The position numbers were made by a program, and so were the translations under genes. DNA of 64,000 nt from Amyelois transitella (Eukaryota > Arthropoda > Insecta > Lepidoptera > Pyralidae), in assembly GCF_032362555.1 (NCBI RefSeq), contig NC_083527.1:1736001-1800000 (forward strand). The letters run 5' to 3'. The notes under the pieces are model-generated. The model saw nothing but the letters and a program-made list of their open reading frames with translations. It was not told the origin of the DNA and did no database searches. Numbering within the stretch: the stretch's first letter is position 1; each line of letters starts with the position of its first letter. Shown piece after piece: positions 1-64,000 of the stretch.

Positions 1-3000
1 AGTTGAACGTGGTGGAGTTTCTTCAAGATTGTTGGCTCTGTCTACCACGTAATGGATAAAGACGTAGTATATGTACGTATGAAATGAAAATCAAGGTTAT
101 AATTAAAACAACACCATCGTTGCTATCGCATTTCACACGTCGACCTTATCACGTACAAATTCCTTATCAGACATTCATCTACGCATTCCAACTGCCGATT
201 TTCTCATTGATAAAATATTTTCACTTGTGTATAATAATATGACTAATAAAAAATCTTTATCGATTATAATATATCGATATATTGATTTCGCGTTTTACAC
301 AGGAAAACTTTTCACAGGAAAGTTTGACCAATGATAAATCCCGGGATCTAATTGTCACTCAGACCCACAGGAAGACTTTATGGGGCGTGCGGAAACATAA
401 TGTACCTACCTACATATTTCCATTTACATACCTAACTACCTGAAAATTAAAACTTAACAAATAGCCAATTCGTATCCAATATGTGTTTTACATACATACA
501 GTACACATAACGACTAAAGATAAGGCAGTTCGGAATTCAAAATAAGATTCGTTCCAATTTACAATTTTAAAAAGTTTTAACTCCTATTACGTCTTGGGTA
601 CATCTCCAAGATTCTCTTTTTCCCTGGTTAATTATACGTATATCGTATATGCACGAAGATATTTATAAAAAAAAACACGTTGTTTTAATTTTCATTCAGC
701 AGATAAAGCATTCAATAGTTTTGTTTTTGTAAAAGTCAAAGATGTTTTGAAGCGTCAGTCACTTCCTTGTTCAACTTTCAGCCCAAGATGCAAATTAAAA
801 ATTTAAATGACAATACTGAATAAGGTTTTTTTTTTGTTATGATAATAATGTTGTACTTACATATTCGCCATGGCAGTTTCAACACCTAAATAACTAAAAC
901 ACAGCCAGAGAGACCAAAATTTGCCTAAATGCTAATAAGTCTTTCAAACGCAAATTCAAAGTCCGAAAACGTTAAACTACACTGTAAAAAAAATAAAAAT
1001 AAATCATCTGACCATTGTTCAGAAATTAAATAGCACTGGCAGTCAAAATTTTAAATTTGGAAAGAAATTCAGCGATTTTCGATTTGGCGCGCGAATTTCG
1101 TACTCGCTGTTACGTTCTGGTACAAAATACGTTCAACTCTGCGGAACGCGACGACGCAACTGAAAGTGCTATTTGCTTTGAACCAAACAGCTGATGAACA
1201 TAAACATCATAATATTAATCATAAAGGTATAAAATGCCTCACGTAAACATATTTGTGTGAATTTTAAATTTAAATGTGATTCATTGTTTCCATTTAAATA
1301 CACGTGAACATTATTGAAAAACAAGTGAAGAAGGATCCCGCGAAGTCTTATCGAATGGCGGAAAACATTTTTCAGGAACATAAAAAAATATTTTCCCCTC
1401 CTGCTGCAATTTGTGGAAGTATTTTGAGACAAGATTTTTAGGTATATTTCCTTTATTTTCGATGCCGAAAAAATAAGCAAGGGTCCGATTCTCATGCCAG
1501 AAGTTCACACTTAAAATACGTATTTTTCATATTCAATGTGTGTGAAAGAAAAAATACTTTTTATACTTAACTGTCCTTTAATTGTATGTCGTTTATTTTT
1601 CGGCTCGCTTTTCCATCTTTTGCTATTTTTGGTACTTAATATCTTCAACTTAAGGGGGTTCAGTGCTTGGCAGTTTGTAGCTTTTTGACAAATACTAATA
1701 TAAATTAGATATAATTTAAATTTAATTTATTGAAATGTAAAATAACGTGAAAAAGTGCCTGCGAAGGCCTATTTTCTAAATAAAATATTGATTTTGATTT
1801 TCAAAGCTTCAAGTAGGAAGATTTCAAGCATAAATTTTTTACGCCTATTTTGTTCTGTTTGATTCCCAACACTTTAGAAAAGGACCACTCCACCTCTTTC
1901 CCATGGATGTCGTTAATAACGTCTAAGGAAAAAGGCACATTCATCTAGTGCAAGCTTACATGGCGGTCTGTTAGGGTCCATATTTGAAATTCTTCTTTCA
2001 GCCGATGGACTAGCTACCTGTCGCCATCTGAATCTGAATTCCATCAAGCCGCACGTGACTTTCAGTCTTCCTTAGACCGCTGGATCTGTCTGTCCCATAA
2101 GTGAGAAAGACGTAATTTACATGAATGTATTACCGCAGTTTGTCGCAGCATCGCGTTCCTAAAATTAAAATAAAAGTGTGAAACAATTTCTATTTTCCAC
2201 TCGGCTAATGATTGATGCCAAACAAAATGTGTAATATATTATTATATATATAGTCTAAGCTTACCTGCCTTGAGCAGTACAACGTTTGCCAATTGTTATT
2301 TCAGAATATGCATTTGGAATGAGAGATGATCACATTCTGCATACCATCTTTTGCAATTTCACAAAAGACGCTGTTTAAAATTGTATAGCGCACTGGCCGC
2401 TAAGAAAAAAAAGTAAATTTTTAATAAAAGAAAAATGGTGATTTACGATTGTTAATTTTCACAATGATTTTAAGACGCCATTGGAGTTAGAGATTTTTAT
2501 GTTTTGAAGTTTTATAGATTTTATAGTTTGATTTAAATTTTACCAACACAAAGTATTTTATTTTCATCTCGGCTAATTATCTATACTTACATTACATAAA
2601 TAAAGACTATGTAAAGGCGATTGAAGGGCGGAAAGCAATAGCAAAACAGCATCGGTGTTCAAGCGGGTAAGGAGCCCTAATTTCCTAAAGAACAATTCTA
2701 AATTTGTGTGAGTGATTTCTTGAATTTAGCTGGAAATTATATGTAACTAGTCTATTTCTTTAAGCACTGAAATAAAAAACAACTTTTACATGCAGCTTCG
2801 CTCACGCAAATTTAGCGCCACCTACACGGCTAAATTTAGCGCCGCCTACTAAAGAATACAGTTTTTTTAGTAAATATACATAGTTTTAACCGGGATGAAA
2901 AGTACCCTATGTCATTCTTCAGACTCATTAATATAAATATTATACGCAAAATTGGTATTTAAAAGATAACGGAAAATTGTTAAGTGCGTGAAGACACAAC

Positions 3001-6000
3001 AAACAAATAAACTTACTTTCGCATTTATAATATTGTTTGTTTGTTTGTAAACTCTTTATTGCACATAAAAAGAAATGTAACAAAAATTGAACAGTCATTG
3101 GTTTTAAAGAAGAATATGTACAATGGCGGACTTATCCCAATCGGGATTTCTTCCAGTCAACCAAATAAAAAGGAAATACCTATTAGTTGAGATACATACA
3201 TACATACATATCATCACGTCTATATACCTTACCGTGGTAGACAGAGCCAACAGTCTTGAAAAGACTGAATGGCCACGTTCTGGTCCTATTCTTTTTTGTA
3301 TTGGTGCCGGGAACCACACAGCACCAATTTTATTTACGAATGTGTGTATTTTTCTACAGAAACTCGTACTTACCTATATATGTAGATTGTTCAATTATCT
3401 TTCAGTGCTTCTAGAAATGGACTGTAAACTTATGTGACTCTAAAGTAGAGTTAAATTTAGGTAACTCGGTGACCTAAATTTTAAGGCCATAATATAATTA
3501 ACCTAATTCTCATAGAACTGCCTACCCATAACATATGGCGTATCATATAATTAGTATTTTATTGCCTAATCTAATGATTACTACGATCATTATGTCTGTC
3601 CAGACATCTGTTTAGTGTCATATTGTACGAATGCTTAAACAAATTAAGCACATTTTTTTTTTATTTTGCTAAAATATCGCATATGTCGTGAAGACACTAT
3701 AGAACAAATAAATCCATACGTATATAAAGTAGTAATTGACCGATGTCTTTACTTGAAAGATATTGTTAAAAAAATCGATATTAGGAATCTATATAAGACC
3801 AACAGAAGTCAAAAAAAATATGATTTTTTTTTTATTTCTGTCTATCCGTCTGTCTTTCTGTATGCTTGGACTCGTAATACGCGAAAACTATTGCTCCAAT
3901 TTGAATGCGGTTTTTCAAATGTCCGCTTGGTCCTACTCGCATTTAAAACTGTTTTACATAAAATTTGGTACCCCCTCTAAAGGGTAATCTAAGCGACTCC
4001 CGTCTGATTTATTATAAACTTGGGATTCTTATTTTAGGCGATGAACTACCAACCTGTCACTATTTGAATCTCAATAGCTGAACGTGGCCCATCAATCTTT
4101 CAAGACTACTGGCTCTGTCCACCCCGCGAGGGATATAGACGTGATTATATGATAGAATGATGAATGTAGTATATCATAACTTAGTTCCATATGAAACAAT
4201 AATTATTTCTAAAATGTGAGTCAAGTATGATATTAAATTTATAATATAAATTTCCTTAATATTTCTGGATGTTATAAAATTCAAGGAGACATTTTGCAAC
4301 TGCTAAAATGTGACCCAAATTTTGAAGAATAAATTTAAAGCTGTGTTTATTTCGGCAGTACGATTTTAAAGTTAGGGTTGTACACATAAAAGTTCAATTT
4401 CTAAAAAAAAAATAATTGTTAAATGGGAAAATTTAGACAAGTGGGAGGGTGGGGTGGGGGTGGGGGGAGGGGATGGGAGATCACGTTCAGCTGTATGGCT
4501 TCATGATGGAATTGAGATTCAAATAGTGACAGGTTGCTAGCCCATCGCCTTAAAGAAGAATACATACTCTTCTTCTTTCTCCTGGTTTTAGTTCCTGTTG
4601 CATCCTCACCACTCTGGAAAGGAGCTCGGGGTATGCCTTCGACCATGGACCCTGGATTGGGTATGTCAGGTTCTTACACGAAGCAACTCCCATCTGACTT
4701 CCGCAAGCTTTGCAGGTAAGCTTACCCGTATTGGATCGATCATGGTTACACGTCCAGTTTACTGAATTTGCAGGTTTCCTCACGATGATCTCACCGTAAG
4801 TGCATCGGTTAGTATTCAAACTAATGTAAGTAACTTTAGAAAATAGTCATTGGTACATAGCCGAAACGGGATAGGAAGCGACTACTGACGCTCACAAAAG
4901 AACGCCTTTTTCCCGGAGGGGTAGGCAGTGACGACTACATCTTTCCACTTACCACGATCTTTGCATACTTCTTCCGCTTCATCCACATTCATTAACTCTC
5001 TTCATGCAAGCTCGGCGGTTTCGGGTACTCTTGAGCTAACATTTTGCCAGGACATCTTCAAACCGAGATTAATTAGTCTTTCCAAGAGAAGAAGCTGGCA
5101 CACGTACTCTGTCTTTTCACCACTACCATACCAATATGAAAGATAGCATTAGATGAATATCCTCAATTACCTCTTACGACATCCATGGAAAAAAGTGATC
5201 CTATTCCAATATGCCAGGATCCACATGGCATACATTCATTTATTTAAACTTGATTCCACTTTAAAATTTACAACAGCCTTCTGACAGCCAACTTTGGATC
5301 AATACTAAGATGGATGTTTTATTTTAGCGCAAGGCGTACCCCTGATTTTAACAACCAGCGGCTACAAAATTAGGGCACCAAAATAATCTGATTCACGATT
5401 TGAGGAAAACATAAGGGAAAATAACATTTAACTTGAACAGAAGGTTATTATTAACAACTGATTTAATGGCAATATCCAAATATTCTTCATCGCGTCATTC
5501 ATTGTGGCAATTTGTATAGTCTTACAGTATTACAGACTCTGTTTAGTAGTACAGCTGTAATTTGGTTATAGCTGCAGCGTGATGTTATATAGCCTAAAGC
5601 CTTCCTCGATAAATGGTCTATTTAACGCAAAAAGATTTTTTCAATTCGTACCAGTACTTGCTGAGATTAGCGCGTTCAAACAAACAAACAAACAAACTCT
5701 TCAGCTAGATTTACGAACGAAATGATATAAAACAATCAAAGGTAATCAACAGCCCCATGCGTTTCCACAGACAGTAGGAAACTCTTACGACCTTGCGATC
5801 CTTCCTTTGTGGTGATCGTAAACATACGGACTATAAACTTCTTTATTCGGATTCCTTCGGCGAATCGCAATAAATCGACGCCATTTGATGATGATGATGA
5901 TGCTGATGTTATAAGGAATGTGAGACATGAATAAAGAATAAGGTCATGAAAAATGTAATATTAAAATCTCGACCCGAGAAGACATGTTTAGGAAAATTTG

Positions 6001-6886
6001 GTAAGTGGATGTAGCAATGATTGTGAAGAATTAAAAGAACTATGCCGTGTGGTTCTTGGGTGCAATGCAAAAAAAGAATAGGACTAAGGGATGGGCTTAT
6101 TAACTTAGGAATTTTAGGCGATGGGATAGCTACTTGAATCTAAATTCTATCATTAAGCCAAACAGCTGAATGTGGCCTATAAGTCTTTTCAAGACTGTTA
6201 GGATATAGACGTGATTATATGTATGTATGTACAAAGATCTATAAGCAATCGTTCTGGGACAGAGGCATGTGAGTGATTTGATGTAGGTATACTTAGGTAC
6301 CTACCACAGATACTTATGTATGTGTCGTGTGGTTCCCGACACTTAAACACAGAACCACTCCATCTACTTCCCATGGATATTATAATAAGCGACTAAGGAA
6401 AGGCGTCGGCACTAATTTGAAAGTGCAAGAAAGTCAAAAAAATAAATAAATCATATTTTTTATGAACTTAATCAAACCTGACCAAGCGGAGCATTGAACC
6501 GAATTTGAATGCAAAGTAGGTATAAATTCGCCTAATTGATTTATGTGGTCCGCCCAAACTCAAGTGATTTTTCAATAAACGCGATGACATATCTAGTAAT
6601 TACATGTCATTTACACAGTGCAACATTGGATTTCGAAACAGTACATTACTGTTGTTTCATTTTTATTTTTTCATTTTTTTTAATTTTTAGTCATCATATA
6701 GCCAACAGCCGAACGTGGCCTAATCAGTCCTTTTGAAACTGTTTACTCTGTCTACGCTTGCGGGGTAGACATAGATATGTATGTATGTAAAAAATATATG
6801 ATGATGTTGATAAGGAATGTGAGACATGAATAAATAATAGTCATGAAAAATGTTATATTAAATATTCGACCTTAGAAGACATGACA

Positions 6887-7110
6887 TGACTCCATCTCGT
6901 TCCCATGGATGTCGTAAAAGGCGACTAAGGGATAGACTTACAAACTTGGGATCCTTTTTTAGGCGATGGGCTAGCAACCTGTTACTATTTGAATCTCAAT
7001 TCTATCATTAAGCCAAATAGCTGAACGTGGCCATTCAGTCTTTTCAAGAATGATGGCTCTGTCTACCCCGCAAGGGATATAGACGGAACCATATATATGT
7101 ACTTATCTCT
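6887..7110 (+). repeat. SINE-like family A copy
   Basis: It contains the family body from the TCCCATGGATGTCGTAAAAG block through GGCGATGGGCTAGCAACCTG to CCCCGCAAGGGATATAGACG. The head is missing. Confidence 0.8.
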
Positions 7111-7829
7111 TATTTATCTGTATTTATCTCTTGCCCACATAAAAATTGCTTTCACTTTCTTTTTGTATTCGTAATATAATCGTAAACGAATTCTAAAATT
7201 TTATTTATAACTTAATTCTACAATGACTGGCGCCGCCTGAATATTTAGTACTCATTTAATGAACGTAGCAGTCTATAAAAACATCTTTTATTTTCAAACC
7301 GACATTACAATAACGATCTCTTTACGAAGACACTAAAAGAACAGTAAAATTTTATTTATAACAACAATAAAATTTGCCAAAGTAAAAATCCCTGGACTTA
7401 AAACGTCTCGAGAGAAATTGCATTGTAAAAAAAATAAAAGTATGGTTTGTCGGTTGACTGGAAGAGATCACTTCATGGGATAAGTCCGCCATTGCAAGTG
7501 ATTTATTTTTTTTTGTAACTGTGTAAATTTCTATGCAATAAAGATATTACAAACAAACAAAAGTAAGAAATATTTATTGTATGAACTCGTAAGTAGGTAT
7601 ATCCAATAATAGTTATGTGGCGATATCTATACGCCACAAATCACAAAAATAAAATCACGCGACTCTACTCGTATCAGTCAGAAACAGCGAAAAACCTTAA
7701 TCGCGCAAGCAAAGATTTCACGGATTGGAGCATATATACAACCTCTGACACAACATCGTCGAAGCCGCGGTTCCCCAGGCATAACTCCTAGCCTGGCGGA
7801 AGATCTTCCCTTTGGCGGCGGTTTTGAGT

Positions 7830-8012
7830 TATTTGTTATGACATACTAACTTAACGATACTATATTTTATAATAAATACTAATATAGATAAACATCCAAG
7901 ATCCAGGACAATCAGAAAAAGTTCATTTCTCATCATCACCTGGCCGGAATTCGAACCCGGGACCACTGTGACACAGACAAGCGTACTACCGCTGTGCCAC
8001 AGAGGCCGTCTA
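7830..8012 (-). mobile_element. tRNA-derived SINE copy
   Basis: Minus-strand copy. The head GACGGCCTCTGTGGCACAGC has one change in the A box, and the B box GGGTTCGAATTCC has one change. It is 3' truncated relative to the 41057 copy. Confidence 0.75.
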
Positions 8013-9804
8013 ATAAGTACTTATATAAGTATAACTAAACGCCGCCCGCGACTTCGTTTGCATGGAAACCCTATCAATCCCGAGGGGCTTCTGGGATAAA
8101 AGAAGCCTATATATTATTCTGGGTCTTCAGCTACCTACACACCGAATTTCATCGCAATGGTAGTTTTTGCGTGAAAGAGTAACAAACATCCATACTGACA
8201 TACAAACTTTCGCATTTATAATATTAGTATGATATACTCATAACTTTATACCATGGTTAGAAACAGCCATGGAATGCATCAAGAAAGCAAATGGCTGACG
8301 TCAGCATTTAAGACGTTTAGCCGTGCTAATATCCAAATGATTCCACTGCACAAGAATTCGTTACCCGATCATGCACGTAAACACTTCAAAATCTTTATAT
8401 AGCCGTGATTAATTGATCAGAAATTGCAACCCGATTGTTTTTGAGATCGGCTTCATTTAGGCTGCATTTCGAGAGAACGTCGAGACTTATAAATAACCAG
8501 ATTGGTTAATTTGTCATAATAAAATGAATCATTTGTTAATGTATTTTTATTCAAACCCATTCAGTTTCATCGTCCAAGTAAATATGCTGTGAAAAATTCA
8601 TCCCGTAATCTTTACTAATATTATAAAGCTAAAGAGTTTGTTTGAACGCGCTAATCTCAGCGATTACTGGTTCGAATTGAAAAATTCTTTTTGCATTGAA
8701 TAGACCATTTATCGAGGAAGGCTTTACGCTTCATAACATCACACTGCAACTATAAGGAGCAAAGTGGAAAATGTGAAAAAAAAACCGCGAAAAATTATTT
8801 ATCCGTGAGGGCTTCAATGATGCCCAAAATAACTATTCCTCGAGGACGAAGTCGTGGGCACAGCTAGTTATGTAGATATGCCATTGAGTTCCGCCACATT
8901 TTCTACACATGCACTTTGAAGTCGGCAGTAGATATATGTAATTAGATTTAAGTTATCTGACTTCAATAAGTGATGCCTTGTAACCAAATTGATCTAATTC
9001 AAAATTTAAAATCTATTCTATTCATGGTACCTAACTCCACTGAAAAGGTAGCAAAGATCAGATGGGAGTCGCTTCGTGTATAAACCTGACTCACCTAATC
9101 CAGGGTCATAGTCGTAAACTTGCATCCAGGGCTCCTCTCCAGAAAGGTTTTAAGGAAAGAAATTAACGCGAGAAGGAACGAGATAGTATCTTCGAGTTTG
9201 TACCTCTTAACACAAATCAAGAACTTACTTCGACATACATAAACAAACAAACGAACTCTTCAGCTTTATAATATTAGTATAGATTGAGAAGAGTAGGTAC
9301 AAAGTGTAATTTTTCCGAGAAATATTGTTTGTTTCCCTTTTCTAAATATAACTGTTACCTATTGAATTCCAATTCGAGGTGGGTAAGTTAATTTTGGCAC
9401 GCCGACTACTGAGGCACACTTGCGATTTTTTGCGCATAACATAGGTACATAGATAAAGACTGAAACGCTACGATCAGCTGTATAGAATTGAAATCAATAG
9501 TGACAGGTTGCTAGCCCATCACCTAAAAGAAGAATTTTTAGTATATTAGCCTATCCCTTTGTCGCCTTTTACGAAATTCAAGGCAAAAAGATGGAGTGGT
9601 CTTATACTAAAGTGCCAAGAACCACACGACACAAAACAAGTTGGTAAAAACAAAGATACTGTGCCGACCTCACGTAAAGAGTGGGAAGAGATAACAACGA
9701 AGTATTTATATTTTTGAAATTGAGTGTCATTTTTGTAATATCTCTCTCATCATCCTCTCTGGAGACGAGCCCGTTCTCCGCGTGAGACCTTTTCATTCAA
9801 TTAA

Positions 9805-10065
9805 TACATACATACATATATATAATCACGTCTATATCCCTTGCGGGCTAGACAGAGCCAACAGTCTTGTAGAGACTGATAGGCCACGTTCAGCTATTAA
9901 GGCTTTAAGATAGAATTGAGATTCTAATAGAGACAGTTTGCTAGTCCATCGCCTAAAAAAGAATCCCAAGTATGTTCTATCCCTTAGTCGCCTTTACGAC
10001 ATCCATGGGAAAGAGATGGAGTGGTCCTATTCTTTTTTGTATTGGTGCCGGGAACCACACGGCAC
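9805..10065 (-). repeat. SINE-like family A copy
   Basis: This is the reverse complement of the family, ending in GTGCCGGGAACCACACGGCAC. A second, internally deleted copy of the same orientation lies at 10255-10350, and two short pieces face each other at 10670-10860. Confidence 0.8.
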
Positions 10066-11280
10066 AATTTCAATACTTTCAGTTAATACTTTTCCACTCG
10101 TCTACAATGCCCATGGTACGCATGAATGGAGTGCGGAATGAATGATTATTTTGGTCGACTACGTGCATTCAATTGTTGGGAAACCCAACTATTTCTGGTA
10201 TTCAATTGAATGAGTGGTAAATTGTTTCAATGCTTTTGATAATAAGAAAAATATAGATATATCCCTTAGTCGCCTTTTACGACATCTATGGGAAAGAGAT
10301 GGAGTGGTCCTTTTCTTTTTTATATTGGTCCCGGGAACCACACGGTACAAAAAAAATCAAAATACCAAAATGCTCTTACCACCTAAACCACCACGTACGT
10401 ATTTCGCAACGATTTTCAGCTTTACAACCGCACATACAAATGACCCAATAAATCTGCATCAAACGTGTTAACCTCATTTCAATCAATTCAGTTCACGATT
10501 GCATTCGGCTCGTGGTATTTGAGTCTGGGTTTTATCAAACGGCTCTTTGAAGAGAACTGAGAAAGTGTTGAACTCGTGGTAAAAGTGGTGAGAGTTGAAA
10601 GTAGGGATGAACAACCGAATGTCCACGAATATACTCGAGTGAAAACGCTCTGATAGAGAATATTCTTTCGTTCATTAATATAATCACGTCTATAGCCCTT
10701 GCGGGGCAGACAGAGTTAGCAATCTTGAAAGACTGATAGGCCACGTTCAGCGATTCTTCTTTTAGGCGATGGGCTAGTAACCCGTCACTATTTGAATCTC
10801 AATTCTACTATTAAGCCAAACAGTTGAACGTAGTCTTTCAGTCTTAACAAGACAAAATTGATTAAAAATACATATATCTATGTAGTTATTACTTTATACA
10901 TACCAAGGTACTTTTAGACTGAGTTTCTTTTAATATTTCTTACTATTTAAATTGCACTTAAATTTGTGCCGGGGGTATTAATAAATTTTTTACCGACTTA
11001 AAAAGGGGGAGGTTCTTAATTACATATTGCTCCCCGGACTTATTATAATACATCCTTTATAAAGACGTTAGCTTTAACATAAAGGATAGTAATCAAAAGG
11101 GCATGGATCAAGTCAAAAGACAGTTAGTTAAACCTCCAAAGAACAGTTAGAGCCCTAGGGTGCCGTAAACACACGAGAGTATATTACGACCGTGTCATGT
11201 TATTATTCTTCTTTGTCCTGGCTTTAGTCCCGGTTGCATCCTCAACACTCTTGAGAGAAGCCCGGGGTATTTGACCATAA

Positions 11281-11540
11281 TAAATAAATACATATAAATA
11301 TATACGTATACGAGACAAATTACACAGATTGAGTTTGCCTCGAAGTAAGTTCGAGACTTGTGTTACAAGATGCTAACTCAACGATACTATATTTTTTTAA
11401 TAAATACTTATATAGATAAACATCCAAGACCCAAGCCAATCAGAAAAAGTTCTTTTCTCATCATGCCCTGACCGGGATTCGAACCCGGGACCTCAGGTGT
11501 CACAGACAAGCGTACTACCGCTGCGCCACAGAGGCCGTCG
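11281..11540 (-). mobile_element. tRNA-derived SINE nested in a family C repeat
   Basis: Minus-strand copy with intact A and B boxes (GGCGCAGCGG and GGTTCGAATCC). It interrupts a family C element. GACCAT occurs on both sides (about 11273-11278 and 11549-11554), which looks like a target-site duplication. Confidence 0.8.
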
Positions 11541-14500
11541 GATCGATCCGACCATGGATCCTGATTTGGGTGAGTCAGGTTCGTACACGAAGCAACTCCC
11601 ATCTGACATCCGCAACCTTTTCAGGTAAACCTAACCCGTATTGGATCGATCATGGTTACAAACATCAATTTGCCTGAATGTGCAGGTTTCAAGATTTTAC
11701 CTCATCGTAAGAGCATCGATTCGTATTCAAACTATTCTACATAATAGTATGTAAAAGGGATTCGAACCTGTTAACTTATGTACCTACATAACTTTGAAAA
11801 TAATCATTGGCCGAGGTGGGATTTGAACCTATGCCTTTCTTCGAATAACGCATTTTAACCGGGAACCTAACTGATTCGACCACCGACGCTCCTGTGATTT
11901 TCGTCACATGAAAAAGAAAACTTATACGTTTATAAAGTAACTTGCTTTTGTATATATTTTTATTAACCTGCTAGAAAAACAATAATTTCGTGCCAGTAAT
12001 CCACACCTTAAATGTCCAACCATTAAAATGTCGAAGACGGCCTGTCCATTATGCCGGATCGATTTTGATGAAATTTTCTGTGATACATACATACATTAAA
12101 TCACGCCTCTTTCCCGGAGGGGTAGGCAGAGACTACCTCTTTCCACTTACCACGATCTCTGCATACTTCCTTCGCTTCATCCACATTCATAACTCTCTTC
12201 ATGCAAGCTCGCCGGTTTCGGGTACTTGTGACCTGACCCATTTTCTGTGATCAAAGTTAATCATCCAAATTTTTTTTTTTTGAAAAACCCACGGAAGACA
12301 TGCTGCGGGGCTGGTAAAATATCACTAAAAAACAACATCTTCATTGACGTAATATTCATCCGTATGTTTACTGTTTTGTCAGACTGGCCTTTCGAACTTG
12401 AATCACAGTTTTACTTAAAGGTCGTGTGATTTACGCTAAAGTCAGAACGTCTAGAAAGTTTTCATCTAGACACATTCTAAAGAACACAGATTCGAATCCT
12501 ACATACGAATTTCTTTTCTGAGATACGTTCATTAGTTTTATTACCAACCAAAGCTATTACGGCGTGGGATAATGGGTTAAGTTCACAAATCATTAGATAA
12601 TCTTATATGGGTTAGGTTCCCTGGCAATTTTGAAGACGGACAGTATGCTTCTTTAAAGCTTTAGTCCCGGTTGCATCCTCACCACTCTGGAGGGGAGTCC
12701 GGGGTATTGACCATAAAACCTAAATTGGGTCAGGTTTTTATACGAAGCGACTCACATCTGACCTCCGCGACCTTTGCAGGTAAACATAACCCGTATTGGA
12801 TCCATGATTAACCATACAGTTGTGAATGTGCAGGTTTCCTCACGTTTTCCCTCACCGCAAGAGCATCGGTTAGTGTTTAAACTAATGAACAGTCTTTTCA
12901 AGTCTGTTAGCTCTGCTTACCACGCAAGCGATGTAAACGTGATTATATTAATGTGTGTACCTTGGAACAAGTCGCTGACGAATCGGTCACCTTAACCACT
13001 CGACCACTATGACGATATCCTTTGGATATCAACCCACATTACGATTGTGATGTCAGCCACCAAACCTCGGGGTCACCTTGACTCAGTTATGAATAATACT
13101 TAATGTTAAGATGCAACTGCATACATAATGAGTACATGATTCATACAGGGAAGGATTTAGGCAGGGCCCTAAATAATTAAATAATAATAAATAAATATAT
13201 ACGGGACAAATTACACTGATTGAGTTAGCCTCGAAATGAGTTCGAGACTTGTGTTACGAGATACTAACTCAACGATACTATATTTTATTATAAATACTTA
13301 TATAGATAAACATCCAAGACCCATGTCAATCAGAAAAAGTAAATTGACTGGAAGAGATTGCTTTAGCGATAAGTCCGCCTTTGTACCTTATTACCTGTGT
13401 TTTTTTTCTGTTTTTCTTTTTCTTATGGTGCAATAAAGAGTCTATCTATCTATATTTCTGGACTCCATCCCTGTAGATTAGGGACGACTGGGACTTTCAC
13501 AATAAAAAAGGCGTTACAGAAAGAAGATAATCAATAGGGTGCCATCCGAAGTATGTAATTCTATAAATGCGAAAGTAAGTTTGTTTGTTTGCTCTCTCCT
13601 CATGCGTTATTTTCTCAACCAATCTTCTTCGATCTTCAATTCAATATTCGAAATTTAGCCTGTATATAATTAAGAGTCTGGATAAGGATATATGGTGTAT
13701 TTCATAACGGTAAAATATACATTTTAGATTCTCGGACTATTTGCGAAAATCCTGTATTATTTTGTAGGTGACGCTAAATAATAAGTATATGATTCATACA
13801 GGGACGGATTTGAGAGGGGTAAGACGAGCCTTATCAAAATTAGTGAAGATTGCGGCGCTATTAGTCAAAAACAGCGAATAGCCTAAATCGCGCAAGTAAA
13901 GATTTTACTGATTAGAGCATTAATACAACCTTAGACACAACATCGTTGGAGCCGCGGTTACACAGGCATGACACCTAGCCTGGCGGTTGATCTTCCCTTT
14001 GGTGACAATGTAAAAAAATTACTAAGTTTTAGTTTGACTCTAAGGCGCTAAATACGGCCCTGTCGTTTGTTGAGGAAGGTCATGTGTCATCGAAGTTTAT
14101 GTTATGCGCTTTATTGGTATGACACTACTTGACTTGAGTATCTAATACAATGTCATGACGAAGGACCAACTTGTGGTGTAGTTGTCTTGTTAAAGGTGAA
14201 CGCAGATTCGGCCGCGCTTCTATCCAAATGACTGGCAATGGTAAGCTATCCATCTCGAGAGGGCAAGTGGTGGAAGGCAAGGGTGCACCGAACGGTTTAA
14301 GTGGGTGGTCTGGCAACTAGAAGCCAGGAGTCACATATTTTCCTTAAAAAAAGATCCCGTAAAAAATAAAAATGTATATACGAGTAGATAACCTACCGCC
14401 GCGCCGTCGTAACTTTCAAAACGCAATATATACTGTAGGTACATAGTGTAAATTAATCTCGATGCAATCATCACACTTATTGATGTCGTGAAAAATAAAA

Positions 14501-15655
14501 ATTTTCCTCTTTCTTCTTTTATTTATTTTGCCCAAAAAAGTACTCTGTACTGATAAGTATACTCGTATTAAAATTATTATTAACTAGAGGCCGCCCGCGA
14601 CTTCGTCCGCATGGAAACCCTATCAATCCCGCGGGAACTCTGGAATAAAAAGTAGCCTATGTGTTATTCTGGGTCTTCAGCTACCTACATACCAAATTTC
14701 ATGGTAATCGGTTCAGTAGTTTTTGCGTGAAAGAGTAACAAACATCCATACAAACTTTCGCCTTTATAATAGTAGTAGGATGAATGTAGATGAAGCAAAG
14801 AGTACAGGAATCGATGCAAGTTTAAAGTTATAATTAAAGTCTCTGCCTATCTCTCGAAAAAAAAATACTGTGGTGGTACTTGGATTGAATTATCGTTACC
14901 AGTAAAGCCATCGTAAATTAATTTCTTTTCTTTGCAACTGACTGTGCTTTGCAATTGCCTACAGACATTATTAAAGTAAAGTAATTGTAAGATAACAGTA
15001 ATTGACGCGTTGCTAAAAATCACAGAACACTATGAAAATTATAATGAAGATAATGAATCTAACAACGCCACATTATTATAAACTTGCGAGTAGATATTTC
15101 ATCAACTAGAAACAATTTAAAGTTAGGTTCAAATATAATCATGTTGTATGTTTCATTGCTTAAATTAAAATGATCATGTCATTGTCCGGAGCTGTACCCA
15201 GGCCGAGACATCCTTACACTTTTTCAATGTCCACATTCGTCAATATTTCTAACTTTCATTGTCAGTTTTCTCAGTTTTCCATACGTGCTTGTCTTCATAC
15301 GTTCTTGCTAGAACAATAAAACACAATATCGGAATATCTAAAACGTTTTTGTTCACGGTTGTTACCATTCAATTTACATCACTAGATTTTGATGTGACAT
15401 TGACAGCAACGCAGCAGCCACTGACTTTGACAGTCCGCTCGGGTTGTGATCCCGGCCGATTCACAAGTTTGTGGATTGTGATCTTTCCTCTTGGTTTATT
15501 GGTTGAAATTTTGTAGCATGATCTAACTGTCGCGATAAAAACATTCTTATTATTTGCAAATAAAATGAATTGTCACACATAATAATGTTTTAGCTACGCT
15601 TTTATAGTGTTACTTATCTATTAATTTATATTGGTTAAGTGAAATTCTTTTTACA

Positions 15656-18600
15656 ATGTTTAACTACAAGTATTTAACACGGGAACACCTTGAAGGGTTC
15701 GATAATTATAAGGTGAAGTATTTAATTAAAATGCCTATTCAATCTTTAAGACTCTTTTACCTTAAATTACAAAGTTATTATGCGTTTTCTCTTGTGCGCA
15801 TTTAAAACTTCTTACCTAACCTAAAAATCAATAATAATGGCCTTCAATTTTAAGCAGAAGTTTTACTGCAATACTGCGTTTAAAAGTCATTGGTTTACAC
15901 CTTATAAATCATGCTAATATACAAATTTATAATTTTAATCATTATGGAGACAATGTACTGATGTGTAAATAAATAAAATACTAAATACTTATTTTTATGT
16001 GCCACTGCTAAGCAAAATTCGTAATTTCCTATTGACTAATGTAATTATAAAATTGTAGGAAATTTTCTTATATATGAAATAATAAGGTTTCGTTATGAAT
16101 GAAACCTTTATTAACATGAAAGAATGAAAATTTGTTTTTAATGGAGGGAGATGAGTAAAGTTTAAAAACAACTTATCTAAGTCTTGTCCTCATCAAGTTC
16201 TGAAGCTTACATATAGAATGGCCACAGGGGCTCCTGAGAAGTGACAACACAACTTATAGGAGGATGATGAAATTAAAATGCAATCATACTGATGTGTGAT
16301 AAGATCATAATACATACATAGGTACCACAAAAAGTGGAGACATAAATATATGTATAGAAATACATTTGCCACAGAATCGGTGTAATAAAAAACAAATAAT
16401 TTTTTTTCTTCAGTACATGGCGATAGACACGAGTCCGCTGAGTGTCTATGTAATGCATCCATTCTGGAACAAAGTTGTTGAGGTAACTCCTTTTAATATT
16501 TCAAATCATAACTTGAATTTTTGTAACAAACTAAAAAATACACAAACAAACATATAATCACGTCTTTATCCCTTGCAGGAAAGACAGAGCCAACAGCCTT
16601 GAAAAGACTGATAGGCCATGTTCAGCTCTTAAAGTGAAAGAGATATAGACGCAATAATACGAATGAATGAATATTTCGAACTCCATGTTCACTCCACAAG
16701 GAAGTCTTTACTGATGATTATTAAAATCATCAATCAGGTAAAGACTTCCTCGTTTGACAAAATATTTACAACTTAACATCTATCTAATGTTTGTCCTAGA
16801 AACATATAATTTTAATCTTATCAAGAACAGATGATGATAAAAAGGCAATGATTTAAATTTTTTTTTTAGTTTGGTTTCTGTTATGATTCATAGTATATCA
16901 CAGCTTAGGTAACATTATTAGCATATCATAAATTGATATATTTTTGATTGACATAATATCTACACTAGCTTTTACCCGCAACTTCGCCCGCGTGAATTTA
17001 GCACTTTATTTAAGATTGATATAGGAGATAACTCGTGTAGTGGTTACAAATAAATAGACTTTTGCATATATTATATAGTTGGTATATGTGGTCTAATTGA
17101 TATAGGAATAAACGAAAATTTATGTAAGAAAGAGCATGCATATGTACTGCTTTTCATACATATTATCCAAAGAGTTTATTCATAAATTTATCAATTCAAT
17201 GGGCCATCTTTATGTACCACAATAACAAACAAGCACTTTGTGATTAAAACAGAGGAGACTCGGCGAAACAATTGTTTATTGTTACCAAATATCGCAAGAC
17301 TAGAACATCTTAAAACAATCAGTTATTGAATTAATATACCTTTCTTGAGAATTTTTGTTATATAGATATATTGTTTCCTGCGTCTGTCCCTATGTATGTA
17401 TGTATGCTTAGATCTTTAAAACTACACAACGGATTCTGATTAATTTTTTTTTATATGTATAAATGCTATCCGTGCGAAGCCGGGGCGCGTCGCTAGTACT
17501 GTATTATATATATTTTTTATAATAAAGAACACTTGCAACATCACATATAGCAGTATATTCCTTCTTATTTTCAGCTCGTTCCACGCTGGGTAGCCCCCAA
17601 CGTGCTTACCTTCGCTGGGTTCCTCCTAACAGTCCTCGACTTCTTACTACTATCGTATTACGACTACGACTATACCGCGGCCAGTTCGCCTATACACAAC
17701 GTCACGGTCTCCGAGGCGTCTCTGAACGGTCACGAGGAGAGAATCCCACGCGCGTTGTGGCTGGCGCTTGCCGTGTTCCTGTTCCTTGCTTATACTCTTG
17801 GTAAGACTCTTAAACAAGAAACATAAGGACCTTTATGAATGTTCTCTTTGCTGTTTTCACCAAAGCGGCTCTCCGCTTTGAGAGACATGGAGAGGGATCC
17901 ATTTCCACCGAAGCTAAGCGGAGAGGATATGTGGAAATAACGTTATCTGATTGGTTATTTAAAACACATTTGATCTCGCCTCCTCTCCTATCCATTTTGG
18001 TGATAACGGAGGCTTAGTCTTCTACACAACGACAATATCTTCGAGGCGCCTCTGAACAGACATTCAGAGAGAATCCCGGGTTCCTGTTCCTGGGTTACAC
18101 TTTTAAATCTAGCTTTTCTCCTTCTTTTTGATGTTTCAGTCACATGTGTGTCAAAGCTAGCCTCATCATTATAATGAAGAGCTATCATCTCACTAATCTT
18201 CTTCCTTGCATTCTCACCACTCTGGAGAGGAGCCTGGGGTATGCTTTTGACCATGGATCCTGGATTGGAACACAACAGGGTTTACACAAAACGACTACCA
18301 TCTGAACTCCGCAACCTTTTGCAGGAGAACCTAACCCATATTGGATCGATCATAATCATGATCCCATGATGAAACCTGCATTTGGGCAACTAAATGCAGG
18401 TTTCCTCACGATGTTTTCCCTCACCGTAAGATCGTGTCATCTCGCTAAAATCATCATATTAAATAACTTAATCTCAACTCAATTCCATCATTTATCCATT
18501 AAGCTGTACATCTCCTCTCAGTCTCTCCAAGACTGTTGGCTCATCCTACCCAGTAAGGGATGAAGTCGTGATTATATGTATGTATGTCTGTATGTAAATC

Positions 18601-21600
18601 ACTTAATCTCTTTACAGATGGTATCGACGGCAAGCAAGCGCGTCGCACCCAAACTTCAGGGCCGTTGGGAGAACTCTTCGACCATGGTCTGGACTCCTAC
18701 TCAGTGTTCTTCATACCAGCGTGCCTCTACTCCATATTTGGGAGATTGGATTACTCCATACCGCCTATTAGGTGAGTACACTCTTTATTTTTAATTTTGT
18801 AATATAGGTTTCTCTTAGTGTCAATGTTTTTTGCATCTAAATCTGATTCAACCTATTGTACCTTAAAGAAAACCATTTTTGCATTTTAATTAAGCAGTGC
18901 CGTGTAGTTTCTGGCAATTTAGAATATAACACCAATTTGTTCCCATGGATATCGTAAAGGCGACTAAGGGAAAGGCTTATAAACTTGGGAGTCTTCTTGT
19001 AAGCGATGGCTAGCCATTAACAGCTGAATGTGACCCGTCAGTCTTACAAGACTGCTGGCTGTCTGCCCCGCAAGGGATAAAGACGTGATTATATTAATGA
19101 ACGATCATTAACTGCTATACAGCTGAGCCTTTCAGTTTTATCTAGACTGTGGCTCACTCTATAGGATGATGGAAGCATCTAGTAAAAACATTTTAAAATG
19201 AAATATTACAAAAATGTTGTCACAATAAAAAAAAAAATCAATCACACCCACAACGTTGGAAAGACTAAAAAAATATGTATATAACTTTTTCTTATTTCTT
19301 CTCAGAATGTATTACGTGATGTGGAACCTGCTTCTAAACTTCTACATCAGCCATTGGGAGAAATATAACACTGGCGTGTTGTTTCTACCGTGGGGGTATG
19401 ACTTCAGCATGTGGGTATGTCAATCTACATCAGGTATTTTTCTCATGAACCATTATTATACCCCGATTCAGTTTTTGCTGCAGACTATTGGAACCGTGCG
19501 GTTCTGACACTTTAGAATAGGACCGCTCTCTGTCTTTCCTATGGATGTCGTAAAAGGCGACTAAGGCTTATAAATTTGGGATTCTCCCATTAGCCGATGA
19601 GCTAGCAACCTGTCACTATTTGAAGCTCAATTTTATTAGTAGGACAAACAGCTGAACGTGGCTTATAAGACAAGACTGCTGGCTCTGTCTACCCCGCAAG
19701 AAGTATAAACATGATTATATCACACCCGTTTCCCATTGGGGTAGGCAGAGACTATGGAATTCCACTTGCTACGATCCTTACATATATCCTATATCCTTAC
19801 TATGTACTTTCAAGACTGTTGGCTCTGTCTACCCCGCAAGGGATATAGACGTGACCATATGTATGTATGTTACTATGTATGTATGCATGTACAATAAATG
19901 TATTTCTTTTCGTTACAGGCGTCAATAATGTTCTTCATATGCACGTATATAAACGGAACAGTTTTCTACAAGCGATACATTTTCGCCGGATACACCCTAG
20001 CGAACGCGTTCGAAATACTCATATATGCTACTGGTGTGTTCACGAATCTGCCTGTGGCAATATATAATATATACAAGTAAGTACCGTGTGGTTACCGGCA
20101 CCAATGCAAAAAAGAATAGGACCACTCCATCTCTTTCCCATGGATGGCGTAAAAGGCGACTAAGGAATAGGCTTACAAATTTGGGATTCTTCTTTTAGGC
20201 GATGGGCTAGCAACCTGTCACTATTTGAATCTCCATTCTATCATTAAGCCAAATAGCTGAACGTGGCCATTCAGTTTTTTCTAGACTGGTGGCTCTGTCT
20301 ACCCCGCAAGGGATATAGACGTGACCATGTATGTGTGTGTGTGAACTAACAACTAGACGAAGATAATAAAACTGGCATATGATAAAAAAAACCTCATTCA
20401 AATCACCTATTCTTATTTCAGATCGTACAAACTCCGTACAGGCAAGATGAGATCTTTAAGCGAAGCGTTACGCCCACTCTGGTCCTTCGTATCCGTGCTA
20501 GTGGTCTGTTCGATATGGGTGCACAAGTCACCATCATTGCTGACGTACGATCTCAGAGTGCTGTTTCTGCTTATAGGAACTATTTTTAGTAATGTTGCGG
20601 TAAGTTGTAATATAAATAAACTAATTTTGGTCCACGGCACAGCCTACATTATGCTTGAAATTCCGGTTTTCCTGGTCCCCGTAAATTATTCCCATGCTGC
20701 TGACTGAGACCGCTGCTGGTGACATTTAAAACAACTGCATCCTTTTAAACATAGACTATACCCATGCTTCTGGGCCATTTGAGCCTATTTTTATTTAAAT
20801 TAACGTCATCATTTTCACATTTAAAAAAAAACCCTCAAAAACTACGTCACACGCTTTATTAAAGACCACTACTACAAAAAGAAATTAAAACTATCGCTCA
20901 GCTGAATGAATTGTGTCGTTAACCTCCGAATCGTATGCGTCGCTTTTCGCCGGCCGGGATGATATAACGTATTTAGGATCGTGGATTTTGATACTTTTTT
21001 TTTCGTACTTTCTGAAATATGAACTGATATTTTTCTTTTAACGTTTTTAAATATCCTTTAGATGAGTGCACTTAACAGTTAGATTTATGCAGTTGAATTT
21101 AAAGTCACCCTGTATAAACTTGGTACAGAGAAGATGTTTAGGTCCTTCGTATCCGAGCTAGTGGTCTTCTCGATATGGGTGAACAAGTCTCCTTATTTAT
21201 TAATGTGCACAAAATTATATACAGGAGCATTTATTAACACACAAATTGAAAGTGACCGTTTTTAGGATTTATAATTTTCGAGTCCTGTTATCAAAAGTGT
21301 ATCAGTTGCATTCATCAAAAGACTGAAAGGTCACATTCAGTTTCCTGGCTATATGATAGAATTAGATTCATATAGTGACGGGTTGCTAGCCCGTCGCCTC
21401 TAAAGGAAAGAACAGATAGCCAGCAGCCTTTTTAGACTGCTGGCTTTGTCTACTTGGCAAGGGATATAGACATTATTATAATAAAAAAAAACTGATCCCT
21501 TTTTGAGTTTGTGGCGACATCTCTACGCCACGTCAATCATCGCGAAGAAATTGACGCGCTCAACCGATAGCAGCGAAGAATCTAAATCGCGATTTCAAAG

Positions 21601-22501
21601 ATTTCACGGATTGGAGTATAAATACAACCTCTGACACAACATCGTCTGTCGCGCGGTTCCCCAGGCATCACACCTAGCTTGGCGGAAGATCTTCGCTTTG
21701 ATGGTGGTCGAGCTGAATCATCGCTCCCGCTACAAGTTGAAACATGATAAAAAGCTTTCCTTGTCCGTCAGTGCCGCCTAATAGTGAGCCAGATGAGCGG
21801 GCAGCGCTGCGAGCTGGTGAACCGGCTGGTGTGGGCGCTGGCGGCCGCGGCGCTGGCGGCGCAGGCGCAGCCCCGCCTGGCGCCCGCCGCGCTGCGCGCG
21901 CTCGCCGCCGCCGCCCTCGCCGCGCACCTGCACTACGGCGCATGCGTGGTGAGACTGATATCTACATCCACTGTACACTATCTTCGGGACAGCCGACACT
22001 GATTCTTGGCCGCGTGTCTACATCCACTGTACATTAGTTCTGGACAGCGATTAGTTCTTTCCGCTTGCAACGATCCTTGCGTATTTCTTTCTCTAGTTTC
22101 AGACATTTGAAATACTCCCACGATTAATACACTACTAATACTAAAAATTACATTTTAATCAAAAGATCGCCACAATATACTATAGAATAGGAGGTGAATA
22201 TTTGTAGGGAATCAAATATAGTGCTTTTTACTTTATCCGCCGCGTCGCTAGTGTCGCCATATATACACCGGACCAAATTTTATACAATAACTCTGAATAA
22301 AAATAACTGCGGCATTCTGATAAACAGACGCACATGACAATACTAAAAGTCCCATTATTGCCTTTTGGCTAACGATTTGTTTAACTTTAAAAATTGTAAA
22401 CATATAACCCGCTTATAAAATGTAATTCTCCTTTTCAGGTGAGACAAATGTGCGACCACTTCAAAATAAGCTGTTTCCACGTAAAACAGAGGTCAGATTG
22501 A
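15656..22501 (+). CDS. EPT1: Ethanolamine phosphotransferase (EPT1/selenoprotein I family), complete, 9 exons
   Basis: This enzyme transfers phosphoethanolamine from CDP-ethanolamine to diacylglycerol in the ER/Golgi membrane, the last step of the Kennedy pathway. Coding exons by GT-AG sites and continuous phase: 15656-15712, 16414-16482, 17575-17800, 18618-18771, 19306-19414, 19919-20076, 20422-20599, 21772-21948, 22439-22501. They total 1191 nt, or 396 aa, close to the 397 aa of human EPT1. The start [19 protein letters not shown] matches the family N-terminus. The CDP-alcohol phosphotransferase signature DG(x)2AR(x)8G(x)3D(x)3D is complete, from D121 to D143, with its three Asp at 121, 139 and 143. 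HWEKYNTG and LPWGYD follow, then several hydrophobic membrane segments. Exon 8 is far more GC-rich and Ala-rich than the rest. The stop is TGA after QRSD, where the vertebrate protein has selenocysteine. Introns hold SINEs and decayed copies of exons 3 and 7. Very sure of the family; ethanolamine rather than choline use is inferred from closer resemblance to EPT1. Confidence 0.95.
16699..16750 (+). other. Intronic hairpin, possible small-RNA precursor
   Basis: A perfect 13 bp outer stem (AGGAAGTCTTTAC with GTAAAGACTTCCT) and an 8 bp inner stem (TGATGATT with AATCATCA) are separated by a 5 nt bulge on the 3' side, with an ATTAA loop. It sits in intron 2 of the EPT gene on the same strand. It could be a small foldback transposon or a microRNA-like hairpin; the sequence alone does not decide. 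Confidence 0.4.
17850..18012. repeat. MITE-like repeat in EPT intron 3
   Basis: The segment contains short inverted repeats: AAAGCGG-ctct-CCGCTTT near the left, and ATTTCCAC/GTGGAAAT around the middle. Its style is that of small non-autonomous lepidopteran elements. It lies between exon 3 and the decayed exon 3 copy at 18018. Confidence 0.45.
18018..18112 (+). pseudogene. Decayed partial copy of EPT exon 3
   Basis: This intronic stretch aligns to 17690-17800 of exon 3. CTACACAACG, TTCGAGGCGCCTCTGAAC, GAGAGAATCCC and TTCCTGTTCCT all have near-identical counterparts in the same order. A deletion of about 26 nt after GAGAATCCC removes the part coding for RALWLALAV and shifts the frame. No convincing acceptor or donor flanks it. 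It is read as a tandem duplicate about 330 bp downstream of the source exon that no longer codes. Confidence 0.8.
18190..18430 (+). repeat. Interspersed family C copy
   Basis: The family is recognised by ACCACTCTGGAGAGGAGCC, ACCATGGATCCTGGATTGG, ATTGGATCGATCATGGTTAC-like and GCAGGTTTCCTCACGATG blocks in fixed order. Other copies: 4545-4880, 11215-11280 continued at 11540-11760, 12655-12880, 36610-36890 and 38380-38610, all in + orientation. I cannot assign it to a named family. Confidence 0.7.
20083..20335 (+). repeat. SINE-like family A, near full-length
   Basis: A high-copy element of about 255 bp. Its head is like GCCGTGTGGTTACCGGCACC; the body contains ACCACTCCATCTCTTTCCCA, GGCGATGGGCTAGCAACCTG and CCCCGCAAGGGATATAGACG; the tail is rich in TATG. 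This copy begins only about 6 bases after the exon 6 donor of the EPT gene. Other copies or pieces, either strand: 1-90, 1870-2110, 3236-3325, 4005-4160, 6075-6220, 16555-16640, 18930-19100, 19497-19720, 19800-19870, 21310-21475, 26392-26510, 34505-34665, 35005-35155, 35650-35830, 38262-38370, 40437-40650 and 40695-40910. Confidence 0.85.
21112..21240 (+). pseudogene. Decayed partial copy of EPT exon 7
   Basis: GGTCCTTCGTATCCG, GCTAGTGGTCT, TCGATATGGGTG and ACAAGTC match exon 7 (20482-20530) in order. Read in the exon frame it gives [18 protein letters not shown] against [18 protein letters not shown] in the real exon. TATAAACTTGGTACAG just before it resembles the exon start coding YKLRTG, and about 25-30 nt between the two blocks are missing. 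The 3' part is eroded and no donor remains. It lies about 650 bp downstream of exon 7, within intron 7. Confidence 0.85.
21505..21715 (+). repeat. Interspersed family I, three copies in the window
   Basis: Shared blocks are GTGGCGA.ATCT..ACGCCAC, AAGATTTCACGGATTGGAG, ACAACCTCTGACACAACATC and a final CTAGC.TGGCGGAAGATCTTC. The other copies are at 7618-7830 and 13850-14010. This one ends about 55 bases before the EPT exon 8 acceptor. Confidence 0.75.
21959..22070 (+). repeat. 56-bp tandem duplication after EPT exon 8
   Basis: TCTACATCCACTGTACA occurs at 21961 and again at 22017, with related flanks. The first unit begins 11 bases past the exon 8 donor. Confidence 0.75.
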
Positions 22502-22525
22502 CTCTTAGACGACGATGCGTGCTAA
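22499..22525 (+). other. TGA at the vertebrate selenocysteine position, then a 7-codon open tail
   Basis: EPT exon 9 reads [20 protein letters not shown] and then TGA. The human protein has the same layout, ending in NSD-Sec-LGMEEKN. Here the codons after TGA read LLDDDAC and then TAA. Lepidoptera are reported to have lost selenoprotein synthesis, so TGA is taken as an ordinary stop. The tail may be a relic or chance. Confidence 0.6.
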
Positions 22526-22833
22526 ACATGACACATATAGCTAACATAATGTACGGCTACCATATCCACTATACAGGGTGAATGGTATGAAACGCGAAAT
22601 ATTTCACCTACTTGCTTATACCATCACTCTGAACAACTTTACCTATGATTATTTATACCATTAGCCCTGTATTGCAGAGTTACTTGTAAAATAACAATCT
22701 CGTAAGACTTGGTAGCTAGTCATATTTATAACAATATTTGTTCCTTGAGTTATGCTAATTCGTTACATTAAAAATATTTTTTATTGTTATGTTTGTTCTC
22801 AACTGACTAGACTTAAACATTTGACGACATTAC

Positions 22834-22839
22834 AATAAA
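22834..22839 (+). terminator. Poly(A) signal, EPT gene
   Basis: AATAAA lies about 330 bases after the stop. It is the first well-formed signal downstream in an AT-rich 3' flank. Confidence 0.45.
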
Positions 22840-23637
22840 ACTTTGGTAAATATTTTTTTTTATTAATTTATTGAGTTCAATCAAAACTTTTTGAACAAAT
22901 GTTTATATGATGTTCGCTACCTTATCTTGCGAGGTTATGGATGTTTTACAAATAACCCTGTATTTATATATGTAATATAATAATTTACATGGCCGGTAGA
23001 TGATTTCTTTATTTGAGGACTACTTGTATTAGACCAAGTGAATATTACGTTTTAAAAGTACATTATGTTTAAAGCTTATGTTATTGTTTTAATATTGATG
23101 TGTACACGAAATTGAAAATGTCACAGTTTTTAAACGGAGACAAGTCATAATGCAAAGTTAAAACCAGTAGTAGTGAGTTGTTGTGAAAAAAATGGGGAAT
23201 ATTAAGTACATACAGAATTAAAACGGCCTAAGTGTGCAACTGTTTATAAGATATAAACAAGATAAATGTAGAGTAAACAAAATATCAACCTACCCAAATT
23301 CACTGCAATCTTTCTACTAATAATCTCCGTCATAGAGTACAATGCATTACTTGATATGCATGTACTTATTTAATTGTTTATATCAATTAATTGCTATAAT
23401 AATTTGCCTTTCTTTTATTATAATGTCTTTTTCGCTTTTATTAAAATTCCAATATGGCTCTGACTGGGCAATTTATTTAACGATTTACAGTTTGCGCCTA
23501 ACATTTTTAATACTTTCGTTGTGTACGTCTTTATTTTTTGGAAATGTAGCACGCATTGTCTTTTTTTTCTTAATTATTTTAGTTTTCTTAAATTTATGAT
23601 TTTGTTGTGTTGAAATCTGGTAAACATACCACGTAGT

Positions 23638-23742
23638 ATGGCACGCGCGGATAACTATCGCTGTCTCGTGTCTCGTCATAATAAAAAGCGAAACAGCGAT
23701 AATGTTTCTGGCGATAAAATCGGCATCGCGCGTGCCATGCAG
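23638..23742. mobile_element. Foldback MITE, family F
   Basis: It begins ATGGCACGCGCG and ends CGCGCGTGCCAT, which are inverted copies. The inside carries ACTATCGCTGT, a TATTATGACG-like block and AGCGAAACAGCGATA, themselves partly self-complementary. Related copies: 32760-32860 (degenerate), 36250-36364 continued at 36599-36615, and 39628-39728. No coding capacity. Confidence 0.75.
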
Positions 23743-25412
23743 AACCAAGGCTATATCATCATATTATGATCGATAAACGCCTGTTTTTCTGTATGTTTTG
23801 TATTATTTATTTCTGGGGGTTCTATTTGTTCAATTGGTGTCACTTGACACTGACCTTATTACATGATTTTGTTCATTATTTTTAATAATGATCAAGCTAT
23901 GTAGTCTATTCTTTTAAAATAAAAATTAAATGCTCGTCATTCTAAAGCATTACGCTTTTTGAATGACTAACGTCGCTTCGAACAAAACGATTGAAACAGA
24001 CACTCGTCACAATGTCACCAGTTTTATAATGAACCCCTTATAGTATTTTGCGTACGGTATTATTTTATTTTAAATTTTCGCGTGTCTACGTGTAATTAAT
24101 CTATATTTTAAGCTAGTTACTGTTGTGTTAAAATTTAAGAACAAAATGCTATTTTTTTCTGAAGCCATATGAGTATTTTACGGGTTGTAAAAAAATGGTA
24201 TGAATATTTGAGAGGGATGTTCAGCCTAGTAAATTGATTTCATTTTAAAAAGAAAATTCTGAGAACAGTAATGAACGTATAGCGAAAATAATTATTAAAT
24301 TTCTAAGAAGGATCCCTTAAAAACATCTTTCCATAGAAATGAAACGTTCGATATATCGGAAGAAGAAATATTTCACTATGAAAAGATATAAAATCTAGTA
24401 CTGAATGTACCCTCAAAGTTTTTACATATTTTTTATAGATCTGCATAGATCCTTGTAGATCTAACGAACAATATTGTTGTCAAAGTGTGAAAAACCAATG
24501 TGTATTTTATTTTAATTAATGACTTAACTATTCTTTTTTAATTTGTATTTCAGTTGAACTGATAAATTGTCATTTTGCTACACTGAGATTTATTTAATTT
24601 GGATAAAATCATTCCCTAAGAGGTTGAATTTATTAGCAGTTTTTTTTAGAAATCTCACAGTTCAATTTTTAGTTTTAAGTATTTTACGTGTTAATATTAA
24701 TTTGTAAGTTAAATCCAGTGACTATTTAGTGACGGCTTTACTTTTTTTAATACGTCACAATATCTTTGTTTTTGCACTAACTAAAATTGTGCTAGTATAA
24801 TACAGCCAATTTTAATAGTCATGTTTGACAGCAGGATGGAGCGTTAAGTTCTTAATTGGAGCGAAAGAGATAGAATATTGACGTGGTTTGAAATACATAA
24901 AGCGGGTGTGTATATAGTTTGCTATAAACAAAATAATACCATCTCACGCCTTGAGTGGTGTTGATTGTGTATAGGGTAACTCAGTTATCAAATCTTCACT
25001 AAATCTTATTAAACGAAATAGTGAAGAATTCCAATCTACTGACAACAAGTGTTATAAATAAAATGCTCGACAAATGACATATCAAAGAGGATAAAACTCG
25101 ACGCTCTTTTTACAGAACCGACATTAGACACGTGTCAATTTCGATTGACAGTTGTCAAATTTGACGTTTAAGAAAGGCTGTTTTCTTGTGGCTGTTCAAA
25201 TGTTGTGAAGTTAGTGAAATTATATCACAGTATTTATTTAACAGTATCTTTAAGTGTAAATCAAAAATAGTATTATATATTTTGAAATTAGTCCCATTTT
25301 TTTGTGACGGCATTAATTTAAGTACCTATGACAGATGCTACTATCTAGAAGTTTAGAAGCGATGCGACGCAACGCGACCGGTGTAATACTGGCGCAATCA
25401 CAAGTTTATCTA

Positions 25413-25508
25413 AAGCTTCGTACACACCGATCCAACTAACTGGGCACCTTCATTTGTCTTGACCGGACGGTTTGACGAACATACGTTGGCGAGGTGTGTA
25501 CGCAGCTT
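25413..25508. mobile_element. 96-bp MITE with terminal inverted repeats
   Basis: The left end AAGCTTCGTACACACC and the right end GGTGTGTACGCAGCTT are inverted repeats with one mismatch. There is no open frame. Seen once in this window. Confidence 0.7.
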
Positions 25509-26261
25509 GAGCTTTGAACAAATGTCTTAAGAAATGATTTATATTATTTTAAGTTAAATTCGATGAGGGAAGTGTCCTATTCTGCATCCATAAACGACGA
25601 TTTACTATGAAATTAAATGTGAACGCTATTTGATATAACTCGATTCATATAAAAATATGAAATCCAATTCAACTTGACACTATTTAATTACTATAGTCCA
25701 TTTCTATAGGCACGGAAATAAAATTAAACCAATCCTGATTTATATTTAATTTATAGTCATGAAAAGCAAAATCAAATAACAGATATCATAATGGATCACT
25801 TTTGCTATTAAACTATATTAATAAAAATGTATTTTTTTTACAAAAATACATATCAAAATTATTCATTTTTAGTAGGTATACCTAAAGAACTGGACTATAC
25901 GTATGTACACTCAACGGCAGATAAACATGGTCATCTGTTCATGCAAACTCAAACCAATGACGGGTTAGGTTTCTATGTTGTTGATTGTACAAGACTATTA
26001 CAATTTCATAGTATATAGTAAGTGTTTAAACATTTGTTTGTTGTTATATAAACCACTTTTTTTGCAAAGTACATGATATAAATGTATCTGATATATCTAA
26101 GGAGCCATTATCATACAAAATCAAGTGCCTGTTAGTTATATAGTTGGTGCAGAGTTGACAATTTTGACAGGAATCTACTAAGAATTTCGTAGCGAGCTTT
26201 CGAAATTGTAACCTTTTTTTACTTAATTATTTACTGTATACATACATATCAAAAGTACCCG

Positions 26262-26380
26262 CAACCGCCGAGCTTGCACGAAGAGAGTTATGAATGTGGA
26301 TGAAGCGAAGGAAGTATGCAGAGATCGTGGCAAGTGAAAAGAAGTAGTCTCTGCCTACCCCTTCGGGAAAGAGGCGTGAC
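26262..26380 (-). repeat. Interspersed family B copy
   Basis: Read on the minus strand the blocks are GCCTCTTTCCCG, AGGGGTAGGCAGAGACTAC, CCACGATCTCTGCATACTTC, TTCGCTTCATCCACATTCAT and CTCTTCGTGCAAGCTCGGCG. Other copies: 4895-5060 (+), 12105-12240 (+), 30095-30225 (-, degenerate), 31888-32000 (-), 33790-33860 (-) and 35870-35960 (+). Confidence 0.75.
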
Positions 26381-29113
26381 ATATCATCGTCTATATCCCT
26401 TGCGGGCTAGACAGAGCCAGTAGTCTTGAAAAGACTTAAAGGCCAGCTCAGCTGTTCGGCATAAGATGGAATTCAGATTCAAATATGTTGTTAGACCATC
26501 GCCTACAAGAAGTGCTGTTAATAAATGCACATAAATATACTGAATATAACACACTTCTTAATGCGTGACATGACATTATAGTATTTTTACGTTTATAAAT
26601 CGCGTCGACAATATTCGACGGCGCAAAATTACTCAACCTACCGCCGAATCAAACCTAATGAAAACTATATAAAATACCGACCTCATTACAAGTACATTAA
26701 ATTAAACTTCAAATCCAAAAACAAAATTTTCTCCTGCCATCTCGCTCATAATAGAAGTACAATAGCGGACAGTTCAGTTCGATATTTAAATTGATAGTCT
26801 CCGATAGACTCCACCGCTCATACAAAAATAAGGCTCCTGCGCAGGTACATTTGTGTACCTTAAAAAGTGGTATAACGTTACAGCTCATACAACAAATAAC
26901 AAAGTCATAGACATGTCTTTATTTTTAAAACAAGTTAGTATTATGAAAAAGTTACAATAGGTACGGAAACATGCTACAAATCAAGTAAAGCAGGGTGTTA
27001 TCCTGTTAAAATGGTCAACTTTCGTCGCCTTTAGTAGAATTTTTTCCCATGAAAATAGTTATACATTCATTGTAGTATTAGGTATAGTTCTAAATGGACG
27101 ACACTAGTCGCCATATAAATTGTACAAGAAATATTAAAAATATAAGGTGGAATTAAATTGATTAACGGCCTTTTAAATACAGTCTACTCGTGTTTGTCTT
27201 GATATTTCATTAACCCTAGGATTTTCAGTATTAAATGATGAATTACAAGAAAGAAAAATAACACTTAAGGCTGTCAATTAGTTCAATTTCACCTTTTATA
27301 ATTATGTATTCACTCACATGCAAATTGCTTTGCAGTAAGTTTTCTAATTGATACAGGTGCACGTATATCAATATAAGAAATGGTAAAAAAAGAACACTGG
27401 CTCTATTGCACTTTCAAATAAGTCTTAAAAAGATGTGGTTACTCTATTAGGTATTAGAAGTTACTTACTGCAATGGATAATGCACATAATCTGATAATAA
27501 ATCTAATAAAGTTTTGCCTTAAAAAGATATTCTGCCTTCAAGTTTCATGGTGTAACTTAAACTTATTAAAGGTAATTGATATATTTAATTTATTGTTCCA
27601 CAATAATGTTATTTTTGAAATATACAAATCTTGAAATTATAAACTTCGGGTACAAAAGTTGCGATATTCTACAAAATTACCTTTTTTTAATCGAGGGTAT
27701 ATAAAGTTACACTGTGAGACGCATAACTTTAAGGGCGAGAAAGGCATATTTATATTGACATAAACTATTACAATGTCTGAACTGAGTAGTCCAACTACTG
27801 TGAATGATATTCGTAAAAGTGTAAATGTATGAAGTCGATTATACATTTCAAAACCACTTGACTTGTTGGCTGCTAAGGTTCAGTTTTCAATTTAAGATAA
27901 TGTCGATATAAATGTGAACCTTGGGGCTATTTTATATTCACAGTTTTGTTTAAAAATACATCAGTCAAAACTAGAAATGCAAAGCTATCAACATAAGAAC
28001 GCATTTTGACATAAGCGTGAGATTTTCCCAGTTGTAATTCTAATTTTGGCTTGACATTGTGTGAATATGAAAAACCCAAATGCCCACAACTTGTTCTTCC
28101 CAGATTGGCCTTGATTGTCTAGAATTAGTCTAGGCTTAGCTAGATACTACTTTTACAATGAGGCTCAAATTGACGGGTGAACCAAAGATAATTGAATTAT
28201 ACCAATTACATTAAACTAGGTAGGTACCTAATTACCTAAAGATTACCTATTTAGTTCATTATTCGGAAAATTTTTACTTTCCTTAGTAAAAATGGAAAAG
28301 TGTATTTTATTGTATATACTGTTATATATTTTTTATGCTTTTGCCAGCATGAAATGAATACCTCGTTTATTCCAGGTGGGCTAGATTTTTCTTTTTTTTT
28401 AATTAATCAAAACTCAGTCTATCTATTCAAATACAATCCAATGTGCTAGGTTAATATATATGTATTGATTTGTGTGAACTACATTTAAATATTTCATACA
28501 GTAAAAAAAAAACTGTATTTTGGTGCCTACTAACCTATTCGTGATATCTTAGTGCATCCGCCATTTTGACTCATATTTATAACAGTGACACTTCAGCATC
28601 GCTTCTTACTGTATTTATATATTTCACGAAATATATTCGATCAATAACAATTAATGTCTTTAATTTATACCTACCATTCTTTCCTATCTTCAGAAAAAGT
28701 TATTGTCTATATTCTTCCTCAGGGTCAACTCTATCACCAAAATCGGTTCAGTGATTAAGTAATTCTTTACAAGGTTCCTGTGCCAAGCTCAAGCCAGATG
28801 TTTTTATCATCCAGGCCTATTATCAGTGCTATAATAAGCCTTCTCACAAAGTACTTTCTTTATATACTCTTTGAATTTTTGGTTAGGCATATCAAGAACA
28901 GACTCCATAACCTATTATAAAATCGTATATCGTTTTTCAAGCGCCAATGACATAGTGTTCTAGGTTAGGGAGGCACAATATGGAATTAAAAAAAAAAGAT
29001 CAAACTATGTATGGAAAAGCCTTAAAAAAAATCTTTCTTAAATGCTGTCCTGTGAAGCACCTGTTTTTTGTTTTTTTTTTATGAAAATAAAGATTAATAA
29101 TAATAATTTAAAA

Positions 29114-29119
29114 TTTATT
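29114..29119 (-). terminator. Poly(A) signal, CHCHD7 gene
   Basis: AATAAA on the minus strand about 110 bases beyond the CHCHD7 stop codon. Confidence 0.55.
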
Positions 29120-29228
29120 AAAGTTTTTATGACAAGACATTTTCACTACCTACTTAAAATATAATTAGTCATCAAAAATATCCTTTCTTCCATGTTTAAA
29201 TGCAGCTAAAATTATCTATTATTTAGTG

Positions 29229-29746
29229 TCAGTTGTTTCTAAATTTGTTGAAGAATTCTGCTTTAATCTTCTCTCTTTCTTCAACTTCTGGTAAGTATGG
29301 ATAGATTTTCTTGGCTTTCCTGTCCTTGTATACACTCCCCTGTAAATGATAAAGAACACATTTTCCAATGACATTGAATTTTCAGTAAAAATAACTATTT
29401 ATTTGTAAGCCTATCACCTAGTCGCCTTTTACGACATCCATGGGAATGAGACGGAGTGGTCGGTCGTACAGCTAATCAGACTAGAAATCCCACAAAACAA
29501 AAGAATATGAATAGGTACAAAATATCTCACCCAAAATTTCTTGCATGTGTTGTAGTTATCAAAATGCTGCTGACATTTATCTTGATCATATCCGTTTTTG
29601 TTGAGACATTCGTACGATTGTTCCTGTTCCTATAAAGAAAGTTTGTTACATAATATTATTTTCACAAACCTTAAAACTTAATTTTGTTTATTCACCTTCA
29701 GACATGGGTTCAACCTCGCGGCATCTTTATTGACCAGTTTCGTCAT
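29229..29746 (-). CDS. CHCHD7: CHCHD7/COX23 homologue, complete, 3 exons
   Basis: A small twin-CX9C protein of the mitochondrial intermembrane space; the yeast counterpart COX23 is needed for cytochrome oxidase assembly. Exons on the minus strand: 29746-29696, 29629-29531 and 29339-29229, giving 86 aa (human CHCHD7 is 85). Joins are phase 0 and all sites are GT-AG. The four cysteines have the family spacing: C-x9-C (NPCLK|EQEQSYEC, split across the first intron), x10, then C-x9-C ending NTCKKFW. These would form two disulfides in a CHCH helical hairpin after MIA40-driven import. The C-terminus GSVYKDRKAKK..P.LPEVEEREKI matches the family tail. There is no cleavable presequence, as expected. 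The upstream neighbour is the divergently transcribed Par-6 gene about 1.4 kb away. Family assignment is firm. Confidence 0.93.
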
Positions 29747-30307
29747 TATGTTAGGCGTTGTGTAGTTCCTCTTATACTTTTTTTTTCATTTATGAATTTA
29801 TTTTTCCATTTTTTGTTAAAATGTTTGTATGTTTTTAAAATGACATCGAATGTATTGTAAGTTTTTCTTTATTTTTGATAATGGGTGGTTTAGATAGTGC
29901 TGCCAACAGTCTCCGATTAATTCGCATAGATTTTGATAAAAAAAAACACTTCACTGTGACAATATTCGTGCCTACAAAGATATTAATCATAAGTTGAGGT
30001 TTGTAAGTTTAGTAGAATAGTACACAGTTTGAGTAATGATGGTTTCAACTTGATCAAATCGGGTCGTTCTGATGAAAAACGAGAGCACACGAAAACCTTG
30101 CACGAGCATAAAATTTTATTGATGAATGTGGATGAATTTCAAAAGAAATGTGCAGCGATCGTGTCAAATGTAAATAATGTAGTCTGCGTGTCTTATCTCC
30201 GGGAAAACGGCGTTATGTATGTATGAGATGAGAGATGAGAAATCTCAATATCTATAAAAGCGCCAAAATGATGCAAATGTAATGCGGTACTAATCTCAAA
30301 ATTTTAA

Positions 30308-30500
30308 ACTTCTTATATGTAAAAATTTCCGTGTCACAATGTTTGTTGCCGTACTCTTCCGAAACGGCTTGACCAATTCCCATGAAATTTTGTGAGCATA
30401 TTGAGTAGATCTGAGAATCGGCCAACATCAGTTTTTCATACCCCTTAGTGATAAGGGTTGTCCACTCTTAACATTTTTTGGTTACTAGAAATTATTTATA
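30308..30500 (+). repeat. Interspersed family D copy
   Basis: Shared blocks: GTGTCACAATGTTCGTTCCCGT-like start, CCGAAACGGCTTGACC, ATTGAGTAG.TCTGAGAATCG and TAGTGATAAGGGTTGTCCAC. Other copies: 41749-41900 and 42195-42420, all in + orientation. No coding potential seen. Confidence 0.75.
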
Positions 30501-31184
30501 TGGCAAATCAACGTTTGCTGGGATAGCTTGTATATAATATATTTCAGAAATACAAGTTTGTGTGTAACCCAATAACAAAAAAAAAACATAAAATTGCGAT
30601 GGTTTGCTTATTCTTGATGAAAAAGCGCTAGATTTGGCACCGAAAGCACGGAGTTAGCAACACTGAATGCATGTTGTGCTGAGTGACGTATAATGTCAAC
30701 AAAACTTTGACATCTTGTTTTTTTAAATCAAAGACTTATGTATTGTATTACGCAGCACCCTATTAAAATCTATGGCAGCAGATGTTAAGTTAAAATCAAG
30801 AATTCTGATATTTACTTATTTAATTTTTATTGTACAATTTTCAATTTTAAAAAGAAGTAGGAAATTATTGATAAATATTCGGATTTACAATTCAGTTAGT
30901 TCTCTATTACTAAAAAATCCGAGCACAGCTTACTATCTCTACCAATAAAAAAATTTGTTTGAAATCAACAAAACCGTCATTGGTCAAATATTACTAATAC
31001 GACAAAAATGTCGCAATGCAAAACAAACTTATGAAAATTACGACGCGAGAGTTGAACGGCAACTGATCATCACGTCGTTTTTAATCTAATAAATATAAAA
31101 TAATTTTATAATGGTGTGTTAAAATTAAAGTGCCTAATATAATAGTGTTAAATTTTATACATTTAAGTGATAAATGCTATCGAA

Positions 31185-34100
31185 ATGTCCAAAAATAAAA
31201 TAGCAGCGAGAATTGACAGCCAAAGTGTTGAAGTCAAAACCAAAGTGAGTAACCGATTATAATAATATTGTAACTAATTTGAGACACGCAAGCTTATTAG
31301 CCTAGATTTTATGGTTGAAGATATACACTATGAAATCATTACTCATTCTCAAGTTATTTTCAATAATTTCCGTGTGCATTCGTAGTACAAAACGTGGAGA
31401 GACATCTGATTATAAATACCCAGATACGTGGTTTTGAACTAAGTTTCATTCCTATTTTTTAACTAGTTTTGTTCTATTTCAAACATAAATATAGTGTCTG
31501 CTATAGATATTTAGTGAATAAAAAGAGACAGATATAAAAAGAACAAAAAGATACACTGATAAAGGTTACACAAACTTTTTCTAGTAAGATTTGAGGTCAA
31601 TGGTCAGTGGATAATAACTTAAATGCGTTAAAATATAAAGCACAAACCTCTGGTAACTGTACTCCAAATTTATAAGAGTGGACGGATATCAGCAGTTGTC
31701 AGAGGCCACCAGTTTTCAAGCAATACAGTGTTGAATTGTATGGCATTGGCATATTTTAATGACACATCTCCCTGTTCAGAATACTCTAACTAAATTGATT
31801 CATAAACATTTCTTCTTCCTAGCTATAGTCCCAGTTGCTAGTCCTTCATATAAATATTGTATTGTGTTAAATTTGTTATTTATGAAACTGACCAGCTTGC
31901 ATGAAGAGAGTAATGAATGAGGTTGAAGCGAGAGAATGAGAATGCATTTATTGTAGCAAGGGGAAACATGAAGTCTCTGCCTCCAGGAAAGTGGTGTGAT
32001 TTTATATGTATATATATGTCAAAATACTGAAGGCTAGCCATTAGTGCCAGGCCCATTAAAAACTAGTGATTCTTATTTATGTGGTTGTCATTTAAACACC
32101 AAGATGTGCAGTATACATTGATTCCACACAACTACTTAGTAACTTATGAAAAGTATAAAGGTACTGTTACTGTTATGAATGTGTATTCAGAAAAGTATGT
32201 AAATATTCTTATCTAGTTAACAGTAGATAAGGTGCAGATTATCTTTGTTGGTAGTAAACATTTTACGCATTATGGAACAACCTAATAAAGAACTTGGCCT
32301 TTTACAACTATAATTAGTCATGATACAAAATAACATCAAGCCTGAAAAAAAATTCACTCTTATTTTTTACTAGCTGTGCCCGCGACTTCGTCCGCGTGGA
32401 ATAGTTATTTTGGGAATCATTGAAGCCCACAAGGATGAATAATTTACCCCTTTTTTTAACATTTTCGATTATTTCTTTGCTCTTAAAAGTTGAAATGTGA
32501 TGTTATATAGTCTAAAGCCTTTCTCAATAAATGGTCTATTCAACACAAAAATAATTTTTCAATTTGAACCAGTAGTTCCTGAGATTAGGGCGTTCAAACA
32601 AACAAACTCTTCAGCTTTAAAATATAAGCTAAAAATTATTATTTTTTTATTAAAATTTATTACTACTTTATCAGGCAGTAATATATCAAAAGATACTCTA
32701 TTCGCCGGATTCTAAGGTTTAAACACAAAGCATCACCAACCTCCATAGCAGGTTTATTCGCATGGAAAAATTTATATTATGACTTAAAACGGGACAGTAA
32801 AAGTTTTTTGGGCGATGAAAATGCCATCGTGTGTGTCATGCTACAGGGGCAAAACTTAAAAACGTATTTATTTTAATTTAACCTTACTCAACTAATCACT
32901 CACTATCAAATCAAAGGAGCAGCTCAGGTTCCTCTCCATAGGTGCGTAATTAAAGACGATATTATATTATCTGTATTCAAAAAGAGGCTATCTTCTTATT
33001 CTTAAATCCCCAGAAAAGGCGTGTTTTACGGCATAGACTACTATTATTTCAAATATTCAATATAGCTTTCAGAAAAAGTTATTTTTTTGATAATATCCGA
33101 ATCTTTCCTTTCAGTGCCGTGTGGTTACCGGCACCAGTACAAAACAAAATAGGACCACTCCATCTCTTTTCTATGGATGTCGTAAAAGGCGACTAAGGGA
33201 TAGGCTTACAAAACTTCTTTTTTAGGCGATGGGCTAGCAATCTGTCACTATTTGAATCACAATTTTATCATTAAGCCAAATAGCTGAACGTGGCCTATCA
33301 GTCTTTACAAGACTGTTGGCTCTGTCTACCCCACAAGGGATATAGATGTGACACAAGGGATATAGTTATATATGTATGTATGTAGTATATTAGCTGTATT
33401 CAAAAAGAGGCCTTCTTATTCTTAAATCCCTAGAAAAGGCGTGTTTTTTCGTGATGTGAACATATGTATGTATGCTTTCAGTTCGACGCAGAGTTCCGAA
33501 GGTTCTCACTGAGTCGGACAGAGAAGCTCAAGTACGAAGACTTCAAGGCTCTCATAGAGAAACTGCACCGGCTTCACGACGTGGCGTTCCTGATATCGTA
33601 CACAGACCCTCGGGACGGGGATCTGTTACCGATCAACAATGATGACAATTTGGCCAGGGCGCTGCTCACAGCGAGACCTTTACTCAGGGTCATTATTCAG
33701 AGGAAAGGTAGGTTCCTCTTATTCTTTTACCACAACTTACCTTGATCAAATTGGATAGGGACAGCTTAAAACTGATGAGCTGTAAAACAGAGTTATAATG
33801 TGGATGAAGCGAAAGAAGTTTGCAGGGATCATGACAAGTGGAAATACATCTTTGCCTTTTTTATTGTAACATATGATTTTTTATTAATCAACTAGCTGTG
33901 CCCGCTGCTTCGTCCGCGTGGAATAGTTATTTTGGGCATCATTGAAGCCCTCAAAGATGAATAATTTTCCCCGTTATTTTCACATATTTCATTATTTCTT
34001 TGCTTCTATAGTTGCAGCGTGATGTTATATAGCCTTCCTTGATAAATGATCTTTTCAATACATAAAGAAACTTTCAATTCGAACCAGTAGCTCCTGAGAT

Positions 34101-37100
34101 TAACGCGTTCAAACAAACAAACACTTCAGCTTTATAATATTAGTATAAAATGATATTAGATTTTCATACATAATATGTTTTGACCCTAATGTGATAGACA
34201 GAAGCAATAGTCTCGAAAAGACTGGAAGGCTACCTTTTAATCTTTTCGAGACTGTTGGCTCTGTCTACCCCGTAAGACGAGATATATGTATGTATTAATT
34301 AGATAACCATGTTGACGCCCATTACCACTATTTAGCACACAGCCCATAATTGTCTAAATAACAATGAGATGAAGTCAGATGTACTAACTAGGCTTAACTA
34401 TTGTTGACGAATTTGCATAGAATCCGCCACCACTCCCATACCAGTTTTTGTCAGTACATAATGTATTGAATTAAAGTCGATATTTGATTAATTTTATATT
34501 TTAAGGGATATGCTTATAAACTTGGTATTCTTTATTTTTGGCGATAGTTTAGCAACCTGTCACTATTTGAATTCTATCATAAAGCCATACAGCTGATCGT
34601 GGCCTTTCATCTTTTTAAGACCGCTGGCTCTGTCTACCCCGCAAGGGATATAGCCATGACTATAAACTATAGAACAATGATATCTAGTGCCCATTGATCG
34701 AGACTTTTACACCGGCAGGCCAAGGACCAATTTATTATCTCATCGAGTCTGGAGATTATTGTCAATTGTTTTGTTTCATGACATTACGGTCAATTGAATT
34801 GCTTTTTTTAACCCACTTTGATACGGGATGGGTATCTTTGTGAGCAAAAATTGAAAGCAACAGCGAACTGCTAAAATATGTATTATACGTACACACAATT
34901 GGCTGACCTAATGATACTCGTAGAAGCATTATCTACCAGTTAACCATTGGGTCTGACAGAGAATTTTAATGGGCTCATAATAATTCAAATAAACTTATAT
35001 ACCTACTAAGGGATAGGCTTATAAACTTGGGATACTTTGAGCGATGGGCTACCACTATTTGAATCTCAATTCTATCATTAAGCCAAACAGCCGAATGTGG
35101 CCTATCAGTCTTTCCAAGACTGCCTACCCCGTAAGAGACGTAGACGTGACAGTGTGCAGTTAACTTTAAAAAAAAGTCACACGATAGCGGTAAAACGGAA
35201 CTATAACCACAGTAAAATTTATACTACGTTGATTATATACATAGTGATAAATCATCACATCTAATCTCGTCATTGTGACCCAGGTAAGAAGGTCTATAAT
35301 CCCAAAACGGGATACAAGTGATGAGCAGTCAGCGTGACGCATTTCTAATTGGCTCTAATGTGCACGGACATGTCAGACTCGTTTTGATTATACATATTTA
35401 AAAGTAGCTGTGCCCGCAACTTCGTCCGCGTGGAATATTATTGAAGCCCTCAAGGGTGAATAATTTTCCCCATATATTTCACATTTTCCATTATTTATAA
35501 ATATAATAATTAATTATTTATAGCTTTTTATATCGATTCAAAAATGACGAAGTTCCATACAAACTTGCACCCTCAATTTCACTCCCATACCAGTTTTTGT
35601 CAGTTCATAATGTATCTATATAAAGTCGATATTTGATTAATTTTATATTTTAAGGTATATGCTTATAAACTTGGTATTTTTTTTTGGCGATTGGTTAGCA
35701 ACCTGTCACTATTTGAATCTCAATTCTATCATTAAGGCAGACAGCTGAACGTGGCCTATCAGTCTTATGCCTATCAAGACTGCTGGCCCTGTCTTCCCCG
35801 CAAGGGAAATAGACGTGACTATATGTATGTATGAATCATTTTTTTATGCACCTTTCCATATGATAAATATTTCCGCTTGCCACGACCTCTGCACACTTCT
35901 TTCACTTCATCCACATTCATTACTCTCTTCATGCAAGCTAGTCAGTTTAGGTGACCTAACTTTAACTCTTCGAATTTGGTGAATGTCATGCGAAGTCTAC
36001 TTGGCAGTGGTACTCTTGACCTGGAATCAAATCAAACTAGAGTTTTAGTGGGTGGAACGTCTAGAATTCCTCAAACACATAATAATTGCAAGCACGCCAC
36101 TGACAAGCCGTGACCGTGACTCGGGACTACGGCAAATAGAGTGTAGGTAGGTGTACCTATCATTTGTGTACGGTGTCAAGTTGTGAACTGACAGCGGAAT
36201 TTACCGCACAACTACATCTATTTCCTCTTGCCCCCGTGGTAGGTAGGTACCTATGGCATGCACGACGTCTGTTTTTTAGCGCGAAAAACTATCGCTGTTT
36301 CGCTTTTTATTATGACGTGAAACGGGACAGCGGATATAGGTTTTCGCGCGATATGTTTTGTAATCATGTTTTTTAATTTAGACAATGTGCACTCGTCCAC
36401 GATTTAGATTTAAGAGATCTATATTTGTCAATTGACGTCCGGTAAAAATGCTGCAGTGTAGTTTGTTCCGCCGCTTCTTCTACACATGCGCTTTGGAAGC
36501 GGTAGTAGTAATAATTAGATTTAAGTGATGTGACGTCAATAAGTGATACCTCGTATCCAATTTTGAAAATAAATCTATTCTATTCTATATAAACTGTATT
36601 GCGCGTGCCATGCTACAAGGGCTGGCTCTAGTCCCGTTTACATCCTCATCCCTCTGGAGAGGATCCCGGGGTCCGCTTTAAACCATGATTCCAGGATTGG
36701 GTGAATCATGTTTTTACACGAAGCGACTCCCACCTCACCTCTGCGACCTTTTCAGGGGAATATAACACGTATTGGACATGATTATGATTACACCTCCACT
36801 CTTCAGAATGTACAGATTTCCCTAGGTGTTTTCCATCATCGTAATATCATTGGTTATCACTCAAACTAATATACATAATTCAGAAAAAAGTCATTGCTAT
36901 ATGACTGTAGCAGGATTTGAAACTTCGCCTGCTTAATTCGCATGTAGAATTAAACCTTTTTATCGGGCATTTATTTTATTTTATTTTTATTTATTTATAA
37001 AGGCAACACAACAGACACTAAGTAATAAAATACAAGGTTTCTTAATAACTAAAATTGTTCCAACTTACCATCCTAAACGTGTATGCGCAGTTGATTAAGC

Positions 37101-40100
37101 TTATTAACTTATATAAAACTTGTTATGAACAAGTATTTCTTCAATTCCGCTTTCCGCTTATAAATTGAGCATTCTTCTAAACATGTATGTTCAACCTTCC
37201 GTTACGGTAGAAGGAACAGCACTTATGCGACGCTGCTGGGATTCAGGTGCGAGCCTATTGAACTAATAAATGTATAGACTATAGCTGTGACCCGCGACTT
37301 CGTCCGCGTGGAATAGTTATTTTGGGCATCATTGAAACCCTCAAGAATGAATAGTTTTCCCCGTTTTTTTTTTCTTCACATTTTCCATTATTTCTTTGCT
37401 CCTTATATTTGGAGGGTGGTGTTATATAGCCTAAAGCATTCCTCGATAAATGGTCTATTCAACGCAAATAGAATTTTTCAATTCGAACCAGTAGTTCCTG
37501 AGACTAGCGCGTTCAAACAAACAAACTCTTAAGCTTTATAAAATTAGTATAGATACCTACAATACATACATATAATCACGCCTTTATCCTTTACGGGGTA
37601 GACAGAGCCAAAAGACTCGCAAATACTGAAAGGCCACTTTCAGCCGTATGGTTTAATGATAGAATTGAAATTCAAATAGTGACAGGTTGCAAGCCCATCG
37701 TCTAAAAGAAGAATCGCAATAGTCTATTAGCCCCTTGATTTACCCCTACAATCCGCACGGGAAGAGAAGCGTCAATCCCTTAGTTGCCTTTTACGACATC
37801 AATGAGAAATATGAAGTGGCCATACTCCAAAGTTCCGGGAACCACTCGGCACCAAAGGCATATAGGAAGCGAACAAGCTCAACTTAATCAATATAACTAA
37901 AGAACAATATGGTAAAACACATTTGCACCGCGAAGGAATTCAATTCAGAGCCATAGTACAATCAACAGCACATCGACATACCTAAATTTACTGCGAATTC
38001 GTCTCTATTACCGCGCTATAGAGTTCTGTGTGGGATGTGTTACGCGGTTAACTGTACTATAACTATGTATGTATAGGATTAGTAATGCGGCCTTACTTGT
38101 GCGTTGGTTGACTCACTACTAAACCAATTAGGTTTGTATTGCAATAGAAACAAATCATATTTATTCGCAAAGGGGAAATAGTTGTTTTGTTTCGAACAAA
38201 CACTTGTACTGACTAAATGAATGAATACAATACAATTTGTACAATATAAAAAAAATAATAAAACCACTCCATCTCTTTATCATGGATATCGTAAAAGGCG
38301 ACTAAGGGATAGGCTTACAAACTTGGGATTCTTTATTTGGGGGATGGGCTACCAACCTGTCACTATTTGAATCTAAGTCTTCTTCCTCCTGGCTATAGTC
38401 CAAAAGAGAAAACTAAAACACTCAAAAGAGAAGCCCTAAGTACGCACTTAACTTAAGGGTGAGTCAGGTTTTTACACGAAGCGACTCAGACCTTTGCAAG
38501 AGAATCTAGAGTTTAGATTCTCTTAGATCACGGTTACATACACATCCAGTTGGCTGAATGTGCAGGTTTTCTCAAGATGTTTTCCCTCACCGTAAGAGCA
38601 AATCTATTTAAGTATTTAATATAAAATTAGTTGTATTAGTGTTGCTTAACACAAGTCTCAATCTTCCTTGGCTGGTGCAATCTGCGTAATTTTTCCCGTA
38701 AAAAATACTTGAGCCAAAAGGGTTCTAAATTTAAAATTATATATATTTTTTTAATATTCTGGTGACAGTTTGAAGGACTCAAAGATTCTGAATTTAAAAT
38801 TATAAAATAAAAATGTTTCTTTTTTCAGGTGACAGTTTGGAAGAACTCAACGGTTACGGCACGATGCGTCCGCGCAACATCATATCGTCTATACTCAGCG
38901 GCACCCCGGCGAAGAACAAAGGATTGGCGATATCCAACCCGCACGATTTCAGAATGGTATGTTTTATATTAAAGTATAATTTTATGAAGTTTCAAAGGTC
39001 GGAAACCTATCGCATTATGATAGTTCCCTTACAATAAAAAAATACTTAATTAAATCACCTAATCTGTTAAATATTTTTTTCGTAGCGAATTAACATTTTT
39101 AAATTAAATAAATATTATTAATAGTTTGATATAATCGATCCATCCAAACTTATAAATATGAAAGTTTGTTACTTCTTCACAGCTAAATCTAAACCGAAGT
39201 TAATGGAAGAATACCTATATAACATAATTTTGTATTTTTTCAGGTATCAGCAATAATAGACGTCGACATAGTACCAGAAACATGTAGAAGAGTTAAGTTA
39301 TTGAAACACGGCTCAGACCGACCTTTAGGATTTTTCATTAGGTAAGATTTTCACTAAATACATATGATATGACGTCTATGGGTATTGAGAGACGGTGGTC
39401 GAATGAATAAGTACCTAGGCCGTACCTACTTTTCTGAGTTTTATACATTAGTTTCAGTACTAACCGACTGTCTTATTGTGAGAGAAAAACATCGTAGTTA
39501 TACCTGCACATATAGGCAAATGGATGTGTAACCATGATCAATACAAAACGGGTTAGGTTCCCCTGCTGAGGTTGCGGAGCTCACAAGCTATATCTGTTCG
39601 TGGCGGACTCACAATCCAGTCTCCAGAGCATGGCACGTGCCATTTTTTTCGAAAAACTATCCCTGTCCCGTTTCACATCATATAAAAAGCGAAGCGATAA
39701 AAACGGCGTCGCGCGTGCCATTCTACGGAGGTTGGATCATAAACAAAGGTGCACCCCAGACTCCTCTCCAGAGAGGTGAGGATGAAAATAAGAGTTAACG
39801 CCAGAAGGGAGAAGGCTCAAAAATTTCAAAGAATATATTTATAATTTACTAGCTGTGCCCGCGACTTCGTCCGCGTGGAATAGTTATTTTGGGCATCATT
39901 GAAGCCCTCAAGGATGAAGGATGAATAATTGTCCCCGTTTTTTTTACATATTCCATTATTTCTTTGCTCCTAATAGTTGCAGCGTGATGTTAAATAGCCT
40001 AAAGCCTTCCTCGATAAATGGTCTATTCAACACAAAAAGAATTTTTCAATTCAAACCAGTAGTTCCTGTGATTAGCGCGTTCAAACAAACAAACAAACTC

Positions 40101-42940
40101 TTCAGCTTTATAATATTAGTATACATTTTGTTACTTTTATATTAGCACCGCCATACGAAGGCCTAATGTAAATTCATTTTCCCAGGGATGGTACATCAGT
40201 TAGGGTGACTCCGAACGGTGTGGAGCGTTCCCCGGGCATCTTCATATCCCGACTCGTCCCCGGGGGATTGGCAGAGTCTACCGGCCTTCTGGGGGTCAAC
40301 GATGAAGTGCTGGAAGTCAACGGTATTGACGTATCCAATAAGACTCTGGATCAGGTCAGTTGGTTTTTATTTCTTTTCTATTGCTAGCTTTTGTCGCCTG
40401 TTTTTGCTCGCTTCGAAACTGTATATGCTATATGGTCACGTCTTTATCCCTTGCGGAGTAGACAGAACCAACCGGTCTTGAGAAGAGCTGAAAGGACACA
40501 TTCAGTTGTATGGTTTAATAATAGAATTGAGATTCAAATAGTGACAGGTTGTGCTTACCCATTGCCTAACAAAGATTCCCAAGTTTATTAACCTATCCCT
40601 TAGTTGCCTTTTACTACCCTTAGTCGCCTTTTACTACATCCATGGGAAAGAAATGGAGTGACCCTTTTTTTGTTTTAATACCCCGGTATTAAAACAAAAA
40701 AAAGGTGAAAGGTTCGCCTATAAGAAAAGTTCTAAGTTGGTTAGCCTTTATTAGCCTTTCCCTTAGTCGTATTTTACGACATCCATGGAAATAGTATGGA
40801 GTGGTCCTATTCTAAAATGACGGGGGCCACACGGCACTAAACTATTGTGGGGCAGACAGAGACAACAAACAGTCTTGAAAGCACTGTTAGGCCACGTTCA
40901 GCCGTTTGGCTTGATAATAGAATTGAAATTAAAATAGTTGTCACTATTTGAATCACAATTCTATCATTAAGCTGAACGTGGCCTGCCAGTCTTTTTTAAG
41001 ACTGTTAGCCTTGTCTACCAAGGATATAGACGTGATTATATGTATGGGTGTTCAAATCCGACGGCCTCTGTGGCGCAGCGGTAGTACGCTTGTCTGTGAC
41101 ACCGGAGGTCCCGGGTTCGAATCCCGGTCGGGGCATGATGAGAAAAGAACATTTTCTGATTGGCCTGGGTCTTGGATGTTTATCTATATAAGTATTTATT
41201 ATAAAATATAGTATCGTTGAGTTGGTATCTCGTAACACAATTCTCGAACTTACTTCGAGGCTAACTCAATCAGTGTAATTTGTCCCGCATATATTTATAT
41301 TTATTTATTTCAAATCAGGTGACGGACATGATGGTGGCCAACTCGTCCAACCTGATCATCACGGTGCGGCCCGCCAACCAGCGCGCCGCGCCCGCGCCCG
41401 CCGCCGATGCGCACGCGCACGACAGCGAGCCGGACGACAGGTACGTACGTTATATATATGTATATATTTTATACATACATATGGTCACGTCTATATCACT
41501 TGTGAGGTTGACAGAGCCAACAGTCTTGAAAAGACTGATAGGCCACGTTCAGCTATTTGGCTTAATGATAGGATTGAGATTCAAATAGTGACAAGTTGCT
41601 AGCCCATCGCCTAAAAAAGAATCTCAAGTTTGTAAGCCTATCCCATAGTCGCGTTTAACGACATCCACGGGAAAGAGATGGAGTGGTCCTGTTCTTTTTT
41701 GTATTGGTGCCGGGAACCATACGGCACTCCCATCCCATATTTTTTTTATCTTATATATAAAATTTTTGTGTCACAATGTTCGTTCCCGTACGTATGAAAT
41801 TTTTTGAGCATATTGAGTAGGTCTGAGAATCGGCCAACATCTATTTTTCATACCCTTTAGTGATAAGGGTTGTCCACCCTGAACATTTTTTTTAACTAGA
41901 AATTACTTAAAAATCTATACTTATATTATAAAGCTGAAGTGTTTGTTTGTTTGAAGGCGCTAATCTTAGGAACTACCTACTGGTTCGAATTGAAAAATTA
42001 TTTTTGCACCGAATAGACTATGTATCGAGGAAGGCTACCAGGCTTAGTATACCATTACGCTGCAACTATTAGGAGCGAATAAATAATGGAATATGTGAAA
42101 TAAAACGGGGAAATTTATAATATTCATCCTTGAGGGCTCCAATGATGCCCAAAATAACTATTCCACGCGGACGAAGTCGCGGGCACAGCTAGTCTTATAT
42201 ATAAAATTATCGTGTCACAATGTTCGTTCCCGTACTCCTCCGAAACGGCTTGACCGATTCTCATGAAATTTTGTGAGCATATTGAGTAGTTCTGAGAATC
42301 GGCCGACATCTATTTTTCATACCCCTTAGTGATAAGGGTTGTCCACTCTTAACATTTTTTTTGTTACTAGATATTACTTTATATTTATATGGCAAAACAA
42401 CATTTGCCGGGACAGCTAGTTTTGTTTATATGTTTTAGGCGATGGGCTAACTGAGGGGTTAGTGCGATCAAACGCGGGGTTAGTGCAAGTAATCGCGAAT
42501 TTGTATGGAATTGCATATAAATTTCGTCAGACATAAAAATAACTTGCTAATAGTATAAATGCGTGTGAGTGTGTACATATGTTTGTTACCTTTTACGCAA
42601 ATACCACTGAACCGATTAAGATTAACTTTGGTATGTAGATAGCTGGAGTTACTAAGACTTATTCTCCCGCAATTCCCGCGGGATTGATTCCACGCGTACT
42701 AAGTCACGACCGACCTCTAATTGTATTATAAATGTAAATTGACTTTAATATTTATCAAATAAAAATGAGTATCACTTCAAAATGTTAAACGTTATTTATT
42801 CATCTTTTCCTAACAGATTCGACCAAGACGAACAGGATGAGATCGTCGACCTCACCGCGGTGACTTTAGACGAACAACCGGAACAGTCGAACTTCCAACA
42901 CATTTCTACGAAGGACGACGGACAAGTGTTACACCTCTAG
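31185..42940 (+). CDS. par-6: Par-6 (partitioning defective 6) polarity protein, complete, 7 exons
   Basis: Par-6 is the adaptor of the Par-3/Par-6/aPKC complex that marks the apical cortex of epithelia, neuroblasts and oocytes. Exons: 31185-31244, 33482-33707, 38829-38956, 39244-39341, 40186-40354, 41319-41440 and 42817-42940, totalling 927 nt (308 aa) with consistent phase and GT-AG sites. The start MSKNKI matches the family. The PB1 domain (about 21-93, with the acidic [15 protein letters not shown] motif) binds aPKC. The partial CRIB (about 130-148, [20 protein letters not shown]) binds Cdc42-GTP. The PDZ domain (about 153-245) has the carboxylate loop PLGFFI. The C-terminus ends VLHL, a PDZ-ligand-type tail. 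The linker after the PDZ is Ala/Pro/His-rich and shorter than in Drosophila. Introns are full of SINEs and Helitron-like elements, and the segment before exon 3 is a boundary duplication. Identification is certain. Confidence 0.97.
32370..32640 (+). mobile_element. Lep1-like non-autonomous Helitron, Par-6 intron 1
   Basis: Starts CTAGCTGTGCCCGCGACTTC and ends TTCAAACAAACAAACTCTTC plus a short AT tail. CGCGACTTCGTCCGCG can fold with one bulged C, as expected of a Helitron end next to CTAG. No coding capacity. Copies in the window: 5570-5715 (+, truncated), 8612-8868 (-), this one, 33890-34146 (+), 35405-35490 (+, truncated), 37283-37555 (+), 39849-40125 (+) and 41927-42195 (-). The Lep1 name is given from memory of the lepidopteran family. 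Confidence 0.75.
33114..33385 (+). repeat. SINE-like family A, near full-length, in Par-6 intron 1
   Basis: Runs from GTGCCGTGTGGTTACCGGCA through the standard body to GATATAG and a TATGTATG tail. It lies between two direct copies of a ~65 bp intronic sequence (32960-33022 and 33385-33445), so it sits within or beside a local tandem duplication just before exon 2. Confidence 0.85.
33890..34146 (+). mobile_element. Lep1-like Helitron copy, Par-6 intron 2
   Basis: Starts ACTAGCTGTGCCCGCTGCTT and carries the same body (GTTGCAGCGTGATGTTATAT) and the CAAACAAACA tail. Small deletions in the middle. Confidence 0.75.
36250..36615. mobile_element. Family F foldback element split by a family E insertion
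   Basis: The left part of family F (GCATGCACGACG through TTTCGCGCGATATG) is at 36250-36364. Its right end GCGCGTGCCATGCTACA is at 36599-36615. Between them is a family E element of about 220 bp (ACAATGTGCACTCG through AAATCTATTCTATTC). Family E therefore inserted later. Other family E copies: 8885-9025, 54145-54310 and 56672-56874. Confidence 0.65.
37283..37555 (+). mobile_element. Lep1-like Helitron copy, Par-6 intron 2
   Basis: Near full-length, from TAGCTGTGACCCGCGACTTC to the CAAACAAACTCTTAAGC tail and ATTAGTATAGAT. Confidence 0.75.
37570..37857 (-). repeat. SINE-like family A copy
   Basis: Reverse-strand family A with the GACAGAGCCA, GACAGGTTGC, TTTTACGACATCAATG and CCGGGAACCAC blocks in order. 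It carries an internal insertion or divergence around 37735-37775. Confidence 0.75.
38720..38828 (+). repeat. Duplicated intron/exon boundary before Par-6 exon 3
   Basis: The block TTCTAAATTTAAAATTATA followed by GGTGACAGTTTGAAGGACTC at 38759-38780 is repeated about 70 bp later as TTCTGAATTTAAAATTATA followed by the true acceptor and GGTGACAGTTTGGAAGAACT. In the upstream copy the acceptor AG reads TG (ttctGG against ttcaGG), so it should be inactive. Confidence 0.85.
39849..40125 (+). mobile_element. Lep1-like Helitron copy, Par-6 intron 4
   Basis: Near full-length, beginning CTAGCTGTGCCCGCGACTTC. It ends about 60 bases before the exon 5 acceptor. Confidence 0.8.
41057..41308 (+). mobile_element. 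tRNA-derived SINE, full length, directly before Par-6 exon 6
   Basis: The tRNA-like head has an A box (TGGCGCAGCGG, 41069-41079) and a B box (GGTTCGAATCC, 41114-41124). A tRNA-unrelated body follows (GATTGGCCTGGGTCTTGGAT, AGTATCGTTGAGTTGG), then an AT-rich tail. An 8-bp target-site duplication TTCAAATC flanks it at 41049-41056 and 41309-41316. Relatives: 7830-8012 (-), 11281-11540 (-) and 13186-13345 (-, head missing). Confidence 0.9.
41474..41730 (-). repeat. SINE-like family A copy in Par-6 intron 6
   Basis: A full-length reverse-strand copy, ending in GTGCCGGGAACCATACGGCA. It starts about 35 bases after the exon 6 donor. Confidence 0.85.
41927..42195 (-). mobile_element. Lep1-like Helitron copy, Par-6 intron 6
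   Basis: Inverted copy. Its hairpin end GCGGACGAAGTCGCGGGCAC then AGCTAGT reads at the right side, next to a family D copy. Confidence 0.8.
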
Positions 42941-43820
42941 TTTGTGCAGTTTGTATTAAAGAGATACAAGAGACGGTGTCAGTAACGAACATTCCGGTAT
43001 GTTAAGATTTAAAAAAATAAATAAGAAGAAACATAATGCCTATGTCGATAGTGTAAGAAACATCGATATTGTCGATAGTGTAAAACAATTTTATAGATTT
43101 CAATTTTGTGTAATCAATCTATTCTGTCGATAGTGTATAAAAGTCGATACTATTGATAATCACAAGCAATACTTCCGGTTGTGTAGAAAACATCGATAAT
43201 GACATAACATATCAATTACATGAATAGTATTAGCCTTTTGCGAAAACCAATTGATGTTAAGACTATCGATCGTGTCTTAAAATTTATTTCTAACGATTGT
43301 TTATACAAAATAACTAACCAACAGCTTAACTTTAAACACATCCCTACAAAGGGTGACGGTCAAGTGGTACATCTCTTATATGTGGAGTTTGTATTAGGAA
43401 GATACAGGAGACGGTATCTGTAACGAACATTCCGATTTTAGAAAAAAAAGGAGAGAAAATCTATATCGATAGTGTAAAAGTCGATAGTATCGATACAATG
43501 AAACAATCAATACTATCGACATTTAAAATATAATCGATAGTGAGTAACATCAATAGTTTAAAACAATTCTATAATACGTGAAAAGCTATCCTAAAACATC
43601 TAATTATATCTATATTATTAATGATATTTAGCGGCCTAACTACAGTGACTACGATTTTATCAATCAAAGGAGACAGTATCCGTTAACGAACATTGCTATT
43701 TATTAAGATTTTAAAAGAATAAGAAGAAAAATAAAGCCTATATCGGTAGTGTAAGACACATCAATATTGTCGATAGTGTAGGAAACATCGATAGTGTAAC
43801 AAATCAATTATACAAATAAT
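42855..43820 (+). repeat. Three tandem, decayed copies of the Par-6 last exon end and 3'UTR
   Basis: Copy 1 is the real exon end plus 3'UTR (to about 43200). Copy 2 (about 43290-43600) repeats it 438 bp on: CACATCCCTACAAAGGGTGA and CAAGTGGTACATCTC match the coding end, but the stop codon has been lost (VLHL-stop became VVHLLY). Copy 3 (about 43615-43820) lies a further ~263 bp on and keeps only GGAGACAGTATC, TAACGAACATT and the following block. Each copy carries several TCGATAGTGTA repeats. Confidence 0.85.
43220..43423 (+). pseudogene. Non-functional copy of the Par-6 terminal coding segment
   Basis: The frame reads LNFKHIPTKGDGQVVHLL, against [17 protein letters not shown]-stop in Par-6. 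It is a fragment of a tandem duplicate without an acceptor and with the stop lost. It should be transcribed as part of the 3'UTR if the mRNA extends this far. Confidence 0.8.
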
Positions 43821-43829
43821 ACCCTTTGG

Positions 43830-46800
43830 CAGTCACTAGATGGCAGTAATTAATTTCATATTAATCTGTCAAGTAGACTTTGAATTACAAGCATATAGAT
43901 AGAAGGTCAGTTCAAGAGTATCCTAAACCTTGATTTTTTGTATAAAAGTGGAAAGTACTGCTAAATGTGTTATCGCAAGAGCAACTAAAGGTGATTACCA
44001 CCGTAAGTCACCATGACATTTTTCTATTTCATCTAAAATCTGACATTATTTGACACATTAACCATATTACCGAAGTAACTTTTTTATGGCGCGAAAATAT
44101 TTGAGCGATTGAGCCTATCAGAACGCGCGATTTAAACCCGCGAGCTGAACTGTCCGCTATTACAAGCGAGATAGCAGGATGCATTTTGTTTTTGGATTTT
44201 AAGTTTAATGTAATTGTAATAAGATCGTTATTTTACTGAGTTTTCATTCGGTTTCATTCGGCGGTAGGTTTCGCTATTCTGCGCCGTCGAATATAAGCCG
44301 AGGTGACGTATAAAATTGGCTAACAATTGCACACAAAACGTCGTTTGCAAGAAGACGACAAATCATTCCTTAAGTTTATAATACAATATGGCATTATATT
44401 ATTCCGATTTTGATGACGGCGATATAAAACTGTCAATTCTTTTTTTTTTATTTGAAATCTTTATGCGAAATTTAACTTTCCAAAAAGACCGATCGGAATA
44501 ATTTTCAAATTGATTAATTAAGAACATTCCAGATGGTGTAAGAGAATAGTTGTAACATTCCAATGATGTATTATGTAAATAGGTTAGCGTAAAAGCTCAC
44601 GATTGGACAATAAATTAGCCGGTAATTATCGATTATCGGTAATCGATATTGGATAACCTAGCGTCACTAGCTTTGATCATATATTTCTGTAAATTCACAG
44701 ATGCTGTTAAAAATTGGCAAAACAAGACAAAACAGTGTCATTATTATATTATACATTAGTAATGTTGAAGTGTGTGGTATTTTCGGTATACCTCAAGTGA
44801 TAAAAACCATATACGTTAGTCCGTATAGAAGCAGGGACGCTATTTTCTTGAATTTTATACCAATTGTAAAATGAAATATGTATGGATCTGTGCAGTTACG
44901 GAAATATACGATCGTAGGTCAGTAGATATAAGTAGGTAAAGCGCCATCTAGTGGCCGCACGAGAGAACATGCAATCTGTAATGTAGCGATTGCGAAATGA
45001 TGTCCTTAATATGTGAATTTGAACAGTTTCACGTTGTATTAGACTTGTTGTCCTTGTGTTTACGTTGTTCTAGAATTGTCTGTAAAATATAGCTTGATTA
45101 CTGGGACAGCCGGATGGAATGATAACTATGACATGGGTGCGAAAAAGGTCAGACCATAAAATACATATATATGCATTTGACATCTGTCAAAGAGGTCAAA
45201 ATATATTTTACAGACTTTTGAAAGAACTGTAATTTGGTCATATGACTCGAATCAGAGCTTATAAGTAAAATTGTGCTTTATTTTTATTAGACGTAAGTTT
45301 TATATTTGAATTCAACTGTTATGTCAATTATATAATGAAATCAGCCTAAAAATTGCTAACATTGTCCATTCCATTTTGAAATTTAAGTATTAAAATTATT
45401 TAGCTAGTTTACAATTAGTTGAATGCTCTATCGGTATGATGGGACCAACTTTTTAATGAAAAATAATACTAAAATGTATGATACAGCTCTGAAGAGAATT
45501 TTTCACGTCGTTACCATATTTTTTAGTTTTCTGGATGTTTACTGTGCCTTGGAATCAAGTGTGTCAAATATTATTGTCCTAATAAAAAGGTGCTAAAATG
45601 TTTTCTCTCCAAAAAGTTTATGATATGTTTGTTCATATCTTGTTGTGTATTTTTCTCATAAAACAAACTTTAATCTGTTTTTGCTTGTGTATAAAACAAA
45701 TGTAATTCCGCCAATCATCGCCATCTTTTTTACCTGTGGTACGACGCCATTGGCTGATTGATTGAACGTCTCAACCTATTAGTTTGCTGACAAGAAAGAA
45801 ATTCATTATAGACACGCCAGCTTTTAGCTAGTTTCGAAAAATAATCTTTAAAAAAATATTACATCCATACTATGTAATTCGTGCCTTATTCGAATAAAAA
45901 ATACTGGCTATAATTACGGTTAATAACAATAAATTTTCAGCAAAGTTAACGCGAAGTTATGTATCGAATGTAGATAGGCTGTTTATTCACATTTTGTAGC
46001 TTAGTTTATACATTCGTCTTAATAAAAAAATATATAAGTTAACATTTAAAAAAGTGGATCAAAAATGTAACAAGGATTAAATGGATAGTGAAAAAAGGCC
46101 GCAAATACAAATTTGTTTCTTTTAGCTTTGTGCCTTATAATTAGATGTTATAAAAAAAATAATGTGTTATTATAAGCTAAATATTTTGAATCAATACCGG
46201 AGCGAACGTTTGTAAATATAGCCGCTTCCAACTATTCCGATGTAGTCATAGTTAGTTAAGTGGCAATTGTTCTGCTAGTGGTAGGCTTTAAGAATAAAAA
46301 TAATAAAAAAAGCTAAACATACATTAAATAAGAGGACTGGCTGAAAGTATTAAATATTGTAGTTTAAAAAAAAGGTATCCCGAGTTTATGTATATTACAT
46401 GTTCCTTGTTTATTATTATGTAATGTGCTTTGAACTTGATAAACATTAACGATGTTAACAAGATAAAGCAAGAATATGATAATTATGGATGAATTTATTT
46501 ATCAACTAATGTGAATAGGAGAAATTGTCGCAGTTTTACAGGCTGTTTTAGATTTTTGGGTTCTCGGTTCTTCTCGATGTATTAAGGGATATGGTATATC
46601 TTCTCACTTTATATTTTCTGTTCCGATACTTTTCTTATGAAGAGCTCTGATGATATGTATTTCTTACCCATAAGTCGTGAATAAACCCACTAGTTTTCTA
46701 AGTACATGAGCACTCAAATTTAGGGTTGCAAGCAATAAACTTCTTTGTAATATTTTTTAATGCAAGCTATTGTCCTCAATGATCTAGAAGTCATTTAGAA

Positions 46801-48700
46801 GTGCACGTATAAAGGGGCATGGCAGAACGAAATTTATTGTACGTTTATCAAGATTTATAAGAAATTTCATGTTTAAATTTCAAGGGATCCAGAACACTAC
46901 CTTGACGTACACCAATACAATAAAAACGGTTTCAGGAAACTTGTAACTCGGGATACTTCTTTTTTTAAATATCAAATCATGAACTTGTATGTTGAATTTT
47001 TTTATAGTATTCGAAATTTTGTATTGTTAAGAATCAGTATTGGAATCATGTTTCAAGTATTTATGTTATCACATCATTTTGTACTTATTTTTAATGTACT
47101 TAATTAATATTTTATATCACAGGTTGCCTTAGTATTATGATGTTATGAATAAAGGTTTGTATATTTCGAGAGCATTCGTTTTTATCATATATGTGATTTC
47201 ATTTGAAAACATTATTAGTATAGTTTATAATATTTAGAAGATCACTCACTAGAAGTTAAAACAGGGTTATAATCAGTTATCTTCTGAAGTGATTCAAGCT
47301 TCTGTTAAAAAGAAACTTCTTCGATAAATAAGCTTGAAAGCGCATTAAGTTTGCTCTCGATCAGTACTTGCCTTAGTAGAAGGGAACTATTTGATTGGCT
47401 CAAAATAATGGTCCAAATATGATCTTCTTAATGATTTTATAGTTTAGGAGATACGTTATTTACACTAGCACTTGTGTTGTAATTAAATATATTCTTATTT
47501 AAATCGAAGCTGTCTTTTTGTTAACTTCTTTTTATTGTTGCGCTGGTATCTCTAGGGTTAACTTCTCCTCGCAATAACTGGTTACTTACCTTATGTATAA
47601 TAAAATAATGATTTAATTATTAGGACCAAATTGTGCGGAGCACACGCTGGATTCTTATTTTCAATACAATTTGTAAGTATAGACTTTGAGATGATATAAA
47701 CGACGTTTGAATGAATGATAACGTAAGCCAATATCTTGTCAATCTTTTGGACAAGCCCTTAGCCCATTTCTAAAGCGAAACGATGCCAACATCAACAAAT
47801 ATGACTTAATCTATTTATACCTTAACATTAAGCCATAGAGTGTATTTTGGCCTGATTTTGATGAGTTCATCAATCTTAGAGTGTCCATATCTAGAAGGCG
47901 AAACTAATCAGTATAACTTTTAATTTCACAGTTATAAGTTGTTGTGTGTGAAACTGACGACTGATGTAAGATTTTTTATTTTATTAACAGTCATTAAAAA
48001 GGTATATTCTCGAAATACTTGTATTAAAATTATTAGTATTATACCTTGTTATTATATTTTATTGTAATTTCACTTAATGACAAGCGGACCCAGAAGCGAA
48101 ATAGCCGTGGATAAATTTGGCAACAATTATTTAAAATCTAATGAAATATCAACTTATGAGTTTTCCTGTACAGTTTAATATACTCATACAGTGTAGGCGA
48201 GACGGTGTTTTCGTCTTATTATCTGTTTATACCGACGTCATCGTCCATTCAAGAATTGGACGTCACCGCGCACAGCATTATGTTTTTTTGGTAAACGTCG
48301 TGCGAAAAGCGTTTCAAATGTAATTTATCTTTACGGCACATTATTCGTTTATAACGATATCCGACAACAGATGTTTTAGCGTAACATGTTTTATGAACAA
48401 CAAACATAAAACGATGACGAAAAACAAAAATATTACAATTCTAAAACTCTTATTCCAAAATCTTAAGATTCAAATTTAAATGTAACTTTACCTTGGCATT
48501 GGCACGTATAACGTAGTCAAGGTGGGCTCCAGAAATAAATGTTACATGCTCTCCAGAAAATAGGATAATGTGCCAAGTTTTCCCGCCCTTTCGTCAGTCA
48601 ACAAAATACATCGTAGACCGATGGTCCGAGAAAAGAGTTGCAATTGCGAAAAGTGCCAGTGTTCGTATTTCGAAATAAAAAAATATTATTTCTAGATTTT
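43830..48700. other. AT-rich flank between Par-6 and the phosphatase genes
   Basis: No exon recognised. The sequence is mostly unique-looking and AT-rich with few of the common repeats, which would fit a long Par-6 3'UTR. AATAAA motifs occur, for example near 47147. 44040-44300 is an inverted relative of 26560-26800 (family G). The small frames at 48141-48323 and elsewhere have no support. Confidence 0.5.
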
Positions 48701-48716
48701 AAATTTTGGCGCCAAA
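48579..48716 (+). promoter_or_regulatory. Two E2F-type sites upstream of the first DUSP23-like gene
   Basis: TTTCCCGC at 48579-48586 and the palindrome TTTGGCGCCAAA at 48705-48716 both fit the E2F consensus TTTSSCGC. The ATG is at 48761. This suggests cell-cycle-linked expression; it is inference from motif only. Confidence 0.45.
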
Positions 48717-48760
48717 TTTAAACTTTTTAATTTCTCGTGACAGTGAAAGGGAAGTTCAAT

Positions 48761-50855
48761 ATGGCTGACGAAGAGTACCGCGTGATCACTAGGATGGAAG
48801 ACATCACGGAGCAAGACGACAAAACGCTGGCGGGCGCGAAAAAAGAAATCAGAAATGAGTTGACAGTTATTATACCAGAAAACCCGTTCCCAGAGATAGA
48901 AGTTGATGCGTACCCGCCTTTAAAATTCTCATGGGTTATACCTAAAAAAATTGCGGCGATGGCCTTTCCTAGGAACAAAGAAAATTTAAAGTTTTTAACT
49001 AATCAGGGTATAACGCATTTAGTCACATTGACAGCGGGTAAGAAACCGCCAGTGGATGATATCCCCAGGTTAAAATGGACAGAGATTCCTATTGAAGAGT
49101 TCGAAATTCCCACCACCGAGCAGATTAAGAAGTTCATTGACGTGTGCAAAAGGGCAGATAAATGTGACGAGGTAAGTGTCTGTGACCCAATTTATGACCA
49201 AAATACGACTGACAATGACCTATATGTAAATATTTAAAAAAATAGTTGAAACTGTATTTCGAAACCGAGCATGTGTTTGATTTCGGATCTTGAACTATAC
49301 TCCGCTCCAAATTTCATAAAACAGCTGTGCTGCGAGGGTGTAACAGTCATTGGTGTCCATATGAAGTGCGTTTTTGTTTTTGTAAAAATAAAGTATTTAT
49401 TCAATGAACACTGTAATACAAAAAATAAAATAAAAAAGTACATAATTAATAAGTATTAGCCCTAAAAAATCTTTTGTATGTTTGTATTGATCGGCTAATC
49501 TACGTTTCGTAGATTGAACCTTAGAATAATTATGTTGAAAAGTATAGATAACTTTCAACGAATTCCTGGCTATTGTGATGATGTTTTGCAATCGCAACAA
49601 TCGCTTTTTGTCGTACAGTCAACCACACATAAACCCTTCATGGAACTCTATGACGCTGTAATAGAGGCAAAATTAGAATTTAGCAACATTTTTTTATTCT
49701 TTTAAAATTCCCACAGCACAAGAGATATGATCCAAATTGTTATGATAAAAATTATTTTTACCCTCGAAAAACAGGTGATGGCCCTCCACTGCCGGCAGGG
49801 GCGCAGCCGCAGCGGCGTCATGCTGGCTTCTTACCTCATACACTTCCACCGGTTCCAGCCAGACCAAGCCATGAACGCGATTCGGATGATTCGCCCTGGT
49901 CAGTATAAAAAAACTCTTTAGCAACCTTAAAAAAATAAAAGAGAAAAAAGACGAATAAGAATACATATAAAGACGCAAAGACTGACATTTTGTTTGTTCT
50001 TTATTTGATCTGCAGTTTATGGTCTTTTCATTACAGTAAATAATACTAAAACTTTTGTTTATTTCAGTCCGAAGTTTTGAAAAGAAAAATTTTTTTTGTT
50101 GATTTCTCGGTCTGTAAATATAAATTGATAATTTCACCATTCTTGTCATCTCCCGTATGGTCTAGTGGCTAGGATACCTGGCTTTCACCCAGGAGGCTCG
50201 GGTTCGATTCCCGGTACGGGAAAAACTTTTTTGTTTTTTTTTTTTGTGATCAGGTTTTGTTTTTTAAATTCACATTGAATTTATTTTCTTTATATCTTAG
50301 CAGAAATCCAAAATGATTTTCACACGCTGGATAAGATAAACAGTCAGATAAACAGATAAATTTAAAGAATTGATTAAGTTTTACAACACATTGTAGGTAC
50401 ATTTAAAAGACATTTTTCAACCACTGATTTACTACTTTACGAGATTTACACATTTCTTAAGACTTTACTAAGGAGGCAGCCCTCTATCACCTACCAAAGG
50501 TCAGCTAGCATAATGTTGATCTGGCGCCAATTCTGAATATTATAAAGAAAAGAAACTTGAAAAGCGAAAGTAATATTGTCTGTATGTCAAATGGTTTACT
50601 CTTCTTTTTTCAGGCTCCCTAGACTTTCCGAAAAACAGATAATTTAAAAGCGAAAGTAAATTTGTCTGTAGATATGTCAAATAGTTTAATCACTCCTTTT
50701 TTTCAGGCTCTCTAGACTTCCCTGAACATGAAGAGGCTGTCGGCAAATACTTCGAGTACCTGACGGAAGATAATCCCGTAAAGTTCGGAGTAAGCGGGGA
50801 CATCATGGAGGAATTCATTGAAAACGCCAAAGAGAGCACAAAAAAAGTGCTATGA
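48761..50855 (+). CDS. DUSP23: DUSP23-like dual-specificity phosphatase A, complete, 3 exons
   Basis: A small cysteine phosphatase of the DUSP23/VHZ type. Exons: 48761-49171, 49775-49898 and 50707-50855; 684 nt, 227 aa. An acidic N-terminal extension of about 50 residues precedes the family core, which begins YPPLKFSWVIPKKIAAMAFP (human DUSP23 begins with NFSWVLPGRLAGLALP). The P-loop HCRQGRSRSG has nucleophile C143 and R149. The loop that normally carries the general acid Asp (IPDF in human) reads EEFEIP here, so Glu113 is at or next to that position. The start at 48761 is chosen because it is the first ATG; the frame open upstream has none. A 93-bp duplication just before exon 3 creates a second acceptor. 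AATAAA overlaps the region directly after the stop (50863). The second gene downstream is its paralogue. The substrate is unknown. Confidence 0.92.
50151..50222 (+). tRNA. tRNA-Glu (anticodon UUC)
   Basis: A complete 72-nt cloverleaf. The acceptor stem TCCCGTA pairs with TACGGGA. The A box is TGGTCTAGTGG and the B box GGTTCGATTCC. The anticodon arm CCTGGC-TTTCACC-CAGG gives UUC. The discriminator base is A. An oligo-T run (TTTTTTG, 50227 on) can end Pol III transcription. It lies in intron 2 of phosphatase A on the same strand. Looks intact rather than SINE-derived. Confidence 0.95.
50548..50706 (+). repeat. 93-bp duplication creating a decoy acceptor before exon 3 of phosphatase A
   Basis: AAAAGCGAAAGTAA, TTGTCTGTA, ATGTCAAAT, then a polypyrimidine tract, CAG and GGCTCCCTAGACTTTCC (50614 on) are repeated as the same series leading into the true exon 3 at 50707. 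The upstream acceptor is intact. If used it would add SLDFPKNR and stop at 50640-50642. Confidence 0.9.
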
Positions 50856-50862
50856 TGTTGAC

Positions 50863-50868
50863 AATAAA
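50863..50868 (+). terminator. Poly(A) signal, phosphatase A
   Basis: AATAAA 8 bases after the stop codon, followed by T-rich sequence. Confidence 0.6.
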
Positions 50869-50869
50869 C

Positions 50870-52495
50870 TTTTTTTATTTACATTTGTTTTTTTTTTCAT
50901 ATTTTCTTTTTATTATTTGTAACTACAATGCCTTAAAAAAACTAAAGGCATCAAACTGATTTCTTTTTGTTATAGCTAATTCTAAATTTGAAATTGGCAT
51001 TAGATTTTTAGTCTATTCTTTTATATTCTAGTTTTAAATTCATGATCATTAAAATTAGATAGCTATGTATCTACTGCGCTGGACGCCCAAAATAATTATT
51101 ATTGCAGCATTTATCCAGCAATCATTATTTTGAAAACTTGGCAAGAGTGTAGCGTGACGTCGCGATCGTCCTTCGATTAGCATTGTTTTACATGTTTAAT
51201 GATCAGTTTACATCAGCTAAACAAATATCAAATTTAATTTGTTAAATACGAACATTATATCTTACATAGGTTAAATTCCATTTACCTATAATTATTTTGG
51301 TAGGTATTTACCACAAGTCAAAAAAAATAAACGCTGTCTTTTTAGAAACGACATTAGTATAGATACTTACCTAGTCCATTTTTTTAAGGTAGGTACATAC
51401 TGAAATAAAATATAGTTTTCAAAGAGACATCAACCTATTGTAGGTATATATTTACTTTAGTACTTACCTAAAGAAATGGAGTTTACATTTTTCAAAACCA
51501 AAATATTTTTTAATAAGAACTGCTTTTGAGGAATGATACATGAATATGTGAGAGACCAAAATGGCTAAATTGACTGTAAACAGATAAATAATCCTAAAAC
51601 CAACTCTTTTACTACGAGTTATCTGTCGCAACACCGGGGTCAAAGTTTCTAACGGCCATCGTGAAGCCCCAATATACAAATTGGCAGAACCAAACACCAA
51701 AATGTCAATACTTGTGCCAAGTGAGCCGCTGGCACTTATCCAGGCACCAAGACCGTGCGTCTGGTAGTGCGGAATCGAAAATAGCACGGCCAGTGGTTCT
51801 CAAATTCAGATGAAACGCGTTTTAAAGGAATTAATTCTGTATGTCTGTCCGAGTCGGTTAAACCAACTCAATCTTAAACGAAGTCGGCGGTATTCTGCAC
51901 GGGCTTTAAGTTTATACAAAATGGCCAAACGACTCCTATTAAGTCATATTTTAAATTGTGTCTGCAAACATTTACTGCACATAGGTAATATTATGTAAGT
52001 ACATAATATTCATTTAAATTCATTGTCAATTTATCATTTACGTCTAGAAAGTTCTAGAGAGAAAGCTAATATTTTGCCACTGAATCTATCACTGATTTAA
52101 TAATAAAGTACTTAGCTAACGATGAATATGAATGATGATAGGTATATGAATAAAAAAAGGGTTCTTTAATAAATATCTGACTTGAAAATCTAGAATGCTA
52201 GTACGCTAGACTGTTGAAAAGAAAGATTAATACAGGGCATTGTCGTGTTTTGTGGGTATGCGTCTATCATAGGTACTTGCTAGTTTGAGAACCGCTATGT
52301 TAAAATTATAATTGCTGTGTATATTTCGGAAGTGACGATATTGCGAGTGAAGTGAATGCCTTATTGTTGATATTTATTTTATTGTTTAAATTGCGCATTT
52401 TAAGGTTTATTATTATGTGTACCTGTACTTATGAGAAGAATTAAATAATCGAGTGCTCATCTTATTATTACCTACCACTTACGTTCTTATTGCAG
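50870..52495. other. Intergenic region between the two phosphatase genes
   Basis: No supported gene. The minus-strand frame at 51464-51787 (107 codons) matches no family I know, and its richer-GC part contains a hairpin-like GTGCC/GGCAC and AAGTG/CACTT arrangement near 51718-51750. It is more likely a repeat fragment. The plus frame at 51810-51998 is also unsupported. Confidence 0.4.
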
Positions 52496-52528
52496 AAACT
52501 GTGATTGGAGTGTTTATCAACATTAAGG
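52496..52528 (+). other. Possible 5' non-coding exon of phosphatase B
   Basis: A CAG acceptor before it and GTAGGT after it frame a 33-nt segment. A further acceptor-like TTTTCAG is at 52670-52675, before the ATG at 52821. Inferred from splice motifs only. Confidence 0.3.
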
Positions 52529-52820
52529 TAGGTTTAATCTGTTTAACGGCAGCTACAAATTAAGTAGGAACATTTTTAAGCTTTTTAATACTTATTAAAG
52601 GTACAATTATAAATAGGTCTTTTATCTAGTTAAAACTAGATAGGTACCAAGTTCATTTTGTTTGTGTATTTTCAGAATTTTATATCGGAGAACAAATTCA
52701 TACAAGATGCTAGGAGCATAAATAATCAAAGGGTGCTAGTAATTTCTACTTATAATTAGAAACCTATCTAGATTTATATCTATATAGAGAATCTTGAAAT
52801 TTTCTATAACCTTGACAAAA

Positions 52821-54632
52821 ATGAGCTTTGTCCAATTAAGAACAAATGTGAAACTTGCGAAACTTTTATACAAATACGCGGATGAGGAAAAATTGGAAGT
52901 AGAAAAGAAAGAGACGCCAGTGCCCGAAAAGAAAGAGTACGAATCATATCCGCCGTACAACTTCTCATGGTTCATCGAAAACAAAATAGCCGCTATGGGG
53001 TGGCCACAAACTGTGGAAAATTTGAACTACATAGCTGATGTTGGAGTGAATCATTTGATTACCCTATCTCCGGAGAGGAGACCGCCGATTTTACAGTGTG
53101 AGAAGAAATTAGGATGGTCTGAGATTAGGGTGAAAGAATTCGGGACGCCAACGCTGAAGCAGATTCTGAAGTTTATAGAGATTTGTGAACGCGCTGAGAT
53201 AAGGGGAGAGGTAAAATAAACCTTAAGAAAAATTTCTACTTAACTTAGTATATACATTTTGCTATAATAATGTAGTTAATAAGTCGACATTCACTCAGCA
53301 TGGTATAATCCACGACAAGTCTTCCGTGGATACCATTTTAATACATATAACTATTCAAACATTCAGAAATTTTTAAAAATCTTTCTACTACATGTGCCTA
53401 TATAATTTTTCATAGCAAAGGTTCGTTAAGATGTTTTATACTTTTTGTAGGAGTACTGTACAGTAATACTTACCCATGTCTTCTGATTTAAGGTGGTAGG
53501 CGTCCACTGCCGCCACGGCCGAGGCCGGACCGGCACCATGTTAGCTTGCTATCTCGTGTACTTCAAGAACATGGCGCCTGAACGAGCAGTCCTCACTGTG
53601 AGGGTTCAGAGACCTGGTAAGTAATTATTATTTTTACGACATCTGAGTGTATTTCTACTCTAAAACGTCGTATTTGCTTATGGAGGAATGACGGTGCAAT
53701 GAAGAGGAACCAGTTGCCCCTCTTGAAAGGGCAGTTAAATTATTCGTAAATATAGTTATTGGGAACAATAAGGCATTGTAGTACTTACCTTCTTTCTCTC
53801 ACTTTCATTTCGGTACTGGATGCTTTATCAAAATACATGAAAGCCAATGTTTGTCTCCGTGAAATCCTTCATGTTATACAGTGGACCGTTGCTTTCATTC
53901 CCCACGGCCTTGTTTTGACAAGGAATCAAAGTTTCGGGGCAGTCAGCTCATAGTACTTACCTCTCACCTTAGAGTATTACATATGTGAGGTCTTGGGCAT
54001 ATCAGACATTTTTGAATTGAGAATGTGGCTGAGATACAAACACAATGACACTTTACACTCATGTCTCCAAATGCGAGAATATACAAAAATGGGTAGTCAC
54101 GATAATATTTTTTTACATTTCTATTCTAAGTTTGGATAGTTGTGAATTTGACGTTGTTGAAGAAAATGCTACAATACTACCGCTTCTTCTGCACTGACAC
54201 TATGGAAGCGGCAGTAAAGTCATTTATTTAACGTCAACCTATGTTGTGAAAGCAAAAGTCAATCTTTAAGTGATATAGAAGTGTCCCATAATAACAAATA
54301 AATGTTTTGAATTTTGAATAATTCCCAATGTAACTCTGTTTTTTTTTCATAATTTTTTTTAATGTTTCCCCACTTTTTGAGGTTCCTGCGAAACCTACGA
54401 GCAAGAGAAAATCGTGTGCCACTACCACGACTGTGTCCGGGGCACCATAACCAAACCGGACTACAGACTGGTGGAGGACAAGCTTTATTTCGACTGCACC
54501 ATGAAACATATGGATTCGGATGACAATTCCGATGAGGAATACCTTAATGAAACAGATGATAAGGTGGAAACGTTACAGTTGACGAAGAAGAAATCAAAAG
54601 CCATGATTATAAATCATAAAATTTATTTTTAA
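52821..54632 (+). CDS. DUSP23: DUSP23-like dual-specificity phosphatase B, complete, 3 exons
   Basis: Tandem paralogue of the preceding phosphatase. Exons: 52821-53210, 53493-53616 and 54382-54632, giving 254 aa. The middle exon is 124 nt in both genes and the intron phases are identical (0 then 1), so they arose by gene duplication. The core YPPYNFSWFIENKIAAMGWP matches the family. The P-loop HCRHGRGRTG has nucleophile C136 and R142, closer to human DUSP23 (HCALGFGRTG) than copy A. The acid-loop position again has Glu (KEFGTP, Glu106). RPGSCETYEQEK closely resembles the human RPGSIETYEQEK. The C-terminus is extended by about 60 residues: an acidic stretch (DSDDNSDEE) and then a lysine-rich end. 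The first ATG in frame is at 52821; an upstream TTG-led extension is not used. Intron 2 contains a family E repeat. Family sure, substrate unknown. Confidence 0.92.
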
Positions 54633-54904
54633 TTTTTATTTTGCAGGTAGTCCTTGTGCAATTGCAAAAATTGTTATTTACACTTAGAATTTTATGCAAC
54701 ACATTTTGTTGACGTTTTTTAAGATATTTATACCTACCTATAACTAATTTATTACTTTTTGTACCATTTGCATGTTTATACTTCTGTCAGTAAAAAGTAA
54801 CAAATTGATTAGATTTTTTATTGCATTTTACAAATAATCAAGTATACAAAATGTTTAAAATAAGAACTTCAGTTAAACATGAGAATGAGAACATTAAATC
54901 CAGA

Positions 54905-55270
54905 CATATAAATGCGAAAGTCTGTTTATTTTGGTTTCACGACAACAATTTAATGTTGAACCGATTATGGTGAAATTTTGTATAAAGACAAACATAGATA
55001 ACTTTTTTCTAAAAATCCCCACAGAAACAGGATTTCAGCTCGGGAGAAGCTGTGGGAAAAGACTAGTTCAGAATATTTTAATCCACAAGTTCGAATCCAT
55101 ACTAATAAAGAGGTAAATGTAGAAGTTTTTTCTTTTTCTTTCTTTCTTAAAAGTGCGTTTGTTTGTCCGTCTTTCACATCAAAACCGCGTAACCGACCTC
55201 AATGAAAATACATATGGTGTGGAAAAGGACATAGAGTACTTTTCGAGTGTACCTCCAGGTGAAAGCTAAT
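54905..55270 (+). repeat. Degenerate retroelement tail-like repeats
   Basis: AAATGCGAAAGTCTGTTT, AACCGATTATGGTGAAATTT and GGAGAAGCTGTGGGAAAAG are phrases common in 3' ends of lepidopteran RTE-type elements. Similar phrases occur at 8040-8232, 14585-14780, 42550-42720 and 62725-62935. No full element is present. Confidence 0.45.
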
Positions 55271-55433
55271 TATTATATATATATGTTCATGAGTCAGAAT
55301 GCTTGTCAAGACTCAAAAGGCCAAATATCGTTACTACAAAGTAACCTGCACCTTCATCCAATTCATTGTGATACAATTGTGGATATTACTGGTAAAACTC
55401 CATCAAGATATTATGAGATATTTATTATGCAAA

Positions 55434-57550
55434 TCACAGCCTCCTAATCTGACATCCTAGAAGGCCCGGCTGCTGCCAAGGCCTGGGTATCACGGTCACA
55501 TTCATAACGTGCTCCTGTCTCCGGATCTTCACGTTGATCCTCTGGCCTATGGAGTGGGAGACCAGCTCGTTCACCTGGTTCATGTCGGCGAAGTTAGCGT
55601 GGTTTATAGAGCCGAATTGCAGGATTTCATCGTCTGTTTTTAGGCCCTGAAAGATAGGGTTACTTATTTTAATAAAACAAGACTAACTTAATACTTAAAA
55701 TGTATGTATAGTTATTTAAAAAATTACTACCCGTGCAAATAGGAAGAGGCCGCCCGCCATCGACCTGGTGGTCAAATATCCAAAAGGACCTCAAGCAAGC
55801 CCAGTTGCCAGAATCGACAACCTAAGACCAAATGGCGCAGAAGAGTGAGGAGACCGCACCCCATATTACGGGACCAGGGATAGAAGAAGCTACCCGTGCA
55901 AAGCCAGAGCGAGATTTAAGAACACTAAGTCTTCTTTGTGCCTTAAGGGTCATAAGGTCATAATATAAAATAGCCTTAGATCTGCAGTCCGTACAAAAAA
56001 TAGCAGTAACACTACGTACAGCAATATCCGCCGGAGACCCATCATGCACCATTCCAACCGTCGCGAATGGTCTCTCAACTTCGTGCCTATGTCCATTGCT
56101 CATGCTCGGAGCATGGCCGTTCCCATTGACCACAGGTGGAGGAGCCGATGGCCCCTCTCCATTGACCCCGATAAGATGCGAATGTACCTCTGCCAGGCCA
56201 CTTTCTATTTTCCTCATAATTTCTTTGTGGTCATTTTGCAAGCCTGTAAATTGATAATAAATAAACCTGGGATTCTTCTTTTGGCAACCTGTGCCTATCT
56301 GAATCTCAATTCCATTATTAAGCCATCTAGCTGAATGCTGTTTTTCAGTCTGTACGAGAACAGTCTCTACCCAATAAGAATAAAGACGTATAAATTGATA
56401 ATCTAATATGAAAAATATATGCCCATCTTATTATCTCATCTCAGTGTAATCAGATTGTATTTTTGAGCTGATTCGCTTCACCTTTTGAGTTTGTCTTCAT
56501 GATATCTTACATTGTGAGAATATGTTTAGCAAAGTTTTAGCAGAAGCCGCCTGTCCGATATTATGAAACCTTGTTGATTGATGATTTTATTCAGAATATG
56601 CCATCCTCACACAACTATGTTTAATTTCGTTAATTTCACAGATAATACTTAACTATTTCTTTTTAATGTAGACAATGTGCATTATCAAGATCTACAATTT
56701 AGATTTAAAAGGTCTATATTTGTAAATTGGTGTCCGGTGAAAAGGCTGCAGATTAGTTTGTTCTGCTGCTTCTTCTACACATGCACTTTGGAAGCAGTAG
56801 TAAATATAATTTAAGTGATATGATGTCAATAAGTCATACCTTGTATCCAATTTTAAAAATCTATTCTATTCTTATATTATAAATAATGTTGAAAAATGAA
56901 TTGGTTAATTTACACTCTGGCCACTAACAAAGAAGTAATTGTTTTAAGAGAAGAAAATGTATGATCATCTTTTGTTAAAATTTTCATAACAATGATTTAA
57001 GACAAATTAAGATAGGCTTATTTTTTATGTTTACGGTTCTTTTTAAGTTTTCTTAATTTTTTACCAACATAAAGTATTTTATTTTTATCCCGGTTAATTA
57101 TTTATACAAAGAGCGACCGTTTGTATTTTTGATTCCTTGTTTGTAATGAATAAATACAAAATCTTCTGGACAGAAAGATAACTCCTGTTCTGGTCGCACG
57201 TGAGCTAGCGGAGTTAGGCTAAACATGTTAGTACTTCAATATTTGTTTTTCAACAATTTATATAAATGTTCTTAACAAAAATTTGTCTCCACAAGAGCCA
57301 AAACATTTTAACCTTGACTAAAATACGTAAATTACTTACAAATTATGCGATGCCTGGCTTGCCGCACTCTGTATACATCTACATCTGCCCTAGGGAAGCC
57401 TTGCCCATCCACCAGGGGCTCCGACATCCCCACATTATTTGTTTCAAGTACCGCGTTACATTCTGCTATTTCCCGCTCTATTCTTTCTTTATCGTCCATG
57501 AGCCTCATAACACGGTCTCTTGCTGGGCCGTCCGCATTGTAGCCAACCAT
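55434..57550 (-). CDS. PSMD9: PSMD9 (26S proteasome assembly chaperone p27), complete, 3 exons
   Basis: PSMD9/p27 (yeast Nas2) escorts the Rpt4-Rpt5 pair during assembly of the proteasome base. Exons on the minus strand: 57550-57340, 56243-56020 and 55646-55434, giving 215 aa (human 223). All phases fit. The N-terminal coiled region contains VGMSEPLVDGQGFPRADVDV, the family hallmark (human [20 protein letters not shown]), then YRVRQARHRIIC joined to LQNDHKEIM across intron 1. Exon 2 ends with a variable linker rich in Gly, Pro, Asn and His, then FATVGMVHDGSPADIA. Exon 3 completes the PDZ-like domain: GLKTDDEILQFGSIN, VTVIPRPW, and the terminal GLLGCQI motif. There is no sign of damage. Intron 2 carries a reverse-transcriptase-like remnant on the other strand. 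Confidence 0.95.
55735..55925 (+). mobile_element. Non-LTR retrotransposon remnant
   Basis: The plus strand reads GRGRPPSTWWSNIQKDLK and then QAQLP before a frame break. The GRP..W...I pattern is typical of the C-terminal end of lepidopteran non-LTR reverse transcriptases. Only this piece is present, in PSMD9 intron 2. Confidence 0.5.
56672..56874 (+). repeat. Interspersed family E copy, PSMD9 intron 1
   Basis: Matches 36375-36590: GACAATGTGCA, AATTTAGATTTAA, GCTTCTTCTACACATGC, CTTTGGAAGC, TGATGTCAATAAGT and AAATCTATTCTATTC in order. Confidence 0.75.
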
Positions 57551-58560
57551 TTTTAGTACTAAATGCAGTTAAAAATCACTAGGTTTTCTGCACGTATTTT
57601 AAATTCTGTGAACTTACAAATCATGCAGTTGCAAATAAACATGCAATTCAATTTGTATCAATCAATGTCAAACAAAAATGATTGATGTCATGTCATCCAA
57701 TGTTGCCATTAATAAAATATTTTTTAATATCAGTTATTATAACGTGATTAAAAAATCAATATCAATATAACGAATATATAAAAAAATCCAATTATATCTA
57801 ACTAAATATATAAAAATGGGACTGACTGACATATTAACACACAACCCATACAGCTGGGTTTAGAGATTTTGTTTGCATGATCTAGAGAGAGGATCTCTCT
57901 GAATACCTAATATTATTACTATACATAATTCTTAGCCAATATAATTTGAAGACATTTGTGCTTTTTGATAGTTCGTAATGTGAAAAACTGTATTTTACTT
58001 TGTTAAGATTTAATTTTTTTTTATTACGATCACATTTATTATCTGGTCAGGTTAGGCATATATATTGTTAGAATACAATTACATAGGTCAATACCTTTGT
58101 CAATATATATATACGAGTATGTTCAAATATGATTGCAACATTTTTTGTGTGTAAATAAATAAAAAATATCTGCAGGAGGAAATGATCTAGTAGTTGCTCT
58201 AGTGGTTTTATTACAATTTGGTATTTATAAAAACGATTCTCTATATTAAATAAATTGAATCCGCTACTGTAGAACTTGAGCTACCAGTAGCCATTTTTAT
58301 TATTATTTGCAAGTTAAAAAGTATAAAGCACACACCTACTTGTTGAACTTTTCGGTTTTTTCTGGAATAAATAAATTGTGATTTCTATTTAGACGCTTTA
58401 AAGGAAAATGTATCGTGAATTCGTGACATATCCATGCACTTTCGCATACAGATGGTGACTAGACGCTAAAAGATAATTTTTGGAGGGTCAAATTTTGTTA
58501 GTCTGTAATACGATAAAGCATAAACACACACAAATAAAACAAAGTCTTTAATATTTGTTA
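57551..58560. other. Intergenic region between PSMD9 and the spectraplakin gene
   Basis: PSMD9 5' flank and the spectraplakin 3' flank. AT-rich, with no exon or clear repeat recognised. Confidence 0.5.
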
Positions 58561-58564
58561 TTCT

Positions 58565-58570
58565 TTATTT
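58565..58570 (-). terminator. Poly(A) signal, spectraplakin gene
   Basis: AATAAA on the minus strand about 1.4 kb past the stop codon at 59985. The long AT-rich stretch between them has no other gene and reads as a long 3'UTR. Confidence 0.45.
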
Positions 58571-59984
58571 ATATTTTGAAATCAATATGAGATTGTAAGA
58601 CTGTGGCTGTTCAGAATAATTATTTTATACAAAACATTGCAAGCTCTTTAGTAAATTTGCTTCGATTTTATATTTAACAAATACAACAATGATTTAAATA
58701 AAAATGACCAGATTAATAGTTTAATAACTCTAATAATAATGAATGGCTTAATAGTTAAGTCAGATTTATAATAAAAAGAAATATAACGTGAGAAACTTGG
58801 TTAACATTATAAATCAAGGAAAGTTACATTTAAAAGCGTTTACTTCTTATGTAGATCTTAGCTTTTATTAAATAAATGTCTTTTGCGACAACATGTACTT
58901 TAGTTAATTCACTTAAAAATAAAAGTCCACTGTGGAATTATACATGAGCATATTTTCGATAAACACAATATACCAGCGACTCTGGCGACAGTCGATGGCA
59001 CGTGTAATTTATCAGCCAAACGATCCCATCACAACAAAATATTGTGCAAATATCAACATATGAATAAATCACATACATAAATGTACAATTCTGATTGAAA
59101 GTATAGAGAAACATCACAACAAAAAAAATTAACACAGAATCTAAAATGAAATCATGATTGTGCATTACAAAAGAAAATATTTATAAATAATGCTATTATC
59201 ACCTTAACAGATTGGAAGTGACTTCTTTCAATATCCTATCATAAAACATAGTCTGGCGATACTATGAGTTAGATACGAGAGTAATTAAAAGCAGTCACTG
59301 ACAATCACCTATCCTCTTAGTTCGTTAACAAAATGGTCCCTAAAGGAAAATATTACAAAAAAAATGTTACAAATCAAACTTTTCCAAGTCTTCGCAAAGA
59401 CAATTTTACGTATAACATACAAAACATACACTAACAATTATGGCAACGTTGACAATAAATAAGAGAAACAGGGGGAATATACACAAAGTTTAGATAAATC
59501 GTTCAAAATTGAACGGAATGGAGAATACTGACAGCACGAAATAAATATAATAGTCAAACGTGCACAATAACGCACGGATAGTAGAAAAAATAAGTATACA
59601 AGGCAACAAGTGCAGACTTTAAGTTTTACTACTATCTATTGTTTTCACTTAAATAAAAAGCCACATTCGCAAATTCGATTTTTTTAAGCTTGGCTTATTT
59701 CGCGAATTGGTTAATTCATTGTTAGTATTATTATTCATATAATATATGGGCACTTGCCTCTATGCTTTGCTAGCTGTTTCGATTAAAACTTTAATTTCCA
59801 AAGGTGATACATTTATAATTTATTTGACTAATAACATGATTACAAATTTGCAAAAAATAGTGATAAATTGAATAAATATCGAAGCGACTAGCATTTCATA
59901 GAAAGGTCGCATCATTATTATAAAATTGTAATTTATTATAATAACGATAAAGAACTTGGCATTTTATTCATATCATAATATCGT

Positions 59985-62900
59985 CTACAGTCGGAATGGT
60001 TCGCGTTTCTCCGTTGTTCGAGAAGATGCCGGAGTTCCGCGTCGGGAGGTGGGTGTGGCGGGCGCTCCGCTGTCGGACGCGTCCGAAGGCTTACGCAGTA
60101 GCCGCGTCACGGCGGTCTGCTGTCCTGACCGGACGGGTGTAGTGCTTCCCGACGGCGTTCTTTGCCTAGACGCAACAAAAATATATTAAAACCTACCCAT
60201 TTTGATTTAAATCATGCAAGCACTAAAACTAGATCTAATCTCCTCACAAAAAAGAGATGTACTTATTTAAAATTACACACTTGTTTTAATTAACAATTCA
60301 AATAATAACAACACCTCTACGCTAGTTAATAAATCAACCAAAGGTGACAAAACAACCAAAAGCAAATAAAATACCTCTAAAACTACATTTTTTTCAGAAC
60401 TACAAACAAAATAAACAAAAAAAAAAAACTACAGAAACGAACAATTAAGTTTAGTATAAATTACCTATTGAGATTACAGTTAGTATGATGATCCTTAAAT
60501 ACAGGAATGCGACTTCGGCCGGGAGTTTGTCCATCGGTTGAGGCAAACGACCCGCTCCTAAGACGATGTTAGCGAGCACACAAAGATAATAAAGATAAAT
60601 TAGTCACAGATAAGAAGAAAGTAGATAATGTTAGAATCGGGTTCAGCCACATGTGTAAACAATTTCTTATTAAAAGAATTATACAACTGTATTAAATTTT
60701 GGCTGAATAAACTTTTTTGTTATTTTATTTTTAGTAAGTAGTTATTAATTTTTCCATATTTACACATGTGGCTCAAATAAGAAAAAGGAAAATACATTAA
60801 GAAAATATAAGATGTCGTATTAACAGATATAGTGCACGTGAAAGCTACAATGAAGGTATCGAAAATTATGAACAGTAATTAAACAAAAAGCAAAGCCCAA
60901 TATGTATCTGTTATCACGTCGTGACTTTATAATCTGATTTATTCAAGGCGTACAGAAAGCATCCATGTTTTCATTTATGGTAATAATATTGGATGAATTA
61001 GAGGATATAAGTTTGGAATAAAAGCATACAGCAGTGAGTGATGGTGTTATTAATTGTTTTTAATTTGTAAGATGGAGCAAATGCTATTTACACGATGCCA
61101 AGTAAAAAAATTAAGCACGCAGGTTGTGAATAATGAATGATGGAATGATCTAAAGGGACGTGACTTAATATGTAGATGATGATATCGGGTGACCAGACAT
61201 GATGTAGGTAAATGACGACAAAACAAATTCCAAAATTCAAACAGCATCAGTCAAAATAATCGAGCATAAATTGAAGTTAGCATTCTACAAGCTTGTACCC
61301 TTTGGCATCTCGCTGGGTTGGCTTTGACGCTTCGCCACTCGACTCGCTTATATTGCTTTCATATTCATTGTCGCTTGTCATTCCCGATATGCTGAATAGT
61401 GAGGAGTCGTCCTCGGGACTCCTCTGTTCTGATTTTCTTGAAGGATCTTGGGAAGTAGGACTAGGTTCTTGGGAGGCTTCTCTAGATTGAGTTATTTTTT
61501 TAATTCGTCTTTCAACTGACGGCGATCTTTGTGATCGAGTACCGACATAAATAGGAATTTTAGTAGATCCTGGATTTTGGAATGCTGGGTGATTGTGTGA
61601 ATGGGATTTAGGATGTTCGGACGTCATTGATGACGGTTGGGAATGTGTTGAACTGTTATTTATCCATTTTCGTAACCGAAGCATGCGGAAAGGAAAAATA
61701 AAAATATAATTTAATAAAAAAACCTCTTATCACCCTTATTTCTGTAGTGTTAGTAGCTAATTTCAACAAAATAATTTATTAGTTATAACTACAGCATCAT
61801 CATGCTAGCTTTTCATTTCGCAGTCAACCTACAACGACTTGTTTTTCCACCACCATTGCTATTGATCACCATATGAATATGCAGTACAGTATTTATCCCT
61901 GAATATTTTTAAACATTACAAAGGCTGTCGTATGGTATTCCATCAAGGTGCTTCCAAAATTTTCAAGATGCTTTTCACCGCCGCTACTTAACCGATAACC
62001 CTAGACAAGCTACGTGCTCTTTCAATCAACGCTGTGTTTTATCAAACGTATGCGATAAAAATTTATGAATTTGACCCAAGTTTGATTACATATTTGCGCC
62101 TTTGTTTTCAAAGGCGGAATTATGACAGTTGTATGAAGTAATTAACAAAAGCACAGAAGTTAACATAATAAACACCACAAATTTGAATCGCAACAGTATG
62201 GCGGAACAAACAAACTCATTAAACTCTCAATGTGTACCTCAGTAGCGCCGGCACGGGTGCCAGTGTTGGTATACTGGAAGTGCGGTACATCGCTCCGCTA
62301 CCGTACCTGTCCGTGCGTTATCAGTTCACCAATTTTAATTGCAGTTTAAAATAAATAAATTCATCACAAAAAGTGTGAGACATGAAGAATTTTAAAAGAA
62401 AACCATATGGTAATAAACAGAACATTATCTAATTCTTCAGATCTCAATATAAATGGATAAAGACAGATTAACATTAAAGATTATTAGTTTTGAAATTGCC
62501 GTCTAAATCCAGTCATTAAATAATGTGAAACAAACTATCATAGAATATTACCTTCCACTCGCTGGCGTCAAAAAGCCAGTTGGTGTTCGCGGGCGCGAGT
62601 TGCCGTTGGGCGTCGTTACGCCCAGTTTGCTGGCGTTGTGGGCCGCGCGAGCCGTCGACGTTCTAGTATTGGTCACCTTGCGCATCGGAATGCGTGATGG
62701 CGTTGTCACGTCATCTGATAAAAACATATTTATTTATAACTCGCATTCCCGTGACTTTGTTCGCGGTAAAAGTTCATTGACAATCTTTCATTCCACTCTT
62801 TTCAAATCATTTTCGCCTCGCCAATGTTCTTCCTCAGGGTCAACTCAATCTCTGTATCAAATTTCATCAGAATCGGTTCAGTGGTTTAAAACTAAAAGCG

Positions 62901-63896
62901 TAATAGAGACAGACTTTCGCATTTAGTATGGATTTTAGGGGTTAGTAGGGATTTGCATCTACTAATACAGATTCACATAATATATTGGTTATGTAAAATT
63001 TGGGAGATTATACCAACAAAAAATTAAAATGTGACAAGAAAACTTGTGGGATTTATACTAACCTGTACTATCTAATGAGAGATTGGATCCATGCCTGGAA
63101 GGCGGTTTAGAGCCCGTTCTGGATCCTGGTCGAGAACCAGGTCTTGAACCTCCAGGCGTAAGTGTTGATCTGTTAAAAATAAAGAACATATTAAGATATG
63201 ATTCAGAAATGCTACCATATATACTTGATGATTATATAGATATAAAAACCCCTTTATCATACCTTGGTACACTGGGCTTTCTATATCTTGATCCAAGTCC
63301 ACTCGCAGCTTCATTGTCACTTAGGGAGTCAGGCGTGCCTGCGCTTAGGGAAGATCTTGAAGCCCGTCCTGCGACGCCTCCTCCTGACATTGGCACTGAC
63401 CGGGCTGTACGCTCTCTCACCTGTATACACAGTTCACAATTTAATATTAAGAACATATCTTATTACATAATAGCTTATGATGATGGCAAACGACGCTATT
63501 GAAAACTCATCAGAATAACATTAAAATGATTAATCATGCTTTATGGACTTGACATACAAATTCTATTATTTAACTAAGACGATGACAATGGACACATTAG
63601 ACAAACAAAATAATGAGCAGATGAACTCTCGAAATCTAAAGTGCAATTAACCACGACACTCTCACATAGCCTATTTAGCATTACCCAGTGGTATCCTGGA
63701 GAGGGCTGGTATCCATGATGATGGGTATAGTGGTGCGCCCCGGGCGTTGTCGATCCTTGTGATCTTGAATGTCCGTATATGAACGCTTGCTTTGTGCCGT
63801 GTGTAGAGCCGACGTGAAGCGGGTACGAACAAGGTAGTTCCTCTCGTTGCCTTAAAGCCTCAAATATAGGCCTCAGTTGCTCCATAAACTCCTCAG
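59985..63896 (-). CDS. shot: Spectraplakin (Shot/MACF type), C-terminal end, partial
   Basis: Spectraplakins link actin to microtubules. Only the C-terminal microtubule-binding tail is here; the gene continues past the right edge. Exons on the minus strand: 63896-63685, 63420-63263, 63169-63063, 62714-62552, 62306-62238, 60557-60465 and 60165-59985 (stop TAG). Phases are consistent throughout. The exon at 63263 reads VRERTARSVPMSGGG..SLSAGTPDSLSDNE. The exon at 63063 has the Gly-Ser-Arg repeats (GGSRPGSRPGSRTGSKPPSR) and HGSNLSLDST, which join to DDVTTPSRIP, as in fly Shot. The following small exons carry SRIP, SSIP and SRIP motifs that bind EB1. The tail is Ser/Thr/Pro/Arg-rich and disordered, ending TEKREPFRL. 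The 63685 exon (EQLRPIFEALRQREELP) is less certain but fits phase and strand. The GAS2 and EF-hand domains must lie upstream, outside the window. Confidence 0.88.
60642..60776. mobile_element. MITE-like element with inverted ends in a spectraplakin intron
   Basis: AGCCACATGTGTAAA (60645-60659) and TTTACACATGTGGCT (60759-60773) are perfect 15-bp inverted repeats about 130 bp apart overall. The inside is AT-rich and non-coding. Confidence 0.65.
61277..61652 (-). CDS. shot: Probable alternative last exon of the spectraplakin gene
   Basis: An open minus-strand frame of 125 codons to a TAA at 61277, between the SSIP exon and the SRIP exon. The first AG after a pyrimidine-rich stretch (61653-61654) is a phase-2 acceptor, exactly what the preceding exon's phase-2 donor requires, and the reading frame is the open one. 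The product is Ser/Pro/Glu-rich and disordered like the rest of the tail and contains STKIPIY, an SxIP-like motif, then a basic RSQRSPSVERRIKK stretch. It ends GYKLVEC. It could instead be a separate gene or a chance frame, but phase, composition and motif agree. AATAAA for this end may be at 60936-60941. Confidence 0.55.
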
Positions 63897-64000
63897 CTAA
63901 ACGCACCAACGCAAAACCAGGACACTTATTAAGGAGGGAAGGGAACATATTATTCCAAACACAAAATGTTGCCTTCATAGTGCCAATCTTTTTTCGAAAC

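Follow-up and report, generated by a model that had tools for sequence, protein, structure and literature searches.

Short direct duplications at exon pieces and elsewhere in a 64-kb insect genomic window

Pieces of exons recur close to their parent exons in the 64,000-nt stretch of Amyelois transitella DNA analysed here (the window, with positions counted from its first letter). This raises the question of whether short local duplication favours exons, or whether exons are simply where old copies stay recognisable. The genes concerned are as follows.

64-kb window: EPT-like, small CHCH-like, Par-6, phosphatase A, phosphatase B and PSMD9-like genes
+ strand: EPT-like (ethanolaminephosphotransferase-like) gene, whose exons 3 and 7 are duplication parents

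The name EPT is our assumption from motifs in the translation, and a Pfam search with two of its exons gave it no support. Pfam matches were obtained for PB1 and PDZ domains in Par-6 and a phosphatase domain in phosphatase A; matches that fell below the curated cut-offs were obtained for exons of the PSMD9-like gene and of phosphatase B, which neighbours phosphatase A and like it is dual-specificity phosphatase-like. The exon set comprised 34 exons in a mapped region of 16.4-64 kb, with none mapped below 16.4 kb; the exons of three minus-strand genes are approximate, some lacking a clean translation. Dispersed repeats occupy 23.7% of the window in 89 segments, according to a window-based mask that is incomplete in detecting only repeats that recur more than 2 kb away within the window. 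Moth-like DNA matching the EPT exon 4 protein was not found in a search of genome contigs, nor was any matching the Par-6 PB1 exon or the window's common repeat found in searches of viral contigs.

The first-pass annotation had described five duplications of exon pieces, all on the same strand, and alignment confirmed all five close to where it had placed them, each in direct orientation. Six local alignments cover the five cases, and each outscored all of 200 dinucleotide-shuffled versions of its copy (z 4.8 to 14.4); the offsets are about 67, 93, 305-330, 660-687 and 438/700 nt. The broader claim that short local duplication recurs in this region was borne out, local direct matches being far above chance. 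When 60-nt tiles were each compared with 1 kb on both sides, 63 of the 2275 unmasked tiles had a strong direct match (score at least 48) and none an inverted one; at a lower cut-off (score at least 44), the counts were 70 direct and 5 inverted. Self-comparison of the window for pairs less than 2 kb apart and less than 50% masked revealed 10 alignments at 8 places, all direct, and no inverted pair; the 8 places include Par-6 exon 3, which was missed by that search and added. Strong matches within 3 kb were found for 3/34 exons in direct and 0/34 in inverted orientation. All five non-adjacent pairs are direct, an outcome with a chance of 1/32 were orientation free, and capture without regard to orientation is therefore not favoured. 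The units lie head to tail at the Par-6 exon 3 edge, the phosphatase A exon 3 edge and the Par-6 3' end; such adjacency is absent from both EPT cases.

The two edge duplications each span an intron end and an exon start.

38725..38787, + strand: upstream unit of a tandem duplication over the Par-6 exon 3 acceptor
38788..38855, + strand: downstream unit, carrying the working acceptor of Par-6 exon 3 (exon start 38829)
50545..50630, + strand: upstream unit of a tandem duplication over the phosphatase A exon 3 acceptor (E 3e-13)
50631..50728, + strand: downstream unit, carrying the working acceptor of phosphatase A exon 3 (exon start 50707)

At Par-6 exon 3, where the phase was checked by translation, the units are identical at 53/59 positions. 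The acceptor of the upstream copy is lost, its AG having become TG, and it scores 3.4 against 14.4 at the real site. At phosphatase A, the adjacent units align over 50545-50634 and 50631-50728 (77/89 identical), and the upstream unit retains an intact CAG acceptor between 50613 and 50614. With a matrix built from 17 acceptors of the window, in which real sites score -3.4 to 14.9, this duplicated acceptor scores 14.2 and the real one, left out of the matrix, 11.8. The full frame of the downstream unit was translated; read from the upstream acceptor, the sequence gives GSLDFPKNR*, nine codons followed by a stop.

The third head-to-tail case lies at the 3' end of Par-6.

42882..43319, + strand: unit 1, the last ~59 coding nt and 3'UTR of Par-6
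43320..43667, + strand: unit 2, in the 3' flank (end approximate)
43668..43821, + strand: unit 3, shorter (limits approximate)

Alignment of 42882-42996 with 43320-43434 gave 92/115 identities between units 1 and 2 (E 1e-25), and alignment of 42970-43087 with 43670-43787 gave 99/115 for the third unit (E 1.3e-24). The reported tandem copies of the last Par-6 exon are thus present as three tandem units, but what was copied is only the last ~59 coding nt and 3'UTR, without an acceptor, and the coding sequence in use is confined to the first unit.

The EPT copies each consist of two blocks in the intron that follows the parent exon.

17575..17800, + strand: EPT-like exon 3, parent, with splice sites TTTCAG/CTCG and CTTG/GTAAGA
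18023..18104, + strand: decayed copy of EPT exon 3, in intron 3 (two blocks, z 4.8)
20422..20599, + strand: EPT-like exon 7, parent, with splice sites
21112..21192, + strand: copy of EPT exon 7, in intron 7 (two blocks)

The exon 3 copy (82 nt) joins a block matching 17693-17747 (18023-18077, 43/55 identical) to one matching 17773-17799 (18078-18104, 22/27 identical, above all 1000 shuffles), and 25 nt of the parent are absent between them. The exon 7 copy (81 nt) joins blocks matching 20425-20458 (21112-21140, 25/29 identical, above all 1000 shuffles) and 20481-20532 (21141-21192, 47/52 identical, E 1.1e-12), with 22 nt of the parent absent. The exon 7 copy starts 3 nt inside its exon and the exon 3 copy stops 1 nt inside, and neither has the parent's acceptor. 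The end of intron 6 was not found beside the exon 7 copy (flank test p=0.42; simulated power 0.996), and the adjoining intron was not found beside the exon 3 copy in a narrow flank test (p=0.23; simulated power 0.79), which did not uphold a broader test (p=0.025). A tandem origin with co-copied intron was rejected on these unmatched flanks, and the absent adjoining intron is the one feature that plain tandem duplication leaves unexplained. Neither copy was found to run on into the neighbouring exon, exon 4 or 6 (p=0.76 and 0.44), and a spliced-RNA template was rejected on that ground; nor did the copies continue into the other end of their own exon (p=0.65 and 0.71), as a circular exon RNA template, likewise rejected, would predict. 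Inspection by eye had suggested a mobile element in the interval from EPT exon 3 to its copy, but the inverted repeat there is weak, and its p=0.043 was judged insufficient.

Three local direct duplications absent from the first-pass annotation were also found, none of which touches a mapped exon.

5900..5986, + strand: direct duplication off mapped exons, partner 6798-6883 (79/84, E 2e-22)
13122..13158, + strand: direct duplication off mapped exons, partner 13775-13811 (33/37, E 4e-6)
32960..33027, + strand: non-exonic direct duplication, partner 33383-33447 (62/65, E 1e-19, 14% masked)

The pairs at 5900 and 13122 fall below 16.4 kb, outside the exon-mapped region, and the partner at 33383-33447 ends 35 nt before Par-6 exon 2. 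The best two pairs off mapped exons are 95% and 94% identical, followed by Par-6 exon 3 (90%), EPT exon 7 (89%), phosphatase A (87%), the Par-6 3' units (80-86%) and EPT exon 3 (79%); these identities are not directly comparable, because intron pairs decay on both sides and the EPT pairs mainly in the copy. The phosphatase copy had been called fresh and the EPT copies eroded. EPT exon 3 is indeed the most eroded (65/82), but phosphatase A (77/89) is no better kept than EPT exon 7 (72/81). The cases do appear to differ in age, although the order proposed holds only in part, and the best-preserved pairs lie off mapped exons.

Whether exons stand out depends on the unit counted. Local direct matches were found for 9/289 exon tiles and 54/1986 other tiles, the latter including copies of exon pieces, and there is no exon excess. 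By events, 5/8 touch an exon in the whole window against 2.26 expected in 20,000 placements (P=0.042, with the phosphatase event only just reaching the 15-nt overlap threshold), 5/6 against 1.98 in the mapped 16.4-64 kb (P=0.015), and P=0.009 was obtained for 16.4-57.6 kb. Simulated decay, with assumed rates and a parent exon that keeps 75% of changes out, gave half-exon copies a detectable life 1.28 times, and exon copies 1.58 times, that of intron pairs. At a detection advantage of 1.5, the event P becomes 0.12 for the whole window and 0.045 for the mapped part; at a factor of 2, it becomes 0.22 and 0.09. The event numbers are tiny, and the P values flatter the exon link because the window and the finding were picked for exon involvement. 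The event counts are therefore at most suggestive of an exon preference, and a single window does not settle whether duplication favours exons. That exons are where old copies stay recognisable, a caveat already raised in the first-pass annotation, is the likelier account.

We consider it probable that these cases reflect ordinary short-range tandem or proximal duplication in an intron-rich insect genome, with conserved exons keeping old copies recognisable. The three head-to-tail cases are small tandem duplications, a type ascribed to slippage or to the filling in and joining of double-strand breaks. The EPT pieces probably derive from local copying at a break, or from tandem duplications interrupted and eroded afterwards; their breakpoints would lie close to exon edges by chance, a short piece having been captured locally at the break. 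Copies in introns or 3'UTR would be nearly neutral and so decay, and as the parent exon does not, exon-derived copies would stay recognisable longer than intron-derived ones; this ascertainment probably accounts for most of the apparent exon link. The non-exonic duplications support the ordinary reading, being alike in kind and in two instances better preserved; so do the excess of direct over inverted matches, the adjacency of units in three cases, the lack of an exon excess among tiles and the simulated detection advantage of exon-containing copies. Counting against it are the 5/6 mapped events at exons (P=0.015, or 0.045 at a 1.5-fold advantage), the EPT copies that end 1-3 nt inside exon boundaries without adjoining intron, and the uniformly direct orientation of the non-adjacent pairs. 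The first two of these observations favour an exon- or edge-favouring process, such as exon-bounded, RNA-templated or transcription-coupled repair, as the maker of the copies, which we nevertheless regard as unlikely. The EPT copies lack the continuation that a spliced or circular RNA template would leave, intron or UTR sequence was plainly carried in 3/5 cases, the tiles show no exon excess, and the pattern was picked after the fact. It is equally doubtful that short duplications are truly exon-biased, halting at exon boundaries as if drawn from processed or exon-marked sequence at break repair; were it so, genes would keep acquiring spare exons and acceptors that then decay.

Retention of the copies for a function, as alternative exons, poison exons or alternative acceptors, seems slightly less likely still. 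It draws on the phosphatase A upstream acceptor, which is intact and strong (14.2 vs 11.8) and whose use would insert nine codons followed by a stop, but the EPT copies are gapped and without the parent acceptor, and the Par-6 exon 3 upstream copy lacks its AG. None of the five copies is a complete exon that has an open frame and a splice site at either end. Functional exon copies were rejected for 4/5 on frame and splice sites, while the duplicated phosphatase A acceptor, as read from the DNA, is a candidate. Carriage by transposable elements, through exon capture of a Helitron-like kind, is very improbable. Dispersed repeat does make up 23.7% of the window, and many Helitrons are described in Lepidoptera in PMC3789558, but under the window-based mask no exon base is masked and the exon-related pairs are 0% masked where listed (Par-6 exon 3 is unlisted). 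Moreover, every copy is direct and near its parent, and the weak inverted repeat by EPT exon 3 is not enough; transposon exon capture was rejected, no copy having been found inside a dispersed repeat in that mask. Least probable of all is an assembly artefact from misjoined haplotypes or collapsed repeats, as the copies differ by 5-22% from their parents, carry indels and are bounded inside introns, whereas copies left by a haplotype misjoin would mostly be expected to be longer and nearer identity.

Short local duplication belongs to the types of mutation already described, and the window provides a further instance, in an insect. PMC2671141 describes 824 human proximal repair-mediated duplications with copies of at most 619 bp (median 147 bp) and donors within 5 kb, some of which hold exons (a few whole or partial, one as an inverted copy), UTRs or splice sites; the 'doublets' of Thomas et al. 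2004, as related there, are a close system. The copies studied in that account lie inside interrupted transposable elements of vertebrates, and pairs within 50 bp were excluded. The cases in the window are similarly short, near their source and able to include exons, UTRs and splice sites, but differ from those described in being all direct, with three adjacent. Both EPT copies have a source within 5 kb, do not exceed about 619 bp and are non-adjacent, as in proximal duplications. For head-to-tail units, PMC8355091 describes small tandem duplications that arise from break fill-in and end joining in mammalian cells; Par-6 exon 3 and phosphatase A fit its direct units, which measure tens of bp or longer, although the mechanism described there comes from induced breaks and the window's cases are known from sequence alone. 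Pervasive local duplication is also described in fly regulatory DNA (PMC3188502).

Tandem exon duplications, including unannotated or degenerate ones outside annotated exons, are described in PMC9013439, and PMC12343006 (Exonize), which covers 20 genomes, describes numerous exon duplications that are partial or intronic. The window resembles these cases in having exon-like copies within neighbouring introns and UTRs, but none of its five is a complete exon flanked by two splice sites. According to PMC9013439, the human figure for exon bases with a homologue of at least 80% in the gene is about 2%, and the fly figure 0.08%; here, about 3% of the bases in mapped exons have a copy of at least about 80% (a hand sum with some short blocks omitted), a figure obtained by another method from one window only.

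If the duplications are ordinary, purifying selection on one copy would make old duplications look exon-tied, a bias to correct when scanning for exon remnants. If an exon link held in young duplications genome-wide, it would point to a source of new splice sites that has gone unrecognised. PMC4974935 and PMC2809761 describe the gain of introns by tandem genomic duplication; as there, a tandem duplication carrying a splice site can yield a new usable site, although the window shows at most a duplicated acceptor and no new intron. At phosphatase A, the duplication has left two acceptors that may compete across a distance of about 93 nt, and use of the upstream one is predicted to lead to a stop.

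The reading frame of the ethanolaminephosphotransferase-like gene (EPT-like, named from motifs in its translation) is closed after ...KQRSD by a TGA at 22499-22501 (region 22439-22525), downstream of which an open frame, LLDDDAC, is followed by a TAA. In vertebrate SELENOI, selenocysteine follows SD, at the position matching this TGA. No SECIS element was found, since Rfam matches at gathering scores comprised three tRNAs and nothing else. Selenoprotein loss is described for the Lepidoptera sequenced by then in PMC2500217. The TGA is probably a one-time selenocysteine codon, today serving as stop.

Phosphatase A (48761-50855) adjoins phosphatase B (52821-54631), both dual-specificity phosphatase-like. 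Because these neighbours lie on one strand and have similar first exons, the pair was probably produced by an older whole-gene tandem duplication. Introns are filled by numerous copies of a single repeat family with terminus GGCTCTGTCTACCCCGCAAGGGATATAGACGTGA, in both orientations; an exact 25-nt pattern search of viral_contigs for this family gave no match. The repeat copies and tRNA matches are as follows.

18478-18596, 19495-19904, 20080-20349, 33113-33400, 34502-34688 and others, both orientations: GGCTCTGTCTACCCCGCAAGGGATATAGACGTGA-ending repeat family
50151-50222, same strand as phosphatase A, within its intron 2: tRNA-Glu (TTC) gene (Rfam, 64.5 bits)
41064-41135, strand opposite to the 11464-11535 match: tRNA-His-like, weaker than tRNA-Glu (Rfam)
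11464-11535, strand opposite to the 41064-41135 match: tRNA-His-like, weaker than tRNA-Glu (Rfam)

Both tRNA-His-like matches sit within dispersed repeats of the window-based mask, and are possibly mobile elements of tRNA origin.

Separately, CGATAGTGT-like motifs are crowded in the tandem units at the Par-6 3' end (43015-43821), where they constitute a distinct, small tandem array.
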